Assembly (NCBI RefSeq): GCF_900156345.1 | Contig: NZ_FTPP01000002.1 | Span: 372,001-436,000, forward strand | Source: Pontibacter indicus | Lineage (GTDB): Bacteria; Bacteroidota; Bacteroidia; Cytophagales; Hymenobacteraceae | DNA length: 64,000 nucleotides | Reading direction: 5' to 3' | Shown here: positions 1-64,000 of the stretch, piece after piece | How positions within the stretch are numbered: the stretch's first letter is position 1 | How the letters are laid out: each line of letters starts with the position of its first letter | Notes under the pieces: model-generated | Seen by the model: the letters and a program-made list of their open reading frames with translations, nothing else | The model's database searches: none | Told to the model about the DNA's origin: nothing | Position numbers and translations under genes: made by a program

Positions 1-1
1 C

Positions 2-9
2 TACTTTTG
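2..9 (+). promoter_or_regulatory. panC promoter, -7 box
   Basis: TACTTTTG matches the Bacteroidota -7 consensus TAnnTTTG and ends 38 bp before the panC ATG. The -33 element lies outside the window, so the promoter is only half seen. Confidence 0.5.
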
Positions 10-47
10 CCGGCTTTCAGCAATTGCACCATTTAGACCGATTTAAT

Positions 48-902
48 ATGGAAGTTATAGAGCAGGTGTCAGCCCTCAGGGCCATAGTAGCGGCGCTGCG
101 TTGCGGCGGCAAGCGCATAGGCTTTGTGCCCACCATGGGCGCCCTGCACGAAGGGCACCTGCAGCTTTTGCGCGCCTCGGCCCGCGAGAATGACATTACG
201 ATTTGTAGTGTGTTCGTGAATCCGACTCAATTCAACAACGCCTCTGATTATAAGCTATACCCCCGCACGCTCGAGCAGGACACCCGTCTGCTGCAGACCG
301 TCGGCTGCGACTACTTGTTCGCGCCGAGTGCGGAGGAGATATACCCACAACAGTCTGTGCTGCAGTTTAGTTTCGGCGCGCTGGAAGCCGTGATGGAGGG
401 CGAGCACCGGCCGGGTCACTTCAATGGTGTGGCGACTGTCGTGAGTAAATTGTTCCACATTGTGCAGCCGCACAGGGCCTATTTCGGGCAGAAGGATTTG
501 CAACAGGTGGCCATTGTGCGGCAACTGGTGCAGGGCCTGAGCTTCGACCTAGAGTTGGTCTGCTTCCCCACTGTGCGCGAAGCCGACGGACTGGCCATGT
601 CGTCGCGCAACAAGCGCCTGAGCGAGGCGCAGCGGCAGTTGGCCCCACAGCTTTACCTAGCCTTGCAGACGGCAGCCGCCAATTTGCACCAAAAGCCCAT
701 CAACGCCATCAAAAGCGAAGTAGCGCAGCAGCTGCAGCAGGAAGAGGAGATCAAACTAGAATACTTTGAGATAGTGGATTCGCTCACGCTGCAGCCGCTT
801 CAGGACGTAAGCGGGCACGACGAGGTGGCCCTTTGCATTGCCGCTTTCGTGGGTGAGGTGCGCCTAATCGACAACCTGCTCGTGAATCTAAAAGAAATAT
901 AG
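48..902 (+). CDS. panC: Pantoate--beta-alanine ligase (pantothenate synthetase)
   Basis: Condenses pantoate and beta-alanine with ATP to give pantothenate, the last step towards the coenzyme A precursor, in the cytosol. The 284-aa length is normal for the family. The ATP-binding HIGH-like motif is seen as PTMGALHEGH at residues 28-37, followed by FVNPTQF, GHFNGV, the FGQKD block and the SSRN element of the adenylate-binding half. An in-frame TTG lies 24 bases upstream but the ATG at 48 starts directly before the conserved N-terminus, so I prefer it. panD follows about 1.1 kb later, separated by an unrelated minus-strand gene. Transcription from the TACTTTTG box at 2-9 would give a short leader. 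Confidence 0.97.
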   Translation: MEVIEQVSALRAIVAALRCGGKRIGFVPTMGALHEGHLQLLRASARENDITICSVFVNPTQFNNASDYKLYPRTLEQDTRLLQTVGCDYLFAPSAEEIYPQQSVLQFSFGALEAVMEGEHRPGHFNGVATVVSKLFHIVQPHRAYFGQKDLQQVAIVRQLVQGLSFDLELVCFPTVREADGLAMSSRNKRLSEAQRQLAPQLYLALQTAAANLHQKPINAIKSEVAQQLQQEEEIKLEYFEIVDSLTLQPLQDVSGHDEVALCIAAFVGEVRLIDNLLVNLKEI

Positions 903-1216
903 GTTGTTAACACTTATGGGAAGCCTATTTGTTGGGAAAGCTTACAGCCGACAAAAAAGTGCAGTAAGAAGAGGGCACTTGCATCTCACAGTGGCCTCGT
1001 GCGCTATATTGCAAAAATAGCCTCTAAGTATCGAAAAGGAAGAAAAAATGCTTTTTGGCTGCATGAGGGAATGCTTGGGCAGCCTTGCACTTGACTAAAT
1101 TAAAAATAATTGAGGGAGGATATGTATCCTCCCTCAAGGCAGTAACAGCTCAATCGCTAAAATAGGAAGAGGCAGCGTGCGAGACTGAACTGACACAGTA
1201 GTAAATTACTCTTAAA
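903..1216. other. Intergenic stretch, no gene seen
   Basis: About 310 bases between panC and a convergent lipoprotein gene. The only clear structure is the 13-bp hairpin at 1110-1137. Open frames here are very short (16 codons or fewer from an ATG) and show no recognisable product. Confidence 0.6.
1110..1137 (-). terminator. Intrinsic terminator for the minus-strand lipoprotein gene
   Basis: Perfect 13-bp arms beginning TTGAGGGAGG with a 2-base centre. On the minus strand the stem is followed by TTATTTTTAA, a U-rich tail. It lies 80 bp past the stop of the 1217-1798 gene. Confidence 0.65.
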
Positions 1217-1798
1217 TTATTCAGGAGCAGGAGTTGGATATGTTATAGTCATTGAACAGCAAGAGCTTTCACATTTAAAGTGAATTGTGCCATTAGGTTC
1301 AATCGAGCCACCAACTCTGCAATTAGTACACCCATGACAAGACACTGTCGGCCCTGAACCTTCTTCTGAAGCAGTCATTACTGCAGAAGACTCGCCATCA
1401 GCTTTAAGATTTCCTGTATTGCTAGAATGTACTTGTAATTTATTCGTAGAAAACTCTATTTTGCCTTTTCCTATAGCTATGTTTTTTACAAATTCGTCAC
1501 CTTTAACTTTATAAGAAACAAAGGCAGCAGAAGCTACTTTGGATTCCATATATTCAATATCAACGATTTCAATTGAATCAGTGCTTAAGCCGTTGATCTT
1601 AGAGAGCGATTTAAGAATATCCTGCTTGCTTTTAGCAATCGTAAACCCATTTGGAGAGGTAAGATGAAGCTCTGACGTCTTGCTTTCTATAGAAAGTTGA
1701 TCAGGCTCTAGCTCATCCTCTTTTGTACAGCCTGTAAATGCCGCAAGAGCGATGATAAAAAGCGCAAGTAGTGAAAATTTAGGCAATATTTTTTTCAT
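1217..1798 (-). CDS. AT-rich lipoprotein with a cysteine-rich C-terminus, unknown function
   Basis: A 193-aa product if started at the ATG at 1798 (a start at 1822 would add eight residues). The N-terminus is a lipoprotein signal: Lys-rich, hydrophobic stretch, then FTGC with the lipidated Cys at residue 24. The middle is polar and unrecognised. The last 40 residues hold six cysteines in the pattern CxxCxxC ... CxxxCC around a Gly-rich turn, which could bind metal or form disulfides. Base composition is clearly more AT-rich than panC and panD on either side, and it sits on the opposite strand between these two pathway partners, which suggests a recent insertion. Function unknown. Confidence 0.8.
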   Translation of the reverse strand: MKKILPKFSLLALFIIALAAFTGCTKEDELEPDQLSIESKTSELHLTSPNGFTIAKSKQDILKSLSKINGLSTDSIEIVDIEYMESKVASAAFVSYKVKGDEFVKNIAIGKGKIEFSTNKLQVHSSNTGNLKADGESSAVMTASEEGSGPTVSCHGCTNCRVGGSIEPNGTIHFKCESSCCSMTITYPTPAPE

Positions 1799-1996
1799 GA
1801 TTTTTGTTTTTAAGTTTTTCATAAAATCACTGTCCTCTTATTTGTTCTTTTTCAAGATACGATATATATAATATAAAAGTAATATTATTATGTGTTTTTC
1901 CTTCCCATCCGCTCTTTTACTATAGTGGCTTGTTCAGGTCCAGGACTTTTGAAAGTGATGCACAATGTGCTGGTAGTTTATCTGCCGCCAAATGCA

Positions 1997-2004
1997 TAAC
2001 TTTG
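1997..2004 (+). promoter_or_regulatory. panD promoter, -7 box
   Basis: TAACTTTG, a full match to TAnnTTTG, ends 22 bp upstream of the panD ATG. No good TTG is seen at the -33 distance, so the upstream element is weak. Confidence 0.55.
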
Positions 2005-2026
2005 CGGCTTATTACAAAAATAAACC

Positions 2027-2374
2027 ATGTATATTGAGGTTTTAAAATCCAAGATTCACCGTTGCAGGGTTACGCAGGCGGAGTTGCACTATGTAGGAAG
2101 CATCACCATTGATGAGGACCTGATGGATGCCGCCAACGTGGTGGAGAATGAGAAAGTACAGATCGTCAACATCAACAACGGGGAACGCTTCGAAACCTAC
2201 GTGATCAAAGGCGAGCGCGGTACCGGCACGGTTTGTCTCAACGGCCCCGCTGCCCGCAAAGTGCAGGTAGGTGATATCGTGATTGTTATTTCATACTGCT
2301 CCATTAAATTCGAAGACGCTAAAAACCACCAGCCTACGCTCGTGTTCCCCGACCAGCACAACCGACTGGTGTAG
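2027..2374 (+). CDS. panD: Aspartate 1-decarboxylase proenzyme
   Basis: Makes beta-alanine from aspartate, feeding PanC. The 115-aa proenzyme is of usual length. Self-cleavage is expected between Gly24 and Ser25 in the YVGSIT motif, producing the pyruvoyl group on the alpha chain. Lys9, Tyr58 region and the NGPAAR segment typical of the active site are present. The gene has its own TAACTTTG promoter, consistent with loss of the usual tight panC-panD coupling because a minus-strand gene lies between them. The membrane-protein gene at 2384 follows after only 9 bp and may be co-transcribed. Confidence 0.97.
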
Positions 2375-2383
2375 CACCGCTGC

Positions 2384-3427
2384 ATGAGAAAACTGCTCTC
2401 TTTTCTGAAGTACAGCCTGCTTCTGGGGCTTTCCGCATTTCTGATGTGGTATGCCCTCAAAGAGCTCGACTTCGAAAAGCTATGGGCGGAGCTCCAGAAT
2501 ATTAACTATACCTGGCTGGCCGTATCCCTGGTGATGGGCCTGGCCGCCTACATGAGCCGGGCATACCGTTGGTACATGCAGATACGGCCCACAGGCTATA
2601 CCCCATCCTTTAAAAATACCTACGACGCCATGATGGTGGGCTATGTGGCCAACCTTGTGCTGCCCCGCATGGGCGAGCTTGTGCGCTGCAGCATGCTCCG
2701 CCGCAGCGATGGCATACCGGTTAACAAAGCCTTTGGCACGGTCATCGCCGAGCGCATCATCGACATGGTCATGCTGCTCCTTTTCCTGGGGCTCACCTTT
2801 CTGCTGGAGGTTAACCGCCTCCGCGATTTCCTCTTCGGTCTTTTCACAGATAAGTACGCCAGCCTGGAGCAAAGCTTCGGGTCGTTATACCTGTTTGTCA
2901 CGCTCGTGATGGTGGTGGGCCTCGTGTTTCTGGTGCTAGGGCTGCTATACCTGAACAGACTGCGGCAGAATGCCTTCTTCCGGAAAACCGTTGCCTTTGT
3001 GCGCGGTATGCTGCAGGGCGTTTTCAGCATCGCCAAGATTGAGAACCAGTTTGCTTTCTGGGGGCATACCCTGTTTGTGTGGGCCATGTACTACGGGATG
3101 AGCCTTGTGGTGTTCTACGCTATACCTGCCACCTCGCACCTCTCGCCCATAGCCGGACTGTCGGTGCTGGTGATCGGTACGCTGGGTATGGCGGCGCCCG
3201 TGCAGGGTGGGGTAGGAGTGTACCACCTGCTGGTACAAACCGTGCTGCTGCTTTATGGTATACCAAAGGAGGCAGGTATGGCCTACGCCCTGGTGGCGCA
3301 TACTTCGCAAACACTTTTGGTAGTTGCCATGGGAGTGATTAGCTTTATAACAGGAATGTTGCAAAAGCCTGCCGTGGCCGATGAGCTCGCGGAGGCAAAC
3401 CCGTCTATACATGAACTCGAAAGATAA
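2384..3427 (+). CDS. Flippase-like (LPG synthase TM domain family) membrane protein
   Basis: A 347-aa integral membrane protein with about eight hydrophobic segments, starting with an N-terminal helix at residues 5-24. The pattern NLVLPRMGELVRC near residues 93-105, the following GTVIAERIID and the AAPVQGGVGVYH stretch near 270 are the hallmarks of the PF03706 family (lysylphosphatidylglycerol synthase transmembrane region, UPF0104). Members without the C-terminal synthase domain, like this one, are of uncertain function, possibly lipid or glycolipid transfer. It follows panD by 9 bp and its last 17 bases overlap rfaE2, so the three probably form one transcription unit. Confidence 0.85.
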   Translation: MRKLLSFLKYSLLLGLSAFLMWYALKELDFEKLWAELQNINYTWLAVSLVMGLAAYMSRAYRWYMQIRPTGYTPSFKNTYDAMMVGYVANLVLPRMGELVRCSMLRRSDGIPVNKAFGTVIAERIIDMVMLLLFLGLTFLLEVNRLRDFLFGLFTDKYASLEQSFGSLYLFVTLVMVVGLVFLVLGLLYLNRLRQNAFFRKTVAFVRGMLQGVFSIAKIENQFAFWGHTLFVWAMYYGMSLVVFYAIPATSHLSPIAGLSVLVIGTLGMAAPVQGGVGVYHLLVQTVLLLYGIPKEAGMAYALVAHTSQTLLVVAMGVISFITGMLQKPAVADELAEANPSIHELER

Positions 3428-3899
3428 GATCCTATCCTGGTCGGACCTGCAGGAGCAAGTGCAGGCATGGCAGAAGCAGGGGCAGAAGATCGTTTTCACT
3501 AACGGCTGCTTCGATATTTTGCATCTGGGCCACGTCGATTACCTGGAGAAAGCACGACAACTTGGCGATAAACTGGTGCTCGGACTTAACACAGATGCGT
3601 CGATAAGTCGTATAAAAGGTCCAAGTCGCCCGCTGCAGGACGAAATGTCACGCGCGCGGGTTATGGCATCGCTTTTGTTTGTGGATGCTGTAGTATTCTT
3701 CGATGAAGATACGCCGCTCGAACTGATCAAGGCTGTGCAGCCCGACATACTGGTGAAAGGCGACGATTACAGCATCGAAAATATTGTGGGGCAGGATGTC
3801 GTTACAGCGAGAGGAGGCGAGGTGAAAACTGTGCCGCTCGTGAAGGGCTACTCCACCACGAATGTTGTTAAAAAAATTGAAAACCAAAATAAGTCATAA
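3411..3899 (+). CDS. rfaE2: D-glycero-beta-D-manno-heptose 1-phosphate adenylyltransferase
   Basis: Single-domain nucleotidyltransferase equal to the C-terminal half of E. coli HldE; it activates heptose-1-phosphate with ATP to ADP-heptose for LPS inner core. The 162-aa length fits. The HxGH nucleotide-binding motif is in TNGCFDILHLGH at residues 30-41, with the later KGDDY and YSTTNVVKKI blocks. The ATG at 3411 is chosen over an upstream ATG at 3381 because only the former fits the family's N-terminus. It overlaps the end of the preceding gene by 17 bp. The kinase half (RfaE1) is not in this window. Confidence 0.93.
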   Translation: MNSKDKILSWSDLQEQVQAWQKQGQKIVFTNGCFDILHLGHVDYLEKARQLGDKLVLGLNTDASISRIKGPSRPLQDEMSRARVMASLLFVDAVVFFDEDTPLELIKAVQPDILVKGDDYSIENIVGQDVVTARGGEVKTVPLVKGYSTTNVVKKIENQNKS

Positions 3900-3912
3900 T
3901 TAGGAGAACGCT

Positions 3913-4593
3913 ATGTTAGGAATTTATTTCATAGGTATACTCTTCATGGGCCTCAGCATGTGGGTGAGCTGGAGACTGAAGAGCAAGTTTAAAAAGTACT
4001 CGGAGATTCCGTTGCAGTCGGGCTATACCGGCCGCGAGATTGCCGAGATGATGCTGGCCGACAACGGCATACACGATGTGAAAGTAATATCGGTAGCCGG
4101 CCGTCTGACAGACCACTACAACCCCGCCGACAAAACGGTGAACCTGAGTGAGTATGTGTACGAAGCACGTAGTGCGGCTGCGGCTGCCGTAGCGGCGCAC
4201 GAATGCGGTCACGCCGTGCAGCATGCCAGAGCCTACAGCTTCCTGAAGTTCCGCTCGGCTATGGTGCCGGCGCTGAGCATCGCCTCACGCTACATGCAGT
4301 GGATCATCCTGATCGGTATCCTGATGCTGCAGACCACGCCCGTTCCGTTGACGATCGGGGTGGCCCTGTTCGCACTAACCACCATCTTTAGCTTCGTGAC
4401 CCTGCCGGTGGAGTTTGACGCCAGCAAGCGTGCCCTGGCCTGGATCAGCTCCAACAACATTGTAACGCAGCAGGAACTGGCCATGTCGAAAGACGCGCTG
4501 AAGTGGGCGGCCATGACCTACGTGGTAGCCGCGCTCGGCTCTCTGGCCACGCTGTTGTACTACGCATCGCTGCTGATGGGCCGCCGGGACTAA
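3913..4593 (+). CDS. Zinc metallopeptidase, YugP family
   Basis: A 226-aa membrane-anchored neutral zinc metallopeptidase (Zn_peptidase_2). One N-terminal transmembrane helix (residues 1-20) precedes the catalytic region, where the zinc ligands are seen in HECGH at residues 96-100 followed by AVQHA. Two to three hydrophobic segments follow near 130-165 and 200-220. The VEFDASKRAL segment near 165-175 is a conserved feature of the family and supplies a further acidic ligand. It follows rfaE2 by 13 bp with a GGAG-like sequence before the ATG. Substrate unknown. A strong terminator follows at 4627. Confidence 0.92.
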   Translation: MLGIYFIGILFMGLSMWVSWRLKSKFKKYSEIPLQSGYTGREIAEMMLADNGIHDVKVISVAGRLTDHYNPADKTVNLSEYVYEARSAAAAAVAAHECGHAVQHARAYSFLKFRSAMVPALSIASRYMQWIILIGILMLQTTPVPLTIGVALFALTTIFSFVTLPVEFDASKRALAWISSNNIVTQQELAMSKDALKWAAMTYVVAALGSLATLLYYASLLMGRRD

Positions 4594-4626
4594 GCTGACC
4601 GAGATGCAAATTAATTAAATAGTTAA

Positions 4627-4671
4627 ATCGCCATCCGTTCGTTCAGAGCGGGTGGCGATTTTGTTTTTTTT
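4627..4671 (+). terminator. Intrinsic terminator
   Basis: Arms ATCGCCATCCG and CGGGTGGCGAT (one wobble) followed by TTTTGTTTTTTTT. It closes the panD-to-protease transcription unit. Confidence 0.85.
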
Positions 4672-4673
4672 CA

Positions 4674-4681
4674 TAATTTTG
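4674..4681 (+). promoter_or_regulatory. Acyl-CoA dehydrogenase promoter, -7 box
   Basis: TAATTTTG, a full TAnnTTTG match, lies immediately after the preceding terminator and 41 bp before the ATG at 4723. Confidence 0.55.
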
Positions 4682-4722
4682 TACTATAATTCATTAATAG
4701 TAGTCCTTTTATATATAAAAGC

Positions 4723-5862
4723 ATGAATTTTCAATTAACTGAAGAACACTTGGCAGTGCAGGCTGCCGCCCGCGAATTTGCACAGACTGAATTGCTGCCA
4801 GGCGTAATAGAGCGCGACGAGCACCAGAAATTCCCTGCCGAGCAGATCAAGAAAATGGGCGAGCTTGGCTTCCTGGGTATGATGGTGGACCCGAAATACA
4901 ATGGTGGTGGCATGGACACTATCTCCTATGTGCTGGCCATGGAAGAAATTTCTAAAGTAGACGCTTCTGCCTCTGTGGTGATGTCGGTGAACAACTCACT
5001 GGTATGCTGGGGCTTGGAGAAGTATGGCACAGAGGAGCAAAAGCAGAAATACCTGACGCGTCTGGCGACTGGCGAAATCATCGGCGCCTTCTGTCTTTCT
5101 GAGCCGGAAGCTGGTTCTGACGCCACATCGCAGCGCACTACCGCCGAGGACAAAGGCGACTACTACCTGCTGAACGGTACTAAAAACTGGATCACGAATG
5201 GCAGCACGGCTTCTGTATACCTGGTAATCGCGCAGACAGACCCGGAGAAGAAGCACCGTGGCATCAACGCGTTCATCGTAGAGCGTGGCATGGAAGGCTT
5301 CCAGGTTGGTCTGAAAGAGAACAAGTTGGGTATCCGTGGCTCTGACACGCACTCGCTGATGTTCACGGATGTGAAAGTACCTAAGGAGAACCGCATCGGC
5401 GAAGACGGCTTTGGCTTTAAGTTCGCCATGTCGACGCTGGCAGGTGGCCGCATTGGTATTGCCGCGCAGGCACTGGGCATCGCTTCAGGCGCTTACGAGC
5501 TGGCGGTGAAGTACTCAAAAGAGCGCAAGGCATTTGGTGTGGAGATCGCCAAGCACCAGGCCATTCAGTTCAAACTGGCCGACATGGCCACTAACATCGA
5601 GGCTGCCCGACTGCTTTGCCTGAAGGCCGCTTTCCACAAAGACACGCATCAGGATTATGGCATGTCCGGTGCAATGGCGAAGCTGTTTGCCTCAAAAGTT
5701 GCCATGGAGACAACCGTAGAAGCAGTGCAAGTTCACGGCGGTTACGGTTTCGTGAAAGAGTACCATGTGGAGCGTTTGATGCGCGATGCCAAAATCACAC
5801 AAATCTATGAGGGTACTTCTGAGATTCAGAAAATAGTAATTTCAAGAGAATTACTAAAGTAA
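4723..5862 (+). CDS. Acyl-CoA dehydrogenase (short-chain type)
   Basis: FAD enzyme that introduces the alpha-beta double bond in acyl-CoA during fatty acid or branched-chain degradation and passes electrons to ETF. At 379 aa it has the normal three-domain layout: N-terminal helical domain, middle beta domain with FCLSEPEAGSDA near 124-135 and NGTKNWITNG near 153-162, and C-terminal helical domain. The catalytic base is Glu363 in QIYEGTSEIQ, the position used by short and medium chain and butyryl-CoA dehydrogenases. It stands alone after a terminator and is followed by an AraC-type regulator in the same direction. Chain length preference cannot be read from the sequence alone. Confidence 0.95.
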   Translation: MNFQLTEEHLAVQAAAREFAQTELLPGVIERDEHQKFPAEQIKKMGELGFLGMMVDPKYNGGGMDTISYVLAMEEISKVDASASVVMSVNNSLVCWGLEKYGTEEQKQKYLTRLATGEIIGAFCLSEPEAGSDATSQRTTAEDKGDYYLLNGTKNWITNGSTASVYLVIAQTDPEKKHRGINAFIVERGMEGFQVGLKENKLGIRGSDTHSLMFTDVKVPKENRIGEDGFGFKFAMSTLAGGRIGIAAQALGIASGAYELAVKYSKERKAFGVEIAKHQAIQFKLADMATNIEAARLLCLKAAFHKDTHQDYGMSGAMAKLFASKVAMETTVEAVQVHGGYGFVKEYHVERLMRDAKITQIYEGTSEIQKIVISRELLK

Positions 5863-6020
5863 TTTGGCACTTAAACCTTTGTTACTGTGTTATTTAGGCT
5901 AAGGATATAGTTTATCTAATTAAAATTAAATATTTAAAATATTTTGAATTTTATAAAGATTGCCCTAGCTTTAGGACAAAATTAAAGGGTTTATAGTATA
6001 AAAGTTAGTTGGTAACACAC

Positions 6021-6944
6021 ATGGAAGATTACAATAAGATTATTGAGTCGCTTGGGGTGCGGTTCATTAAAGCGAAAAATCTGGTGTTGCAGCAGCCGTT
6101 CTCGGTTCGCAACTACTACGACGTAGGCAACAACCTGATTCTGCTTCATAAAGGTACAATTTTCTTTGGTGAGGAGGAACAGATGGTAGAAGAGGGCGAA
6201 CTGCTCTTTATACCGGGTGGACGCAGCACGAAGGTAACCTATGGTTCCACCGACGGGCGCTCTATCACAAATGACGATCTGATCACCAACAGAGAGAAGT
6301 TCTTTAAGAGCAACAACGACCTCGACCTGATCGGCGACGCCGAAGAGAGCCACAGCTATGTGAGCTTCGAAGCGAAGGTGTTCGACTCTGTTAACTTCTT
6401 TGCATCACTCGACCTGCCTGCCTTCCTGATCTCAGGAAACAACAAGCTGGCTAACCTGGTGATCAAAGTGGTAGAAGAGACGATGCAGGACTTGCCTGGC
6501 AAGGAGCGCCTGATCAGCATCTACACCGAGAACATCGTGGTGGAGATCGTACGCCACATTCTGCGCAACAAAATGTTCGTGGAGCAGTTGGCTACCAACA
6601 GCACCTACTTCAAAGACCCGCGCCTCATCGACCTGTTCAACTACATTAAGGAGAACTTGGGCGGCGACCTGTCTAACAAAGTGCTTTCCAATGTTGCCAA
6701 CGTATCGGAGGACTATGTAGGCCAGTACTTCAAAATGCTGACCGGCATCAACCCTCAGGACTATATCGAATACCAGCGTATGGAGCGCGCCGTGTTCCTG
6801 CTTCGCACTACGAAGAAGAGCATCCGCGAAATTGGCAAGGACGTGGGTTACAAAGACACCGCTTACTTCTGCCGTCGCTTCAAGATGATGTTCGGTATAC
6901 CTGCCGGTAAGATGCGCCGTCGCGAATCAGCGATGAATATCTAA
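6021..6944 (+). CDS. AraC-family transcriptional regulator
   Basis: A 307-aa regulator. The N-terminal part (to about residue 190) has no family I can name and starts with a cupin-like stretch (FSVRNYYDVGNN, then LLFIPGG). The C-terminal 100 residues carry two helix-turn-helix motifs ending in the classical GYKDTAYFCRRFKMMFGIPAGKMRR segment (split here for length: GYKDTAYFCRRF, then KMMFGIPAGK). The ATG at 6021 is preferred to an in-frame TTG 12 bases upstream. The gene end overlaps the end of the convergent GGGP synthase gene by 18 bp, and its terminator lies inside that gene. Confidence 0.9.
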   Translation: MEDYNKIIESLGVRFIKAKNLVLQQPFSVRNYYDVGNNLILLHKGTIFFGEEEQMVEEGELLFIPGGRSTKVTYGSTDGRSITNDDLITNREKFFKSNNDLDLIGDAEESHSYVSFEAKVFDSVNFFASLDLPAFLISGNNKLANLVIKVVEETMQDLPGKERLISIYTENIVVEIVRHILRNKMFVEQLATNSTYFKDPRLIDLFNYIKENLGGDLSNKVLSNVANVSEDYVGQYFKMLTGINPQDYIEYQRMERAVFLLRTTKKSIREIGKDVGYKDTAYFCRRFKMMFGIPAGKMRRRESAMNI

Positions 6945-7691
6945 GGCTAGATTATAAGAAGCAATTGTATGAGAAACCTCGGCCAAAAAGCCGGGGTTTT
7001 TTTCTATGTGGTTGCCTACCACCAGCACATCGGCACCGGCCTCCAGTGCCGCTTTCGCCTTGGCCGCCGTGTCGATGCCTCCTCCTACAATAATGGGTAC
7101 CTCCACCGACTGGCGCACCGCTCTGATCATGTCAGGGCTCACAGGGTGCAGCGCACCGCTGCCGCCGTCCAGGTATATGTAGCGCAGGCCAAGCAGCTCG
7201 CCGGCCATGGCTGTGCAGGCGGCAATAGCAGGCTTGTCGTAAGGTATAGGCGTGGTGCCGCTCATGTAAGAAGCGGTGGTTTGGCGGCCGGTATCGACGA
7301 GCATGTAGCCGGTAGGGTATACCTGTAGCTCGCTGGCCTTGAGGATAGGGGCGGAGAGCACATGCTGCCCGATGAGGAAGTCGGCGTTGCGGCCGGAAAT
7401 AAGCGAGAGAAGCAGAATGCCGTCGGCCTGCTTGTCGATGTGCAGGCTGTTGCTTGGGAAGAGAATAACAGGTATAGCGCTGTTCTCCTTGATGAGCCGG
7501 ATGATGGCGGCCTGGTTGTCGGTGGTGATGAGGCTGCCGCCGACAAAGAAAAAATCTACTTGGTGGGTTTCGCTTAAAGAGAGCAAGTTCAGGCAGGAAG
7601 CTTCGTCCAGGTTATCGGGATCGATCAGGACGGCAAAGTGCTTTCTGCCTGGTTCATGCTGCTGTCTGTTACAAAGGTTGTTGAATGGCAT
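6927..7691 (-). CDS. Geranylgeranylglyceryl phosphate synthase family (GGGPS/PcrB-like)
   Basis: A TIM-barrel prenyltransferase of 254 aa joining a polyprenyl diphosphate to sn-glycerol-1-phosphate, the step that defines archaeal ether lipids; bacterial homologues are known in Bacteroidota. Visible family motifs are the early FAVLIDPDN, FFVGGSL, the PSN loop, YPTGYMLVD, YLDGGSGA, and the phosphate-binding GGGID followed by ADVLVVGNHI. The ATG at 7691 fits the family better than an upstream TTG at 7715; with it the gene overlaps the upstream gene by 23 bp. The product in this organism is unknown. Confidence 0.9.
   Translation of the reverse strand: MPFNNLCNRQQHEPGRKHFAVLIDPDNLDEASCLNLLSLSETHQVDFFFVGGSLITTDNQAAIIRLIKENSAIPVILFPSNSLHIDKQADGILLLSLISGRNADFLIGQHVLSAPILKASELQVYPTGYMLVDTGRQTTASYMSGTTPIPYDKPAIAACTAMAGELLGLRYIYLDGGSGALHPVSPDMIRAVRQSVEVPIIVGGGIDTAAKAKAALEAGADVLVVGNHIEKNPGFLAEVSHTIASYNLALDIHR
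6974..7003 (+). terminator. Intrinsic terminator of the AraC gene, inside the convergent GGGP synthase gene
   Basis: Arms AAACCTCGGC and GCCGGGGTTT (one wobble) around a 6-base loop, followed by a run of seven T on the plus strand. The same bases encode residues close to the C-terminus of the minus-strand GGGP synthase. Confidence 0.8.
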
Positions 7692-8304
7692 CCTCTTCTG
7701 GAATGGTATAAGCAATGGTCTCTATTTCAGTTACCTCGATAGGTGCTGCTGCAATATCGCTATTTTTAGAAACAGTGCTTAAGTATTCCTCTACCTTTTT
7801 AGTCAGGTATACAAGGAGGAGCGCCATTAACTGCTGGCTGATGACCTGCATGAGCTCCGAATTGACAAAGCTTTTGGCAACGCCGGTTTGTGGATGCTGC
7901 TCATGCTGCACGTGCGGCATGCGCTCCGAAGACAAGGTATAGGCGTCCTCCTGCTCGTGCACAAACGAGTCGTATCCGGCTATGCCTGCGGTATAGGTGT
8001 CGTCCTGCTCTTGCGTATACCTATAAGAGCTTGGTATAGCCGACTCCTTTTTAGAGCGCTTTGGTTGCTTGGCTGCTTTTCCGCCCTTTAGTGCTTTATC
8101 TTTTTTTTTACTACCGCTGAACAGGCTCCTGAGCAAAAGACCCGCTACCAGCACGCCACCCGCGATGGCCACTTTCTTGCCGATCTGCTGGCTCTGTGTC
8201 TTTAAATGGTCTACATCACCCATCAGCGCTTTTTTGTACTCTTCCTTCTGGCGCTCCAGCAGTTCGCGTTCGCTGTCGAACAAAGGGTTTGTTATCTCAC
8301 TCAT
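7669..8304 (-). CDS. Conserved membrane-associated protein, unknown function
   Basis: A 211-aa protein I do not recognise. It begins with a charged, probably helical segment (residues 1-42), then a hydrophobic Gly/Ala/Leu-rich helix (about 43-62), a very Lys-rich stretch (65-90), a polar linker rich in Tyr, Asp, Glu and His, and a second hydrophobic segment near 155-170. The start overlaps the stop of the upstream 124-aa gene as ATGA (8301-8304), and its end overlaps the GGGP synthase start, so the three genes are translationally coupled. The arrangement resembles the YtxH/DUF883-plus-Holin-X style membrane stress pairs, but homology is not claimed. Confidence 0.8.
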   Translation of the reverse strand: MSEITNPLFDSERELLERQKEEYKKALMGDVDHLKTQSQQIGKKVAIAGGVLVAGLLLRSLFSGSKKKDKALKGGKAAKQPKRSKKESAIPSSYRYTQEQDDTYTAGIAGYDSFVHEQEDAYTLSSERMPHVQHEQHPQTGVAKSFVNSELMQVISQQLMALLLVYLTKKVEEYLSTVSKNSDIAAAPIEVTEIETIAYTIPEEDAIQQPL

Positions 8305-8675
8305 ATTTGATTTTCTCTTTTATCGGTTTTATAGATGGTATTGTCCAGAGCTTTGTCGGCCATACCCTGGAACACTTTTTTGTCGAGGCCGATCAGCAGT
8401 ATAACGAGCACTACCACATAGAACAGGGCAATGATGCCGAAGCCCCAGAAAGAGCTGTCGAGCAGGTGGTTGAGCAGCAGACCCAGGAAAATGCTTACAA
8501 AGAGAAAGCTCATCAGCCCGAAAAAACCCAGTAACACCCCATGTATGGTGCTCACCATGGCGGCCTTCATCTTTTCCTGTACCTCAAGCCGTATAATGTC
8601 TATGCGGGTATCGATGTACCCCATCAGGTTCTCGATCAGGTTGGTGCTTTTTTCTCTTGTGCCGTTGTCGTTCAT
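8301..8675 (-). CDS. Holin-X (phage holin superfamily III-like) membrane protein
   Basis: A 124-aa protein with an N-terminal amphipathic helix (residues 8-40, IENLMGYIDTRIDIIRLEVQ) and two transmembrane helices (about 43-70 and 78-100). This is the layout of PF07332, chromosomal proteins called holins by homology only, common in Bacteroidota and not linked to prophage here. First gene of the minus-strand unit leading to the GGGP synthase; its stop overlaps the next start by 4 bp. Confidence 0.8.
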   Translation of the reverse strand: MNDNGTREKSTNLIENLMGYIDTRIDIIRLEVQEKMKAAMVSTIHGVLLGFFGLMSFLFVSIFLGLLLNHLLDSSFWGFGIIALFYVVVLVILLIGLDKKVFQGMADKALDNTIYKTDKRENQI

Positions 8676-8826
8676 AGTGCCGAGCTTTTTAGTGCTTTTT
8701 CTGTATACGGGAGCAGATTAAAATATATACGGGCGATACCTGCAGTTCAGATTGTAGTACGGAATTTGCTGTATCTTGTCCGTGTTTACTTAACTCAAGT
8801 ATCATTTTTTTGTTACATTAGCCTCA

Positions 8827-9924
8827 TTGGAGCATAACCTATATAGCATACTGGGCGTGGATCCCACGGCGACGGCGCAGGAGATCAAACTGGCTTACAA
8901 GCGGCTGGCTTTGAAGTATCACCCTGACCGTAACCCGGACAATGCGCGTGCCGAGGAACTCTTCAAGGTGGTGAACGATGCCTACCAGACCTTGTCAGAC
9001 CCGGGCAAGCGCGCGCGCTACGACATGCGTCTGCAGTACCTGCGCGAACAGCGGCAGGCCATACGCCAGCACCAGCCCTACCACAATGCCCGCTACCGGC
9101 AGACCCGTCCGCCGGCTCCCGTGTCGGAGCGCCATTACCAGAACATTCCGCGGCGCGAAGGGCGCCGCTTTGTGCGCAAGGACCTTTACATCACGCTAGG
9201 CTTCTTTGCGTTCATGTTCGTGTTCAGCGTGCTGCTCAAGTCCACCATGGACTACATCACCGGCGAAGACAGGTATAAGACGGCCCTCAGCTACATTGAG
9301 CATGGCAAGTACAGCAGCGCCCACAGCCTGCTAACCGATGCCATTTATTTCCGGCCAAAGCATGCCGACGCCTACCTGACGAGGGCGAGTATATCCATGA
9401 ACGTGTATGAAAATTACCGCTCGGCGGTGGAGGACCTGAACCAGGTGATCGCGCTGCAGGACAGGCCCTCTGCGGAAGTGTTTATGATGCGGGGCAAGAG
9501 CCTGGCCAAACTGGAAAAGTACATGGAGGCGGAACGAGATTTTGGAATAGCCCTCACGCTCGACAGCACCCTGCACACAGCGCAGCTGGACAGGGGGGAA
9601 GTGCGCCTGTTTTACCTGCAGAAGTATGAGCCCGCCATTGCTGACTTTACCAGTTTTCTGCGCTATACCTCTAAAGGAGAATCGTGGGCGAATGCGTTGA
9701 CTTTCAGGGGTTTCGGTTACTATAAAACCGGCAACTATGCCGCCTCAGAGGCCGATTACCGCCAGGTGCTGCAGGCTGACAACGCCAACGGCCGGGTATA
9801 CTACCTGCTGGGCCGCACTGAACTCGAGCAGGCGCAGCCCGACTCCGCCTGCGCGCACTTCAACGAAGCCTACCGGCTGGGCTATTCTGCGGCCGTGCTG
9901 GAGCTGCGGGCCAATTGCCGCTAA
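8827..9924 (+). CDS. Membrane-anchored DnaJ-domain protein with TPR repeats
   Basis: A 365-aa protein with a J domain at residues 3-68 (HPD at 32-34 in KYHPDRN), an Arg/Gln/Tyr-rich linker, one transmembrane helix near 121-140, then four or more TPR units from about 150 to the end. The J domain implies stimulation of an Hsp70 at the inner membrane, with the TPR part on the far side. The only plausible start is TTG at 8827, with a weak TAcaTTAG box directly upstream. It ends 4 bp inside the end of the convergent TlpA-like gene. Not DnaJ itself: it lacks the zinc and C-terminal substrate domains. Confidence 0.9.
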
Positions 9925-10427
9925 AAGTATTTTAGCAGTTTTTGCTGCATCTTCTCGCTGTCCCAGGCCTGTCCTCCCAGGTAAATCTCTTTTATCTCGC
10001 CTTCCGGGTTCAATATATATGTGGTCGGGAAAACCGTCAGTTGTTGGTTGGCCAGCGGGGTGTTGGCCTTCAGGTAAGTGAAAGCGTAGGTCTGCCGGCT
10101 CCGGAACTTCAACAGCTTCTCCATCTCCTCATCCGACACCGTCACCACAGCGATCTTATCGGGGTGCAGCTGCTGCAAGCGGTCCATGGAGGGCATCTCT
10201 TCGATGCAGGGCTTACACCAGGTAGCCCATACATTCAGCACCACTACCCGGCCTTTGTACTTGTCGATGGAGATGGGCTCGCCCTGCAGGCTGGTGAGTT
10301 GCAGCGCCTGCCAGTTCACCTGCTGCGGCACGGTTTGGTTGAGCATGTAAAAGGCAAACACGGCAATCAGGCTGGTTATGGCGAAGCCTACGGCATAGGC
10401 AGTCCAAAAAGTTTGGCGGCGGGTCAT
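9921..10427 (-). CDS. TlpA-like thioredoxin-fold disulfide reductase
   Basis: A 168-aa redoxin with an N-terminal transmembrane anchor (residues 9-30) and a periplasmic thioredoxin fold. The active site is WCKPC with Cys71 and Cys74, and the cis-Pro is in VFPTTYIL. Such proteins reduce disulfides in the periplasm, for example for cytochrome c maturation. It starts 3 bp after a 36-aa membrane microprotein on the same strand and overlaps the DnaJ-TPR gene tail by 4 bp. Confidence 0.92.
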
Positions 10428-10430
10428 GGC

Positions 10431-10541
10431 TTATACCTGGATATTCTGGATGAAAAACATGTAAATGAGCGCAAGTAGGAGTACCGTGCCGATGCCGGCC
10501 GACATACCTGCGAAAATGGCGCTCCAGTAGGTTTTTTTCAT
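10431..10541 (-). CDS. 36-aa single-helix membrane microprotein upstream of the TlpA-like gene
   Basis: A short frame with ATG at 10541 and TAA at 10431. The product begins MKKTYWSAIFAGMSAGIGTV, continues with a Leu/Ile-rich helix and ends FFIQNIQV. It is predicted to be a single transmembrane helix, Lys-rich on the cytosolic side. It is followed after 3 bp by the TlpA-like ATG, so it would be co-translated with it. No family recognised. It could be a small partner in c-type cytochrome biogenesis, by position only. Confidence 0.6.
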   Translation of the reverse strand: MKKTYWSAIFAGMSAGIGTVLLLALIYMFFIQNIQV

Positions 10542-10664
10542 GGCGGCAATAAATGTTGTAACAGCTAAGGTACTAAAATGCAACCAGAATTACAGCTTGA
10601 AAACAATTTAGACAACCAGCGGCTTATTATGAAGTATAGATGGGGCAGTAGAAAACGGAGAGGT

Positions 10665-10701
10665 ATAAAAACAGAAAACCCTCACCGTAAAGTGAGGGTT
10701 T
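10665..10701 (-). terminator. Intrinsic terminator for tRNA-Phe
   Basis: Perfect 10-bp arms AAACCCTCAC and GTGAGGGTTT around a 6-base loop; on the minus strand the stem is followed by TCTGTTTTTA. It ends the transcript of the tRNA at 10706-10781. Confidence 0.8.
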
Positions 10702-10705
10702 ATGC

Positions 10706-10781
10706 TGGTGGTGATGAGTGGAATCGAACCACCGACACAAGGATTTTCAGTCCTTTGCTCTACCAACTGAGCTACATCACC
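10706..10781 (-). tRNA. tRNA-Phe (anticodon GAA)
   Basis: Read on the minus strand: acceptor GGTGATG pairs with CATCACC, D arm GCTC/GAGC, anticodon stem AAGGA/TCCTT around CTGAAAA giving GAA, T arm GGTGG-TTCGATT-CCACT (one G-T wobble), and an encoded ACCA end. 76 nt with CCA. Confidence 0.97.
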
Positions 10782-10815
10782 AGCTCTGTTTAACTCCTTC
10801 CTGCGAAAGAGTATG

Positions 10816-10845
10816 CAAAAGTAGTAACCAAATTCGAAGACGCAA
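10816..10845 (-). promoter_or_regulatory. tRNA-Phe promoter
   Basis: On the minus strand TTG, a 19-bp spacer, then TACTTTTG: an exact Bacteroidota -33/-7 pair, 34 bp before the tRNA 5' end. Confidence 0.8.
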
Positions 10846-10947
10846 ACTTTCGGGCAAAAATATTTTAAAAATTGCCCTTGTGTGCGTTTTTTCTCACTAT
10901 TCTACTATCTTTATCTACGAATTGGTATGTATAACGAATAATTTGCC

Positions 10948-12321
10948 GTGATTCAACTCGAGAACATTATCTTCCTGATCATAGCGGGCCTGGGGATAGG
11001 CCTGTTTGTGTGGCAGATCCGTAAAATCCGCAAGAATATCCTGATGGGGCGCGACGTCGACCTGAGCGATAATCCGTCGGAGCGGATTAACAAAACATTG
11101 CTGGTGGCCTTTGGGCAGCAGAAGATGTTCAAGCGTATGTTGCCAGCCGTGCTGCACCTTTTTGTGTATGTGGGCTTCCTGGTGATCAACATCGAAGTAA
11201 TCGAGATCCTGATCGATGGGGTGTTCGGTACCCACCGCGTGCTGGCCTTCCTGGGGCCACTCTATAGCGCGCTGATGTTCATCAACGAGATCTTGGCTGC
11301 TCTGGTAATTGTGGCTTGTGCGATCTTCCTGTGGAGAAGGAACGTGACGAAGCTGCCGCGCCTGGCGACGGGTGTGGAGATGCGCGCCTGGCCTAAAATG
11401 GATGCCAACTTCATCCTGATCACCGAGATCGTACTGATGCTGGCCCTTTTTGCCTTCAACATCGCCGGTCTGAAGCTGGTGCAAATGGAAGGTGGCGAAG
11501 TGGCCGGCAGCTACCCGATCAGCCAACTATTCGTTAACATCTTCGGCGATAATCCGAGCTCGCTCCACATCATCGAGCGCGCCGGCTGGTGGTTCCACAT
11601 CATCGGTATCCTGGCGTTTATGAACTACCTGCCGAGCTCCAAGCATTTTCACATCATCATGGCCTTCCCGAACGTGTACTACTCCAAGCTGTGGCCGAAG
11701 GGTAAGTTCACCACTAACCCGGCCATCACGCACGAGATCAAGGCCATGCTTGATCCAAGCTATCAGCCGCCTGCACCGGAAATGGACACCGAAGGCAACC
11801 CGATTGTGCAGCGCTTCGGTGCCAAAGACGTGGAAGACCTGACCTGGAAACAGCTGATGGACTCCTATACCTGTACCGAGTGCGGTCGCTGTACCTCGGT
11901 ATGCCCGGCCAATCTGACGGGTAAACTGCTGTCGCCTCGTAAGATCGTGATGGACACCCGCGACCGCATGGAGGAGAAAGGCGAGCACCCGGCTATCTTT
12001 GCGCCGAACCACTACAAGGAACTGGGCGTGGAGCGCGTGCAGACAACTGACGAAAAGACGCTGCTGCGTGGCTACATCACCCCGGAAGAACTTTGGGCCT
12101 GCACTACCTGCAACGCCTGCGTGGAGTCCTGCCCGGTAAACATCGACCAGCTGTCCACCATCATGGACCTGCGCCGCTACCTCGTGCTGGAAGAGTCTGC
12201 TGCGCCGGCCTCGCTGAACGCCATGTTCACCAACATCGAGAACAACGGTGCCCCGTGGGCGTTCCCGGCTTCCGACCGCTTCAACTGGGCCGAGGAGCTG
12301 TATGTGCCTTCAAAGAATTAA
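10948..12321 (+). CDS. Membrane-bound 4Fe-4S dicluster electron-transfer protein (HdrE/FadF-like)
   Basis: A 457-aa protein with about five N-terminal transmembrane helices (residues 4-260, resembling the haem-binding gamma subunits of nitrate reductase) and a cytosolic ferredoxin part with two clusters: CTECGRCTSVCP near 310-321 and CTTCNACVESCP near 388-399. This is the N-terminal half of the FadF/HdrE type, which carries electrons from flavoproteins to quinone. The CCG-domain half is a separate gene at 12482. The start is a GTG at 10948. The 160-bp spacer to its partner holds a long inverted-repeat element. Confidence 0.88.
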   Translation: MIQLENIIFLIIAGLGIGLFVWQIRKIRKNILMGRDVDLSDNPSERINKTLLVAFGQQKMFKRMLPAVLHLFVYVGFLVINIEVIEILIDGVFGTHRVLAFLGPLYSALMFINEILAALVIVACAIFLWRRNVTKLPRLATGVEMRAWPKMDANFILITEIVLMLALFAFNIAGLKLVQMEGGEVAGSYPISQLFVNIFGDNPSSLHIIERAGWWFHIIGILAFMNYLPSSKHFHIIMAFPNVYYSKLWPKGKFTTNPAITHEIKAMLDPSYQPPAPEMDTEGNPIVQRFGAKDVEDLTWKQLMDSYTCTECGRCTSVCPANLTGKLLSPRKIVMDTRDRMEEKGEHPAIFAPNHYKELGVERVQTTDEKTLLRGYITPEELWACTTCNACVESCPVNIDQLSTIMDLRRYLVLEESAAPASLNAMFTNIENNGAPWAFPASDRFNWAEELYVPSKN

Positions 12322-12468
12322 ATTGCTGATTGCTTATTGTTAATTGCTTATAAGTTGACTGTTATAAATTGATTGCGACGCTCGATATTGGGATGCTTAT
12401 GCCTTTTGATAAGGTATAGCAATACCTTTGGGAGTGTGAAAACAATCATCAATTAACAATCGACAATT
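12321..12468. repeat. Long inverted-repeat element, copy A
   Basis: Arms of about 28 bp built on the ATTGTTAATTG theme flank a unique core: left arm 12321-12350, right arm 12441-12468. The right arm matches the reverse complement of the left arm of copy B (13306-13333) at 27 of 28 positions by eye. The core contains AAGGTAT-AGCA-ATACCTT at 12411-12428. It occupies nearly the whole spacer between the two Fe-S genes. Confidence 0.7.
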
Positions 12469-12481
12469 CATACCTAATCAG

Positions 12482-13300
12482 ATGGAAGAAAATAAAAGAT
12501 TAGTTAAAGTGCCAACCATGGCAGAAATGGCCGCGAACGGCGAGGAGCCGGAAGTGCTGTTTTGGGTTGGCTGTGCCGGTTCGTTCGACGACCGCTACAA
12601 GCGTGTGACGCGCGCCTTTGTGCAGATACTCGAGCATGTGGATGTGAAATATGCCGTACTCGGCACAGAAGAAAGCTGCACCGGCGAGCCAGCCAAGCGT
12701 GCCGGCAACGAGTTCCTGTTCCAGATGCAGGCCATCACCAACATCGAAGTGCTGAATGCCTACAACATCAAGAAGATCGTGACGGCCTGCCCGCACTGCT
12801 TCAACACGCTGAAGAACGAATACCCGGACCTAGGCGGTAATTACGAGGTGATCCACCATTCCACTTTCCTGCAGCAGCTCATCAACGAGGGCAAGGTAAA
12901 GGTAAAAGGGGGCGAGGCCTTCCAGGGCAAGCGCATCACCTTCCACGACTCCTGCTACCTGGGCCGCGCCAACGACATCTACGAAGCGCCACGCGATGTG
13001 CTGGCCGCTTTGGATGCCGACCTGGTAGAAATGAAGCGCAGCCGCGCCAACGGACTTTGCTGCGGTGCTGGTGGTGCCCAGATGTTCAAAGAGCCGGAGC
13101 CGGGCAAAAAGGACATCAACATCGAGCGTACGGAAGAGGCGCTGGCAACCCTTGGTACTGGAAACGGTGTGATCGCGACAGCCTGCCCGTTCTGTATGGT
13201 GATGATGAGCGACGGCGTGAAAAACAAGGAGCAGGAAGAAAGCGTAAAAGTTTTTGACATTGCCGAGCTGATCGCACAAGCGGAGGGGCTTACGAAGTAA
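12482..13300 (+). CDS. CCG-domain Fe-S protein (HdrB/LutA-like)
   Basis: A 272-aa protein with two cysteine-rich CCG domains, the site that binds non-cubane Fe-S clusters in HdrB and its relatives. The first pattern is at CTGEPAKRAGN ... TACPHCFNTLKNEYP, the second at HDSCYLGR ... LCCGAGGAQMF ... TACPFCMVMM. Together with the upstream membrane ferredoxin it forms a two-gene electron-transfer module, probably linking acyl-CoA dehydrogenase/ETF or lactate/glycolate oxidation to quinone; the true donor is not shown here. Confidence 0.88.
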   Translation: MEENKRLVKVPTMAEMAANGEEPEVLFWVGCAGSFDDRYKRVTRAFVQILEHVDVKYAVLGTEESCTGEPAKRAGNEFLFQMQAITNIEVLNAYNIKKIVTACPHCFNTLKNEYPDLGGNYEVIHHSTFLQQLINEGKVKVKGGEAFQGKRITFHDSCYLGRANDIYEAPRDVLAALDADLVEMKRSRANGLCCGAGGAQMFKEPEPGKKDINIERTEEALATLGTGNGVIATACPFCMVMMSDGVKNKEQEESVKVFDIAELIAQAEGLTK

Positions 13301-13305
13301 TATCT

Positions 13306-13463
13306 AATTGTTGATTGTTAATTGATGATTGTTTAACCCTGAAATGGATTTATCTATACCTGTTTTTTTAGTGATAAGTGCGAGCAGGTATAGTTTTTCA
13401 GGTACGACATCATCAGTGAGCAACGCTTTAAAAACAACAATCAACAACTAACAATCAACAATA
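13306..13463. repeat. Long inverted-repeat element, copy B
   Basis: Left arm 13306-13333 and right arm 13434-13463, same ATTGTTAATTG-type arms as copy A, with a different core that contains CTATACCT and AGGTATAG in opposite orientation. It fills the spacer before the next gene, whose ATG follows the right arm by 3 bp. Confidence 0.7.
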
Positions 13464-13466
13464 AAA

Positions 13467-13949
13467 ATGTACATTCCTTTTGACCAACTGCCACCGCATG
13501 CCCGGCTCTGGATCTACCAGGCTGACAGGGCGTTGACGGAGGCAGAGCAAGCAGAAATAAAACCCATGCTGGAGCGTTTTGCTGCTGATTGGAGTAGTCA
13601 TGGTGCGGGCTTGCAGGCATCGGCCAGTTTGCTGCACGACCGCTTTCTGGTGCTGGCTAACAACGAAACCGTTACCTCAGCCAGCGGCTGTTCTATCGAT
13701 AAGTCTGTGGCCTTTGTGCGGGAGCTCGAGCAGCGCTTCGGCGTTTCGTTCTTCGACCGCACCCGACTGGCTTTCCTCAAAGACGGTCAGGTGGAGGTAG
13801 TGGGGATGAACGAGCTGAAAACGAAAGTGGCCGCCGGCGAGATCGACGCGCATACCTTATATTTTGATACATTGGTAAACAATTACGGAGAGCTGCAGGA
13901 TGCCTGGCCACGGCCGGCACAGCAAAGTTGGCTCTCCAGGTATTTTTAG
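13467..13949 (+). CDS. Conserved Bacteroidota protein of unknown function
   Basis: A 160-aa cytosolic protein without signal peptide or membrane segment. Homologues in the phylum are often labelled ABC transporter ATPase, but no Walker A, signature or Walker B motif is visible, so that name is not supported. Conserved-looking features are WIYQADRALTEAE near residues 15-27, an LHDRFLVLA strand and the C-terminal WLSRYF. It follows the Fe-S pair in the same direction and precedes the OmpA lipoprotein gene by 25 bp. Confidence 0.8.
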   Translation: MYIPFDQLPPHARLWIYQADRALTEAEQAEIKPMLERFAADWSSHGAGLQASASLLHDRFLVLANNETVTSASGCSIDKSVAFVRELEQRFGVSFFDRTRLAFLKDGQVEVVGMNELKTKVAAGEIDAHTLYFDTLVNNYGELQDAWPRPAQQSWLSRYF

Positions 13950-13974
13950 ATCCGCTAATTCAAAACATACCCCC

Positions 13975-15924
13975 ATGCAGCAGACGCTATCGACCAAGTC
14001 AGTGGCCAATTACCTGAAGTTTACGGCAGCCATTCTGCTGCTGGCAGTGGTGCTCAGCTCCTGCGGCGCGGGCATGTACCTAAGCAAGGCCGACAAGCGC
14101 TTCCAGGAAGAGCAGTATGAGCGGGCCATCGAGTACTACAAGCAGGCGCTGAAAGGGGCAAAGAACACAGGCGAGATCAATTACCGCATCGCCGAGTCGT
14201 ACCGTTTGTCAAACCGGCTGGCAGAGGCTGAAACCTACTACAAAGCGGCACTCGACAACAACTACCGCAAAGAGGAGGGCTTCTTTTACTACGGCATGGC
14301 GCTGAAGGCCAATGGCAAGTACGAAGCCGCGTTGGGCCAGATGCAGGATTACGCCCGCATCGGCAGCAAGCCTGATTTGAAGGCGTTGGCCTTGCGCGAA
14401 GTCGAAACCCTAAGCCAGTTGAGCACCATCCTGAAAAAGAACACCGGCTTTGAGATCTATAACCTGCAGGCGCTGAATACCGAGGGCTCTGATTTTGCCC
14501 CTTTTGTGCGAGGCAACGAACTGATCTTCTCGTCCACGCGCGGACCGGGCAAAACCTACCTGGGCAATGGCGAAGGCTTTCTGAATCTGTATGCCACTAC
14601 GCTGGATGGCGACACAGCCAACCTGGGTGCTGCCGTGCGCAAGCTGGAAGGCGTCAACACCGAAGACCTGCACGATGCGCTGGCTACCTTTGCCGATGAA
14701 GGGAACACCATGGTGTTTGCCCGTGGCAACGAAGGCACCAAGAAAGGCCGCCGCAACGTGGACCTGTACATCTCGTTCTACCGCTCCAACGCCTGGACAG
14801 AGCCGAAACTGCTCAGTATCAGCGATCCACGCGCCTGGGATTCTTCTCCTGCCTTCGCTCCGGATGGCCGTACGCTCTATTTTTCTTCTGACCGCAAGGG
14901 AGGCCTAGGAGGCAACGACATCTACAAAACCACTATCGACGATAACGGTCGCTTTTCCGCTCCTGAAAACCTGGGACCGGGCATCAACACGCCTGGCAAC
15001 GAGAGTTATGTGTACGTAGGTCCGGACGGCACCTTGTACATCGCTTCTGACGGTTTGCCGGGCCTGGGTGGACTCGATGTGTTTAAGATTGAAGAAGGCA
15101 AACCTGTGAACATGGGCGTGCCGGTGAACTCCAGCGGCGATGACTTCGGTCTTTTCTTCCAGGATGCTTTCACAGGCTACATCTCCTCCAACCGCGAAGG
15201 CGGCAAAGGAGGCGACGATATCTACGCCATTGCCAAATCGGCCCGCAAGCTGGTGAATTTCTTTGTGGACGGTACGGTATACCAGCGCCGCGACAAAGAC
15301 AAGCAGCAGACGGTGGTGCCGAACATACCAGTGGTGCTGCAGGACGCCAGCGGGCAGAAGATAGCCGAGACCAAGGCCGATGCCGAGGGCAAGTTCTCTT
15401 TCCCGCTCGACAGCGCCACCGCCTATTCACTGGTGTCTGAAAAAGCAGGCTTCTTTGCTGCCCGCCAGCGCATCACGACTGTAGGTAAGATGCCACCGCA
15501 GAACCAACTGCCGAACGAAGTGAACGAAGTGCGCCTGACTGCTGACCTGCTGCTGACCGAGATCGTGAAAGAAAAAGCCATTGTGCTCGAGAACATCTTC
15601 TACGATTTCGACAAAGCTGATATTCGTCCGGATGCCGCCGTGGAACTCGACAAACTGGTGGAGATACTGGTAGACAACCCGCAGATTTCCATCGAGCTGA
15701 GTTCGCACACCGACTCCCGTGGTGTGGATATTTACAACCAGGACCTGTCACAGCGACGCGCGCAGTCTGCCGTGAACTATATCATTTCCAAAGGTATAGA
15801 CAAGTCGCGCATCACGGCCAAGGGCTACGGCGAGAGCCGCCCGGTAGTGCGTAACGCCAAGACCGAGGAAGAGCATCAGCGCAACCGCCGCACCGAGTTC
15901 AAGGTGGTGCGCATACAAGAGTAA
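13975..15924 (+). CDS. OmpA-family lipoprotein with TPR and PD40 propeller (PorE-like)
   Basis: A 649-aa outer-membrane lipoprotein. Lipobox LSSC places the acylated Cys at residue 30. In order: TPR repeats (about 35-160), WD40/PD40-like beta-propeller with FAPDGRTLYFSSDRKGGLGG-type repeats (about 170-420), a carboxypeptidase-regulatory-like domain (about 450-530) and a C-terminal OmpA peptidoglycan-binding domain (YDFDKADIRPDA to the end). This is the architecture of PorE of the type IX secretion system, but Bacteroidota carry many paralogues, so the T9SS role is only possible. The ATG at 13975 is chosen because an earlier in-frame ATG would destroy the signal peptide and overlap the previous gene. 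Confidence 0.9.
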   Translation: MQQTLSTKSVANYLKFTAAILLLAVVLSSCGAGMYLSKADKRFQEEQYERAIEYYKQALKGAKNTGEINYRIAESYRLSNRLAEAETYYKAALDNNYRKEEGFFYYGMALKANGKYEAALGQMQDYARIGSKPDLKALALREVETLSQLSTILKKNTGFEIYNLQALNTEGSDFAPFVRGNELIFSSTRGPGKTYLGNGEGFLNLYATTLDGDTANLGAAVRKLEGVNTEDLHDALATFADEGNTMVFARGNEGTKKGRRNVDLYISFYRSNAWTEPKLLSISDPRAWDSSPAFAPDGRTLYFSSDRKGGLGGNDIYKTTIDDNGRFSAPENLGPGINTPGNESYVYVGPDGTLYIASDGLPGLGGLDVFKIEEGKPVNMGVPVNSSGDDFGLFFQDAFTGYISSNREGGKGGDDIYAIAKSARKLVNFFVDGTVYQRRDKDKQQTVVPNIPVVLQDASGQKIAETKADAEGKFSFPLDSATAYSLVSEKAGFFAARQRITTVGKMPPQNQLPNEVNEVRLTADLLLTEIVKEKAIVLENIFYDFDKADIRPDAAVELDKLVEILVDNPQISIELSSHTDSRGVDIYNQDLSQRRAQSAVNYIISKGIDKSRITAKGYGESRPVVRNAKTEEEHQRNRRTEFKVVRIQE

Positions 15925-15932
15925 CAGGTATA

Positions 15933-15950
15933 AGGTATAGCGCTATACCT
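15933..15950. repeat. Perfect 18-bp palindrome of the window-wide word
   Basis: AGGTATAGCGCTATACCT, a full palindrome formed by two inverted copies of AGGTATAG around GC, 9 bp after the OmpA-lipoprotein stop. A further AGGTATA lies directly before it. Confidence 0.9.
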
Positions 15951-15955
15951 GAACA

Positions 15956-16006
15956 CAAAACAGCATCGGCGGCTATAGTCTTGCACTGTAGCCGCCGATG
16001 TTGTTT
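15956..16006. terminator. Bidirectional terminator between convergent genes
   Basis: Arms CATCGGCGGCTA and TAGCCGCCGATG with flanking A-rich and TTGTTT sequence, placed between the OmpA lipoprotein gene and the convergent beta-barrel gene. Confidence 0.75.
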
Positions 16007-16024
16007 CTATACCTGTGCTATACC

Positions 16025-16570
16025 TTAGCGGAAGGTGTATTTCAGGCCTATGCCTAAATTACTGGCTCTGTAGTGATCTACAAAGTTTGGTGTTGAGCGC
16101 CCATAGCGCAGAAAGGTTGCTCGATAATCGAACGTGAGGGCGAGAGGGATCTTTTTGAAAGAGTATTCAGCGCCGAAAGAAGCAACAGCAACCGGGTTGA
16201 TATAGGAAGCGGGCCCATCAAAATATGCAGGCGAGGGGTTGTTGGTGCGGAGTATGCCAATGCCTATACCTGCATAGGGCCTAAGGCGGTCTGATGTAGC
16301 GAGTTTAGGTTGCCAGATGTAACTGATGGATGAAAGAAACTGACGGGACTCAGGGTTTAGGTCAGAGTAGGCTTCTAGGGCAGACTGCTCCCGTATGAAA
16401 TATTTGGCTGTTACGCCCAGCGTTAAGCCCGCCGGTCCGGTTGCGTAGCGTAAACCAACCGCTAGTTTATAAGGCGCCGATACCTGTGGTCTTATCTGCA
16501 ATGAATCCTGGGCTTGCACGGAAAGGCACAGCAACAGGCCTACAAGGGAGATGATGAGTTTTTTGAGCAT
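16025..16570 (-). CDS. Outer-membrane beta-barrel protein, unknown function
   Basis: A 181-aa exported protein with a cleavable signal peptide (residues 1-20, ending VQAQ) and an alternating hydrophobic/aromatic pattern typical of an eight-stranded OmpA-like barrel, ending in LGIGLKYTFR with the C-terminal aromatic expected for BAM recognition. No specific function can be assigned. Convergent with the OmpA lipoprotein gene. Confidence 0.75.
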   Translation of the reverse strand: MLKKLIISLVGLLLCLSVQAQDSLQIRPQVSAPYKLAVGLRYATGPAGLTLGVTAKYFIREQSALEAYSDLNPESRQFLSSISYIWQPKLATSDRLRPYAGIGIGILRTNNPSPAYFDGPASYINPVAVASFGAEYSFKKIPLALTFDYRATFLRYGRSTPNFVDHYRASNLGIGLKYTFR

Positions 16571-16763
16571 GTCTTCTATCAGTTTGTTTATATAGAAGAG
16601 TCAATATATTCTGAGATGGTTGCAAGGTATGGCAGGCTGCTTTTTCGACAGCCTATACCTTATACCTACCAAATTTGGCCCTGTGAAATGCTGGTTCGAT
16701 TATTAATTGTGGCTACGGTTGTTTAAAAGCATTTCTTTTTGCCGTATATACAAAGGCCTTTCT

Positions 16764-16771
16764 TAAATTTG
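16764..16771 (+). promoter_or_regulatory. purM promoter, -7 box
   Basis: TAAATTTG, a full TAnnTTTG match, 22 bp before the purM ATG. A TTG at 16739-16741 is 22 bp upstream, slightly longer than the usual spacing. Confidence 0.6.
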
Positions 16772-16793
16772 TAAAGCAAGCAAGACCAGCACT

Positions 16794-17963
16794 ATGGAAA
16801 ATAGATACCTCCGCCGTGGCGTGTCCGCCTCCAAGGAAGACGTGCACAACGCCATCAAGAACATCGACAAAGGGCTTTTCCCGAAAGCATTCTGCAAGAT
16901 CATCCCCGACATCCTGACCGGCGACCCCGAGCACTGCGTCCTCATGCACGCTGACGGCGCGGGCACCAAGTCGTCGCTGGCCTACATGTACTGGAAAGAG
17001 ACCGGCGACCTGAGCGTATGGAAAGGTATAGCGCAGGACGCCGTGGTAATGAACACCGATGACCTGCTCTGCGTAGGCGCCACCGATAACATCCTGCTTT
17101 CTTCCACCATCGGCCGTAACAAGCACCTCGTTTCAGGCGAGGTGATTGCCGCCATCATCAACGGCACCGAAGAAGTGCTGCAGATGCTGCGCGACAATGG
17201 CATCGGTATTTACAGCACCGGCGGCGAGACAGCCGACGTAGGCGATCTGGTGCGCACCATCATCGTGGACAGCACTGTGACTGCCCGCATGCGCCGCGAC
17301 CAGGTAATCTCGAACGATAACATACAGCCCGGTGATGTCATCGTGGGCTTTGCCTCTTACGGGCAGGCTACTTACGAAGACGAGTACAACGGCGGCATGG
17401 GCAGCAACGGCCTCACCTCCGCCCGTCACGACGTGTTCCACTCATACCTGTCGGCCTCTTATCCGGAGAGCTATGACCCGGAACTGCCGAAGGACCTGGT
17501 GTACTCCGGCAATTACCGTGTGACCGATGTGGAGCCCGAGACAGGTATAGAAGTAGGCAAGCTGGTACTTTCGCCAACGCGCACCTATGCGCCGATCGTG
17601 AAGGAAATCCTGAATCAGCACCGGCAGCACATACACGGCATGGTGCACTGCAGCGGAGGCGCCCAGACCAAAGTGCTGCACTTCACCGAGAAGGTACATA
17701 TCATCAAAGATAACCTCTTCCCGGTACCGCCGCTGTTCCGCATCATTCAGGAGCAAAGCCACACCGACTGGAAAGAGATGTACAAGGTCTTCAACATGGG
17801 CCACCGCCTCGAGATCTACCTGCCGGAGCAATATGCCCAAAGCCTGATCGACATTTCGAAGTCCTTCAACGTGGACGCGCAAATCATCGGCCGTGTAGAA
17901 GCCAGCGAACGCAACGAACTCACGATCAAGACGGATAAAGGAGAGTTTTACTACGAAGGGTAA
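16794..17963 (+). CDS. purM: Phosphoribosylformylglycinamidine cyclo-ligase (AIR synthase)
   Basis: ATP-dependent ring closure forming aminoimidazole ribonucleotide in purine synthesis. The 389-aa protein is of the longer Bacteroidota type. AIR-synthase N-terminal features include MHADGAGTKSSLAY near 44-57, DAVVMNTDDLLCVGA near 82-96 and STGGETADVGD near 139-149; the C-terminal domain carries MVHCSGGAQTK and the FNMGHRLEI segment. It is a single gene: own TAAATTTG promoter and a terminator at 17987. Its coding sequence carries the AGGTATAG word twice as Gly-Ile. Confidence 0.95.
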   Translation: MENRYLRRGVSASKEDVHNAIKNIDKGLFPKAFCKIIPDILTGDPEHCVLMHADGAGTKSSLAYMYWKETGDLSVWKGIAQDAVVMNTDDLLCVGATDNILLSSTIGRNKHLVSGEVIAAIINGTEEVLQMLRDNGIGIYSTGGETADVGDLVRTIIVDSTVTARMRRDQVISNDNIQPGDVIVGFASYGQATYEDEYNGGMGSNGLTSARHDVFHSYLSASYPESYDPELPKDLVYSGNYRVTDVEPETGIEVGKLVLSPTRTYAPIVKEILNQHRQHIHGMVHCSGGAQTKVLHFTEKVHIIKDNLFPVPPLFRIIQEQSHTDWKEMYKVFNMGHRLEIYLPEQYAQSLIDISKSFNVDAQIIGRVEASERNELTIKTDKGEFYYEG

Positions 17964-17986
17964 GCACCCAAATACACACATAAAGG

Positions 17987-18020
17987 AAAACCACAGGTAT
18001 AGCGCCTGTGGTTTTTTGTT
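17987..18020 (+). terminator. Intrinsic terminator after purM, with the word AGGTATAG in stem and loop
   Basis: Arms AAAACCACAGG and CCTGTGGTTTT followed by TTGTTTT; the apex contains AGGTATAG. It closes the purM unit. Confidence 0.85.
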
Positions 18021-18116
18021 TTGGAGCCTTGAGAAACCAGAATAAAATTTAGCAATAGGCTAAATCGTTCAAAATATAGGTATATATTAAGAATCTGATT
18101 CTTGCGCTATACCTAT

Positions 18117-18791
18117 ATGAAAACATGCCTTGCCTTTCTATTGATTCTATTATGCTGTTTTTCCGCCTTCGCTCAACAAGAATCATCCTACATCGAGAAT
18201 GGAAAATTCACTTTAGGCCTTAACCTGCAGACGGTTTCTTACCACATCTACTACAAAGAAGGTAAAACGCAGGGGCCTGTCCGATCAGGTTATTTCACGC
18301 CAGTCTTTCTTAATTCAGGATATCAACTTTCCGATAGAGCAAGTGTGAGGCTTGGTTTCGGATTAGGAGGAGACAGGGATCGGCTGACGGAGCAAATACA
18401 CGAAGTGGAGTACAAGCATGACTCCAAAACTATCGCCATCGTGAGCTCGCTTTCCTTCTACCATACCTTCCTTAACCTTTACAGGAAGGTACCGGTCTAC
18501 GGTACTGTCTCGCTTGTGCCAGCCTATGGCTTCACTAGTCTGCGAACCACCCACAACGGAGCAGATGGTCCGGTTTCGCATACTGTTAAAGACGATGGAC
18601 TCAATGTGTTTGCCATGGCAGGAGTGGGCTTCAACTATCAGATCAGCAACAGGCTTTATGGGAATTTGTCTTACTTCTTTTACAAGAAGAACCTGTCCGG
18701 GATGAACTCCTCGCATTACGATTGGGATCAAGGCTATGGGTTGAGGAGTATCATCAAGTCTTTTGAGCTGGGAATGAATTATAAGTTGTGA
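18117..18791 (+). CDS. Outer-membrane beta-barrel protein, unknown function
   Basis: A 224-aa exported protein; the ATG at 18117 gives a clean signal peptide (residues 1-20, ending CFSAFAQ). The rest shows alternating strands with aromatic girdles (for example YSSLSFYHTF-like and LSYFFYKKN stretches) and ends ELGMNYKL. It resembles small outer-membrane barrels but has no specific family that I recognise. AT-richer than its neighbours. A hairpin followed by T residues lies 35 bp after the stop. Confidence 0.75.
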   Translation: MKTCLAFLLILLCCFSAFAQQESSYIENGKFTLGLNLQTVSYHIYYKEGKTQGPVRSGYFTPVFLNSGYQLSDRASVRLGFGLGGDRDRLTEQIHEVEYKHDSKTIAIVSSLSFYHTFLNLYRKVPVYGTVSLVPAYGFTSLRTTHNGADGPVSHTVKDDGLNVFAMAGVGFNYQISNRLYGNLSYFFYKKNLSGMNSSHYDWDQGYGLRSIIKSFELGMNYKL

Positions 18792-18825
18792 TTAAAGATC
18801 ACTTCGGTGCAGTAATTAAATCAAG

Positions 18826-18855
18826 AAACCACAGGCTCAACACCTGTAGTTTTTT
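18826..18855 (+). terminator. Intrinsic terminator
   Basis: Arms AAACCACAGG and CCTGTAGTTT (one mismatch) around a 7-base loop, followed by TTTTG. The stem resembles that of the purM terminator. Confidence 0.65.
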
Positions 18856-18972
18856 GTTATACCTACACCTGCAAACCAATGAAAGCCCCGCAGACAAACC
18901 CCGCCGCACTTTAGTTCCACAAACTGGCACAATAATTGGCTTGGCGAAGGTATACGCTAAAAGCTATATGCC

Positions 18973-19704
18973 ATGAAAAGACTTCTACTTCCGCTTCTGT
19001 TTGTGCTGCTGGCGCTGCCGGCTTTCGCACAACCCACCGTCGTGACCTTTACCACCCATCGGGGCGAACCGTTCCAGATGGCCCTGGATGGTCGGCTGAT
19101 AAACCGGACGGCTTCCAACTTTGTGCGCATCACGCACCTGCGGCCCGGCAACCATTATGTGGAGTTCCGGATCAGGGGCCGCCATGGCGTGTATAGAACA
19201 GGTATAAACGTGCTGGCCCGCGCCGGTTACGAAACGAACTATTCCGTGCGCGTATCGGGTCGAAGAGTGAGTCTGAATGTGATCAGCGAAATACCGCTGG
19301 GTCCGCCGCCGGTAGTGGTCGTGCCACCGCGCTACCCCGACCGCTATGAGCCTGCTCCGCCGCGCTATGAGCCGGTACCTCCCCGCTACGAAGAACCCGC
19401 CAATGGCTGCCGCAACCTGCTTGACCGTTACGACGTGGACCGCCTGCTCGACGCCATGAAGGGCCGCGACTTTGAGAGCACCCGGCTTACTATCGCCCGT
19501 GAGGCCGTGCGCAACAGCAGCATCCTATCAGAAGACCTGCGCAACGTGCTGCTGGCATTTGAGTTTGAGAGCACCCGCCTCGAGTTTGCCAAGTTCGCCT
19601 ACGACAGCGTGTGCGACAAAGAGCGCTTCTACTACATCTACGACATCTTTAAGTTCGACCATAACGTGCGGGAACTGGAGGACTATACCAGCCGGAGAAG
19701 ATGA
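18973..19704 (+). CDS. DUF4476 domain-containing secreted protein
   Basis: A 243-aa exported protein with signal peptide (residues 1-19, ending AFAQ). Residues 20-110 form a beta-rich PEGA-like region, followed by a Pro/Tyr/Arg-rich linker with the tandem unit PPRYEP (about 115-145) and a C-terminal helical DUF4476 domain (about 150-235) with two FESTRL repeats. Function unknown; such proteins are common in Bacteroidota envelopes. Confidence 0.85.
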   Translation: MKRLLLPLLFVLLALPAFAQPTVVTFTTHRGEPFQMALDGRLINRTASNFVRITHLRPGNHYVEFRIRGRHGVYRTGINVLARAGYETNYSVRVSGRRVSLNVISEIPLGPPPVVVVPPRYPDRYEPAPPRYEPVPPRYEEPANGCRNLLDRYDVDRLLDAMKGRDFESTRLTIAREAVRNSSILSEDLRNVLLAFEFESTRLEFAKFAYDSVCDKERFYYIYDIFKFDHNVRELEDYTSRRR

Positions 19705-19738
19705 TCTTAAGTTAAAAAGGTAAAAAGGTAAAAATTGA

Positions 19739-19774
19739 GAGCAGCGCAGGGTAATCCAGCGCTGCTCTTTTTTT
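19739..19774 (+). terminator. Intrinsic terminator
   Basis: Arms GAGCAGCGC and GCGCTGCTC followed by TTTTTTT, 35 bp past the DUF4476 stop. A direct repeat AAAAAGGTAAAAAGGTAAAA precedes it. Confidence 0.85.
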
Positions 19775-19891
19775 GTTAGGAGAAGGTATAATCTATGGGA
19801 AGGGGAGAATCAAGCTGAAGCATTGGCAATCGTAATGAATCAGGCAATGCAACTAATCAAGAGGCTTATACCTGAGTCACTGCGCAAAGGT

Positions 19892-20884
19892 CTACGACTT
19901 GATTTTCTGTGGCAGGTAGCCGAAGTGCTTTTTGAAAGCAGCCGTGAAGTGGGCAGCGTACTTAAAGCCCAGAGCGCTGGCAATATCACCAACTTTCTGG
20001 TCGCCTTCGAGCAACATTTTGCGGGCCTGCTCCATGCGGTACGTGTTCAGGTAGCCAAATACCGTGGTGCCAAACACCTGCTTGAAATGCTTTTTGAGGT
20101 AATACTCGTTTGTGCCGACCATGTGGGCCAGGTCGATCAGCGAGCAGGGGCACTCCATGTTCTGAAGGATCAGGTCGCGGGCGTGCAGCATCTTTTCGAT
20201 ATCCGTTTGCTTCAGTCCGCTTGTGCTCGGCACCTCGTCCTGCTCGCATTGTTCAAACTGCAGCATCAGTAACTCGATCACCTTCGCCTGCACAAACATG
20301 CGCTTGCAGTAACCCGTGTACATGCAGTTGAGCAGCTCCTGCAGCACCGCCGTTATACGGGGAGTGATCGTCAGGTTCGTTTTTCTGAGCCGGGCAGGCT
20401 TACCGGCCAAAATGTTATCGCGCAGCTCTGAAAACGGGCTGCCTGTTTCTGGCAGGTAGTGCAGCAGAAAGTCAGAGGGAATGTAGACCGTCAGCATCTC
20501 CACCTGCGGGTCAGGCTTTATCTCTTGTTGTGCCTCCTCATCAGAAAAGAAAAGCAGGTTGTGCTGCTGGGCGTTGAAACTGGCGAAAGGCTTCGGATTT
20601 TCGCCGATCCGGAAGGCGCTCTTGCCGCGCATCGAAAAGTACAACTGGGCAAAGTCTTCGCTGTTAAAGCAGCCCACCACTTTCTTGTTCGACAAACTGA
20701 TCGCCGTATGGCTGAAGTGGATTTCGCCGGAAGGAAAGCGCATGTTAGCCTCGGCATTCGCGCGCGCGTTCTGGCCCTGGCAAACACAGAAGGCAGGCCG
20801 CTGCTGCTCGGTTGATTGCTCACAGGCGCCGCTCCGATCACCAATTACTGGTTCGCTCACTTCATACTTCATCTTTTCCCTCAT
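19892..20884 (-). CDS. AraC-family regulator (PchR-like) of the adjacent SusC locus
   Basis: A 330-aa regulator (the ATG at 20872 would give 326). The N-terminal two thirds is an effector-binding region, and the C-terminal 100 residues hold the two helix-turn-helix motifs, with YYLKKHFKQVFG and YAAHFTAAFKKHFGYLP. The overall layout and length match siderophore-sensing PchR-type activators. It is divergent from the SusC gene with a 163-bp shared region that contains a promoter and a 21-bp inverted repeat, so it probably controls the TonB-dependent receptor and itself. Confidence 0.87.
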   Translation of the reverse strand: MREKMKYEVSEPVIGDRSGACEQSTEQQRPAFCVCQGQNARANAEANMRFPSGEIHFSHTAISLSNKKVVGCFNSEDFAQLYFSMRGKSAFRIGENPKPFASFNAQQHNLLFFSDEEAQQEIKPDPQVEMLTVYIPSDFLLHYLPETGSPFSELRDNILAGKPARLRKTNLTITPRITAVLQELLNCMYTGYCKRMFVQAKVIELLMLQFEQCEQDEVPSTSGLKQTDIEKMLHARDLILQNMECPCSLIDLAHMVGTNEYYLKKHFKQVFGTTVFGYLNTYRMEQARKMLLEGDQKVGDIASALGFKYAAHFTAAFKKHFGYLPQKIKS

Positions 20885-20932
20885 TTGATAAAAGAATTCC
20901 CTTACCTGTTACCGAAATAAATTTGGAAGGTC

Positions 20933-20940
20933 TACTTTTG
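20933..20940 (+). promoter_or_regulatory. SusC-operon promoter, -7 box
   Basis: TACTTTTG matches TAnnTTTG, 107 bp before the SusC ATG and 13 bp before the inverted repeat at 20954. The -33 element is not clear, as expected for an activated promoter. Confidence 0.55.
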
Positions 20941-20953
20941 TGCAAGTTAAGTT

Positions 20954-20974
20954 TATTTAGACTATATCTAAATA
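20954..20974. promoter_or_regulatory. Perfect inverted-repeat operator, probably iron-responsive
   Basis: TATTTAGA-CTATA-TCTAAATA: 8-bp arms, 5-bp centre, no mismatch. It lies just downstream of the predicted transcription start of the SusC operon, where a bound repressor would block transcription. Size and AT-rich symmetry fit a Fur or DtxR/MntR-family site; the metal link is inferred from the neighbouring genes. Confidence 0.65.
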
Positions 20975-21047
20975 GCAAACAGCAGAAAAAGGCAATTCTT
21001 CTCTCAGCGTTGCCCGGAAATCAACTACTATACCTTATAAATAAGAT

Positions 21048-24000
21048 ATGTTCAAACATTTACTGGCGTCGGCTTTACTCATGCTCTTGGTGCTCGGAGT
21101 TTCGGCGCAGGACCTGGCCGTTTCGGGGCAGGTAGTGGAGCAGGCCACCGGCACAGCGCTACCCGGCGTAACTGTTCGAGTAAAAGAAACCAACAACGGC
21201 ACCACCACCAATCCAGACGGGGCATTCCAGATCAACGCCAAAGAGGGCGAGGTGCTCGTTTTCTCATACATTGGCTATGCCTCTCAGGAAGTACAGGTAA
21301 ACGGGAACGCCAACTCGCTGCAGGTGCAGCTTCAGCCCGGCAACACCCAACTATCAGAAGTAATCGTAACTGGCGCACTCGGCATCAAGCGGCCCGCCCG
21401 CGAACTGGGCACGGCCAGCGCCCAGCTTAATACCGCCGAACTGACCCAGGGCAAAGTAGTAAACCCGATTCTCGGACTGGCTAGCAAGGTGTCGGGCCTG
21501 CGCATCAACATGTTCGACAGCAAAGTGGACCCGGATGTGCAGGTGAACCTGCGCGGCATACGCTCGCATACGGGCAACAACGCCCCGCTCTATGTAGTGG
21601 ACGGCGTGCCTATACCTGATATCAACCGCCTTAACCCGAACGACATCGAAAGCATCAACGTGCTGAAAGGCGCCAACGCCGCGGCTGTATACGGTTCGGA
21701 CGGTGTAAACGGCGTGCTGATGATCACGACCAAGAAGGGCCGTGCAGGCACGCAGCGCATCAACTACTCGAACACCACCACTTTCGATAAGATAAGCCGC
21801 CTGCCGGAACAGCAGACAGAATTCGGACAGGGCCTGAATGGGGTATACGACCCGCTGCAGTACCAGTCGTGGGGGCCGCGTTTCGATGGCGAGATGCGCC
21901 CGGTGGGACCTGTGCTGCCAGACGGCACGCAGTGGCAGCTGCCTTACAGCGCGAATGCAGACGGCAGAAAAGCCTTCTTCAATACAGGCTTCACGACCCA
22001 GAACGATCTCAACTTTTCAGGAGGTGATGAGAACTCGACTTACTATTTCTCGCTGCAGGATGTGCTGACGAAGGGCATCATTGAAGGTGACAAAAACAGA
22101 CGCTCCGGCGCCCGCTTCAACGGCTCCCGTTCGTTTGGCAAACTGAGCACCAGCTACAACCTCAACTACGTGTTCAACAAGAGCGACGTAACGCAGAGCG
22201 AGCCCTGGTCTACAGTATACCGCCTGCCGGTTAGCCTGCCTTTCGCCGACCTGAAAGACTGGGAGAACACGCCGCATGCCAACCCGAACTACTGGTTCAG
22301 CACGAACCAGCCCAACCCCTACTTCAACGCTGATAACCAGCGCACGGTAAACGAGCAGCAGACCCTGACCGGAAACATCGAGCTCAACTACGAGATCGCT
22401 CCCTGGATAAACGCGATCTACCGTCTTGGTCTTTACAGCCGCAACACCGACACCCGCACCACGGTAGGCAAGTTTACCTACACCACGCCGGGCCGCACCA
22501 ACATACCGGGCAGCGTGAACGACGTCACGAACAACTTCCGCCGCATCAACAGCGACTTCATCCTGGACATGCACAAGGACTTCGGCAAGTTCAACACCCG
22601 TCTGCTACTGGGCAACAACCTGCGCACCGACGACAGCAAGACAACCAACCTGAGCGCCTCGGCGCTGGTGGTACCCGGCCTGTTCAACCAGGACAACCGT
22701 TTGGGGCAATTGGGCGGCAAGTCAGGCATCAGTCAGAGAAGACAAGTGGCAGTATTTGGTGAGCTGACGGCCGGTTACAACAACTACCTGTTCCTGACCT
22801 TTACCGGTCGCCAGGAGGCTGTGTCGGTACTGAGTCCGGATAACCGCAGCTACTTTTATCCAGGCGTGAGTTCGTCTTTCGTGTTCAGCGATGCTATTGA
22901 TGCACTCAAAAACAACAACACCTTCTCTTACGGCAAGGTATACGCCTCCTACAACAGAACCGGCAACGTGGTGGTGGAGCCTTACCAGCTGCAGAATGTA
23001 TACAGCCAGACCGACGGCTTCCCATACGGCAACCTGCCGGGCTTTAGCCTGGGCACGTCGGATGCCAACCCGAACCTGAAGCCTGAGTTTGTAACCTCTT
23101 TGGAGATAGGTACGCAGCTGAGCTTCTTCCAGAACCGCCTGAACCTGGAGGCCGCCTACGTGGACGCCAAAACCACAGACGGTACTATCCTGGCCGATAT
23201 TTCTGCCGGCTCCGGTTTCACATCGGCCTGGGTGAATGCCTTCAAGGCGAGCAACAAGATCATCGAATTGAATATTAACGGCGATGTGATCCAGCGCGGC
23301 GACCTGGTGTGGAATGTGGGCGCTAACCTCACGCACATCAAGAGCAAGGTAGATGAAATCTACGGCGGCATCGACCAGCTGTTCCACTTCCGGCAAAACT
23401 ACCTGATCGTGGGCAAGCCTTACAACAGCTACCTGTTCACCGACTACAAGCGCGACCCGGAGGGCAGAGTGATCGTGGACCCGAAAACCGGTAACCCGGT
23501 AAGTGGTTCGGAACTCTACTACGGTGGCACCGGCACGCCTCCTTACCAACTTGGCCTGAACACCTCACTACAGTACAAAGGCTTCCAGCTGGGGGCGCAG
23601 TTCGACTGGCGTATGGGGGCCGTGGTCTATACCGAGGCAGCCGCCCGCATGATCTCAGACGGCACGAGTCCGCTCACCACGCAGTATGGCCGCGAGCCTT
23701 TTGTGATCCCGAACTCTGTGATCGAGACTTCGCCGGGTGTGTTCACGCCCAATACGGATGTAAAGACCAAGGGCGACCGCAACTACTTTGCTAACCACTA
23801 TGCCACCGTGCAGTCGAACTACGCCGTGAGCGCCGACTTCTTCAAGATGCGCGAGCTGAGCCTGAGCTATACCTTGCCGGCGCACTGGCTGGATGGCCAG
23901 AAACTGGTGAAAGAGGCGACAATCGGTTTTGTGGGCCGCAACCTGTTCTCGATCTGGGCCAAAGACAACATCTACAACGACCCGGAGTTTGTGTATGCCG

Positions 24001-24083
24001 GCGGAAGCAGCGAGGGCTACATGAGTTGGAGACACCTGCCACCAACGCGCACCTTTGGTTTCAATGTAAATGTGGCATTCTAA
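21048..24083 (+). CDS. SusC/RagA-type TonB-dependent outer-membrane receptor
   Basis: A 1011-aa receptor. Signal peptide (1-20, ending VSAQ), carboxypeptidase-regulatory-like domain (about 22-100, ALPGVTVRVKETNNGTTTNP-type), plug domain (about 105-235, including LRGIRSHTGNNAPLYVVDGV-type motif and LKGANAAAVYGSDGVNGVL), then a 22-strand barrel ending TRTFGFNVNVAF. Such receptors import large or complexed substrates using TonB energy, together with a SusD lid, which is the next gene 27 bp downstream. PepSY gene and PchR-like regulator nearby point to an iron complex rather than a glycan. Confidence 0.95.
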   Translation: MFKHLLASALLMLLVLGVSAQDLAVSGQVVEQATGTALPGVTVRVKETNNGTTTNPDGAFQINAKEGEVLVFSYIGYASQEVQVNGNANSLQVQLQPGNTQLSEVIVTGALGIKRPARELGTASAQLNTAELTQGKVVNPILGLASKVSGLRINMFDSKVDPDVQVNLRGIRSHTGNNAPLYVVDGVPIPDINRLNPNDIESINVLKGANAAAVYGSDGVNGVLMITTKKGRAGTQRINYSNTTTFDKISRLPEQQTEFGQGLNGVYDPLQYQSWGPRFDGEMRPVGPVLPDGTQWQLPYSANADGRKAFFNTGFTTQNDLNFSGGDENSTYYFSLQDVLTKGIIEGDKNRRSGARFNGSRSFGKLSTSYNLNYVFNKSDVTQSEPWSTVYRLPVSLPFADLKDWENTPHANPNYWFSTNQPNPYFNADNQRTVNEQQTLTGNIELNYEIAPWINAIYRLGLYSRNTDTRTTVGKFTYTTPGRTNIPGSVNDVTNNFRRINSDFILDMHKDFGKFNTRLLLGNNLRTDDSKTTNLSASALVVPGLFNQDNRLGQLGGKSGISQRRQVAVFGELTAGYNNYLFLTFTGRQEAVSVLSPDNRSYFYPGVSSSFVFSDAIDALKNNNTFSYGKVYASYNRTGNVVVEPYQLQNVYSQTDGFPYGNLPGFSLGTSDANPNLKPEFVTSLEIGTQLSFFQNRLNLEAAYVDAKTTDGTILADISAGSGFTSAWVNAFKASNKIIELNINGDVIQRGDLVWNVGANLTHIKSKVDEIYGGIDQLFHFRQNYLIVGKPYNSYLFTDYKRDPEGRVIVDPKTGNPVSGSELYYGGTGTPPYQLGLNTSLQYKGFQLGAQFDWRMGAVVYTEAAARMISDGTSPLTTQYGREPFVIPNSVIETSPGVFTPNTDVKTKGDRNYFANHYATVQSNYAVSADFFKMRELSLSYTLPAHWLDGQKLVKEATIGFVGRNLFSIWAKDNIYNDPEFVYAGGSSEGYMSWRHLPPTRTFGFNVNVAF

Positions 24084-24110
24084 ACAAGAGCATTCATTCT
24101 TCTTCGTGAT

Positions 24111-25628
24111 ATGAAAAAGTTATTATCCCTTATCCTGATTGTGCTTGCCGGCACTACTTTTACCGCTTGCGACAGCTTCCTGGATACCAATGTGAACCCC
24201 AATGCGCCGACCGACGTGCCGGTAGAACAAAAATTGCCCAACGCCCTCGTCAAGACCGTGAACCTCGAAACGGGTGCCTTGAACCAGCTGGGCGCGGTAT
24301 GGGTAGGCTACTGGGCCAAAGCCACCGACGGCCCGGTGAACACCTCGCTGTTCAGGCTGGAAGAAACCTACGGCGTGGAGGCCATGTCCTTCGACCGCGA
24401 CGGCCGCCCGATCTGGGAAGACAGCTACACCACGCTGGTGAACTACAAAGACATCGAGAACAGCGCTGCCGCCACCGGCGACCTGGCCTATGTAGGCATC
24501 GCCAAGATCATGCAGGGCTGGCACTTCATGCGCCTCGTGGACCTGTACAACAACGTGCCTTTCACAGATGCGTTGCAGGGAAGCAAAAATGTGACGCCGA
24601 AGTACGAAGACGGGCAGCAGGTATACGACGGCGCTATGAACCTGATCACAGCAGGTATACAGGACATCAAAGCCGCTCCGGCCTTGTCTAAAAAGCCGCT
24701 TACGGACGACGTGATCTTCAAAGGAAACCTGACGCTGTGGGTGAAGTTCGCCAACACCATCAAGCTGAGAGCGCTGCTCCGTCAGTCAGAGGCCGGAAGA
24801 GAAGGCTACATCAACGACGAACTGGCCAAGATCAAGCAGGAGGGAAGCGGCTTCTTAGGTATAGGCGAAAGCGCGCTGGTGAACCCGGGCTACCAGGTTA
24901 CGGCAGGCGGGCAGAATCCTTTCTGGGACGCTTATTACCGGAACCAGGCCGGCGCGCTGACCACTGGCTACAACACCCTGCGCCCAACAGACTACCTGGT
25001 GCAGCAGTACAAAGAGCGCAACGACCCGCGTTTGCCAAAGCTTTACAAAGCCGTGAATGGCGATTATGTAGGTGTGCCGCTCGGAGCTACAACCGCCGAC
25101 TTTAGCATGGCGAAGACCTCTGCTTTGCTAGGCCCGAACGAGAACGGCAACCAGCCGGCGGCGCTGCTGAAGAGCGCGCAACAGCCATCGGTATTGCTAT
25201 CTTCTTTCGAGAGCCTGTTCCTGCAGGCCGAGGCGGCTGAGCGTGGCTGGCTGAGCGGTGCCGGGCAGCTGTACGAAGAGGCCATCAAAGAGTCTTTCAA
25301 ATACATGAACGTGCCGACAGCAGAATTCACCGTTTACAATCTGCAGCCATCTGTTAACTTTGCGCTCGCTCCGAATAAAATGGAGCGCATCATCGAGCAG
25401 AAGTGGCTGGCACTGAACAGCATCAGTAGCATTGAGGCCTGGAACGACTTCAGAAGGCTGAACTACTTGAGCAAACTGCCACAGTCGCTGCAGAGCCCCT
25501 CGTCTGACCCGGATTTCAGGCCTCGCCGCTTGACGTACCGCCAGTCGGAGGTATACACCAACAGCGAGGAAGTGGCCAAGCAGGGCGCTATAGACCCTTT
25601 CCGCTCACGGGTGTTTTGGAACAAGTAA
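24111..25628 (+). CDS. SusD/RagB-like nutrient-binding lipoprotein
   Basis: A 505-aa lipoprotein with lipobox FTAC (lipidated Cys at residue 20) and a helical TPR-like scaffold. Motifs typical of the SusD-like_2 branch (PF12771) are seen, such as the N-terminal DSFLDTNVNPNAPTDVP stretch, GDLAYVGIAKIMQGW and the C-terminal AWNDFRRLNYL. It acts as the substrate lid of the preceding SusC. Followed by a terminator-like hairpin at 25651 and then the PepSY gene. Confidence 0.93.
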   Translation: MKKLLSLILIVLAGTTFTACDSFLDTNVNPNAPTDVPVEQKLPNALVKTVNLETGALNQLGAVWVGYWAKATDGPVNTSLFRLEETYGVEAMSFDRDGRPIWEDSYTTLVNYKDIENSAAATGDLAYVGIAKIMQGWHFMRLVDLYNNVPFTDALQGSKNVTPKYEDGQQVYDGAMNLITAGIQDIKAAPALSKKPLTDDVIFKGNLTLWVKFANTIKLRALLRQSEAGREGYINDELAKIKQEGSGFLGIGESALVNPGYQVTAGGQNPFWDAYYRNQAGALTTGYNTLRPTDYLVQQYKERNDPRLPKLYKAVNGDYVGVPLGATTADFSMAKTSALLGPNENGNQPAALLKSAQQPSVLLSSFESLFLQAEAAERGWLSGAGQLYEEAIKESFKYMNVPTAEFTVYNLQPSVNFALAPNKMERIIEQKWLALNSISSIEAWNDFRRLNYLSKLPQSLQSPSSDPDFRPRRLTYRQSEVYTNSEEVAKQGAIDPFRSRVFWNK

Positions 25629-25650
25629 ATAATAATCGCAATCCTATACC

Positions 25651-25688
25651 TTCCCTTCCTTGCCTGCAAAAGCGAGGGAGGGATTTTT
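25651..25688 (+). terminator. Probable (leaky) terminator or attenuator between SusD and PepSY genes
   Basis: Imperfect arms TCCCTTCCTTGC and GCGAGGGAGGGA followed by TTTTT. The PepSY gene lies only 20 bp downstream and shows no promoter of its own, so read-through is likely. Confidence 0.5.
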
Positions 25689-25707
25689 AGCTAAACTTCT
25701 CTCCATC

Positions 25708-27051
25708 ATGAAGCAAAACCAAAAACCAAAATCGGCCTGGCAAAAGGTGCGCAAGCTGTTCAACGACCTCCATTTGTGGATGGGCATTGTGAGCGGCCTT
25801 ATCCTGTTTGTGGTCTGCCTGAGCGGCACGATCTATACCTTCAACACCGAGGTGCAGGAGTTCATGGAGCCGGAGAAGTTTAAAGTGCAGGTACAACCGG
25901 GCGCTACGCCGCTTGCCGCCGAGGCGATTATCGCGAAAGTGGCTTCCGAGACCGGCGGCAAAGTAAGCTCCATTACCATACCTGCCGACGCCAGCCGCAC
26001 CTATACCGTGAATGTGAAGCTGAACAAAGGCGGTGAAGAAAAAGGCAAAGAAGAAAAAGGCGGAGACAAAGGTGCCGGCGAAAAAGGCGGCGAAGGCAAA
26101 AAAGGACCTGAAGCTGCCGCTGCCAAAGGCGGAACGGGCGGTGGTCCTGGTGGCAAAGGCGGTGGAGGCGGTGGTCGCGACCGTGGCACCAACTACCTCG
26201 TGAACCCTTACACTGCAGAAGTGATCGGCACAACCGAGAGCCCGACCTCCGAGTTCTTCATGACCATGTTCCGGCTGCACCGCTGGCTATTGCTCGACAC
26301 CGAAGTAGGCCGTCCGATCGTGGGCTGGGCGACGGTGATCTTCACCCTGATCGTGCTCAGTGGTCTGGTGATCTGGATTCCGCAGAAAGTAAAGAACTGG
26401 CGCCAGGGCCTCAAAATAAAATGGAGCGGCAACTGGAAGCGCATCAACCACGACCTGCACAACTCGCTGGGCTTTTATTCGTCTTTCCTGCTGCTGGTGA
26501 TGTCGCTCACGGGCCTGACCTGGTCATTTGAGTGGTACAAAGAAGGCTTCTTCAAAGTGATGGGCGTAACTCCTCAAAAAGACCGCAAAGAAGAGCCGCT
26601 TTTCTCCACCGTGCCAGCTGACCCGACACAAGCCGCAACACCGACGATTGCAGACTATGTGAAAGCCGCTGAAGCCGTGTTGCCTTACCAGGGCGACTAC
26701 CGCATCTCGCTGCCAACCGATTCAGCAGCTACCGTGTCAATCAGCAAAAACAAAGTGGGTTTCTTCGCGCCAGCTGCTTCCGACAAAGTGCAGCTCGACC
26801 AGTACAACGGACAGATATTGAAAGCAGAGATATTTGCCGACAAGCCGCTGAACGAACAGATCACATCGTCCATCAAGCCACTGCACGTGGGCAACGTATA
26901 CGGCACCTTCTCCAAGATCCTATACTTCATCGCCTGCCTTGTGGCAACCAGCCTGCCCATAACAGGCACGATCATCTGGATCAACAAGCTGCGTAAGAAG
27001 TCGAAGAAGAAGGGTGCTATACCTGTGGCCAGAAAATCAGCTGCAGTTTAG
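25708..27051 (+). CDS. PepSY-associated transmembrane protein (iron-regulated reductase type)
   Basis: A 447-aa inner-membrane protein of the PepSY_TM family, found with siderophore receptors and thought to reduce or release iron from its carrier in the periplasm. The first helix is at residues 22-45 (WMGIVSGLILFVVCLSGTIY), further helices are near 210-230, 258-285 and 405-430, and His residues in LHLWMG, MFRLHRWLL, NHDLHN and KPLHVGN are spaced as in haem-binding family members. The periplasmic loop carries an odd Gly/Lys/Glu-rich low-complexity insert (about 106-161). The ATG at 25708 is preferred to 25660, which lies inside the hairpin. Confidence 0.9.
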   Translation: MKQNQKPKSAWQKVRKLFNDLHLWMGIVSGLILFVVCLSGTIYTFNTEVQEFMEPEKFKVQVQPGATPLAAEAIIAKVASETGGKVSSITIPADASRTYTVNVKLNKGGEEKGKEEKGGDKGAGEKGGEGKKGPEAAAAKGGTGGGPGGKGGGGGGRDRGTNYLVNPYTAEVIGTTESPTSEFFMTMFRLHRWLLLDTEVGRPIVGWATVIFTLIVLSGLVIWIPQKVKNWRQGLKIKWSGNWKRINHDLHNSLGFYSSFLLLVMSLTGLTWSFEWYKEGFFKVMGVTPQKDRKEEPLFSTVPADPTQAATPTIADYVKAAEAVLPYQGDYRISLPTDSAATVSISKNKVGFFAPAASDKVQLDQYNGQILKAEIFADKPLNEQITSSIKPLHVGNVYGTFSKILYFIACLVATSLPITGTIIWINKLRKKSKKKGAIPVARKSAAV

Positions 27052-27072
27052 AGGTAGTAGCTTAAACTCTCT

Positions 27073-27144
27073 TGTCATTTCGGGTGCAACGAGAAATCTG
27101 GAGCATCACAGGTAACAGATTTCTCACTGCCGTTCGAAATGACA
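27073..27144. repeat. REP-like inverted repeat (TGTCATTTCG type)
   Basis: Left arm TGTCATTTCGGGTGCAACGA (then GAAATCT) and right arm AGATTTCTCACTGCCGTTCG (then AAATGACA) form a long imperfect hairpin. This is a familiar intergenic repeat class in Bacteroidota, placed here just after the PepSY gene. Confidence 0.75.
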
Positions 27145-27160
27145 TGCGTGGTGCTAAAAC

Positions 27161-27195
27161 AAAAAAGGCTTCTCCGGTTAAGAGAAGCCTTTTTT
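27161..27195. terminator. Bidirectional intrinsic terminator
   Basis: AAAAAAGGCTTCTC and GAGAAGCCTTTTTT around a 7-base loop, between the convergent PepSY and DUF4293 genes; A and T runs on both sides allow use in both directions. Confidence 0.88.
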
Positions 27196-27213
27196 GTTGC
27201 GGGTTGCTATACC

Positions 27214-27711
27214 TTAGCGGAGTCTGTCTGCAGAGCGCACCAGGTCCTCGTCTTTTTTGATGAAGCGGTTAGCCAGCGCGTTGAGCAGCAGTGCCAGAAT
27301 AGGCATATAAAAACCAGCTTCGTATTCTCCTTTAGCGCCTGCCGCCATAGTATTGCCTACGTAGTTGGCGTAGTAAAACGAGGTGCCAAACAGCGCGATC
27401 AGTACCAGAGAGTTGATCAGGCCGAACTTCATCTGGGTGAGGCGGTTCTTGTATTGGAAAATTTCATAAATCGCCACGCCAGCGGCCACAATGGCCAGTA
27501 TGCCAATCGCAATGGTGCTTGTGCCGGTCTGTGCGCCAGCCTGCACCGCCTCGCCTTGTTCGTTCACGGTTTGGAAAAACAGGTTCCAGGCAGTCAGCAC
27601 CACCTCTTCGCCGGTGGCGGCATCTACCTTAGACCAGAGCGGCAAAAACAACAGAGACACCATGGCCACCACGATGAGGGCCAGAAATACGGATTGAATT
27701 CTTTGTATCAT
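27214..27711 (-). CDS. DUF4293 integral membrane protein
   Basis: A 165-aa protein with four transmembrane helices (about 5-26, 63-85, 95-117 and 130-150), beginning with MIQRIQSVFL, the conserved start of DUF4293 proteins of Bacteroidota. Function unknown. It is divergent from the thiolase gene, with a TAATTTTG box in the 64-bp gap. Confidence 0.9.
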   Translation of the reverse strand: MIQRIQSVFLALIVVAMVSLLFLPLWSKVDAATGEEVVLTAWNLFFQTVNEQGEAVQAGAQTGTSTIAIGILAIVAAGVAIYEIFQYKNRLTQMKFGLINSLVLIALFGTSFYYANYVGNTMAAGAKGEYEAGFYMPILALLLNALANRFIKKDEDLVRSADRLR

Positions 27712-27741
27712 AAGGGGGTTAATTTAAATTGCAAAGCGTTG

Positions 27742-27769
27742 CAAAATTAGACAAAGACCTGTAAAACAA
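27742..27769 (-). promoter_or_regulatory. DUF4293 gene promoter
   Basis: On the minus strand TTG, 17 bp, then TAATTTTG, 30 bp upstream of the ATG. Confidence 0.6.
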
Positions 27770-27775
27770 AAATTG

Positions 27776-28975
27776 ATGAACACAGCATATATTATTGATA
27801 TTGCCAGAACACCCGTCGGAAAGTTTACCGGTGCCCTCAGCAGCGTGCGACCAGACGACCTGGCAGCCTTCATTCTGAAAGAGTTGATGGCCCGCAATCC
27901 GCAGCTGGACCCGAGCCTGATCGAGGACGTGGTGCTGGGCGCCGCCAACCAGGCTGGCGAAGACAACCGCAACGTAGCCCGCATGGCGCTTCTGCTGGCC
28001 GGACTCCCGCACGAGATTGGTGGCGTGACCGTGAACCGGCTGTGCGCCTCCGGTCTGCAGTCCATTATCGACGCCTCGCGTGCCATTGCCTGCGGCGACG
28101 GGGACGTATACCTGGCCGGCGGTGTGGAGAGCATGACTCGGGCCCCTTTTGTGATGGCCAAAGCCGAAACCGCCTTCGCCCGTACTCCTGAAATTTACGA
28201 TACGACCATTGGCTGGCGCTTTGTGAACAATGCGCTCTCTTCGTTGCACTACCCCTACAGCATGGGCGAGACAGCCGAGAATGTGGCCGAGCGCTACGGT
28301 GTTTCACGTGAAGCCCAGGACGAGTTTGCTCACAGTTCGCAACTCAAGTACAAGGCAGCGGCCGAGGCTGGCAAGTTCAAAGACGAGATTATACCTGTGC
28401 CGGTGCCACAGCGCAAAGGCGACCCGATCCTCTTCGACACCGACGAGCACCCGCGCCTTTCTTCCGTGGAGAAACTAGCTGCGTTGGGCGCTGCTTTCAA
28501 AAAAGGAGGTACCGTGACGGCAGGCAATGCTTCGGGTATAAACGACGGTGCTGCGGCCTCTATCATTGTGAGTGAGGAAATCTTGAAGCGCTACGATCTG
28601 AAACCGATGGCGAGAATCGTGTCAGCGGCAGTGGCCGGTGTGGAACCGGCCTACATGGGCATGGGGCCGGTGCCTGCCACTCAAAAAGCGCTAAAGCGGG
28701 CCGGCCTGACCATCAACGACATCGGACTGGCCGAGATCAACGAGGCGTTTGCGGCCCAGGCTATACCTTGTGTGCAGGAACTGGGCATCAACCCGGAGAT
28801 TGTGAACGTGAACGGTGGCTCCATTGCCATCGGTCACCCGCTGGGGGCCAGTGGCACCCGTATCTCGGCCACCCTGTTGCACGAAATGAAACGCCGCGAC
28901 AACGTGCGCTACGGACTGGCTACCATGTGCGTGGGCGTAGGGCAAGGGGCAGCGATCATTTACGAAAGGTTGTAA
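27776..28975 (+). CDS. Acetyl-CoA C-acyltransferase (thiolase)
   Basis: A 399-aa thiolase acting in beta-oxidation or acetoacetyl-CoA chemistry. The nucleophile is Cys90 in VNRLCASGLQSI; the His of the second site is in GHPLGASGTR near 350 and the Cys acid/base in CVGVGQGAAIIYE near 385-390. An in-frame TTG lies immediately before the ATG at 27776, which I prefer. Single gene, divergent from DUF4293. Whether it is degradative (FadA/PcaF) or biosynthetic (AtoB) cannot be decided by eye. Its product may work with the acyl-CoA dehydrogenase at 4723. Confidence 0.95.
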   Translation: MNTAYIIDIARTPVGKFTGALSSVRPDDLAAFILKELMARNPQLDPSLIEDVVLGAANQAGEDNRNVARMALLLAGLPHEIGGVTVNRLCASGLQSIIDASRAIACGDGDVYLAGGVESMTRAPFVMAKAETAFARTPEIYDTTIGWRFVNNALSSLHYPYSMGETAENVAERYGVSREAQDEFAHSSQLKYKAAAEAGKFKDEIIPVPVPQRKGDPILFDTDEHPRLSSVEKLAALGAAFKKGGTVTAGNASGINDGAAASIIVSEEILKRYDLKPMARIVSAAVAGVEPAYMGMGPVPATQKALKRAGLTINDIGLAEINEAFAAQAIPCVQELGINPEIVNVNGGSIAIGHPLGASGTRISATLLHEMKRRDNVRYGLATMCVGVGQGAAIIYERL

Positions 28976-29124
28976 TCAAACACATATCTTTCAAAAAGGC
29001 CATTCTGTTTTACCGGAATGGCTTTTTGCTTTTAAGAGAGGTGAGTCTAAAATATTAGGTATAGCTATATAGGCTTTTGGCATATACTTTGAATTGAATG
29101 TTTCCGGACTAACATTTAAAGCTT

Positions 29125-29538
29125 ATGAAAAAGGTATTGACGATTGTGCTGACGACCATGCTGCTGGTTTTTGGAGGAGAGGCCGCCCTAGCGAAAGACC
29201 ACGACCACCGGAAGTGTAAGGACAAACACCACGCGAAAGGAAAGGTGGTGTATGTCGACAAGAAATACCGCGGGTACGACGACTGCAAGCACTGCAAAAG
29301 TCACCGCGACAGGCGCTACGAGAACAAAAGCTGCTGCTCACACCACAACGACAGGTATAGCCGAAACGACCGCCGCTGGGAGCGCGACCGCGACCATGGC
29401 CGTGATCGTGATTACGACCGCAACCACAGGGGCAGGGTAGAAGACCGCCGGCATGTCCCCACCAGTCGGGAGGAGCGGGAGCGTGCCATCGCCAAAGTTA
29501 TCTTGGAAGAACGGCACAGAAGCCAAAACAAAAGATAA
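29125..29538 (+). CDS. Secreted basic protein rich in Cys, His, Asp and Arg, unknown function
   Basis: A 137-aa exported protein with signal peptide (about 1-23, ending AALA). The mature part is extremely charged: a His/Lys/Cys part with KCKDKHH, DDCKHCKSH and CCSHH (residues 24-75), then an Arg/Asp/His repeat region built on RDRD and RDYDRN units (80-110), and a helical Glu/Arg-rich tail. The Cys/His spacing suggests metal binding. I know no named family. The gene is single, followed by a perfect terminator. Confidence 0.7.
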   Translation: MKKVLTIVLTTMLLVFGGEAALAKDHDHRKCKDKHHAKGKVVYVDKKYRGYDDCKHCKSHRDRRYENKSCCSHHNDRYSRNDRRWERDRDHGRDRDYDRNHRGRVEDRRHVPTSREERERAIAKVILEERHRSQNKR

Positions 29539-29603
29539 GGTGCGCTGTTTACCTGATAGCATAACCAAGAGACAAAAGAAGAAGACCGCTACCATAGTTT
29601 GGA

Positions 29604-29631
29604 GGCTGCCTGTACACAGGCAGCCTTTTTT
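29604..29631 (+). terminator. Intrinsic terminator
   Basis: Perfect palindrome GGCTGCCTGT-AC-ACAGGCAGCC followed by TTTTTT, separating the Cys/His-rich protein gene from truA. Confidence 0.88.
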
Positions 29632-29633
29632 GC

Positions 29634-29641
29634 TATCTTTG
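29634..29641 (+). promoter_or_regulatory. truA promoter, -7 box
   Basis: TATCTTTG matches TAnnTTTG, directly after the terminator and only 3 bp before the truA ATG, implying a leaderless or nearly leaderless transcript. Confidence 0.6.
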
Positions 29642-29644
29642 CCC

Positions 29645-30412
29645 ATGCGGTATTTTTTAGAGATAGCCTACGACGGCACCCGTTTCCATGGCTGGCAGGT
29701 GCAGCCCAACGCCCTGTCGGTGCAGGAGGTGCTGGACGATTGCCTGAGCAAAGTGCTGCGACAGCCGATCAGTTCCACGGGGAGCGGCCGCACCGACACC
29801 GGCGTGCATGCGAGTCAGCAGTTCGTGCACTTTGATGTGGCGCAGGAGCTGGACCCCGAGTACATGATTTACCGCTTTAACCGCCTGCTGCCCGCCGACA
29901 TCGTAGCCAAAAACCTATACCTGGTCACCGATGAGGCCCACGCACGCTTCGACGCCTTTGAGCGCACCTACCATTACCACATCACGCTGGCCAAAGACCC
30001 TTTCAAAAGATACTACGCCACTTACCTGGCGCGGCCTGTGGATGTGGAGAAGATGAACGAAGCGGCGGCCGTTTTGCTCCGTTACGAGGATTTTACGACC
30101 TTCAGCAAAGTCAAAGGCGATACCAAGCACTATAACTGCAACATGTACGAGGCCGTCTGGCGGCAGGAGGGAGACGAACTGGTCTTCACCATCCGGGCCA
30201 ACCGTTTTTTGCGTGGCATGGTACGGCTGGTCGTGGGCACTTTGCTCGACGTGGGGCGCGGGAAAATCTCTGTGGCCGAGTTTGAGCAAATCGTTGCCGG
30301 CCAGGACCGAAGCAGGGCCAGTGGAGCGGCTCCTTCCGAGGGGCTATACCTGGCGCGGGTCAATTACCCGGAGCATATTTTCAAGACATCACCCAAAACA
30401 AACCCTTTATAA
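29645..30412 (+). CDS. truA: tRNA pseudouridine(38-40) synthase
   Basis: Converts U38-U40 in the anticodon arm of tRNAs to pseudouridine. The 255-aa length is standard. The catalytic aspartate is Asp51 in SGRTDTGVHA; the MRYFLEIAYDGTRFHGWQ start and the C-terminal FLRGMVRLVVGTLLDVGRG block are typical. A longer frame reaches upstream to 29453 but runs through the terminator; the family's N-terminus sets the ATG at 29645. The PLP enzyme gene begins 2 bp downstream. Confidence 0.96.
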   Translation: MRYFLEIAYDGTRFHGWQVQPNALSVQEVLDDCLSKVLRQPISSTGSGRTDTGVHASQQFVHFDVAQELDPEYMIYRFNRLLPADIVAKNLYLVTDEAHARFDAFERTYHYHITLAKDPFKRYYATYLARPVDVEKMNEAAAVLLRYEDFTTFSKVKGDTKHYNCNMYEAVWRQEGDELVFTIRANRFLRGMVRLVVGTLLDVGRGKISVAEFEQIVAGQDRSRASGAAPSEGLYLARVNYPEHIFKTSPKTNPL

Positions 30413-30414
30413 AT

Positions 30415-31722
30415 ATGCAATTACCAGAAGACCAGCATGGTCCACACCTGAACGGCAAGCACCTGCGGCCCGAAAGCTTGATGATGAGCTACGGGTACAA
30501 CCCCGAGTGGTCGGAGATGGCCGTGAAAGCACCTATTTACCAGACCTCTACTTTTGTTTTCAAGAACGCTGAGGAGGGCAAGGCATTTTTTGAACTAGCG
30601 TATGGCCTGCGTGAGAAGCACGCCGAAGAACAGCTGGGCCTGATCTACAGCCGCCTCAATAACCCCGACCTCGAGATCCTCGAGAACCGCCTCCGCTTTT
30701 GGGACGGTGCCGACGAAGCGGCCGTGTTCGCCAGCGGGATGGCCGCCATCAGTACTACACTTTTAGCGCTGCTCAAGCCCGGCGACCTGATCCTGCACAG
30801 CGAACCCATCTACGGCGGATCGGACTACTACATCAAGAATATCCTGCCGAAGTTTGGTGTGCAAAGCATGGGCTTCCAGGCTAGCACGCCAATGGAAGAG
30901 GTAGCGAAAATGCTCGAAGAATCTGGTATGGCCAGTAAACTGGCGATGATCTATGTCGAGACCCCAGCCAACCCGACTAACCACTTGGTAGACATCGAAG
31001 CCTGCGCCATACTCGCCAAAAAGCACTCGACTGCCGACAAGAAAGTAGTCGTAGCCGTGGACAACACGTTCCTGGGTCCGGTGTTCTCGCACCCGCTCAA
31101 GCACGGCGCTGATCTCGTGCTCTACTCGGCCACCAAGTACATTGGCGGCCACTCCGACCTGATTGCGGGGGCTTGCGCCGGTCCGGCCGACCTGATGAAA
31201 CAGGTGAAAGGCATGCGTACTTTCATGGGTTCCATGGCTAGTCCGTGGACCGGCTGGATGCTGATGCGCAGCCTCGAGACGTTGAAAATTAGAATGGAAT
31301 GCCAGGCACGTGGCGCAGAAGTGGTGGCGGCTTACCTGAAAGAACACCCGAAAGTAGACAAGATTTACTACTTAGGCTACCTGCAGGACAACCCGCAGCA
31401 GCAGGCCATCTACGACAAGCAGTGCACTGCAGCCGGCTCCATGATCTCATTCGATATCAAGGGCAGCGAAAAAGAAGCCTTCACATTCCTCAACAATCTG
31501 AAGCTGATCAAACTGGCAGTAAGTTTGGGTGGTACCGAGTCGTTGGCCGAGCACCCTGCCTCCATGACGCACTCCGATATCTGTCTAGCCGACCGTGCTG
31601 TGATGGGGATTGGGGAAGGCATGATCCGCATCTCGGTTGGCGTGGAGCATCCGGAGGATATCATCTCTGACATTGCACAAGCGCTGGAGAAAGTAGCGAT
31701 ACCTGTGGAAGTAGAGGTATAA
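30415..31722 (+). CDS. Cys/Met metabolism PLP-dependent enzyme (cystathionine gamma-synthase / methionine gamma-lyase family)
   Basis: A 435-aa fold-type I PLP enzyme. Features include the IYSRLNNPDLEILENRL stretch near 82-98, FASGMAAISTTLLAL, PIYGGSDYY, DNTFLGPVFSHPLKHGAD, and the Schiff-base lysine at position 241 in SATKYIGGHSDL, then SLGGTESL and the C-terminal MIRISVGVEHPEDI. The reaction (synthase, gamma-lyase or beta-lyase) cannot be told apart by eye. It follows truA by 2 bp and is probably co-transcribed. Terminator at 31740. Confidence 0.92.
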   Translation: MQLPEDQHGPHLNGKHLRPESLMMSYGYNPEWSEMAVKAPIYQTSTFVFKNAEEGKAFFELAYGLREKHAEEQLGLIYSRLNNPDLEILENRLRFWDGADEAAVFASGMAAISTTLLALLKPGDLILHSEPIYGGSDYYIKNILPKFGVQSMGFQASTPMEEVAKMLEESGMASKLAMIYVETPANPTNHLVDIEACAILAKKHSTADKKVVVAVDNTFLGPVFSHPLKHGADLVLYSATKYIGGHSDLIAGACAGPADLMKQVKGMRTFMGSMASPWTGWMLMRSLETLKIRMECQARGAEVVAAYLKEHPKVDKIYYLGYLQDNPQQQAIYDKQCTAAGSMISFDIKGSEKEAFTFLNNLKLIKLAVSLGGTESLAEHPASMTHSDICLADRAVMGIGEGMIRISVGVEHPEDIISDIAQALEKVAIPVEVEV

Positions 31723-31739
31723 GTATAAGATTCTTGTTT

Positions 31740-31774
31740 AAGCCCTCCTCTGCCAAACAGGGGAGGGCTTTTTG
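31740..31774 (+). terminator. Intrinsic terminator
   Basis: AAGCCCTCCTCTG and CAGGGGAGGGCTT (one wobble) around CCAAA, followed by TTTGTGTTTT. Confidence 0.85.
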
Positions 31775-32024
31775 TGTTTTAAGGAGTAGTCGCTATACCT
31801 GAGAAATCCCGAAAAACCTGATGCAAAAAGCATTAACTTTGCAGGCGGTTACGGAGTGATGACCGTATAGAAGGTTTTGCTGTTTGTACCGCAGGTATAG
31901 CTGCAGCGTAACTGGCTTTGTGTTATGGCGCGAGCGTCCACGCTCGTGAGGTCTCTGGCCTAGTTGTCACAGCTTACAGGTATAGCATCTGAGTTGTTGT
32001 ATAGCTTCGCCTGTGCGGCGGGCA

Positions 32025-32054
32025 CTTACTTTTTTCCTTGATGAAAAAAGTAAG
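32025..32054. repeat. Hairpin repeat of the CTTACTTTTTT type
   Basis: CTTACTTTTTT and AAAAAAGTAAG around an 8-base loop, embedded in a block I recognise as a recurring intergenic repeat of Bacteroidota genomes. Confidence 0.6.
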
Positions 32055-32220
32055 CAAAAAAATCAAGACGCTCCAAACTCGCTGAATGCTCAAACAGTGG
32101 AGCGTCGAATGGTGCACCTGGCTGTGGTTGTTGCTTTGTAGCTGAGGTTGTAAGTATGTCGGTGCTATACCTGCCAATTGCTTTTACTACAGGGCTTATA
32201 CCTAAGAACTGGCAGTTCAG

Positions 32221-32275
32221 CCTCCCCTCCTGGGGGTGGGGGCCCTCTTTAAAGGACAAGGAGGGGCAGGGGTAG
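32221..32275. repeat. GC-rich intergenic repeat, copy 1
   Basis: Imperfect inverted structure: CCTCCCCTCCT ... GGGGCAGGGG around GGGCCCTCTTTAAAGG. A diverged second copy lies at 32431-32490. Confidence 0.55.
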
Positions 32276-32300
32276 TTTGACCCGGTATAGCTAGACAACT

Positions 32301-32320
32301 TAGCTACAGCGCCCATACCT
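32301..32320. repeat. 20-bp direct repeat, unit 1
   Basis: TAGCTACAGCGCCCATACCT; unit 2 at 32390-32409 differs at one base. Confidence 0.8.
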
Positions 32321-32389
32321 ATTGATTGGCTATGGCCAAAAAGTCCCCCTTCGAAGGGGGCAGGGGGATGACGGTATTCAGCAGGTAAG

Positions 32390-32409
32390 TAGCTACAACG
32401 CCCATACCT
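32390..32409. repeat. 20-bp direct repeat, unit 2
   Basis: TAGCTACAACGCCCATACCT, one mismatch to unit 1 at 32301, 89 bp downstream of it in the same orientation. Confidence 0.8.
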
Positions 32410-32430
32410 GTGGATGTGCAGCAGCCTGAG

Positions 32431-32490
32431 CTCCCTCCTCTGTTGTGGGGTAGAGGCCCTCGATAAAAGGGGAAGGTTGGGGTAGGGGGA
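32431..32490. repeat. GC-rich intergenic repeat, copy 2
   Basis: CTCCCTCCTC ... GGGGTAGAGGCCCTCGATAA ... GGGGTAGGGGG; same plan as the block at 32221 with many substitutions. Confidence 0.5.
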
Positions 32491-32562
32491 CACACAGGGT
32501 GGTCCCAGGTAGATTATACCTGAAACGCCTCCCGAAAACGAACAAAACCTGATAGAACAAAC

Positions 32563-34332
32563 TTGGAAGATAAACCACAAAATACAGGCAAGGTATTCGA
32601 TGCGGAGGTGATCCGGCGGCTCTTCACCTTCGTGAAGCCGTACATCCGGATCTTCTACTTCATCGTGTTCCTGACCTTCGCCTCGGCTATACTGGCTGCG
32701 GTGCGGCCTTTCCTGATTCAGTATACCGTGGACCAGGAGATTCTGCAGAACGACTGGGAAGGACTGAACAAAATGTTCGTGATCCTGGCCGTGCTGCTGG
32801 TGGGGCATGCCATTGTGCAGTACCTGCATACCTATTTTGCCGGTTGGCTCGGGCAGCACGTGGTGCGCGACATCCGGGTGCAACTTTACCGCCACATCCT
32901 CAATCTGCGCCTCAAGTTCTTCGACCGCACGCCCATCGGCACGCTCGTGACCCGCAACGTGTCGGATGTGGAAACGCTTTCCGACGTATTCAGCGAAGGC
33001 CTGGCCGCGATGATCGGCGATATCCTGCAGCTCGTGTTCATCCTGGGCTTCATGTTCTACATCGACTGGGAGCTGGCGCTGGTCAGCCTTTCTACTTTCC
33101 CGATCATGCTCATCAGTACCTACATCTTCAAAGAGAAAATTAAAGACACTTTTCAGGATGTGCGGACGGCCGTGGCGCGTCTCAACTCCTTTGTGCAGGA
33201 GCACATCACGGGTATGAGCATCGTGCAGATCTTCAACAACGAGAAGCGCGAGATGGAGAAGTTCCGCGAGATCAACAAGGAGCACACCCGTGCCAACATC
33301 CGTTCGGTGCTGTACTACTCGGTGTATTTCCCGGTGGCGGAGATCATTGGCGCGGCCGGCCTGGGTCTGCTCGTGTGGTATGGCGCCCACGGTGTGATCG
33401 ACAACGACGTGTCGCTGGGTACGCTGATGGCCTTTATCCTCTACATCCAGATGTTCTTCCGCCCGATCCGCATGATCGCCGACCGTTTCAACACGCTGCA
33501 GCTGGGCGTGGTGAGCACCGAGCGCCTCATGCGCCTGCTCGACAACAAAGAAATGATTCCGGACAATGGCACCTACGCCCCGGAGAAGATAAAAGGCAAT
33601 GTGAACTTCAAGGATGTGTGGTTTGCCTACAAGGACGAGGAGTGGGTGCTGCGTAATATCTCGCTCAACGTGAAGGCCGGCGAATCGGTGGCTTTTGTGG
33701 GCGCGACGGGTGCGGGCAAGACCTCAGTCATCAACCTGCTCAATCGCTTCTACGAGATCAACAGCGGCCAGATCCTGATCGACGGGCACGACATCAAGGC
33801 GTACGACCTGAGCGTGCTGCGCCATCACATCGGCGTGGTGTTGCAGGATGTGTTTCTTTTCTCGGGCACCATCGCCGACAACATCAGCCTGGGCAACAAG
33901 TCTATTACCGAAGAGCAGATGTGGCACGCCGCCGACCTGGTGGGCGCCCGTAAGTTCATCGAGCGACTGCCGGGCAGGCTGCACTACCAGGTGATGGAGC
34001 GTGGGGCTACCCTTTCGGTGGGTCAGCGTCAGCTCATCTCCTTCGTGCGGGCCATGGTCTACAATCCTGAGATCATCATCCTTGACGAGGCCACTTCCAG
34101 CGTCGACTCCGAGACCGAAGAGCTCATCCAATACGCCATCGACCAGATCATGCACGGGCGCACGTCCATCGTCATCGCGCACCGTTTGTCTACCATCCAG
34201 AAGGCGGACAAGATCATTGTGATGGACCGGGGCGAGATAAAAGAAATGGGTAACCACGAGGAATTACTGCGCCGCGACGGTTACTATGCACAACTCTACC
34301 ACATGCAGTACAAAAACATGATCGACCTATGA
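32563..34332 (+). CDS. ABC exporter, fused permease and ATPase (MsbA/LmrA-like)
   Basis: A 589-aa half-transporter. Six transmembrane helices in residues 20-320 are followed by the nucleotide-binding domain: Walker A GATGAGKTS near 385-393, Q-loop VVLQDVF, signature LSVGQRQ (with V instead of the usual G, near 485-491), Walker B IIILDEATSSVD and H-loop VIAHRLST. It exports lipids or drugs as a dimer; a second similar gene lies at 36972 on the other strand, and the two might form a heterodimer although their separation argues against it. Start is TTG at 32563. Its stop overlaps the next start as ATGA. Confidence 0.93.
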   Translation: MEDKPQNTGKVFDAEVIRRLFTFVKPYIRIFYFIVFLTFASAILAAVRPFLIQYTVDQEILQNDWEGLNKMFVILAVLLVGHAIVQYLHTYFAGWLGQHVVRDIRVQLYRHILNLRLKFFDRTPIGTLVTRNVSDVETLSDVFSEGLAAMIGDILQLVFILGFMFYIDWELALVSLSTFPIMLISTYIFKEKIKDTFQDVRTAVARLNSFVQEHITGMSIVQIFNNEKREMEKFREINKEHTRANIRSVLYYSVYFPVAEIIGAAGLGLLVWYGAHGVIDNDVSLGTLMAFILYIQMFFRPIRMIADRFNTLQLGVVSTERLMRLLDNKEMIPDNGTYAPEKIKGNVNFKDVWFAYKDEEWVLRNISLNVKAGESVAFVGATGAGKTSVINLLNRFYEINSGQILIDGHDIKAYDLSVLRHHIGVVLQDVFLFSGTIADNISLGNKSITEEQMWHAADLVGARKFIERLPGRLHYQVMERGATLSVGQRQLISFVRAMVYNPEIIILDEATSSVDSETEELIQYAIDQIMHGRTSIVIAHRLSTIQKADKIIVMDRGEIKEMGNHEELLRRDGYYAQLYHMQYKNMIDL

Positions 34333-34850
34333 ACAAGAAATTCTTGTTAGTGATGCTGGTGCTCTCCTTTATCGTGGCTGCTTTTTATGCTTATCTGGGA
34401 GGCTTCAGCTCGGCCAGTGTATCGGAGGTGAACTCCGAGCAACTTTATGTGGCGGGACGCGCCTTCAACGGATCTGTAAACGACAGCGGCATCAACGACG
34501 CTTTCCGGCGGGCTGCCGAGGTGCTTGACAAAAAGGAGCTGGAAGGTATGCTGGGCAACATTTACTACAACAACCCCGAGGGGCGTGGCGACAGTGTGAA
34601 GGCTTTTATCGGGGTGGTTATACCTGACAGCACCGTGCAGCTGCCGGCCGACTACGAACTGCGGGTGGTGCCGGGTGGCCGCCGTGCCCTGCGCGCCGAC
34701 GTGAACGCCCATTACATGCTGGCGCCCAATAGACTCTACGAAGCCATTTTTGACTATGCCAAAGAGCAGAATCTGGAGCTGGAAACATTCTACGTGGAGT
34801 GGTTCCCCGAGGACCATCGAGGTATAGTGGAGGTTCCGATCAAGGAGTAG
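34329..34850 (+). CDS. Membrane-anchored GyrI-like effector-binding domain protein
   Basis: A 173-aa protein with one N-terminal membrane helix or uncleaved signal (residues 4-24). The rest resembles a GyrI/AraC effector-binding fold, with VVPGGRRALRADV near 117-129 and the closing LELETFYVEWFPEDHRG that mirrors the usual end of GyrI-like domains. Translationally coupled to the ABC exporter by a 4-bp overlap, so it may sense or modulate the transported substrate. Functional assignment is tentative. Confidence 0.7.
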   Translation: MNKKFLLVMLVLSFIVAAFYAYLGGFSSASVSEVNSEQLYVAGRAFNGSVNDSGINDAFRRAAEVLDKKELEGMLGNIYYNNPEGRGDSVKAFIGVVIPDSTVQLPADYELRVVPGGRRALRADVNAHYMLAPNRLYEAIFDYAKEQNLELETFYVEWFPEDHRGIVEVPIKE

Positions 34851-34873
34851 CTTGCAGGTATAGATTATCTCTC

Positions 34874-34881
34874 TATATTTG
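34874..34881 (+). promoter_or_regulatory. TetR gene promoter, -7 box
   Basis: TATATTTG matches TAnnTTTG, 49 bp before the TTG start at 34931. Confidence 0.5.
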
Positions 34882-34930
34882 ATGCAGCGGGATTGATCAT
34901 ACCTTTCCCCGTGGAACAACAGAAAAGGAA

Positions 34931-35542
34931 TTGGGCAAAAAGGCAGAGGCAAAAAAAGAGCTGATACTGGAGGCAGCCAAGTCGGTGTTCGGCAAACTGG
35001 GCTACAGCAAAGCCACGCTGGACGATATCGCCCATGCCATCGGCCTCAAAAAGCCCACGCTCTACTATTACTACAAAAGCAAGGAGGTGCTCTTTATCGA
35101 GGCCTTTTCGCAGGAGTGGAAGGACAGCCTGTACCGTATCAAAAAGATAGCGGAGCAGGAAAAAGACCCCCGTGAGCGCCTGTTGCTCTACATCCGTTCC
35201 TCGCTGCGCTACTACCAGGAAATCGTAACGCAGCACACCATCTCCATCCAGGTGCTCATCGAGACACGCACCATGTTCCAGGAACTCTTCAAAGAGTCGC
35301 GCGCCAAGGAGACGAACTTCTATGCCTCCGTCATCAAAGAAGGTATAGCCAACGGCACCTTTATCAATTGCGAAGCCGATCGGGTGGGCTACTCCATCAT
35401 GGTTGTCAAAGACCTTATCCAGTTCGAAGAATTTCAGCGCGCCCAGTTCCACAACCTGCCTTCCATCGATTTTGAGAGAATAGAACGCGAGGTGCTCTAT
35501 ACCGTCAACCTGATTCTGGAAGGTATACGGGTGAAGGTATAG
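34931..35542 (+). CDS. TetR/AcrR-family transcriptional regulator
   Basis: A 203-aa regulator with the TetR DNA-binding domain at residues 7-55: ILEAAKSVFGKLGYSKATLD-type helix 1, then IAHAIGLKKPTLYYYYKSKE with the recognition helix. The C-terminal ligand domain is helical and undetermined. The likely start is TTG at 34931; no ATG or GTG fits in frame. Close behind the ABC exporter pair and in the same direction, so it may repress that exporter. Confidence 0.92.
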   Translation: MGKKAEAKKELILEAAKSVFGKLGYSKATLDDIAHAIGLKKPTLYYYYKSKEVLFIEAFSQEWKDSLYRIKKIAEQEKDPRERLLLYIRSSLRYYQEIVTQHTISIQVLIETRTMFQELFKESRAKETNFYASVIKEGIANGTFINCEADRVGYSIMVVKDLIQFEEFQRAQFHNLPSIDFERIEREVLYTVNLILEGIRVKV

Positions 35543-35603
35543 CAGCACAGAGCTGCGTGATAGTCAATTGAGTTCACCCAAGCTTACCTTTTAACAGCTA
35601 CAC

Positions 35604-36269
35604 ATGTATTTCCGGAAAGCTACTGCCATCCTGTTTCTCTTTTTGATGCTAGTCGGTTGCATTGGCTCGACCCGTCATACGGCTATACCTGGCGGTTGCC
35701 CCAAAGCATTTCAGGCGAGTGACCGCATATTGGTCAGCTCCATCCCTGGACTTTCAGCGCACCGCTCGCATCAACTTTATCAGCAATTGGAGCAGTCCTT
35801 TGCTCAAAAGGGGATAAGAACGGCCTATGTGGTAGAGCAGGAGTATGACCTGGCTCAACAAGGTATTCAACCCAATCCAGCACCAGATTCAGCTACTTTG
35901 GCGCAAATGCGAAAGTCAGGCTATACCTACTACCTGGAGCTGGCCATAGCAGATGTTGCTTCAGGCATGGGCTACGCACGCACAAGCGCGCAGGAGCAGA
36001 GGGAAATACAGCAAGGCTACGGCACAGTCGGGGTAGATGATTCGAAGGCCACGGTGCACTTCAAACTTTATTCAACGGATCAGAAAAAGCAAACCTATAC
36101 CCTGGCTACAACCACCAAACTGAGCCCGCTAACATTGCCTGGCAACAAGTACGAAGATGGGTATAGGAGCAGTAGCACAGTGAATCTTGCCACGGAATCG
36201 CGTGCCTCGGAAAGGGCACTCAAGAAAGGAGTGGTAGAGCTACTGGATCATTGTAAAGTAAGCCAGTAA
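35604..36269 (+). CDS. Lipoprotein of unknown function
   Basis: A 221-aa lipoprotein with lipobox LVGC (lipidated Cys at residue 19). A second Cys is near residue 32 and a third near 217. The body alternates strands and helices; I recognise no family. AGGTATA-type words occur several times in its coding sequence (as Tyr-Thr and Ala-Ile-Pro). A strong hairpin follows at 36294. Confidence 0.7.
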   Translation: MYFRKATAILFLFLMLVGCIGSTRHTAIPGGCPKAFQASDRILVSSIPGLSAHRSHQLYQQLEQSFAQKGIRTAYVVEQEYDLAQQGIQPNPAPDSATLAQMRKSGYTYYLELAIADVASGMGYARTSAQEQREIQQGYGTVGVDDSKATVHFKLYSTDQKKQTYTLATTTKLSPLTLPGNKYEDGYRSSSTVNLATESRASERALKKGVVELLDHCKVSQ

Positions 36270-36293
36270 GGTATAGCCAGCCCTGCTAAACGC

Positions 36294-36333
36294 AACATGC
36301 CCCCATGCAAACTGCTTACATGGGGGCATGTTT
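36294..36333 (+). terminator. Hairpin terminator
   Basis: Perfect 14-bp arms AACATGCCCCCATG and CATGGGGGCATGTT around an 11-base loop, with a short T tail. Placed between the lipoprotein gene and the convergent HTH gene. Confidence 0.7.
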
Positions 36334-36415
36334 ATAACTGGCCTGCTCAGGCGAAAGGTTTATCAAACAGAAGGGTGCGTGAGGTGGGCGGTTGGTCGCC
36401 CAGAAATTCAGGAGC

Positions 36416-36835
36416 CTAGTCCTGTGAGTGGCTGGCTTTGTATGCTTCCAGCTTGGCTTTGAGGGCTTCTACATCGGCGTGGTGGCCTTTGGCTACTTCG
36501 GCAGCGTCGAGCTCGATGAGCATGTTCTGCATCTGCCTCAGGTAAGCGGCTCTGTCTTTTTTGAGGCAGGCTTTCGGGTTGTCTTTGCAGGTACCGTCCT
36601 CGTCCATGGGTTTGAACATACTGCCTTCCCCATAAATAAGCCACTGCGTGTTCAGGTCCTGAAAATTTTTCACGATCGCTACCAACTCATCAAGCAGGTA
36701 ATTTTTGCCACAAAGGATATTCGAAAGCACCGTTTCGTTGCTACCCGTCATCTCGAGGAGCTGCGGCATTTCCAGTTCTTTGATGCTGGTATAGAAACGA
36801 AACCTTTTGCCGATTTGCTGTATGTCAATAGCCAT
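36416..36835 (-). CDS. XRE-like helix-turn-helix protein
   Basis: A 139-aa protein. Residues 5-65 follow the Bacteroidota XRE pattern: IGKRFRFYTSIKELEMPQLL, then the helix-turn-helix TGSNETVLSNILCGKN and the closing LNTQWLIYGEGSMF. The C-terminal half is Lys/Asp/Glu/Ala-rich and probably a coiled coil (about 95-135). Target unknown. It lies between the ABC exporter gene at 36972 (upstream on the same strand) and a convergent lipoprotein gene. Confidence 0.8.
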   Translation of the reverse strand: MAIDIQQIGKRFRFYTSIKELEMPQLLEMTGSNETVLSNILCGKNYLLDELVAIVKNFQDLNTQWLIYGEGSMFKPMDEDGTCKDNPKACLKKDRAAYLRQMQNMLIELDAAEVAKGHHADVEALKAKLEAYKASHSQD

Positions 36836-36971
36836 AGATAGAGATTTAGGAGTTGATTAAACTTGCTATACGTACCTATAACAGTTTCTGGATCAAAAAA
36901 TTCCCCTCACGCGAAATGCATGGCTCCTAAATGACTGGTTTTCAATTAAAAATCAGTGATGTGGCGCCCTG

Positions 36972-38756
36972 TTACTGTGAGTCCTCGGCCTGCAACTGCC
37001 TTTCGTAAAGCACCTTATAGAGCCCCTGCTGCTGAATCAGTTCCTCGTGCGTGCCGTGCTGCACGATCTCCCCATCGTCCAGCACCAAAATCTTGTCCGC
37101 CAGCTTTACCGACGACACCCGGTGCGAAATGATGATCGACGTGCGGTCCACCATGATGCGGCGCAGGCTGTTGAGGATGGCATTTTCAGTCTTGGTGTCC
37201 ACGGCTGAGAGGGAGTCGTCGAGGATGAGGATGCTGGGCTCGCGCACCAAGGCACGGGCAATGGACACGCGCTGCTTCTGCCCACCCGAAAGCGTGATGC
37301 CGCGCTCGCCCAGCTTGGTTTCGAACTGCTCCGGAAAGCGCATGATGTTTTCGTACACGTCGGCGTCTTTGGCCGACTGCACCATCTGCTCCTCCGTGAT
37401 GCTCGGCAAACCGAAGCCGATGTTGTTGCGGATGGAGTCGGAGAAGAGGAACACGTCCTGTGGCACGTAGCCGATCTGGCTGCGGAGGCTCTCCAGGTTA
37501 TAGTCGCGCACATCCACGCCGTCGATCAGGATGCGTCCGCTCGTCACGTCGTACATGCGCGGCAGCAGGTTGGCGATGGTGCTCTTGCCCGAGCCCGTGT
37601 TGCCGATCACAGCCAGTGTCTCGCCATGTCGGATGTTAAACGACACGTTTTTGAGGGCGTGTATACCTGTGTCGGGGTATACGAAGTCCACCTTCTCGAA
37701 CACAATGTCGCCTTTGATCGGGCGGGTGATGTTCTCACGGGAAATAATGTCGGTTTTGGTGTGCAGGAATTCGTTGATGCGGGCCTGGGAAGCTGCGGCG
37801 CGCTGCACGAGACTGGCCGTCCAGCCCAGCGAGGTCACCGGCCAGGTGAGCATGTTCACGTAGATGATGAACTCGGCGATGTTACCTGTGGTGATGCTGC
37901 CGTTCATCACCTCCTGACCGCCGATGTAGACGGTGATGATCGTACTCAGACCCACTAAAAACAGCACCAGCGGAAAGAAGAGCGAGTTGACAAAGTTGAG
38001 TTCCAGTGACTTGTCCTTGTAGGTGTTGCTGGCTTTGGTGAAGTTGTTGTGCGAGTCGTCCTCCCGCACAAAGGACTTGAGCACCCGTATACCTGAGAAA
38101 GCCTCCTGCACAAAGGTGGTGATGCCGGAGAGGCTGCGCTGTATCTCGTCGGACTTTCGCTCGATGATGTTGTTGACGTAATAGATGCTGATGGCCAGGA
38201 TCGGCAGCGGGATCAAGGTATAGAGCGTCAGTTTCACGTTTACCGACAGCATGTACGGGATCACCATCAGGAACAGGATAACCAGGTTGAGGCCATACAT
38301 GATGGCAGGCCCGAGGTACATGCGCACGCGGCTCACGTCCTCGGAGATGCGTGACATGAGGTCGCCGGTGTTGTTTTTACGGTAGAAGCTGAGCGGCAGG
38401 CTTTGGTAGTGCGCGTAAATTTCGTTTTTGAGGTCGTTCTCGATCAGGCGGCTCATCACAATGATGGTCTGCCGCACAAAGAACAGGAAAAGGCCCCGCA
38501 GCAGCGCCATCACCAGAATCACCACCCCGTACACCAGGATGCTACTGGCAAAAGAGTCGTATACCGTTTCCTGCTGCGCCATGCCCTCGAAGAGGTTGTG
38601 CAGGTTGATGCCCTCCCTGATCAGGTTGAAGGCGTGGCGCACCACTTGGGCAGGCAGAATCTGGAAAAAGTTGGAAATGATAATAAACACCAAACCCCAC
38701 AGAAGGCGGTATTTATACTTGATGAGGTATTTGTTGAGGTAGCGGAGTGATTTCAC
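36972..38756 (-). CDS. ABC exporter, fused permease and ATPase
   Basis: A 594-aa half-transporter with six transmembrane helices in about residues 20-320 and a complete nucleotide-binding domain: Walker A GNTGSGKST near 390-398, Q-loop YVPQDVFLF, signature LSGGQKQR near 495-502, Walker B ILILDDSLSAVD and H-loop IISHRVSS. The Asp-for-Glu after Walker B (LDDS) makes the catalytic base an aspartate, as in the non-canonical sites of heterodimeric exporters. Start is GTG at 38756. Divergent from leucine dehydrogenase. Confidence 0.93.
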   Translation of the reverse strand: MKSLRYLNKYLIKYKYRLLWGLVFIIISNFFQILPAQVVRHAFNLIREGINLHNLFEGMAQQETVYDSFASSILVYGVVILVMALLRGLFLFFVRQTIIVMSRLIENDLKNEIYAHYQSLPLSFYRKNNTGDLMSRISEDVSRVRMYLGPAIMYGLNLVILFLMVIPYMLSVNVKLTLYTLIPLPILAISIYYVNNIIERKSDEIQRSLSGITTFVQEAFSGIRVLKSFVREDDSHNNFTKASNTYKDKSLELNFVNSLFFPLVLFLVGLSTIITVYIGGQEVMNGSITTGNIAEFIIYVNMLTWPVTSLGWTASLVQRAAASQARINEFLHTKTDIISRENITRPIKGDIVFEKVDFVYPDTGIHALKNVSFNIRHGETLAVIGNTGSGKSTIANLLPRMYDVTSGRILIDGVDVRDYNLESLRSQIGYVPQDVFLFSDSIRNNIGFGLPSITEEQMVQSAKDADVYENIMRFPEQFETKLGERGITLSGGQKQRVSIARALVREPSILILDDSLSAVDTKTENAILNSLRRIMVDRTSIIISHRVSSVKLADKILVLDDGEIVQHGTHEELIQQQGLYKVLYERQLQAEDSQ

Positions 38757-38806
38757 AGCAAGAATATGAAGCTCAGAGGCTTTTACGTAGAGTTAGCGGG
38801 TACAAA

Positions 38807-38836
38807 TTGAATTAATCAAAAAAAGAATTAATTTTG
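38807..38836 (+). promoter_or_regulatory. Leucine dehydrogenase promoter
   Basis: TTG (38807-38809), exactly 19 bp, then TAATTTTG (38829-38836): a textbook Bacteroidota promoter, 69 bp before the ATG. Confidence 0.8.
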
Positions 38837-38905
38837 CAGCACGAAACGGGAGGCATTCCTCCCTATCTTCTACAAAGATAGAATAACCCTTAATCAAAAT
38901 CATAA

Positions 38906-40006
38906 ATGGTCGAACTAAAAGAAGTTGAGCTGAAGAAAGACAAGTCGGTCTTCGGCCAGATATCAGAGTATAACCATGAGAAAGTAGTTTTCTGCCACGA
39001 CCACGAGACTGGCTTGAAAGCGATCATCGGTATCCACAACACAGTACTTGGCCCTGCCCTGGGTGGTACCCGTATGTGGGCGTATGCTTCTGAGGCCGAG
39101 GCGATTGACGATGTGCTGCGTCTTTCAAGAGGTATGACTTACAAGGCTGCTATCTCTGGTCTGAACCTGGGTGGCGGTAAAGCCGTGATCATCGGTGATG
39201 CCAAAAAAGACAAGAGCGAAGCGCTGATGCGCCGTTATGGCCGTTTTGTGAAAAACCTGAATGGTGCCTATATCACTGCTGAGGACGTTGGAACGACCAC
39301 GAAGGACATGGAGTACATCAAGATGGAGACAGACCACGTAGCTGGTCTGCCTGAGTCGATGGGCGGCAGCGGAGACCCGTCTCCGGTGACTGCGTACGGT
39401 ACTTACATGGGTATGAAGGCGGCTGCCAAAAAAGCTTACGGTTCTGATTCGCTTGAAGGCAAGAAAATATCTGTACAGGGTGTTGGCCACGTAGGTGGTT
39501 ACCTGGTAGAGCTGCTGGCCAAAGAAAACGCCCAGATTTTCATCACTGACATCTACGAAGACCGTCTGCGCGACATCTCCTCTAAATACAAAGCCAAAGT
39601 GGTAGGTATGGACGAGATCTATGACCTGGACGTAGACATCTACTCTCCTTGCGCATTGGGTGGTACCGTGAACGATGACACCATCAACCGTCTGAAGTGC
39701 CAGATCATTGCGGGCTCGGCTAACAACCAGCTGCGCGAAGAGACCGTGCACGGCCCGGCGCTGGTGAAGAAAGGCATCCTGTACGCACCAGACTTCCTGA
39801 TCAACGCAGGTGGCCTGATCAACGTGTACTCTGAGTTGCAGGGCTACAACCGCGAGAGCGCCTATGCCCAGACAGAGCGCATCTACGGCTATACCCTCGA
39901 CATCTTCGACAAGTCCGAGAACGAAGGCATCCATACGCAGCTGGCCGCTACCAAAATGGCTGAGCAGCGCATCCACAGCATTGGCAAGGTGAAGTCTACT
40001 TACTAG
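38906..40006 (+). CDS. Leucine dehydrogenase (Glu/Leu/Phe/Val dehydrogenase family)
   Basis: NAD-dependent reversible deamination of branched-chain amino acids, feeding branched-chain fatty acid synthesis. At 366 aa it has the shorter leucine-dehydrogenase length. Substrate-side motif GPALGGTRMW near 50-59 and catalytic Lys in NLGGGKAVI near 92-100 are clear; the NAD site is VQGVGHVGGYL. Single gene with an exact TTG-N19-TAATTTTG promoter and a perfect bidirectional terminator at 40031. Two further members of the same superfamily are encoded at 49292 and 61206. Confidence 0.93.
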   Translation: MVELKEVELKKDKSVFGQISEYNHEKVVFCHDHETGLKAIIGIHNTVLGPALGGTRMWAYASEAEAIDDVLRLSRGMTYKAAISGLNLGGGKAVIIGDAKKDKSEALMRRYGRFVKNLNGAYITAEDVGTTTKDMEYIKMETDHVAGLPESMGGSGDPSPVTAYGTYMGMKAAAKKAYGSDSLEGKKISVQGVGHVGGYLVELLAKENAQIFITDIYEDRLRDISSKYKAKVVGMDEIYDLDVDIYSPCALGGTVNDDTINRLKCQIIAGSANNQLREETVHGPALVKKGILYAPDFLINAGGLINVYSELQGYNRESAYAQTERIYGYTLDIFDKSENEGIHTQLAATKMAEQRIHSIGKVKSTY

Positions 40007-40030
40007 ACGCTGCCTTCCTGATCATATTCA

Positions 40031-40068
40031 AAACAAAAGTGCTGCATTAACCTGTGGCACTTTTGTTT
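40031..40068. terminator. Bidirectional intrinsic terminator
   Basis: Perfect 12-bp arms AAACAAAAGTGC and GCACTTTTGTTT around a 14-base loop, 24 bp past the leucine dehydrogenase stop. Confidence 0.85.
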
Positions 40069-40205
40069 TACTACAGTTCATAATTTAAGCGCACTGGCCT
40101 GCCTTTGCGTATACCTTTACCGGCGGCTATACCTGCCACTTCTGGTGCCACGGCGCCAAACACAGTAGAAACAATATCAACCAACACGTTCTTTAAAATA
40201 CCATT

Positions 40206-41378
40206 ATGCTCAACCGCAGAACACTTCGCATCAAGGCTATGCAAGCCATTTATGCCTACAAACAGGCCGAAGGTTCGGATTACCAGCTGGCACTCGACCA
40301 GATAGCAGACGACTTTGCGCCCGACCTGAACTCGATGGAAGTGCAGGACCGCAAACTGCTGGAAGGCCGCAAGCAAATTGCCCAGCTGCTCTTTAAGGAA
40401 TGGCACGAAACAGGCCAGTTCGAAACTGAGGAAACCGACAAGGAGACAATTGATGCGGTAAACAGAGCCACTGTGGCTTACAAGAACCTCACCAAGAAGG
40501 ACTATAAGCACTACAGCAACCAGATGATGAGTGCCGTGGAGCGTATCTATGACCACTACCTGGGCACCCTGCAGATTCTGGAGCTGATCAACGAGCTGGT
40601 GAAAGACGAAGAGGAGAAAAAAGAAAAGCGCTATACCGCCGCCACTGGCCCCGATGTAAAGCGCTTCCTCAACAACCGCGTAGTGCAGCGCATCCTGGGC
40701 AACACATCCTACCAGCAGCACATCATCCGCCGCAACATCAGCTGGGGCTCTGACATCAGCGAAATCCGCCTAGTGTACAAGAACATTTTGAAGCAAGACG
40801 AGGTGTTTTTGAACTATCTGGCACTGCCCGAGCCCACCCTCGAGGAGGACCTGGAAGTGGTGAAACATATTTTCAAAAACATTATTTTTAAAGAAAAAAA
40901 CTTACAATCTTTGTTTGAAGAGCAGGATTTGAACTGGGTGGAGAACAAATCCATCGTGAAAAGCCTGGTCAACAAAACCGTCAAGATGTTTGGCGAAGAG
41001 ACAGAGGAAGAACCCGTATTGCTCGACCTTTCCGCGAATTGGGAAGACGACAAGGCCTTCTTCGAAGAGCTCTACCACCAGACGCTTCAGGAAGACGAAA
41101 AGTACGAGGCCATGATTGCCGCAAGCGTGAAGAACTGGGATGTGGAGCGTGTGGCCCTGCTTGACAAGATCATCCTGAAAATGGCGCTTTGCGAAATGCA
41201 CATCTTCCGCAGCATTCCCGTCAAAGTGACCATCAACGAATACATCGAGATCTCGAAGCTGTACAGCACGCCAAAAAGCAAGCAGTTTGTGAACGGTGTA
41301 CTGGACAAGATGGCACAGGAGCTGACCACCAAAGGAGACATTCGCAAATCAGGCCGTGGTTTGATCGACAACAAATAA
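40206..41378 (+). CDS. nusB: Transcription antitermination factor NusB, long Bacteroidota form
   Basis: RNA-binding antitermination protein for rRNA operons. At 390 aa it is far longer than the 140-aa enterobacterial form, as usual in this phylum. It begins with the NusB-like MLNRRTLRIKAMQAIYAYKQ, carries a long helical middle rich in Lys and Glu, and ends with the conserved NusB core (about 275-385): WDVERVALLDKIILKMALCE, then PVKVTINEYIEISKLYSTPK and FVNGVLDKM. First gene of a co-directional run to coaE. Confidence 0.94.
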   Translation: MLNRRTLRIKAMQAIYAYKQAEGSDYQLALDQIADDFAPDLNSMEVQDRKLLEGRKQIAQLLFKEWHETGQFETEETDKETIDAVNRATVAYKNLTKKDYKHYSNQMMSAVERIYDHYLGTLQILELINELVKDEEEKKEKRYTAATGPDVKRFLNNRVVQRILGNTSYQQHIIRRNISWGSDISEIRLVYKNILKQDEVFLNYLALPEPTLEEDLEVVKHIFKNIIFKEKNLQSLFEEQDLNWVENKSIVKSLVNKTVKMFGEETEEEPVLLDLSANWEDDKAFFEELYHQTLQEDEKYEAMIAASVKNWDVERVALLDKIILKMALCEMHIFRSIPVKVTINEYIEISKLYSTPKSKQFVNGVLDKMAQELTTKGDIRKSGRGLIDNK

Positions 41379-41458
41379 GGTATAGTCCGTCTTTAAGCCC
41401 CGATCTACCGTAATAGGGAAAAACGACATGCCGAATATATAAGTATAGAGATAAACCT

Positions 41459-41764
41459 ATGAGTAAGAAGACGAGCAACATACTATTTTTCGTGTCTGGT
41501 GCTGCTGTAGGAGCCGCAGCAGGCATCCTGTTTGCACCAGAGAAAGGTAGGGAGACACGCAGCTGGCTAAGCTACCGCCTGGAGAAATACCGCGACACAC
41601 TATCGGACCTGCTGGAAGAACTGGTAGAGGACCGTGGCCGCGTAACTTCAAGTGCAAAATCAGAAGGGCAGCGCGTGATACAGGACGCAAAAGACAAAGC
41701 CGAGAAACTGCTGGGCGATGTCGATTCACTTATCAACGAGATTAACAGCAGGAAAGAAATATAA
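41459..41764 (+). CDS. YtxH domain-containing protein
   Basis: A 101-aa small membrane-associated protein: N-terminal helix ILFFVSGAAVGAAAGILFAP (residues 8-27) with the diagnostic LFAPEKGRETR motif, then a long charged helix. YtxH proteins are stress-associated in Firmicutes; the role here is unknown. It is placed between nusB and the dehydrogenase gene, 2 bp upstream of the latter. Confidence 0.85.
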   Translation: MSKKTSNILFFVSGAAVGAAAGILFAPEKGRETRSWLSYRLEKYRDTLSDLLEELVEDRGRVTSSAKSEGQRVIQDAKDKAEKLLGDVDSLINEINSRKEI

Positions 41765-41766
41765 TC

Positions 41767-42765
41767 ATGAGAGAGATTACACTGATTCCCGGCGACGGGA
41801 TAGGACCAGAGATTACAGAAGCTGTTAAAGCCGTTTTCAGCGCCGCCAAGGTGCCTGTAACCTGGGAAGAGGAAAATGCAGGACAGACCACCTTCGACTC
41901 GATGGGTGAGCTGATTCCTTCTACACTGATTGCCTCCCTGAAAAAAAACAAAGTGGCCCTGAAAGGTCCGATCACCACGCCGGTTGGCAAAGGCTTTAAG
42001 AGCATCAACGTGCAGCTGCGCCAGATGTTCGACCTGTACTCCAACGTGCGCCCTGCCAAGACCACGCCAGGCGTGAATACCCGCTTCGATAACGTAAACC
42101 TGGTGCTGTTCCGCGAAAACACCGAAGGCCTTTATTCTGGCCTGGAGATGTTCGACGAGCGCCTGCAGATTTCTGACTCCGTGGCCCGCCTGACGCGCGT
42201 AGGCTGCCGCAAGATCATCCGTGCCGCCTTTGAGTACGCCAACAAGCACAACTGCAAGAAGGTAACGGCGGTTCATAAAGCCAACATCCTGAAAAGCGCA
42301 GGTGCCTTGTTCCTGAGCGAGGCCAGCGAGATCGCAAAAGAATACCCGCACATCCAGTACGACGACAAGATCATCGACAACATGTGCATGCAGCTGGTGA
42401 TCAAGCCAGAGCAATTCGACGTGATCGTGACCACCAACCTGTTCGGCGACATCCTGTCTGACCTGTGCGCGGGTCTGGTAGGTGGACTGGGCGTTGTATC
42501 CGGTGCCAACATCGGCAACGACATGGCTATCTTTGAAGCCGTGCACGGCTCTGCCCCGGATATTGCCGGTCAAGGCAAGGCGAACCCGACTGCGCTGCTG
42601 CGCTCGGCCATTATGATGCTGCACCACATCGATCTGAAAGATGAGGCGAACCGCATTGAGGCTGCCCTGGACGCAACACTTGCCAACAGAGAGCAGTGCA
42701 CTGGCGACCTGGGCGGCAAGGCCAGCACCATGGAGTTTGCACAACACATCATCGCGAAACTATAA
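41767..42765 (+). CDS. NAD-dependent isocitrate/isopropylmalate dehydrogenase family
   Basis: A 332-aa beta-decarboxylating dehydrogenase. Motifs: IPGDGIGPEIT at residues 6-16, the substrate loop with LRQMFDLYSNVRP near 80-92, the Lys in VHKANILK, and the metal site in TTNLFGDILSDLCAGLVGGL, then GSAPDIAGQGKANPTALL. Length and the FRENTEGLYSG segment point to NAD-isocitrate dehydrogenase (mitochondrial IDH3-like) rather than LeuB, supported by absence of leucine genes nearby. Exact substrate is inferred. Confidence 0.88.
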   Translation: MREITLIPGDGIGPEITEAVKAVFSAAKVPVTWEEENAGQTTFDSMGELIPSTLIASLKKNKVALKGPITTPVGKGFKSINVQLRQMFDLYSNVRPAKTTPGVNTRFDNVNLVLFRENTEGLYSGLEMFDERLQISDSVARLTRVGCRKIIRAAFEYANKHNCKKVTAVHKANILKSAGALFLSEASEIAKEYPHIQYDDKIIDNMCMQLVIKPEQFDVIVTTNLFGDILSDLCAGLVGGLGVVSGANIGNDMAIFEAVHGSAPDIAGQGKANPTALLRSAIMMLHHIDLKDEANRIEAALDATLANREQCTGDLGGKASTMEFAQHIIAKL

Positions 42766-42790
42766 TTAAGCATAAAGCTGTTTAACTGAT

Positions 42791-43330
42791 ATGAAAAAGA
42801 ATTTCCTATTAGCCCTAGCACTTGGCACTGCCATGACGGTGACCAGCTGCGACCAGAACAACACCACTGCATCGGAGGCAACTACTGCCGAAACTACTGC
42901 CACTGCAGACCAGCCGCAGGCAGTTGACAACCCGAACGTAGTACCAACCAGCCAGGAGACCAGCACCGAGAACATGGCTGTGATGAGCTTTGCCACCACG
43001 GAGTATGATTTCGGTACCATTAAAGAAGGCGAAGTAGTAGAGCATACCTTTAAATTCACCAACACAGGCAAGTCGCCGCTGGTGATCGAGAGCGCCTCTG
43101 CCTCTTGTGGCTGTACTGCCCCTGACTGGACGAAGACTCCTGTTGCTCCGGGCGAAGAAGGAGAAGTGAAGGTTCGTTTCGACAGCCGCAACAAGCCGGG
43201 CCAGCAGTCACCTACCGTAACGGTACGTGCCAACACAGAGCCTAACATTGTGCGTGTGTTCATGAAAGGCAACGTAGTTTCTTCAAGCATTCCGACTGCA
43301 GGCGCTGATGGCCCTGTAAAACTTAACTAA
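42791..43330 (+). CDS. DUF1573 lipoprotein
   Basis: A 179-aa lipoprotein (lipobox VTSC, lipidated Cys at residue 17) with a Thr/Ala/Glu-rich linker (20-60) and a single DUF1573 immunoglobulin-like domain: FATTEYDFGTIKEGEVVEHT, FKFTNTGKSPLVI, then SASCGCTAPDWTKTPVAPGE with the conserved CGC. The function of DUF1573 is not established. It is a normal neighbour of yajC in Bacteroidota. Confidence 0.93.
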   Translation: MKKNFLLALALGTAMTVTSCDQNNTTASEATTAETTATADQPQAVDNPNVVPTSQETSTENMAVMSFATTEYDFGTIKEGEVVEHTFKFTNTGKSPLVIESASASCGCTAPDWTKTPVAPGEEGEVKVRFDSRNKPGQQSPTVTVRANTEPNIVRVFMKGNVVSSSIPTAGADGPVKLN

Positions 43331-43363
43331 AAAATTGAAGCTCTAAAGAGCACAACCCTTTTT

Positions 43364-43666
43364 ATGCAAACGATATTCCTCCAAGCCGCACCGGACGGTG
43401 GCATGCTGCCACAGCTCCTGATGTTTGGCGCCATTATCCTTGTTTTCTATTTTTTCATGATCCGTCCGCAGCAAAAAAAGGCGAAGGACCAGAAAAAATT
43501 TCGTGATGAGCTGACCAAAGGTATGCAGGTTGTAACAATAGGCGGGCTGCATGGCCGTTTAACAGCTGTAAACGATGATACCGTAGAGATAGAAGTAGAC
43601 AAAGGCGTACGCCTCGTGTTCGAAAAATCTGCTATCTCGCTGGAAGCCACTGCTAAAGTGAAATAA
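43364..43666 (+). CDS. yajC: Preprotein translocase accessory subunit YajC
   Basis: A 100-aa SecDF-associated protein with one N-terminal transmembrane helix (about 14-34) followed by the conserved IRPQQKKAKDQKKF, GMQVVTIGGLHGRL and the C-terminal strand region ending LEATAKVK. Part of the nusB-coaE run; the next gene starts 12 bp downstream. Confidence 0.95.
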   Translation: MQTIFLQAAPDGGMLPQLLMFGAIILVFYFFMIRPQQKKAKDQKKFRDELTKGMQVVTIGGLHGRLTAVNDDTVEIEVDKGVRLVFEKSAISLEATAKVK

Positions 43667-43678
43667 GGATAAGATACC

Positions 43679-44656
43679 TTGTCGTTTGAGAAAGCCCGAA
43701 ATATCATTTCATGGTTTGTAAGGCCATTTAAGCCCCAAACAGAGCACTACTGGCGAATTGTAGTGCTCTGTTTTGTGGCTGCCTCCACTTTTTGGCTGCT
43801 CAACGCCCTCAATAAAAGCTACTCTACCCAAACCACCTACCCGGTGCGCTTTGTGTACAACGATCAGCGCCTGGTTCCGATCAGCCCGCTTCCGGAGGAG
43901 GTGATGGTGAACGTGACAGGCAAAGGCTGGAAGCTGCTCCGCAAATCGCTGAAAGTAGAAGTACAGCCCGCAGAGGTCTACATCCGTAGCCTGCCCCGCA
44001 ACAATTACCTGTTAGGCTCTGCCCTAAGACCCGCCCTGGTGAATGCCATGGACGGCCTGCAGCTTAACTTCGTCGTAACCGACACCCTTTTCTTTAACTT
44101 TAACGAGCAGGTGACCCGCCGCATCGCCCTGCAGCTCGACCCGAACCAGAAAGTGACCGGTGAGCGCCACGCCCTGCTGCGTCCTGTGCGCATCGACCCG
44201 GACTCGATCACGTTCCGCGGGCCTTCCTCTATGGTCGACAGCCTGCCAAGTCCCTTTGTGCTGCGCCTGCCGATCACTAACCTGACCGAATCGGCTAAGA
44301 TTGCGGTGCCCATTGAGTATAGCAACAAGCCATTGGTGAGGTCGGACGTTACGGAAGCCACTGTTTCGGTGCGGATAAAGCCACTGCTGCAGCGCGAGCA
44401 CCAGGTCGTGCCGGAAATGGTAAATGTGCCGTTGAACACCGAGGTAACCCTACGGCCGCAAGTGGTGCTGATACGCTACCTCGCGCTCGAGGACTCAGGG
44501 GCCGTCATCAACTCGGAGGCGTTCAAAGCCATTGTGGACTTCTCCAGGTATAGCCGCCAGGATTCTACCGTAGCGCCAGAACTGGTGCAGAAGCCTGCCG
44601 GGGCACGCAACATCACGCTCTGGCCTGAGCGCATCAAAGCTGTTCTTAAAAAATAA
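43679..44656 (+). CDS. YbbR-like domain protein (CdaR-like)
   Basis: A 325-aa protein with one N-terminal transmembrane helix (about 25-45) and extracytoplasmic YbbR-type beta domains; the signature RIDPDSITFRGPSSMVDSL near 165-183 is clear. YbbR/CdaR regulates the diadenylate cyclase CdaA in Firmicutes; there is no cdaA beside it here. The start is TTG at 43679. Between yajC and coaE, as in many Bacteroidota. Confidence 0.85.
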   Translation: MSFEKARNIISWFVRPFKPQTEHYWRIVVLCFVAASTFWLLNALNKSYSTQTTYPVRFVYNDQRLVPISPLPEEVMVNVTGKGWKLLRKSLKVEVQPAEVYIRSLPRNNYLLGSALRPALVNAMDGLQLNFVVTDTLFFNFNEQVTRRIALQLDPNQKVTGERHALLRPVRIDPDSITFRGPSSMVDSLPSPFVLRLPITNLTESAKIAVPIEYSNKPLVRSDVTEATVSVRIKPLLQREHQVVPEMVNVPLNTEVTLRPQVVLIRYLALEDSGAVINSEAFKAIVDFSRYSRQDSTVAPELVQKPAGARNITLWPERIKAVLKK

Positions 44657-44660
44657 CCGA

Positions 44661-45266
44661 ATGCTCAGGATAGGTATAACCGGTGGGATTGGCGTAGGCA
44701 AAACGATTGTGTGCCGCCTGTTTCAGGTGCTGGGTATACCTGTGTACGACGCCGACACCCGAGCCAAGTGGGTGATGCAATATGATCTTGCGCTGAAGCA
44801 GGAATTGCAGGAAGCCTTCGGAGAGGAAGCCTATACCTCAGAGGGCCAACTGAACCGTGCCTACCTGGCATCGGTGGTATTCAACAACCAGCAGCGGCTA
44901 GACAAACTGAATGCCCTGGTGCACCCGCACGTAGGCCTTGATTTCGAGCGCTGGGCTGAGGCGAATGCCAATGCGCCATACCTGATTAAGGAGGCAGCCC
45001 TGATGTTTGAGTCGGAGTCGTGGCGGCAGATGGACGAGATCATTGTCGTGACGGCGCCGCTGGATGTGCGTCTCAAGCGCCTGCTCAAACGCGACCCGCA
45101 CCGCACCGAAGCCGATATCAAGGCCATCATCAGCAAACAGCTAAGCGAAGAAGAGAAAATAGCTCGGGCGCAGCACATTGTCTATAATGATGATCAGCGG
45201 TTGATTATACCTCAGGTACTCGCCCTGCACGAGCAGTTCCTTTCCAAGTCAGGTATAGTAGATTAG
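44661..45266 (+). CDS. coaE: Dephospho-CoA kinase
   Basis: Last step of coenzyme A synthesis, phosphorylating the 3'-OH of dephospho-CoA. The 201-aa length is standard. P-loop GITGGIGVGKT at residues 5-15, then VYDADTRAKWV, the LVHPHVGLDFERW region and VVTAPLDVRLKRLLKRD. It starts 4 bp after the YbbR gene stop and ends the co-directional run. The other CoA genes in the window are panC and panD at the left end. Confidence 0.95.
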   Translation: MLRIGITGGIGVGKTIVCRLFQVLGIPVYDADTRAKWVMQYDLALKQELQEAFGEEAYTSEGQLNRAYLASVVFNNQQRLDKLNALVHPHVGLDFERWAEANANAPYLIKEAALMFESESWRQMDEIIVVTAPLDVRLKRLLKRDPHRTEADIKAIISKQLSEEEKIARAQHIVYNDDQRLIIPQVLALHEQFLSKSGIVD

Positions 45267-45412
45267 TATCTCACACAAGCCTGCCTGCGCCCTGCAGGTA
45301 TAGCCTACCTATTTTTGTGTGTAACTTGAGGCGAAGAGTGTGACTAAAATGTGGAGGCGTTCTCTACTGTTTTGTTCTACTTAAATCATCTTGTCACAGA
45401 TAATGGCACATC

Positions 45413-45883
45413 ATGAAAAGTCTTCTTCTTGTATGCTTCTTTTTTGCATCATCCCTGTTATCGCATGCTCAATTGCATGAGAGCAAGGCAATCTATTTGG
45501 AGGCCCTGAACCAGTACACGCTTCAATCAGATTCTTTGTATGCGGGCAACAGGAACCATGAGAGCAAAACAATCTATTTAGAGCTTCCTGGCGACCTTGA
45601 CGGCTTGCCAGACAGCTTGAATGGCTACAGAATAGTCATCCTGACGCAGGAGAACATAAAGCAGGTATACCGGGCCAATAACAACAGGCTGATTCATACC
45701 AAGCTGTTCCCTTTGAGAGTTGAAACGGGGAGGATTATAATTAGCTTCATACCTTATAGTGGGGTGAGAAAGTGGAACGGAAACCTGGATTTGTCTCTTG
45801 GGGACGGGGTGCAGGTTCATTTTCAATATGACTGCCAAAGCGAAAGCTTCCAATACGAAAGGGTTGTCAGCTGGGGGATTTGA
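45413..45883 (+). CDS. Secreted protein of unknown function with a short internal duplication
   Basis: A 156-aa exported protein; signal peptide 1-19 (ending SHAQ). Two copies of HESKxIYLE occur at residues 22-30 and 48-56, 26 residues apart, each followed by a Leu/Asp-rich segment. The rest is beta-rich with WNGNLDLSLGDGVQVHF. No family recognised. AT-richer than the coaE run. Single gene. Confidence 0.65.
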   Translation: MKSLLLVCFFFASSLLSHAQLHESKAIYLEALNQYTLQSDSLYAGNRNHESKTIYLELPGDLDGLPDSLNGYRIVILTQENIKQVYRANNNRLIHTKLFPLRVETGRIIISFIPYSGVRKWNGNLDLSLGDGVQVHFQYDCQSESFQYERVVSWGI

Positions 45884-46078
45884 TTCCTTATACCTGTGCG
45901 AATAGCCCAGGCACTGCCTACTTTGCACATCCGGATGTTGGCACGTAACGATGCTTTGCTATACCTGGCTAGCGTGTTGCCAAGCCTTCTTGGCAGGTGT
46001 ATATTATATTCGCAACCAAGCCGTTATACTGAAGTCGGGGAGGGCTTTCAGGTATAGCACTTCAGAAAAGTATGGACA

Positions 46079-46110
46079 TAAAAAAAGGACAACTTTTACG
46101 TTGTCCTTTT
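46079..46110 (-). terminator. Intrinsic terminator for tRNA-Val
   Basis: Arms AAAAGGACAAC and GTTGTCCTTTT around a 6-base loop; on the minus strand followed by TTTTTTTATG, directly after the tRNA 3' end. Confidence 0.85.
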
Positions 46111-46111
46111 G

Positions 46112-46186
46112 TGGGGCGTACTGGATTCGAACCAGTGACCCCCTGCTTGTAAGGCAGGTGCTCTGAACCAGCTGAGCTAACACCCC
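46112..46186 (-). tRNA. tRNA-Val (anticodon TAC)
   Basis: Minus strand: acceptor GGGGTGT pairs with ACGCCCC (one wobble), D arm GCTC/GAGC, anticodon stem CTGCC... loop CTTACAA giving TAC, T arm CACTGG-TTCGAAT-CCAGT. 75 nt; the CCA end is not encoded. Confidence 0.96.
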
Positions 46187-46227
46187 TTTTTATCGTTTCG
46201 TTGACCTGTTGTCCCCGTTTGATGATG

Positions 46228-46257
46228 CAAATATGGGGCGATTTTTTGGAACTGCAA
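46228..46257 (-). promoter_or_regulatory. tRNA-Val promoter
   Basis: On the minus strand TTG, exactly 19 bp, then CATATTTG (one mismatch to TAnnTTTG), 41 bp before the tRNA. Confidence 0.65.
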
Positions 46258-46371
46258 AACATCTGCTAAAAAAAACTTAAATTTTTTTTTCGAGCCTCGT
46301 CGCCTATTGTGCGCGTGTGAATACTGCAGTACCTTTAGCTTTTGTAAGATGCTTAAAATCTGAACTTTCTC

Positions 46372-48888
46372 TTGGGACGAAATCGTGTTGTGAAAAAAGT
46401 GCTATTTTATGTCGCCCTGGCAACAGTGGCGATCACGGGCATTTCGGCGGGACTGGTGTATGCGTACCAAGATAAAATAATCGCCCTTTTTGTGGCCGAG
46501 GCCAACAAGCACATCGCCAACAAGGTAGAAGTAGGCAAAATCTCGCTCTCCCTCTTCGACAAATTCCCGCAGGTGGCCGTGGCGCTCGACCAGGTAAACG
46601 TGCACGAAGGTATTGCCGAGAGCGACTCATCGCTGGCACGGGCCGAGAAGCTGTATTTCACGTTCAGTGTGTTCGACATCATCCGGGGCAAGTACGACGT
46701 GAAGCAGCTATACCTGGAAAACGGCTCCATCCATGTGCGCGTACTGAAAAACGGGCAGGTCAACTACCACATACTGGCAGTCGATTCCAGCAACACGTCC
46801 AGTGACTTTGCCTTTAACCTCGAGAAGATCAACCTGAGCCAAGTCGCACTGCGCTATACCGACCTGCACCTCAACCACTACATCGAAGCGCACGCCCCGC
46901 AATTGGTCGCCGCCATGGCGATCACCAACGACCAGATTGCCCTCGAAACGAAAGGCAATGCCGCCATAAGCACCATCCGGATAGGAGAGAGTGAATACTT
47001 CAAAGAAAAGTCGGTTGCCCTGCACACCGCCCTAACCATAGACCGCACCGCGCAGACCATCGCTTTAAAACCATCTGTGGTGCAGGTAGAGGGTGCTGCC
47101 TATGAGGTTGGCGGGCAGATCGCCTACGGTGGCACGACAGAGCTCGACTTACAACTGCAAGGGAAGGATACCAACATACAGTCGCTGTTCTCCTTGCTGC
47201 CGCAGCAGATCTCGCGTGAGTATAGCCAGTACCGCAGCGAAGGCGATGTGTTCTTCAAGGGTACCGTAAAAGGCAAGGCGTCCGGTAAGCAGAACCCAGA
47301 GGTGGCTTTTGAGTTTGGCGCCCGAAATGCCTCATTCTTTCACCCCGATACAAAGCAGAAAGTAGAAGGTCTGCACCTGGACGGATACTTCACGAACGGC
47401 GCCAGCAAGAGCGCCGCCACCTCCCTGCTGGAGTTGAAGAACCTGCGAGGCGTGCTGAACAAGCGCCCTTTTGAAGGGAGCCTCACTTACCGCAATTTCG
47501 ATAACCCCTACCTGGCCTTCAATGCCAAAGGGATGATTGACGTGGGGTATGTGTTGAGCCTGCTGCAGCTGAGCGAAGTAAAGAGCGGGAGCGGACTGGC
47601 AGATGTGCACATCGCCTTTGCCGGCAACCTGAAAGAGTTTAAGGCCAAACCGGGCAACAGTACGCTCAGCACAAGCGGAGATATTACACTGCACAATGTG
47701 ATGCTGAACCTGAAGGAAATGCCGCTGCCATTGAGAGGGCTGAACGGAAACTTCATTTTCAAGAAGAACGATGTCGCGGTTTCGGACTTCAAGGGGCAGC
47801 TGGGCGACTCGGATTTCGTGCTGAACGGGATGTTTCGCAACGTGATGGCCTGGTTGCTGCTCGACAAGCAACGCCTGCTCGTGGAGGCTGACTTCAGTAG
47901 CCAATACCTCAATTTTGACCAGCTGCTGAGCGAAGAGTCCAACACCCCGGCTGACGCCAGGCAGACCGGTAGTAGCGCTTACAAGTTCAACATATCACCT
48001 GATATTGCCTTCGACCTGAGTGCCACTATCCGGCAGGCGAGTTTCAGGCGGTTCAGGGCAGAGCATATCAAGGGCGAGGTGAAGCTACGCAACCAGATCG
48101 TGTCTTCCCCCAACATCTCGTTCAACGCCATCGGCGGTAACTTCGCCGTACGCGGAAACCTGGACGCCCGCAACCGCGACCACATCAAGGTGAGCACGGC
48201 CACTAAGCTGAGCAATATGAGCGTCGACAGCCTGTTCTATGTTTTTGAGAACTTCGGCCAGAACTTCATCTCCGACAAGCAGCTGCGCGGCAGGCTAACG
48301 GCCAATATTGTGTCGGATGTGTACTTCGACAGCCAGCTCAACACCAAAACAGACCTCATGCAGGCGGAAATTGCCGCCACGGTGCGCGACGGCCAGCTGA
48401 TCAACTTTGCCCCGATGCAGAAGATGTCGGCTTTCGTGAAACGCTCAGAGCTGGCGAACATGAAATTTGCAGAGCTTAGCAACAATTTCTGGATACAGCA
48501 ACGCACCATCTTCATTCCGGAGATGGACATCCGTTCCAACCTGTCGGCTATACCTTCGGTGTCTGTTTCGGGTACCCATACCTTCGACCAGGACATGGAC
48601 TACCGCATCAAGCTGCCCCTCACTAAAAATCGCCGGCCTGACCGCGACAGCGTGTATGGTGTAGTGGCTGAGGACACCGATGCAGGGAACAGCTCGCTTT
48701 TCCTGACGCTGCGCGGCAAGGAGAGTGATTTTAAGCTGGCCTATGACAACGAGCGCGTGCGCGAGAAGATCAAGACGGACCTGAAGCAGGAAGGGCAGGA
48801 GTTGAAAGATCTGTTACGCGGCAAAAAGCCTGTGAAGCAGGAGAAGAAGGTGGAGCTGCAGGAGGGCGAATACTTCGACTTTGAGTAG
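46372..48888 (+). CDS. AsmA-like envelope protein
   Basis: An 838-aa protein with an N-terminal membrane helix (about 8-28) and a long periplasmic beta-rich body: the AsmA N-terminal pattern (VEVGKISLSLFDKFPQVAVA, then ALDQVNVHEG) and the C-terminal AsmA_2-like region with repeated DGQLINFAPMQKM near 680. AsmA/TamB-type proteins form bridges that move phospholipid between the membranes. The start is probably TTG at 46372 (GTG at 46390 is an alternative). Single gene, with a Lys/Glu-rich tail. Confidence 0.87.
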   Translation: MGRNRVVKKVLFYVALATVAITGISAGLVYAYQDKIIALFVAEANKHIANKVEVGKISLSLFDKFPQVAVALDQVNVHEGIAESDSSLARAEKLYFTFSVFDIIRGKYDVKQLYLENGSIHVRVLKNGQVNYHILAVDSSNTSSDFAFNLEKINLSQVALRYTDLHLNHYIEAHAPQLVAAMAITNDQIALETKGNAAISTIRIGESEYFKEKSVALHTALTIDRTAQTIALKPSVVQVEGAAYEVGGQIAYGGTTELDLQLQGKDTNIQSLFSLLPQQISREYSQYRSEGDVFFKGTVKGKASGKQNPEVAFEFGARNASFFHPDTKQKVEGLHLDGYFTNGASKSAATSLLELKNLRGVLNKRPFEGSLTYRNFDNPYLAFNAKGMIDVGYVLSLLQLSEVKSGSGLADVHIAFAGNLKEFKAKPGNSTLSTSGDITLHNVMLNLKEMPLPLRGLNGNFIFKKNDVAVSDFKGQLGDSDFVLNGMFRNVMAWLLLDKQRLLVEADFSSQYLNFDQLLSEESNTPADARQTGSSAYKFNISPDIAFDLSATIRQASFRRFRAEHIKGEVKLRNQIVSSPNISFNAIGGNFAVRGNLDARNRDHIKVSTATKLSNMSVDSLFYVFENFGQNFISDKQLRGRLTANIVSDVYFDSQLNTKTDLMQAEIAATVRDGQLINFAPMQKMSAFVKRSELANMKFAELSNNFWIQQRTIFIPEMDIRSNLSAIPSVSVSGTHTFDQDMDYRIKLPLTKNRRPDRDSVYGVVAEDTDAGNSSLFLTLRGKESDFKLAYDNERVREKIKTDLKQEGQELKDLLRGKKPVKQEKKVELQEGEYFDFE

Positions 48889-49227
48889 GCTGGAACTGAG
48901 GCGACTATACCTGCTTAGCGACGAGGCTAAGCGATGGCATTTGTAAGGTATAGGTGAAGCGTTGTGGGGTCGAAAACACGTGTATTGTAAAAATTATATT
49001 TTACTTACGTCCTTTGTTAATGCACGTTTACCGTGCAAAAGGGCAGATTTGTTAAAAAAATGCTGTTTGTTGTATAACCTGTGTAGCGTTCGGTCGTTAG
49101 ATAAAACAAAATTACAATAATGATTTGCGTTGATTTTGTGGATAGATGTGAAGATATAATGTAAGGCTCCTTGGTAAGGTCCTATCTTGTTAAGAAAGCC
49201 GATACAGCATGAAAATATAAGGGTGAA
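48889..49227. other. Intergenic stretch, no gene seen
   Basis: About 340 bp between the AsmA-like gene and the terminator of the convergent dehydrogenase gene. It holds two words of the GGTATA type, a small hairpin TGCACG-TTTAC-CGTGCA near 49022-49038, and otherwise AT-rich sequence without recognisable content. Confidence 0.55.
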
Positions 49228-49256
49228 AAAAAAGCCGGAGTTTCTCCGGCTTTTTT
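49228..49256. terminator. Bidirectional intrinsic terminator
   Basis: Perfect arms AAAAAAGCCGGAG and CTCCGGCTTTTTT around TTT, 35 bp past the stop of the minus-strand dehydrogenase gene. Confidence 0.88.
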
Positions 49257-49291
49257 ATTTATACCTATGTCATATTGACTTTACAGCAAGC

Positions 49292-50518
49292 CTAAAGCAA
49301 CTGGCTGAGCGCTATTTCAAAAGAGGTCTTGGCGATCTCTGTTTTCGCCTGGTTCTTCTTGTGGGTCTTCTCCAAAGCCTCCCGGATGACACGGGAAATG
49401 TCGTGGAAGATGGCGTCGTCGGTGATCTCCACTTCGTGCTCCATCAGGTAAGCGAATACACGCGCCATACCGCAGTTGGCTACAAAGTCAGGTATAACGG
49501 ATATGTTGCGGTCGGCGAACTCCCCGGTAGGGCCGAAGAATATCTCCGGATCCTGGAACGGCACGTTGGCCCCGCATGAGATGACCTCCAGGCCGCTGGC
49601 GATCATTTGCTCGAGCTGTCCGCGCGTCACCAGCCGCGACGCGGCGGCAGGTATGAATATTTCGGCAGGAAGCGACCAAATGCGATTGTTCATCTCCTCG
49701 AACGGGATCAGGTTTTCGGCATAAAGCGTGTTGCCCTGTCGGGTTAGGAAAAGCTCCCGGATCTCGTCAAATGAGAAGCCTTCCTCTTTGATCAAACCGC
49801 CTGCGCGATCGATGATGCCTACAATCTTTACGCCCTTGCCGGCCAGGTAGAAGGCCGCGGCAGCGCCTACGTTACCCCAGCCCTGGATGATGGCGCGCTT
49901 GCCCTCGAATGAGCCGCCCCAGATCGTATAGTAATGGCAAACCGCCTCGGCCACGCCATAGCCCGTAATCATGTCGGCTACGGTGTACTTGCGGGCCGCC
50001 GCAGGGGTATAGGCTGGGTCCTCGATCACCTTGATCACCCCCTGGCGCAGCTGCCCGATCTTGTTGATCTTCTGCGGTTCGGTGGCGTTAAAGTGGCCGT
50101 TCACCACGCCTTCCTGGGGGTGCCACAGACCGTAGTCTTCGGTAATCGGAATTACTTCATGTATCTCGTCCACATTCAGGTCGCCGCCGGTGCCATAGTA
50201 GCTCTTGAGCAGTGGAATAACCGCCTTGTACCAGCGCTCCAGCACGCCGCGCTTGCGTGGGTCGGCCGGGTCGAAGTTTATGCCTGACTTGGCTCCGCCG
50301 ATGGCCGGACCAGACACCGTGAACTTCACTTCCATGGTTTTGGCCAGGGACTCTACTTCGCGCTTGTCCAGGCCTTTGCGCATACGGGTGCCGCCACCAG
50401 CCGCGCCGCCGCGCAGCGAGTTAATCACTACCCAGCCTTCGGCCTCGGTTTCAGCGTCTTTCCACTCAAATACTATCTCAGGTCGTTTATTCTCAAATTT
50501 TTCGAGAAGCTCTTTCAT
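49292..50518 (-). CDS. Glu/Leu/Phe/Val dehydrogenase, divergent member
   Basis: A 408-aa amino-acid dehydrogenase. Substrate glycine loop GGAAGGGTRM near 37-46, catalytic lysine in PAIGGAKSGINFDP near 69-82, NAD site IIQGWGNVGAAAAF near 205-220. The sequence is distant from both the leucine dehydrogenase at 38906 and the canonical GDH at 61206, with a long insert containing LWHPQEGVVNGHFNA; the amino-acid substrate is not certain. The ATG at 50518 (not 50569) fits the family. Convergent with the AsmA-like gene. Confidence 0.85.
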   Translation of the reverse strand: MKELLEKFENKRPEIVFEWKDAETEAEGWVVINSLRGGAAGGGTRMRKGLDKREVESLAKTMEVKFTVSGPAIGGAKSGINFDPADPRKRGVLERWYKAVIPLLKSYYGTGGDLNVDEIHEVIPITEDYGLWHPQEGVVNGHFNATEPQKINKIGQLRQGVIKVIEDPAYTPAAARKYTVADMITGYGVAEAVCHYYTIWGGSFEGKRAIIQGWGNVGAAAAFYLAGKGVKIVGIIDRAGGLIKEEGFSFDEIRELFLTRQGNTLYAENLIPFEEMNNRIWSLPAEIFIPAAASRLVTRGQLEQMIASGLEVISCGANVPFQDPEIFFGPTGEFADRNISVIPDFVANCGMARVFAYLMEHEVEITDDAIFHDISRVIREALEKTHKKNQAKTEIAKTSFEIALSQLL

Positions 50519-50956
50519 GGGTTTGTTTGTGGTTAAGGGTTTACAGACCGCAAAGGTACGAAAATACATCGGAGCGAGCAGGTCGGCAAAACGGTAGCGC
50601 CTTGCAGAGGTATGGATTGGACTGTACTGGGATTGCGCGTTACGACACCGTTTTTTCGACCGGCCGCCAGTCTGTTGTACATTTCGCGGAGAGAGACAAA
50701 GAGAGCGGGTTCATATAGTAATCTAGTAACATTAAGTATTTCATATATCCAATTTTAATTTTTATACGTACACCTACTCAATTCAGCATTAAGGATGTGT
50801 CTGACAAGGAGTGTGTTGTGTTATGGCGTGCTTCAGAAGAAAATTTTAAAAATCCTTTGAAGCTACATCAGCCAAATGTCGCTGTTGCCGTATATATCTT
50901 AATATGAATTGTATTGTTTAAATGTATGTAGAAACTGTTAGGTATAATTATTAATT
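50519..50956. other. Divergent intergenic stretch, promoters only
   Basis: About 440 bp between divergent dehydrogenase and ArsR genes. It contains the TACCTTTG box for the minus gene at 50551-50558 and becomes very AT-rich towards ArsR. A 63-codon frame at 50527 is not supported as a gene. Confidence 0.55.
50551..50558 (-). promoter_or_regulatory. Dehydrogenase promoter, -7 box
   Basis: Minus-strand TACCTTTG, a TAnnTTTG match, 32 bp upstream of the ATG at 50518. Confidence 0.55.
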
Positions 50957-51265
50957 ATGAAAAGTTTGTTGTCTAGAATTGAATCTAAGAAAATAGATAA
51001 GGCGGCGGCCATGCTGAAAGTGCTGGCGCACCCGAAAAGGCTGGCGATAGTGGACTTGCTCGGCAAGGAAGATAAAATGACTGTTACGGAAATTTACAAG
51101 TACCTGGACCTGCCACAGGCCATTGCTTCGCAGCATTTGATTACGCTGAAGGATAAGGGAGTGCTTTCTTCCTTTAAAGTAGGTACTAAAATTTATTACT
51201 CCCTTGCCATTCCGAAGCTGATCGACGTGATCGACTGCCTGGAGGAATGCTGCATTGATATCTAG
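50957..51265 (+). CDS. ArsR/SmtB-family transcriptional regulator
   Basis: A 102-aa winged-helix regulator. LKVLAHPKRLAIVDLL at residues 20-35 is the hallmark first helix, then the recognition region LDLPQAIASQHLITLKDKGV and the wing SSFKVGTKIYYSL. The C-terminal CLEECC carries three Cys that could bind a metal or sense redox, though the usual ELCVCD metal motif is absent. Single gene with AT-rich upstream DNA; regulated genes are not evident. Confidence 0.9.
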   Translation: MKSLLSRIESKKIDKAAAMLKVLAHPKRLAIVDLLGKEDKMTVTEIYKYLDLPQAIASQHLITLKDKGVLSSFKVGTKIYYSLAIPKLIDVIDCLEECCIDI

Positions 51266-51307
51266 TGATCCGCCCGGTGCCGTAGCACCAGATAGTACAT
51301 TCATAGA

Positions 51308-51366
51308 AAAGCCAAAGGTCTCCGTTACCTTCTCTTGAAGAAGTAGACGGGGACCTTTGGCTTTTT
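51308..51366. terminator. Bidirectional terminator with long stem
   Basis: Arms AAAGCCAAAGGTCTCCGT and ACGGGGACCTTTGGCTTT (one wobble) around a 20-base loop, followed by TTC, between convergent ArsR and lipoprotein genes. Confidence 0.75.
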
Positions 51367-51422
51367 CTTTACTAAATAAATCAGTCGGTTTACGAATTAC
51401 CGCTTCAGGCAAATGTTGGGGC

Positions 51423-51830
51423 TTACAACAGGATTTTATCGCCAGTTTCTTTCTGCTTTTTTGTCTTCACGCCCTTTTTGGCGGGAGTTGCAGTTGGCTT
51501 TTCCTTTTTCATGGCTTTCTCAACCTCGCGCTTCAGAATCTCGTGCCCTTCGTGGGTAGTGGCGGCAGAAAGTGCCACGGCCTCGGTGCGGCGCACCACG
51601 CGGGAAGAAGTAGCGGCAACATGGGGTTTGGAAGTGGCCACCCATCTGGCGTCTGCATCTGTATAAGCATCCGCCGGCTTGTCGGCCACTAGTCTGTACT
51701 CTGACCGCTCAATCGGAGCGATGCCGTCGTTGGCAATATCGCGCTCTGTCAGCATAAACGAATGGCTGGTACATGAGCTGAAAAGAAGAACAACAGTGAC
51801 AAAAGATAGGAATGTAGAGATGTTTTTCAT
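51423..51830 (-). CDS. Lipoprotein of unknown function
   Basis: A 135-aa lipoprotein with lipobox FSSC (lipidated Cys at residue 20). The mature part is Ala/Thr/Lys-rich and ends in a strongly basic tail (TPAKKGVKTKKQKETGDK), which could contact nucleic acid, LPS or peptidoglycan. No family recognised. Upstream DNA is AT-rich. Confidence 0.65.
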   Translation of the reverse strand: MKNISTFLSFVTVVLLFSSCTSHSFMLTERDIANDGIAPIERSEYRLVADKPADAYTDADARWVATSKPHVAATSSRVVRRTEAVALSAATTHEGHEILKREVEKAMKKEKPTATPAKKGVKTKKQKETGDKILL

Positions 51831-51924
51831 TTTCGTTGCACTAAGGGTAATAAATTGAGTTTCGTTTAGCGATGTTCTCGTAGCCTGGACAGGTAATTTT
51901 CGGATTGGTTAAATATCTTGTTAG

Positions 51925-51975
51925 AATATTTATATGTGCAAAGATATGTATAAATATTTATATAGAGCAAATTAT
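51925..51975. repeat. AT-rich repeat with two AATATTTATAT units
   Basis: Two direct copies of AATATTTATAT about 30 bp apart, with TATGTATAAATATT between, forming an imperfect inverted repeat upstream of both the minus-strand lipoprotein gene and the Bor-like gene. Could be an operator region; not identified. Confidence 0.4.
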
Positions 51976-52119
51976 AAGATTATAAAAGCCAATTTTTTTG
52001 ATTCAGGTTTAAAGTCAGCGTCAACAAGTATTACCAATTTTAATTAAGAATTGTATATATATAGAATTTTGTATATTCGTGAGTTCAAACATTTATATAC
52101 TTTTATACTCACTTACAAA

Positions 52120-52413
52120 ATGAAAAGAAATTTACTTTCGCTTGTTGTAGGCGCAGCTATGGCGCTTTCTATGTCTTCTTGCTATACCTACACATTCACT
52201 GTTGGTAGCGGCGCGCAGTCTAACGTGCAGGTGAAGAAAATGAACCACTACCTGATCTACGGCCTGGCTCCGATCAGCACATCAAACCCGAAAGAAATGG
52301 CTGGAGGCGCTGAGAACTACACCGTAACAGTTACGCATACCTTCGTTGACGGTCTGCTGAATGCGCTGACATGGGGTATCTACACGCCAACTACCACAAT
52401 CGTTACTAAATAA
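52120..52413 (+). CDS. Bor/Iss-family lipoprotein
   Basis: A 97-aa lipoprotein with lipobox MSSC (Cys at residue 21). The mature part matches the lambda Bor / Iss pattern seen in enterobacteria: TYTFTVG, then HYLIYGLAPI, then AGGAENY and the ending TFVDGLLNALTWGIYTPTT. Bor/Iss proteins confer serum resistance in E. coli; the role in a free-living Bacteroidota is unknown. The ATG at 52120 is the only start that gives a signal peptide. A small membrane protein gene follows 43 bp downstream. Confidence 0.85.
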   Translation: MKRNLLSLVVGAAMALSMSSCYTYTFTVGSGAQSNVQVKKMNHYLIYGLAPISTSNPKEMAGGAENYTVTVTHTFVDGLLNALTWGIYTPTTTIVTK

Positions 52414-52456
52414 TTATTCCTGAAGCTTTACGCTCGTAATCCTCCAATCCGATATC

Positions 52457-52642
52457 ATGAAGGTGTTTGTATTCTTGGTTCTGACTGTGTTGGCGATCTA
52501 TTTCGGCTATGCGATTTTTTCCCTGGAGTTTGAGAAGCTTTCCGAATACGGACTGGGTTACCTGGTGGGCAACTGCATACTGTTTGCACTGGTGTTGATC
52601 AGTGCCTTTGTGGTTGGCAAAAAGCTTTTTATACAGGAATAG
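52457..52642 (+). CDS. Small two-helix membrane protein
   Basis: A 61-aa protein with two transmembrane helices (about 2-22 and 34-55) joined by a charged loop EFEKLSEYGLGY. No family recognised. Probably co-transcribed with the Bor-like gene. It ends before a bidirectional terminator. Confidence 0.6.
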   Translation: MKVFVFLVLTVLAIYFGYAIFSLEFEKLSEYGLGYLVGNCILFALVLISAFVVGKKLFIQE

Positions 52643-52661
52643 ACAATATTTCAAGAAACGA

Positions 52662-52695
52662 AAAAAAGCTGGTCCGTAAGGGCCAGCTTTTTTTT
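52662..52695. terminator. Bidirectional intrinsic terminator
   Basis: AAAAAAGCTGGTCC and GGGCCAGCTTTTTT around GTAA, followed by more T, between the small membrane protein gene and convergent hemA. Confidence 0.88.
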
Positions 52696-52715
52696 ATGTC
52701 TATAATTTTCTGTCG

Positions 52716-53990
52716 TTAATTCGCGTCCACTCCCTGTTTTTCCAGGTCGAACAGATCGTTTAGCAGATCGATCAGCGTTTCGGCTTCGCCGCGCTTGCAG
52801 GCCGCTTTCAGCTGCAGCACCGGCAGCTTAATCACTTTCTGCATCATCGATTTGGTGATATTGTCAATCAGTTTGGCTTCTTTCGGGCCGAGCTTCTTCA
52901 TGTAGCGGGCCATCTCTTCCTGACGGATCGACTCCAACGCGTTCTTCAGCTTGTTAATCGTAGGCGACACCATCATCTCTTTCGACCAGTCGTTGAACTG
53001 CTCGATCGACTCTTCGACAATGGCGTGTACCTGCGGCACGGAGTTGATGCGCTGCTGAAGCGCGGCAGATGCCTTGTTTTGGATCGTGTCGATGTTGTAA
53101 ACCAGCACGCCCGGCACAGCTTCTACCTCGGCCTCCACACTGCGCGGCACCGACAGGTCGATGAAGAACTTAAACGTGAGCACGTTCAGGCGCTGGATCA
53201 TTTCTTTGGTGAAGAAAGGCGTTTCGCGCGCCACCGACGAGATGATCACGTCCGCCTCTTTCAGGCCCTGCACGATCTCCTCAAACGGAAGCACGGCCAT
53301 GCCGCACTCGTCTGCCAGGATCTGCGCCTTGGCCATGGTGCGGTTCGTGATGGTGACATGCTGGTAGCCTTTGTCTTTGAGGTGGCGGCACACATCGGCG
53401 CCAATCTCACCTACTCCCACCACCAGGATCTTCGGCTCAGCCACCACATCGGCCGTCAGCTCCTCTATCAGCTCAATGGCGGCATAGGAGGTAGAGGCAG
53501 CCCCATCGCGGAAGGCAGTCTCCTGCACCACGCGCTTGTTGGTGAAGAAGATGGTGTGCATCAGGCGGTGCAGAAACGGACCGGCCGTTTCGTTGTCGGC
53601 CGCCCACTGGTACGACTGCTTCACCTGATTGGTGATCTGCATATCGCCCACCACCTGCGACTCGAGCCCCATGCTTACCTCAAATAAATGCTGTACGGCA
53701 TCGTTGTGCTCGTTGAGGATGGTGAAATAGTCGAAGTACTGGGTGATGTTGTCGATACCCTTGGTGATGCCAAGCAGCTTGACGATTTCGGTACTATAGT
53801 CCAGGTCGGAGTTATAGTATACCTCGGTGCGGTTGCAGGTAGAGAGCACCAGTATGTCAGAAGCCTGAATAAAGCTTTTCAGTGTCTGAAGGAATTGCCT
53901 GCACGAGTTCTCATCTAAGGCAATCAGTTCCCTGATATCCAGCGGCGCTTTCTTGTACGAGAGGCTGATTGCTTTAAAGTTCTGAAGCAT
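52716..53990 (-). CDS. hemA: Glutamyl-tRNA reductase
   Basis: Reduces glutamyl-tRNA to glutamate-1-semialdehyde, first step of tetrapyrrole synthesis in the C5 pathway. The 424-aa length is standard. The catalytic Cys is Cys52 in LSTCNRTEVY; then GLESQVVGDMQITNQVK, the NADPH site VVGVGEIGADV and the ISSVARE helix. A TAATTTTG box (minus strand) lies at 54016-54023, 26 bp before the ATG. Divergent from the histidine kinase gene. Confidence 0.96.
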   Translation of the reverse strand: MLQNFKAISLSYKKAPLDIRELIALDENSCRQFLQTLKSFIQASDILVLSTCNRTEVYYNSDLDYSTEIVKLLGITKGIDNITQYFDYFTILNEHNDAVQHLFEVSMGLESQVVGDMQITNQVKQSYQWAADNETAGPFLHRLMHTIFFTNKRVVQETAFRDGAASTSYAAIELIEELTADVVAEPKILVVGVGEIGADVCRHLKDKGYQHVTITNRTMAKAQILADECGMAVLPFEEIVQGLKEADVIISSVARETPFFTKEMIQRLNVLTFKFFIDLSVPRSVEAEVEAVPGVLVYNIDTIQNKASAALQQRINSVPQVHAIVEESIEQFNDWSKEMMVSPTINKLKNALESIRQEEMARYMKKLGPKEAKLIDNITKSMMQKVIKLPVLQLKAACKRGEAETLIDLLNDLFDLEKQGVDAN

Positions 53991-54015
53991 AACTTACTTT
54001 CGGAATACTAAAATG

Positions 54016-54023
54016 CAAAATTA
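54016..54023 (-). promoter_or_regulatory. hemA promoter, -7 box
   Basis: Minus-strand TAATTTTG, a TAnnTTTG match, 25 bp before the ATG at 53990. No TTG at -33. Confidence 0.55.
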
Positions 54024-54103
54024 CTGCTTTGCTTATTAAAAAGAAACTTACTTGCCCTTATTAATTAATTTATACAAATTTCAGATAATTTTCGCGCCAC
54101 CGC

Positions 54104-55279
54104 ATGATTCCCATTTACGCCCAGAAAAACCGAATAAAGTTTCTCGTCGTTATTGTCGCACTCATTATTGGGGCGGTTACTATTACGTACACTAACGTAT
54201 TAGTGAGCAAATTGTCTGAAAGAGAGCAGGAACTGGTGCAGCTTTATGCCAAGGGGCTGCGCTACATGATCAATGCGCCCAGCGACGATAACATCGTTTT
54301 TATCGAAGAGGAGATACTTTCCTCTAACCACACCATCCCCGTTATCCTTACGGACGAGTACGAGAATATTCTCGATTATAAGAACATCAACCTGCCTGAG
54401 AACATTTCAGAAAGCCGAAAAAATGAGCTGTTGCAGCGCGAAATCGCCCGCATGAAGGCGCAGCATGCCCCGATTGTGGTGCCTTGGGCGGAGGGCTCGG
54501 AGAACTATGTGTTCTACAAAGACTCGGACCTGCTTTCGCAGCTTCGCTACTACCCCTATGTGCAGCTGATGGTGATTGCCTGCTTTGCCCTGATGGCTTA
54601 CTTTGCTTTCAGCTACTCGCGCAAGGCCGAACAGAACAGGGTATGGGTGGGCCTTGCCAAAGAAACAGCGCACCAATTGGGCACACCGCTCTCCTCTCTC
54701 ATGGCTTGGTACGAGTACATGAAGGCTAGCCCGAAGTTCGAAAACGAGCCCATCACGGCCGAGCTCTGGAAGGACATCCGGCGGCTGGAGATCATCACGG
54801 AGCGCTTCTCCAACATCGGTTCAGTGCCGCTGCTGCGCGATGAGAACATCCTGCAGGTGACGGAAAACGCGATCGGCTACCTGCAAAACCGCATCTCGAG
54901 CAAGGTCGACTTTACGGTGGTGTCTAACTTTGCTCCAGAGATCACCGCCAAGGTGAACGTGCCGCTATTCGACTGGGTGATTGAGAACATCTGCAAAAAT
55001 GCGGTGGATGCGATGGAGGGTCGCGGCAGCATCCGGCTACAGCTCTCACTACTGGGCAAAAGCCAGATCGCGCTCGACATCAGCGACACGGGCAAGGGTA
55101 TACCCAAAAGCAAGATGGACTCGGTATTTCTGCCCGGCTTTACGACCAAAAAACGAGGCTGGGGCCTGGGCCTGGCGCTGGCCAAGCGTATCATCGACAA
55201 CTACCACGAAGGCAGGCTGTATGTTAGGTCTTCCGAGATCGGCAAAGGCACCACCTTCCGGATTGTGCTAAACAGATGA
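54104..55279 (+). CDS. Sensor histidine kinase, orphan
   Basis: A 391-aa inner-membrane kinase. Helices at about 10-32 and 152-172 enclose a periplasmic sensor loop of about 120 residues. The phosphorylated residue is probably His190 in AKETAHQLGTPLSSLM, and the ATPase part shows the N box (ENICKNAVDAM near 298-308), the G1 DTGKGIP, and the G2 GWGLGLALAKRII. No response regulator lies beside it. The 113-bp gap to hemA is shared. Confidence 0.92.
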   Translation: MIPIYAQKNRIKFLVVIVALIIGAVTITYTNVLVSKLSEREQELVQLYAKGLRYMINAPSDDNIVFIEEEILSSNHTIPVILTDEYENILDYKNINLPENISESRKNELLQREIARMKAQHAPIVVPWAEGSENYVFYKDSDLLSQLRYYPYVQLMVIACFALMAYFAFSYSRKAEQNRVWVGLAKETAHQLGTPLSSLMAWYEYMKASPKFENEPITAELWKDIRRLEIITERFSNIGSVPLLRDENILQVTENAIGYLQNRISSKVDFTVVSNFAPEITAKVNVPLFDWVIENICKNAVDAMEGRGSIRLQLSLLGKSQIALDISDTGKGIPKSKMDSVFLPGFTTKKRGWGLGLALAKRIIDNYHEGRLYVRSSEIGKGTTFRIVLNR

Positions 55280-55288
55280 GTTTAAGTT

Positions 55289-55345
55289 TGAAAGTTTAGA
55301 AGTTAGAAAGTTGGGGGTTGAGGGGTTTTAGAGTTTAGAAGTGGC
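55289..55345. repeat. Tandem GTTTAGAAGTT-type intergenic repeat
   Basis: A G/T/A-only stretch of degenerate units such as GTTTGAAAGTTTAGAAGTTA directly after the kinase stop. Related stretches lie at 58045-58110 and 58183-58230. Confidence 0.6.
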
Positions 55346-55393
55346 GTTAAACAGTAATGTCGTGAGGCTACGAGCATTGCCGTTTCCCTGTAG

Positions 55394-55413
55394 GGACAGG
55401 GCGCGACCTGTCC
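55394..55413. repeat. GGACAGG/CCTGTCC inverted repeat
   Basis: GGACAGG-GCGCGA-CCTGTCC inside TGTAGGGACAGGGCGCGACC, an intergenic repeat form I recognise from other Bacteroidota and cyanobacteria; no coding role. Confidence 0.6.
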
Positions 55414-55487
55414 GAATCGTGCGTACGGCGACCTCACAGGTATAGCGCTTATGAATTGCAGGTATAGCGACCATTCGCAGGTATACC

Positions 55488-55495
55488 TATCTTTG
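55488..55495 (+). promoter_or_regulatory. GNAT gene promoter, -7 box
   Basis: TATCTTTG matches TAnnTTTG, 40 bp before the GTG start. Three CAGGTATA words lie immediately upstream, at about 20-bp intervals. Confidence 0.5.
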
Positions 55496-55535
55496 TCCCC
55501 TTGTCCAACAGTCTTTTGTCACATAGTCATCCCAA

Positions 55536-56471
55536 GTGGTAGCAGTAGTCAGGTATAGCGATAGGTATAAGGCGGAGTGGGATGCTTTTGTAAAGGCCTC
55601 CAAAAACGGTACGTTCCTGCTCCAGCGCGACTACATGGCCTATCATGCCGACCGCTTCGAAGACCACTCGCTGCTGTTCTACCACAAAGACAAGCTTATG
55701 GCAGTGCTCCCGGCGAATGTGGCGAACGATGAGCTGCACTCGCACGAAGGACTGAGCTATGGGGGACTGGTGAGTGGCAGGAAAATGAAGAGCCCGCTGA
55801 TGCTGCAGGTGTTCGATGCCTTGGTCAGGTATAGCCAGGAGCAGCATTTCAAAACACTCTTCTACAAAGCGACACCCCACATCTACCACCAGCTGCCAGC
55901 CGAGGAAGATCTGTATGCGCTGTTCAGGTATGGCGCCACGCTCTACCGCCGCGATGTGAATTCCGTGATCGACCTGGGGCAGCCTGTCAGGTATAGCAAA
56001 GACCGCCGCTGGCGACTGTCGCAGGGGCAGCAGCGGGAGTGGCAGGTACAGCGGTCAGAGAATTACGCCGGTTTTATGCAGTTGGTGGCATCCCAGCTCC
56101 AGAGCAGGCACAAGCTGCAGCCGGTGCACACGGCGGAGGAAGTCGCGAGGCTGGCGCAACTATTTCCCGAAAACATCAGCCACTATACCATCACGGAGGG
56201 AAATGAACTGCTGACCGGTGCCCTGGTCTACGAAACGGCTATTGTGGCCCACTGCCAGTATATTGGTGCCAGCGACCGGGCGCAGGAAGAAGGCGCCGCT
56301 TACGTGCTGCTCGACCACCTGATCCGGCAGGTATACGCGCACAAAAAATACTTCAGTTTCGGCATCTCCACAGAGCAGCAGGGTCTATACCTGAACGAAG
56401 GACTGGTGAACTACAAAGAGAGCTACGGTGCCCGCACGTTAGTGCACGACTTCTACAGACTGGACTTTTAG
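55536..56471 (+). CDS. GNAT/FemAB-like acyltransferase, unknown substrate
   Basis: A 311-aa protein starting at GTG. The two-half layout with an N-terminal LLQRDYMAYHADRFEDHSLL and the C-terminal acetyltransferase-like GALVYETAIVAHCQYIGASD, then FSFGISTEQQGLYLNEGL, resembles the FemAB/GNAT branch that transfers amino acids or acyl groups to cell-wall or small substrates. The sequence carries the tripeptide Arg-Tyr-Ser three times, each encoded by AGGTATAGC. Substrate unknown. Single gene. Confidence 0.75.
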   Translation: MVAVVRYSDRYKAEWDAFVKASKNGTFLLQRDYMAYHADRFEDHSLLFYHKDKLMAVLPANVANDELHSHEGLSYGGLVSGRKMKSPLMLQVFDALVRYSQEQHFKTLFYKATPHIYHQLPAEEDLYALFRYGATLYRRDVNSVIDLGQPVRYSKDRRWRLSQGQQREWQVQRSENYAGFMQLVASQLQSRHKLQPVHTAEEVARLAQLFPENISHYTITEGNELLTGALVYETAIVAHCQYIGASDRAQEEGAAYVLLDHLIRQVYAHKKYFSFGISTEQQGLYLNEGLVNYKESYGARTLVHDFYRLDF

Positions 56472-56502
56472 CTTTTCAGGTATAGAAGCACCTTGTGCAA
56501 GT

Positions 56503-56955
56503 CTATTCCAGATCCAACTGCCGGCCTTCGGATTTGGCCTTTTCATCCAGTTTAGCACCAATGCCCATACCTATACCCATCCCAATGGGTAAGCCCAGCC
56601 CAAGTAAGGCGAAATTCTTCAGCGCCAGCGAAAACACGACCCCGAACGGCAAGCCAAATGTCGACATGCCCAGTGCCAGCCACAGTTTCAGATGATGCTT
56701 CTGCGGAACCAGGTTTAGTTGCTTCTCCACAAGCTTCAGGATAGCGCTTCGGGTTTCTTTCAGTTTGGCAGTATGCTCCTTAGCGGGAATATTGAGGCCG
56801 TTGAGTGGCTCCAGCTGCTGTGTAATAGTGGCGGCTATACCTTCCGGTATGGCTTTGCTGTTCAGCGCATCAATCAGCTGTTGCATGCGGTTAAACTCTT
56901 CGGCCAGTTTTTCAGACTGTGCTATACCTTCTATGGGCTGCAGCTTTGGGATCAT
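56503..56955 (-). CDS. Membrane protein with glycine-zipper C-terminus, unknown function
   Basis: A 150-aa protein. The first 90 residues are helical and polar, with probable coiled coils (EKLAEEFNRMQQLIDALN). Two hydrophobic segments follow (about 91-108 and 112-132), the second a glycine zipper LGLPIGMGIGMGIG. No signal peptide and no family recognised. Minus strand, downstream of the EamA gene. Confidence 0.6.
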   Translation of the reverse strand: MIPKLQPIEGIAQSEKLAEEFNRMQQLIDALNSKAIPEGIAATITQQLEPLNGLNIPAKEHTAKLKETRSAILKLVEKQLNLVPQKHHLKLWLALGMSTFGLPFGVVFSLALKNFALLGLGLPIGMGIGMGIGAKLDEKAKSEGRQLDLE

Positions 56956-57144
56956 TTAGGCTTTGGTTAAGGGATTGCTGATGATTGGGCGCGAAACATC
57001 CGGGCCCGACTCAATGAAATAAGCGAATTATCTCGAGACTTGAAAATCCTACTATGGCAAACCTTGCCGGATAAAATAAAACAGCCTCTGCCCGGGTAGG
57101 ACAGCGGCCGCTGATGCAGGTATAGACTTGCTGATCTTTGGTAA

Positions 57145-57987
57145 CTATTTTGCCCGGTTGACAATAAACACGCCCGCCAGGATAACGACCATGCCCACAT
57201 AATGCCAAAGGTGAATGACTTCGCCGTCCAGCACACCCCACATCAGCGCCACCACAGGTATGAGGTAGGTGGTAGAGCTGGCAAACAGGGTGGTCGACAT
57301 CTGGATCAGCTTATTGAAGAGCACTAAGGCAATGGCGGTGCTGAACACGGCCAGGATGGCAATATACATCAGCGCCTCCCAGGCGCCGGGCACATGCTGC
57401 AGCTTGTAAAGGAAATCGGTGGTGAGCAGGTATACGAGCGCCACAGGGCCCACCGTAAGCAGGGCCAGACTGGAGACCGCAATAGCCTTCATGCCGTGGA
57501 GGCGGAACTTGATGAGGTTGGCGCTGATGCCGTAGAAAATGGTGGCCAGCACGATGTACAGGCCATAGTACATGTTGTCGAGCTCGGCGTTGCCGTTGCC
57601 TGAGAAGATGAGCACCGCCGTACCCGCTATACCTACCACAATACCGAGCATGCGCATCCAGGTGATGGACTGACCAAACAGGGCGGCACCTACCAGCAGC
57701 GTAAATAGAGCCGTGAGCGAGTTAAGCACACCCGCCAATCCGCTGGCCAGGCGCGTCTCGGCAATGGCAAACAGAAAGGCCGGCAGGAAGTTGCCAAGAA
57801 GACCACTGCCCAAGAGATACTTCCAGCGGTGTGGCTCTACCTTGCGCACATTCTTAATGGCAAAAGGCAACAGGGCGGCGCAGGCAATCACCATGCGCAG
57901 CGCACCCAGCTCGTCCGAAGAGTAAACGACCAGGCCCTTCTTGATGAGAATAAACGAGGTGCCCCAGATCAGGGCCAGTATGATCAC
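57145..57987 (-). CDS. EamA-family (DMT) transporter
   Basis: A 280-aa inner-membrane permease with ten predicted helices in two EamA repeats; the first repeat has LALIWGTSFILIKKGL and the second ISANLIKFRLHGMKAIA. Members export metabolites or amino acids; substrate unknown. The listed start is GTG at 57987; the natural start could be further upstream at a non-standard codon because the frame stays open for about 20 codons. Downstream of dusB on the same strand. Confidence 0.85.
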   Translation of the reverse strand: MIILALIWGTSFILIKKGLVVYSSDELGALRMVIACAALLPFAIKNVRKVEPHRWKYLLGSGLLGNFLPAFLFAIAETRLASGLAGVLNSLTALFTLLVGAALFGQSITWMRMLGIVVGIAGTAVLIFSGNGNAELDNMYYGLYIVLATIFYGISANLIKFRLHGMKAIAVSSLALLTVGPVALVYLLTTDFLYKLQHVPGAWEALMYIAILAVFSTAIALVLFNKLIQMSTTLFASSTTYLIPVVALMWGVLDGEVIHLWHYVGMVVILAGVFIVNRAK

Positions 57988-58044
57988 CAGGACCCAGGCG
58001 ATGGCCGGAATACCTGTTTGCTCTTTGGTGGGAGAGGGGATGGT

Positions 58045-58110
58045 TTTGATAAGTTTAAGAATTTAGGAGTTAGAGAGTTTAAGAGTTGGAAGTTGAACCT
58101 CTAAACTCGT
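58045..58110. repeat. GTTTAAGAGTT-type repeat, copy 2
   Basis: AAGTTTAAGAATTTAGGAGT, then TTAGAGAGTTTAAGAGTTGG and a few more units, in the gap between dusB and the EamA gene. It is inverted with respect to copy 3 at 58183-58230. Confidence 0.6.
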
Positions 58111-58120
58111 CTGCAAATAT

Positions 58121-58166
58121 AAAAGGAGTTGAAGTCTCAACACGTATGCCGATACCCCAACTCCTT
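58121..58166 (-). terminator. Weak hairpin after dusB
   Basis: Arms AAGGAGTTG and CAACTCCTT around a 26-base loop; on the minus strand a short T run follows. May be a terminator of dusB, less convincing than others. Confidence 0.4.
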
Positions 58167-58182
58167 AATTAAATTTTGCATT

Positions 58183-58230
58183 GAGAGTTCGAAATTCTTC
58201 AACTCATCACTCTCAAACTCTTAAACTTCT
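58183..58230. repeat. GTTTAAGAGTT-type repeat, copy 3
   Basis: The minus-strand sequence AAGTTTAAGAGTTTGAGAGT contains the dusB stop codon, so the repeat overlaps the end of the gene. Confidence 0.6.
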
Positions 58231-59216
58231 TCTGCTGCGTAGCTCATCGTCTGGGCAATCTCATCCAGCGTGTCGTAAATTTCCTGGATGTCTTCGGACT
58301 GCACCAGTTTCATGCGCAGGGGCTTGAAGTGCGGCAGGCCACGGAAGTAGTTGGTGTAATGGCGGCGCATCTCAAAAATGCCCAGCTTATCGCCCTTCCA
58401 CTCCAGCGAATGCGTGAAGTGCTGGCGGCAAACTTCTACGCGCTCCTCCAAAGTTGGCGGCGGCAAAAGCTCGCCAGTTGCCATGTAATGCTTGATCTCG
58501 TTGAAGATCCACGGATGGCCAATGGAGGCGCGGCCCACCATGATGCCGTCAACGCCATACCTGTTGCGGTACTCCAGCGCCTTCTCCGGTGAGTCGATGT
58601 CGCCGTTGCCGAAGATGGGGATCTTCATGCGTGGGTTGTTCTTCACCTCCGCAATCAGGCGCCAGTCGGCTTCGCCCTTGTACATCTGCACGCGGGTGCG
58701 GCCGTGTATGCTCAGCGCCTTGATGCCGATGTCCTGCAGCCTTTCAGCTGTTTCTACAATGTTTTTGGTATCCTCGTCCCAGCCCAGACGCGTCTTCACG
58801 GTCACGGGCAGGTGGGTGGCTTTCACAATCTCCTCGGTCATCTTCACCATCTTCGGGATATCGCGCAACAAGGCGGCACCGGCTCCTTTGCAGGCCACGT
58901 TCTTCACAGGGCAGCCGTAGTTGATGTCGATCAGGTCCGGGCCGGCCTGCGACGACACAATGGCGGCCTCGCGCATCGAGTCGATCTCGGATCCGAAGAT
59001 CTGAATGCCGATGGGGCGCTCGTAGTCAAAAATGTCGAGTTTTTGCACACTTTTGGCGGCATCACGTATCAGTCCCTCAGAGGATATGAACTCGGTATAC
59101 ATCAGGTCGGCCCCGTTGGCTTTGCACACTTTCCGGAAAGGCGGATCGCTCACGTCCTCCATCGGTGCCAGCAGCAGCGGAAACTCGCCCAGTTCTATGT
59201 TCGCTATCTTTACCAA
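58221..59216 (-). CDS. dusB: tRNA-dihydrouridine synthase
   Basis: FMN enzyme reducing uridine in the tRNA D-loop. 331 aa, standard. The FMN motif LLAPMEDVSDPPFR is at residues 15-28, the catalytic Cys (102) in INYGCPVKNV, then TVKTRLGW, IHGRTRVQMY and the phosphate site GNGDI ... GIMVGRASIGHPW. The probable start is TTG at 59216. Divergent from the CPBP protease gene. Confidence 0.95.
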   Translation of the reverse strand: MVKIANIELGEFPLLLAPMEDVSDPPFRKVCKANGADLMYTEFISSEGLIRDAAKSVQKLDIFDYERPIGIQIFGSEIDSMREAAIVSSQAGPDLIDINYGCPVKNVACKGAGAALLRDIPKMVKMTEEIVKATHLPVTVKTRLGWDEDTKNIVETAERLQDIGIKALSIHGRTRVQMYKGEADWRLIAEVKNNPRMKIPIFGNGDIDSPEKALEYRNRYGVDGIMVGRASIGHPWIFNEIKHYMATGELLPPPTLEERVEVCRQHFTHSLEWKGDKLGIFEMRRHYTNYFRGLPHFKPLRMKLVQSEDIQEIYDTLDEIAQTMSYAAEEV

Positions 59217-59269
59217 AGCAAAAGTTAATTTTTCACGTAAATTTACGTCAATTAAACCTAATCTTCTCT

Positions 59270-60235
59270 ATGAAAGGTTTCATCTCCGAAGATCGACACC
59301 CGTTTTTAGTACTGCTGCTGTTGCTGGCGTTTATGCTGGGCGGCTATTTTGTGGCCAGTTTTATATACCTGGCGCTGGTAACGACGGTGCTCGGAATAGA
59401 GGTGATGGACCTGACCAACCTGCTGGCTAACCCAACGGAACACCCGGAGGCGGCCGATGCACTACTGCTCTTTCAGGGGCTGGTGCAATTCTGCTCTTTT
59501 GTGCTGGCGCCGCTGCTGATGCTGCGCCTGGCAAACGTGAACATCGACCATTACCTGAACTGGAAAAAACTGCCGCTGCCCATTTTGCTGCTACTCGCGG
59601 GTTTTCTGATCATCTTCATCATGCCGGCCAACTCGCTTATCATCAACTGGAACGCGGAGCTTTCGCTGCCCGGTTTTATGAAGGGTTTTGAGGAGTGGGC
59701 GCGTGCCAAGGAAGACGAGCTGGCGGAGCTTACCAAACTGATCGCCAATTTCGGGACGGTACCACGCCTGCTGGCAGGCCTTTTGGTGATTGCCGTTATA
59801 CCTGCCATCGGCGAGGAGTTGGTGTTCAGGGGCGTGCTGCAACGCCAGGTGCACCGCTGGTCAGGCAATGCGCATGTGGCGGTTTGGGTGGCGGCCATCA
59901 TCTTCTCGGCCATACACGTGCAGTTCTTTGGCTTTGTGCCGCGTGTGTTGCTGGGCGCTCTGTTCGGTTACTTATACCTGTGGTCGGGCAACATTTGGGT
60001 ACCGATTATCGCGCACTTCTTCAACAATGGCTTTACGGTGTTTTTGCTATACCTGCAGCAGACGGGCACCATCGATTTTAATGTGGAGTCGACAGAGCCG
60101 ATGCCGATCCTGACCATTTTGATCTCGGCAGTGCTGAGTGCTGCCCTAATCTATTACCTTTACAAGCAATTTATGCTCACGCCTACCCGCCCCGAAAGCA
60201 TAGCCGAGGCAGCGGGAGAGCGCGAGAACACTTAA
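59270..60235 (+). CDS. CPBP-family intramembrane metalloprotease
   Basis: A 321-aa membrane protein with about eight helices (PF02517). Active-site motifs: GEELVFRGVLQRQ near 181-193 (EExxxR), FSAIHVQFFGFVPRVLLGAL near 215-234 and HFFNNGFTV near 255. Substrate unknown. The ATG at 59270 rather than an upstream ATG at 59165 is preferred because the longer form would overlap dusB. The cdsA gene follows 47 bp downstream. Confidence 0.93.
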   Translation: MKGFISEDRHPFLVLLLLLAFMLGGYFVASFIYLALVTTVLGIEVMDLTNLLANPTEHPEAADALLLFQGLVQFCSFVLAPLLMLRLANVNIDHYLNWKKLPLPILLLLAGFLIIFIMPANSLIINWNAELSLPGFMKGFEEWARAKEDELAELTKLIANFGTVPRLLAGLLVIAVIPAIGEELVFRGVLQRQVHRWSGNAHVAVWVAAIIFSAIHVQFFGFVPRVLLGALFGYLYLWSGNIWVPIIAHFFNNGFTVFLLYLQQTGTIDFNVESTEPMPILTILISAVLSAALIYYLYKQFMLTPTRPESIAEAAGERENT

Positions 60236-60282
60236 TTCGAGACTAACACCCGGCTTCTGATGCTGCCGGCAACCTATATCGC

Positions 60283-61110
60283 ATGAGCACCAAGCTATCT
60301 GCCCTTAACAATTTACAACAACGCCTGATTGTCGGAGTATTGGGGGCGGCCCTCTTCATCGGAGGCATCATTTTAAGCGAGTGGACTTTCTTTATCCTTT
60401 TTCTGGGGCTTACCGTGCTGGGCACGCTGGAGTTTTACCGGCTGGCAGCCACGGCAGGTATAAAAGCCAACAAGGTATACGGCACGCTGCTGGCAGCCGG
60501 CATTTTCATCGCCGTTTTCCTGTTTGAGCAGGCCGACGCCCCGACCGAACTGCTATACCTCTTCCTGCCGGCCCTGTTCCTGGTATTTGTGCTGGAGCTG
60601 TACCGCAAACAGGCGCAGCCGTTCACCAACATCGCCTTTACCTTGCTGGGCGTGCTCTACATCGCTGTGCCCTTTTCGCTGCTGCAGCAGCTCGGTTATT
60701 TGCAGGGTGAGTACCGCTGGCAACCTGTCCTGGGGCTGCTGCTGCTAATCTGGTCGTCTGACACGGGTGCCTACATCGCAGGAAAGAACTTCGGCAAGAA
60801 CAAACTTTTCGAGCGCATCTCTCCCGGCAAAACCTGGGAAGGCTGGATTGGCGGCACCATTCTGACGCTCGTGGTGGGCTGGGTGCTGTCCATGTTCTTC
60901 CTCGATCTGGAGCTCTACCAGTGGCTGGGGGTAGCGAGCATTGTGTCGGTTTTTGGTGTGCTGGGCGACCTTGTGGAGTCGCTGCTGAAACGGAGCCTGG
61001 GCGTAAAAGACTCGGGCACGCTGCTGCCCGGCCATGGCGGCATTCTGGACCGCTTCGACAGCCTGGTGATGGCCATTCCGTTCATCGTCGCTTTCCTTAA
61101 AATATTCTAA
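60283..61110 (+). CDS. cdsA: Phosphatidate cytidylyltransferase (CDP-diglyceride synthase)
   Basis: Activates phosphatidate with CTP to CDP-diacylglycerol, the branch point of phospholipid synthesis. A 275-aa membrane protein with about seven to eight helices. The C-terminal signature GVLGDLVESLLKRSLGVKDS (then GTLLPGHGGILDRFDSL) is clear. In the same region as psd at 62601, though two genes apart. Confidence 0.95.
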   Translation: MSTKLSALNNLQQRLIVGVLGAALFIGGIILSEWTFFILFLGLTVLGTLEFYRLAATAGIKANKVYGTLLAAGIFIAVFLFEQADAPTELLYLFLPALFLVFVLELYRKQAQPFTNIAFTLLGVLYIAVPFSLLQQLGYLQGEYRWQPVLGLLLLIWSSDTGAYIAGKNFGKNKLFERISPGKTWEGWIGGTILTLVVGWVLSMFFLDLELYQWLGVASIVSVFGVLGDLVESLLKRSLGVKDSGTLLPGHGGILDRFDSLVMAIPFIVAFLKIF

Positions 61111-61205
61111 CTTAATGTTGGTGAAGGTTTAGGTGTGAGTATGTAATAATTACATAACTTTACCACCATAATTGTTACTCACTGATAAAATCAAGCTTAA
61201 AAATA

Positions 61206-62480
61206 ATGTTATACAAAGAGCCAGCACCGATAAAGGACAGGGAAAACCCATTTGAATCGATGATGTCGCGTTTCAACATCGCGGCCGAGATTCTGGGCTT
61301 GGATGAGGAAGTTTATAACGTACTCAAAACACCGACACGTCAGGTGATCGTGAACGTGCCTGTTACAATGGACGACGGCAAAGTACGCGTGTTCGAAGGT
61401 TACCGTGTGATTCACTCCACTATCCTGGGGCCGTCTAAAGGCGGTATCCGCTTTGCCCCGGACGTGTTCCTGGACGAGGTGAAGGCGCTGGCCGCCTGGA
61501 TGACCTGGAAGTGCGCCGTGGTGGACATCCCTTATGGCGGTGCCAAAGGCGGTGTCATCTGCGATCCTTTCTCGATGTCGGCCGGTGAAATGGAGCGTCT
61601 GACCAGAGCCTATACCCAGGCGTTGGTAGACACCTTCGGTCCGGATCAGGACATTCCTGCGCCAGACATGGGCACCGGTCCGCGCGAGATGGCCTGGCTA
61701 ATGGACGAATACTCCCGTATGAAAGGCTCTACCATACATGCTGTGGTAACGGGCAAGCCGTTGGTACTGGGTGGTTCGCTAGGCCGTGTGGAAGCCACTG
61801 GTCGCGGTGTAATGGTATCGGCGATGGCGGCGATGGACAAACTGGGCATGGACCCGGCCAAATCAACTGCCGTGATTCAGGGATTTGGTAACGTGGGTGC
61901 CTGGGCTGCCAAACTGATGGCCGAGCGCGGTGTGAAGATCCTGGGTATAAGCGACGTGAGCGGCGCCTACTGGAACGACAACGGCATCGACATCGAAGAG
62001 GCGATCGAATACAAGAACAACAACAAAGGCCGTCTGGAAGGCTATAAGAACGCCGAGAAGATCAGCAACGATGAGCTGCTGATCTCTAAAGTGGACGTGC
62101 TGGTGCCAGCCGCCGTGGAAGACGTGATTACGATCAAGAACGTAGACCAGATTCAGGCCCGCCTGATCGTAGAGGGCGCCAATGGTCCTACTTCCTACAA
62201 AGCCGACAACATCATCAACGAGAAGGGCATCATGGTAGTGCCGGACATCCTGGCTAACTCAGGTGGCGTAACCGTGTCGTACTTCGAGTGGGTGCAGAAC
62301 CGCATGGGCTTTAAGTGGACGCTGGATCGCGTAAACGAGCGTGCCGAGCGCATCATGAACGAGTCGTTTGAGCGTGTGTATGCTGCTTCGCAAAAGTACA
62401 ACGTGCCAATGCGTATAGCTGCTTACATCGTGGCAATTGACAAGGTAGCCATGACGTATAAGTACCGCGGCGGCTTCTAA
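61206..62480 (+). CDS. Glutamate dehydrogenase (NAD-type, RocG/GudB-like)
   Basis: A 424-aa hexameric GDH. Motifs: GPSKGGIRFAPDV near 77-89, catalytic Lys region VDIPYGGAKGGVICDP near 110-125, substrate and cofactor site VIQGFGNVGAWAAKL near 220-234, then VEGANGPTSYKAD and PDILANSGGVTVSYFEW. This is the canonical form; the other two superfamily members in the window differ. Single gene with TAACTTTA (one mismatch) upstream at about 61153. Confidence 0.95.
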   Translation: MLYKEPAPIKDRENPFESMMSRFNIAAEILGLDEEVYNVLKTPTRQVIVNVPVTMDDGKVRVFEGYRVIHSTILGPSKGGIRFAPDVFLDEVKALAAWMTWKCAVVDIPYGGAKGGVICDPFSMSAGEMERLTRAYTQALVDTFGPDQDIPAPDMGTGPREMAWLMDEYSRMKGSTIHAVVTGKPLVLGGSLGRVEATGRGVMVSAMAAMDKLGMDPAKSTAVIQGFGNVGAWAAKLMAERGVKILGISDVSGAYWNDNGIDIEEAIEYKNNNKGRLEGYKNAEKISNDELLISKVDVLVPAAVEDVITIKNVDQIQARLIVEGANGPTSYKADNIINEKGIMVVPDILANSGGVTVSYFEWVQNRMGFKWTLDRVNERAERIMNESFERVYAASQKYNVPMRIAAYIVAIDKVAMTYKYRGGF

Positions 62481-62515
62481 GAGAAGATTTTTGTTAAAAT
62501 AATCGAAAGATTATA

Positions 62516-62523
62516 TAATTTTG
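62516..62523 (+). promoter_or_regulatory. psd promoter, -7 box
   Basis: TAATTTTG matches TAnnTTTG; TTG at 62491-62493 gives a 22-bp spacer. A 11-bp hairpin begins 7 bp downstream. Confidence 0.6.
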
Positions 62524-62530
62524 AAGCAGT

Positions 62531-62562
62531 AATAGCCCATCTAAGAAACTGGATGGGCTATT
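62531..62562 (+). terminator. Hairpin: GDH terminator or psd 5' leader stem
   Basis: Perfect arms AATAGCCCATC and GATGGGCTATT, followed by ATAACTTATAAAGG with no strong T run. It lies after the -7 box at 62516, so it could sit at the very 5' end of the psd mRNA. Confidence 0.5.
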
Positions 62563-62600
62563 ATAACTTATAAAGGACCTGTAGCATTTAGTTTTCACGG

Positions 62601-63284
62601 ATGAAAATTCATAAAGAAGGAAGAAGGATTCTATTTTTTACTCTGTTGATTTTGGTCGTACTCAACCTGTTGCTGTACCATTTCAACGCCGATAACAAGA
62701 CCTTCAACAAGATTTTCTCCGGTGTTTCAGTAGTGCTCTTCCTGCTCATCCTGCAGTTTTTCCGCAGCCCTTACCGCAACCTGCTCCTGCACGAAGACCT
62801 GATCGTGGCGCCAGCCGATGGCAAAGTGGTGGTGATCGAGGAAGTGGAGGAGACAGAGTACTTCAAAGACAAGCGCAAGCAGATCTCTATTTTCATGTCG
62901 CCGATCAACGTGCACATCACGCGCAACCCGGTGTCCGGCATTGTGAGCTATTTCAAATACCACCCGGGCAACTATTTTGTGGCCTGGCACCCGAAGTCAA
63001 GCACGCAGAACGAGCGCACCACGGTGGTGGTAGAGTCCACGGCTGGTCCGGAGGTACTGTTCCGCCAGATTGCCGGTGCGATGGCGCGCCGCATTGTGTG
63101 GTATGTGAACGAGGGCGATGAGGTAAGCCAGGGCGAGGAATTTGGCTTCATCAAGTTCGGCTCGCGCGTAGACATCTTCCTGCCGCTGGACGCGGAAGTG
63201 AAAGTAGAACTCGGCCAGAAAACCAAAGGCGGCCAGACTGTGATTGCCCAACTCAAGACAGCACCGCCGACCTTATTCGGATAG
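62601..63284 (+). CDS. psd: Phosphatidylserine decarboxylase proenzyme
   Basis: Makes phosphatidylethanolamine from phosphatidylserine. 227 aa, the short archaeal/Bacteroidota type. N-terminal membrane segments at about 10-28 and 40-55; then PADGKVV, SPINVHITRNPVSG and the self-cleavage site Gly187-Ser188 in FIKFGSRVDIF, which yields the pyruvoyl group. A strong terminator follows at 63318. It works downstream of the CdsA product via a PS synthase that is not in this window. Confidence 0.95.
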   Translation: MKIHKEGRRILFFTLLILVVLNLLLYHFNADNKTFNKIFSGVSVVLFLLILQFFRSPYRNLLLHEDLIVAPADGKVVVIEEVEETEYFKDKRKQISIFMSPINVHITRNPVSGIVSYFKYHPGNYFVAWHPKSSTQNERTTVVVESTAGPEVLFRQIAGAMARRIVWYVNEGDEVSQGEEFGFIKFGSRVDIFLPLDAEVKVELGQKTKGGQTVIAQLKTAPPTLFG

Positions 63285-63317
63285 GATCAACAAAAGCTTT
63301 ATAAGCGAAGACATTGC

Positions 63318-63356
63318 AAGAGCCATGCTGGAGACGATCTCCGGCATGGCTCTTTT
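63318..63356 (+). terminator. Intrinsic terminator
   Basis: Arms AAGAGCCATGCTGGAGA and TCTCCGGCATGGCTCTT (one wobble) around CGA, followed by TT. Confidence 0.8.
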
Positions 63357-63532
63357 GCTGGTGGGCTATACCTGTGCAAGGCCTCCAGTAAAAGATTTAG
63401 AGCTGTTTAGAAGCATGGCTGGTGTTTAAACATTAAATTTGCATCCTGAAATTGCGGCCGTAGAGCTGGTGACTAACATTCTTCCTTGAAAAGCGTTAGG
63501 ACAAAAGCATGATGATGGCGCCAATTGCACCT

Positions 63533-64000
63533 ATGAGAAAATTTTACTCCCTCTTACTCTTCCTGAGCCTAGCGCTGCTTTCGGCTTGCGAAGAGTTGTT
63601 CGAATACCATCCGAATCAGATTATATTAAACGAAGACGAGCGCAACCTCACTGCCCGCAACCTAGCGCGGCTGCAACAGCAGCAACCCGGCGACACGCTG
63701 CACCTGCTCGTGATGGGCGACACGCAACGCTTCTATGACGCGGCCGAAGCCTTTGTCGACAAAGCTAACACCTTCCCGTATATCGATTTTGTGATTCACC
63801 AGGGCGATATTTCTGACTTTGGTATGTCGCAGGAGTTCCGTTGGGTGCACGACATCATGAAAGGGCTGAAGTGGCCCTACCTGACGGTGGTGGGTAACCA
63901 CGACCTGCTGGCCAACGGGCGCAAGGTATACGAGCAGATGTACGGCGCCTTCAACTACAGCTTCGACTACGGCCATACCCGCTTTATGTTCATCGACACC
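63533..64000 (+). CDS. Metallophosphoesterase lipoprotein, partial (runs off the window)
   Basis: The first 156 residues of an exported calcineurin-like phosphoesterase. Lipobox LSAC with the lipidated Cys near residue 18 (from the ATG at 63533; an upstream ATG at 63509 is possible). Metal-binding motifs so far: LVMGDTQRF near 63-71, VIHQGDISDF near 85-94 and VVGNHDLL near 120-127. The rest lies outside the window. Confidence 0.88.
   Translation, partial: MRKFYSLLLFLSLALLSACEELFEYHPNQIILNEDERNLTARNLARLQQQQPGDTLHLLVMGDTQRFYDAAEAFVDKANTFPYIDFVIHQGDISDFGMSQEFRWVHDIMKGLKWPYLTVVGNHDLLANGRKVYEQMYGAFNYSFDYGHTRFMFIDT

Follow-up and report, generated by a model that had tools for sequence, protein, structure and literature searches.

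The window, by which we mean the whole stretch of 64,000 nucleotides analyzed, holds 59 predicted genes (ORFs of at least 100 aa) and, scattered within and between them, 74 copies of the 8-mer AGGTATAG, 34 on the + strand and 40 on the - strand (Table 1). In 100 dinucleotide shuffles, the mean was 0.79 and the largest count 4. The shorter GGTATA occurs 169 times, compared to 14.4 expected and at most 23 in such shuffles; the initial annotation had counted ~70 and ~150 by eye, close to the true numbers. The codon-shuffled null proposed there gave the same picture within the 59 genes, where 44 copies of AGGTATAG faced 1.9 ± 1.4 (maximum of 6 in 300 synonymous-codon shuffles) and 123 of GGTATA faced 25.7 (maximum of 42). 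The 4.57-Mb genome from which the window comes (G000) contains 5,128 copies of AGGTATAG (2,562 on + and 2,566 on -), whereas the reversed word, our control, occurs 65 times (38 and 27). Hence, the over-representation is real, and larger than originally claimed.

Table 1. Positions of AGGTATAG and of associated hairpins in the window
Feature	Position	Strand	Details
Whole window	1..64000		~1.16 AGGTATAG per kb; same word throughout the genome (5,128 copies)
34 AGGTATAG copies	7242..57125	+	Starts: 7242 7470 7935 12412 13386 15792 15933 17024 17543 17995 24857 29057 29353 31893 31978 34820 34856 35341 35535 36269 38216 41378 44546 45251 45296 46050 48946 55438 55460 55551 55827 55989 56478 57118
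40 copies, reading CTATACCT on the + strand	2506..63373	-	Starts: 2506 2945 3120 9663 11865 13354 15943 16007 16018 16264 16653 18107 21028 21610 23867 25644 25833 27017 27207 28761 29915 30344 31793 32165 35683 35921 40127 44831 45959 46708 48548 48905 52182 56385 56835 56922 57627 60047 60553 63366
Inverted AGGTATA-AGGTATAG-CG-CTATACCT, intergenic, hairpin possible	15926..15950		Fold of 15915-15965: -10.8 kcal/mol, z -3.1
Terminator-like hairpin with T run; word contributes the loop and some of one arm	17985..18017	+	Fold of 17980-18035: -18.9 kcal/mol, z -3.5

The fuller consensus around the word is [C/A]AGGTATA[G>>C,A]C, and beyond ~2 bases on either side the flanks vary from copy to copy, as annotated. 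The USS of Pasteurellaceae has AT-rich flanking tracts; unlike it, the Pontibacter word has no such tracts within ~15 bases. The accompanying claim that ATA (Ile) codons appear mostly as GGT-ATA or ATA-CCT held in part: 49 of 192 in-frame ATA codons lie in GGT-ATA or ATA-CC, and 143 lie elsewhere.

Comparison with other Pontibacter and Hymenobacteraceae genomes exposed dialects that could not be seen from the window. Three related 8-mers are used, and 39 of 50 Pontibacter genomes carry at least one of them in thousands of copies: AGGTATAG (12 genomes), AAGTATAA (20), AACTATAG (4), or both AAGTATAA and AACTATAG (3); the other 11 have none of the three. The excess over the reversed word is 10- to 88-fold, with totals of 2,002-8,208 copies per motif-bearing genome when all words that reach ≥1,000 copies and ≥10-fold are included. 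Relative to a third-order Markov model, full words are enriched 31- to 68-fold in the three dialects. Positions 3-6 ([G/C]TAT) are strict in all of them, variants there being at most 3.2-fold over expectation. On a ComEC tree of 39 rows, AGG rows fit one change and AAC rows fit one change, and all dialect labels need 5 changes compared to 19.7 when shuffled; fixed-core dialects thus track phylogeny, as for DUS. Among eight chosen genomes, the rise of AACTATAG goes with the fall of AAGTATAA (rho -0.98), and genomes between the two look like stages of a one-base dialect switch. Two other genera of the same family carry ACCTAGGG: g4 with 2,808-3,106 copies in 3 of 8 genomes (controls, 1-5) and g5 with 2,643 and 2,746 copies in 2 of 116 (controls, 2 and 3).

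These dialects bear on the proposal that the word resembles HIP1 of cyanobacteria, i.e., that an orphan methyltransferase or other modification enzyme acts on it and that the function of the modified site keeps it under selection. As described in PMC4390886, HIP1 is a very abundant 8-mer without a proven uptake role and is linked to two methyltransferases; the Pontibacter word shares its abundance and unsettled role, and the genome does encode a word-dense Type IIG restriction-methylase. HIP1, however, is the fixed palindrome GCGATCGC (PMC4390886), whereas AGGTATAG and AAGTATAA are asymmetric and the spelling changes between Pontibacter species, which makes the HIP1-like reading a weaker fit. 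The restriction-methylase is also patchy: any match was found in 25 of 50 genomes, several being fragments, with no match in the AGGTATAG genomes G101, G105, G121, G081, and G046, and the matches span all three dialects and some motif-free genomes. We consider this explanation unlikely.

The word could instead act like Chi, regulating an AddAB/RecBCD-type nuclease and promoting recombination repair. Chi, tied to recombination in other bacteria, is likewise an 8-mer, and the Pontibacter word is short, abundant, conserved, and enriched in comEC (1.99x the genome mean; above the mean in 21 of 22 genomes) and dprA (1.64x; 14 of 18), compared to 0.60x in rpoB (2 of 20) and 0.76x at an SF1-helicase locus (3 of 8). 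Weak codon constraint may cause the comEC and dprA enrichment. E. coli Chi is polarized, according to PMC8022716, but in G129, the sole genome tested, we found no replication-strand polarity and no skew of the Chi/KOPS type: 187 copies lie on + and 184 on - over 18 stretches (128/126 and 59/58 on the two arcs). The replication-polar signal floated initially is therefore not supported. Over-representation is also far stronger than for Chi, and a single genus uses several spellings. A Chi-like role is decidedly improbable.

A binding site for a nucleoid-organizing or segregation protein would account for a word found genome-wide on both strands, and one G129 arc is denser than the other (25.4 versus 14.6 copies per 20 kb, p 0.0098), a difference that also counts against the uptake reading favored below. 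Against this, the missing strand polarity in G129 is joined by spacing that is clustered (CV 1.22) rather than regular, and without a drive, thousands of sites must track each change in binding preference. We regard this role as very unlikely.

How copies arise was visible at orthologous positions, a comparison also suggested at the outset. At 106 of 111 comEC sites, ≥90% of the other alignment rows are gap-free nearby, and at 86 of 111, the nearest homologous non-motif 8-mer is 1 base away. AGG sites are conserved in 64 of 104 pairwise comparisons versus 30 of 416 for same-composition 8-mers, and AAG sites in 476 of 1,280 versus 1,140 of 5,472 for control 8-mers. Sites come about by point substitution and stay conserved. 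Two dialects, in different species, share the same alignment column in 5 columns at 3 of 4 loci, compared to ~0.16 in all under circular shifts; conserved amino acids able to host either word may be a partial cause.

Origin by point substitution would also be expected if a sequence-directed mutation or repair bias, such as a Vsr-like correction, wrote a functionless word, and single-mismatch words are ~2x expectation overall (250 versus 114 for positions 1-6 in G000). Yet several distinct substitutions must converge on one 8-mer, and at positions 2-6 single-mismatch words number 147 against 94 expected, whereas perfect copies number 426 against 7. Copies are enriched in intergenic DNA, but at 1.60/kb in divergent (promoter) gaps, below the 5.15/kb of convergent gaps. 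Such a bias is highly improbable as the source of the word. Scattered copies of one mobile repeat family, of which a lone tandem (GGTATA)n array near comEC in G000 might be reminiscent, have a negligible chance of explaining the word, given unrelated flanks and the gap-free, one-base-different comEC sites, and the initial annotation was right to set them aside.

We favor another of the several guesses made initially, and put its probability at about 0.6: judged from sequence, the word would serve self-recognition, either in natural DNA uptake itself or at the point where imported DNA is let into recombination. We infer uptake, a reader, and a drive, as follows. A hypothetical surface or periplasmic DNA-binding protein would favor word-bearing DNA; the fragments would enter through ComEC, be protected by DprA, and recombine with the chromosome. 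Since word-bearing fragments would be preferred for uptake and recombination, word alleles would be copied over wordless alleles, and this drive, limited by gene function, could accumulate ~1 copy per kb. A one-base shift in the reader's preference, slowly followed by the genome, would yield species dialects and mixed genomes.

Both comEC and dprA are present in 50 of 50 Pontibacter genomes. Two of these (G046 and G089) have several lesions in both genes, dprA lesions being seen in no other genome, which is consistent with one competence unit. All 11 motif-free genomes keep full-length comEC and dprA frames, so the presence of both genes is by itself no predictor of the word. G119, with the most AACTATAG copies, has an apparent comEC frameshift near residue 550 and an intact dprA frame. 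Decay of the word is predicted after competence loss, which may be recent here, but it was not evident. The single-mismatch/perfect ratio in G089 (90 kb) shows no excess, at 0.31 versus 0.30 in G129; in G046 (32 kb) it is 0.49 versus 0.33 in G000, a value within the range of 0.09-0.78 covered by individual AAG loci, and G046 retains 5,041 copies.

Type IV pilus ATPases were not detected with profile PF00437 in the 50 Pontibacter genomes, a difference from both Neisseriaceae and Pasteurellaceae; a ComP-type pilin receptor is thus not expected. The best matches (19.9-25.9 bits) covered ~45-66 of the 370 positions and lay in ORFs ~640-700 aa long, and the cut-off was marginally passed in 3 of 50 genomes. 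One such ORF is an AAA_11/AAA_12 helicase by Pfam. Riemerella, also of the Bacteroidota, transforms without a pilus and depends on ComEC and DprA, and self DNA is favored in R. columbina, as described in PMC8459023 and PMC7965970, whose available text reports no uptake word. Pontibacter resembles it in having comEC and dprA without detectable pilus ATPases. A search for a reader among DUF5689 proteins, the candidate-receptor domain of Riemerella, found none: the domain occurs in 22 of 50 Pontibacter genomes without tracking the motif, and the G000 copy lies within a SusC/SusD locus.

The Pontibacter words share with neisserial DUS, as described in PMC3630211, PMC2397512, and PMC2346458, a short asymmetric form, thousands of copies on both strands, fixed-core dialects, two dialects in one genome, some wordless relatives, and conserved sites. 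DUS number 943-5,918 copies in genomes smaller than Pontibacter's, their dialects share a fixed CTG core, and Simonsiella has two dialects, comparable to the mixed AAGTATAA/AACTATAG genomes (PMC3630211). Pontibacter differs in phylum and in its unrelated word of 8 rather than 10-12 bases. Like Pasteurellaceae USS (PMC7811141), its word occurs about once per kb and arises by point mutation. As expected of an uptake word, it is tens-fold over chance and uses both strands equally without replication polarity (the latter in G129 only). The available text of that 2020 paper (PMC7811141) names only Pasteurellaceae and Neisseriaceae as having a strong uptake-word preference. From genome comparison, we rate as slightly better than even the larger proposal that Hymenobacteraceae (Bacteroidota) hold a candidate third, independent family of self-recognizing uptake words, with a putative non-pilin receptor, a pilus-free machine, at least three Pontibacter dialects, further CCTAGG-centered dialects in two other genera, and genomes midway in a one-base switch. 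If true, this third case, from another phylum in which no type IV pilus ATPases were detected in the Pontibacter genomes, would mean that self-tagging of DNA has evolved time and again and that a pilin receptor is dispensable. How an uptake word changes while thousands of copies must follow would become directly testable, the AAGTATAA-to-AACTATAG genomes, apparent switch stages, providing the material. A practical use is conceivable as well: these environmental bacteria might be easier to transform with DNA that carries the right 8-mer.

For DUS, depletion in acquired DNA and a bias to genome-maintenance genes are reported (PMC3630211, PMC2397512, and PMC2346458). One 20-kb stretch with a SusC/SusD locus (L123), possibly not acquired DNA, has 2 copies versus ~22 expected. 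Six DNA-maintenance ORFs compared to 37 others showed no firm bias, at p 0.085 with ComM/YifB, whose gene has 0 copies, among the six, and p 0.011 when ComM/YifB was not counted as DNA-maintenance.

The AGGTATAG word of the window is one species dialect of a genome-wide word that, in most of the sequence-level respects tested, resembles the neisserial DUS and the pasteurellacean USS. The initial annotation had called it strongly over-represented on both strands, and this held against dinucleotide, codon and Markov nulls alike. The window contains 74 copies (34 on the plus and 40 on the minus strand), whereas 100 dinucleotide-preserving shuffles average 0.79 and never exceed 4, and GGTATA occurs 169 times against 14.4 expected from the shuffles. 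Within the 59 predicted genes of the window we counted 44 copies, compared with 1.9 after synonymous-codon shuffling. The whole Pontibacter indicus genome (G000; 4,566,239 bases in 8 contigs) has 2,562 copies on the plus strand and 2,566 on the minus strand; the reversed word occurs 38 and 27 times, respectively. A third-order Markov model with masked core, applied to 607 kb pooled across AGGTATAG genomes, puts the word at 50-fold over expectation; single-base variants stand at 0.3- to 3.3-fold for positions 2 to 6 and at ~4- to 16-fold for position 1 (G, C), 7 (G) and 8 (A, C, T). If mutation and selection (or drive) were in simple balance, a 50- to 79-fold enrichment would imply a scaled per-site advantage of about 4. 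The remark that ATA stands mostly in GGT-ATA or ATA-CCT was borne out in part, with 49 of 192 ATA codons in these contexts.

To describe the copies in their own genome we used 324 kb of G000, i.e., the window plus 13 fetched stretches, including one picked for comEC (L124) and leaving out one picked for its DUF5689 gene (L123, 2 copies). This sample holds 426 copies of AGGTATAG, together with 147 variants at positions 2 to 6 (94 expected). C or A is favored directly before the word and C directly after it; the flanks are otherwise featureless.

Comparison with other Pontibacter, which the initial annotation had proposed, uncovered related words: at least one of AGGTATAG (AGG dialect), AAGTATAA (AAG) and AACTATAG (AAC) is present in 39 of 50 genomes, and none in 11. 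AGGTATAG reaches 2,823 to 5,222 copies in 12 genomes. The remaining 38 were screened via one stretch each (33 of them 20 kb long; 80 stretches were fetched for screens in all, nine shorter than 7 kb), and this surfaced the other two words. Genome-wide, at a cut-off of at least 1,000 copies and at least 10-fold over control, 23 genomes carry AAGTATAA and 7 carry AACTATAG, with both in 3 genomes. A ComEC profile search against named genomes placed these genomes in Pontibacter. In loci of 12 to 22 kb, AGGTATAG is the word of P. virosus, lucknowensis, ramchanderi, aquaedesilientis, roseus, amylolyticus and others, P. mucosus, chinhatensis, flavimaris, mangrovi, arcticus and others carry AAGTATAA, and P. 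populi carries AACTATAG. Across eight genomes chosen for at least ~900 AACTATAG copies (G131, with 476, was left out), AAGTATAA falls from 6,128 to 788 while AACTATAG climbs from 907 to 8,208 (rho -0.98), a pattern that looks like a dialect switch in progress. Word/control ratios in the 11 word-free genomes are all below 5, the highest being those of G115 and G131, and some of these genomes may have words of their own, e.g., GGTATAA in G115 and TATATA in G002 (20 kb each). Word-free genomes are also bigger by ~1.1 Mb (mean 5.71 versus 4.59 Mb in the 39 dialect genomes; p = 3.6e-6, uncorrected for kinship). Two further candidates, TGACGTCA in G104 and AAATTCAT in G108, lost their place among the top words when copies less than 100 bp apart were collapsed.

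The dialects follow descent. A 39-row ComEC tree (omitting L175, whose gene is broken, L181 and L183-L222; dialects called from 12-22 kb, L170 from 12 kb only, with a minimum of 10 copies) has a branch that separates the AGG rows from the others (support 92/98), and the two AAC rows group together (100/100). The AAG label takes 4 changes and "none" 3; all labels need 5, compared with 19.7 in shuffles.

We then considered how sites arise and persist, using the comEC genes of 23 genomes with a dialect, which hold 111 motif sites in a 30-row alignment (one further, gap-containing site was set aside). Nearby gaps are absent from 90% or more of the remaining rows at 106 of the 111 sites, and the nearest non-motif homologous 8-mer is one base different at 86. 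Hence, copies arise via substitution and not insertion, in agreement with the earlier statement that they are not one mobile repeat. Conservation at orthologous sites within a dialect, another proposed check, was evident as well: 64 of 104 for AGG versus 30 of 416 for 8-mers of the same composition, and 476 of 1,280 versus 1,140 of 5,472 for AAG (pairs not independent). Columns holding two dialects across species number 2 of 36 in comEC, 2 of 14 in dprA, 1 of 7 in rpoB and 0 of 5 in an SF1-helicase locus (circular-shift means 0.09, 0.06, 0.01 and 0.00, respectively), counts that conserved residues able to host either word may inflate. One dprA column combines AGGTATAG in 8 of 11 AGG genomes with AAGTATAA in 5 of 7 AAG genomes.

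Judged from these genomic patterns, we favor the reading that the word serves self-recognition in DNA uptake, with a probability of roughly 60%. ComEC and DprA are present in all 50 Pontibacter genomes. Counting against the uptake reading, all 11 word-free genomes keep both frames at full length. In the same two genomes (G046 and G089; L323-L326), several lesions break each of the two genes and the rpoB frame is open; this coincidence suggests that comEC and dprA are kept for one purpose, transformation. A third genome (G119, L082) has an apparent single comEC frameshift near residue 550 and an open dprA frame, and in the other 47 the comEC frames are open at 702 to 736 aa. The decay of the word predicted to follow loss of the competence genes was not seen in 90 kb of G089, where the single-mismatch excess is 0.31 of perfect copies versus 0.30 in G129. 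The corresponding value for G046 (32 kb) is 0.49 versus 0.33 in G000, a value inside the range of 0.09-0.78 given by 15 single AAG loci; word copies in G046 still number 5,041.

The uptake reading has the Pontibacter word work like those of the neisserial and pasteurellacean systems, but the pilus ATPases of those systems were not detected: type IV pilus ATPase searches of the 50 genomes gave weak PF00437 matches only, within ORFs of ~640-700 aa, one of which Pfam reads as a helicase. For this reason, we do not assign the word to either system. Riemerella, also of the Bacteroidota, is described as transforming without a pilus via ComEC, DprA, ComF, RecA and four novel proteins (PMC8459023), and R. 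columbina as favoring its own DNA (PMC7965970), which together offer a precedent in the phylum for a pilus-free, self-preferring machine. The titles and abstracts listed, mostly of open-access papers, describe no comparable word from the Bacteroidota, and papers containing the letters AGGTATAG concern, by title and among the matches listed, unrelated subjects.

Gene-level density was compared in genomes with genome-wide AGG or AAG counts, with copies less than 20 bp apart counted once. Relative to the genome mean, density is 1.99-fold at the comEC locus (exceeding the mean in 21 of 22 genomes, from 30 comEC loci), 1.64-fold at dprA (14 of 18, from 30), 0.60-fold at rpoB (2 of 20, from 30) and 0.76-fold at the SF1-helicase locus (3 of 8, from 10). 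A preference for DNA-maintenance genes in general was also considered. Among 45 long G000 ORFs, XseA, PolA, DnaX and the SNF2 helicase rank high in density and UvrA is middling. Six DNA-maintenance ORFs, including ComM/YifB, differ from 37 others at p = 0.085, so no such bias is shown; p is 0.17 without the SNF2 ORF, 0.038 with comEC (deliberately fetched and otherwise excluded) and 0.011 before ComM/YifB was counted. The class was set from Pfam names after densities had been seen, with a restriction enzyme excluded and 3 of the 45 ORFs lacking a Pfam match at threshold.

Within the 324-kb sample, 163 of the 426 copies are intergenic (outside ORFs of 100 aa or more), though intergenic DNA makes up ~17% of it; genic copies are antisense in 149 cases and sense in 100. 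By gap type, density is 5.15 copies per kb between convergent genes, 3.16 between tandem genes and 1.60 between divergent genes (promoter gaps). A chiefly terminator-related role was rejected, as 324 kb contains just 11 intergenic inverted neighbor pairs within 70 bp versus the 163 intergenic copies. Spacing is over-dispersed (CV 1.22) with short distances in excess, in part owing to one (GGTATA)n array. The ori-ter and strand check found no replication-strand bias on the G129 chromosome (187 plus and 184 minus AAGTATAA copies over 18 stretches; 128/126 and 59/58 by arcs set from GC skew), evidence against sites of the Chi or KOPS kind. Copy density is unequal between these arcs (25.4 per 20 kb in 10 stretches versus 14.6 in 8; p = 0.0098; L225-L242), and the lowest stretch, at 2.45 Mb, has 2 copies.

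No protein recognizing the word was found among the candidates examined, DUF5689 and a Type IIG restriction-methylase. DUF5689 does not correlate with the word and in G000 lies inside a SusC/SusD locus; its ~1,270-1,280-aa forms, read in two genomes, are nuclease-like proteins that also carry lamin-tail and type IX sorting domains. Frames of similar length contain DUF5689 in 10 of 50 genomes. The Type IIG enzyme is patchy and does not track the word.

Locations of individual features in the window and in fetched stretches (L numbers)
Feature	Location	Remarks
AGGTATAG-bearing hairpins/terminators	window 15926-15950 and 17985-18017	predicted folds
Word-poor segment (~6.5 kb)	window 48954-55437	one AGGTATAG copy (52182); among the poorest window parts; possibly newer DNA
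Tandem (GGTATA)n array	L090:3661-3722 (G000, ~750 bp beyond comEC end)	ten overlapping AGGTATAG copies
SusC/SusD locus with DUF5689 gene	L123:1-20000 (G000:C6:420001-440000)	2 word copies in 20 kb (one stretch); possibly acquired DNA
ComM/YifB gene	L132:2265-3803 (G000)	zero word copies, whereas comEC and dprA loci are rich
DUF5689 nuclease-like proteins, 1,281 and 1,267 aa	L223:8216-12061, L224:7874-11677	lamin-tail, DUF5689, endonuclease/exonuclease/phosphatase, type IX sorting
Type IIG restriction-methylase, 1,077 aa	L140:2090-5323	8 word copies; closest Pontibacter relatives have longer open frames (~1,300 aa or more)

Beyond the genus, AAGTATAA is unenriched (at most ~1.5-fold over control) in 137 other-family genomes among 148 searched in the order. 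A survey of 200 genomes drawn from the family Hymenobacteraceae found the CCTAGG-centered ACCTAGGG in 3 of 8 genomes of one genus (g4; 2,808 to 3,106 copies) and in 2 of 116 of another (g5; 2,643 and 2,746 copies), with 896 to 988 in three more g5 genomes and 337 in one (controls 0 to 30). Judged by shape, the CCTAGG words may share a system with those of Pontibacter. In G184, ACCTAGGG is inconspicuous in the one 20-kb stretch (2 copies) despite 2,746 genome-wide, and ACCTAGGT or ACCTAGCT is prominent in 20-kb stretches of two of the g5 genomes that carry ACCTAGGG. Botryobacter GAGGTAGA was rejected as a further dialect, being mostly tandem repeat. Possible further dialects in g5 are CCTACCCC in G053 (L250; 17 dispersed copies in 20 kb versus ~1 expected) and CTAGGCCA in G172 (L260; 14 versus ~1.4 expected). 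A second abundant 10-mer family, ACTATACTAT/TACTATACTA, is counted 22 times over both strands of a 20-kb stretch of G107 (L050) and 8 times in G093 (L046).
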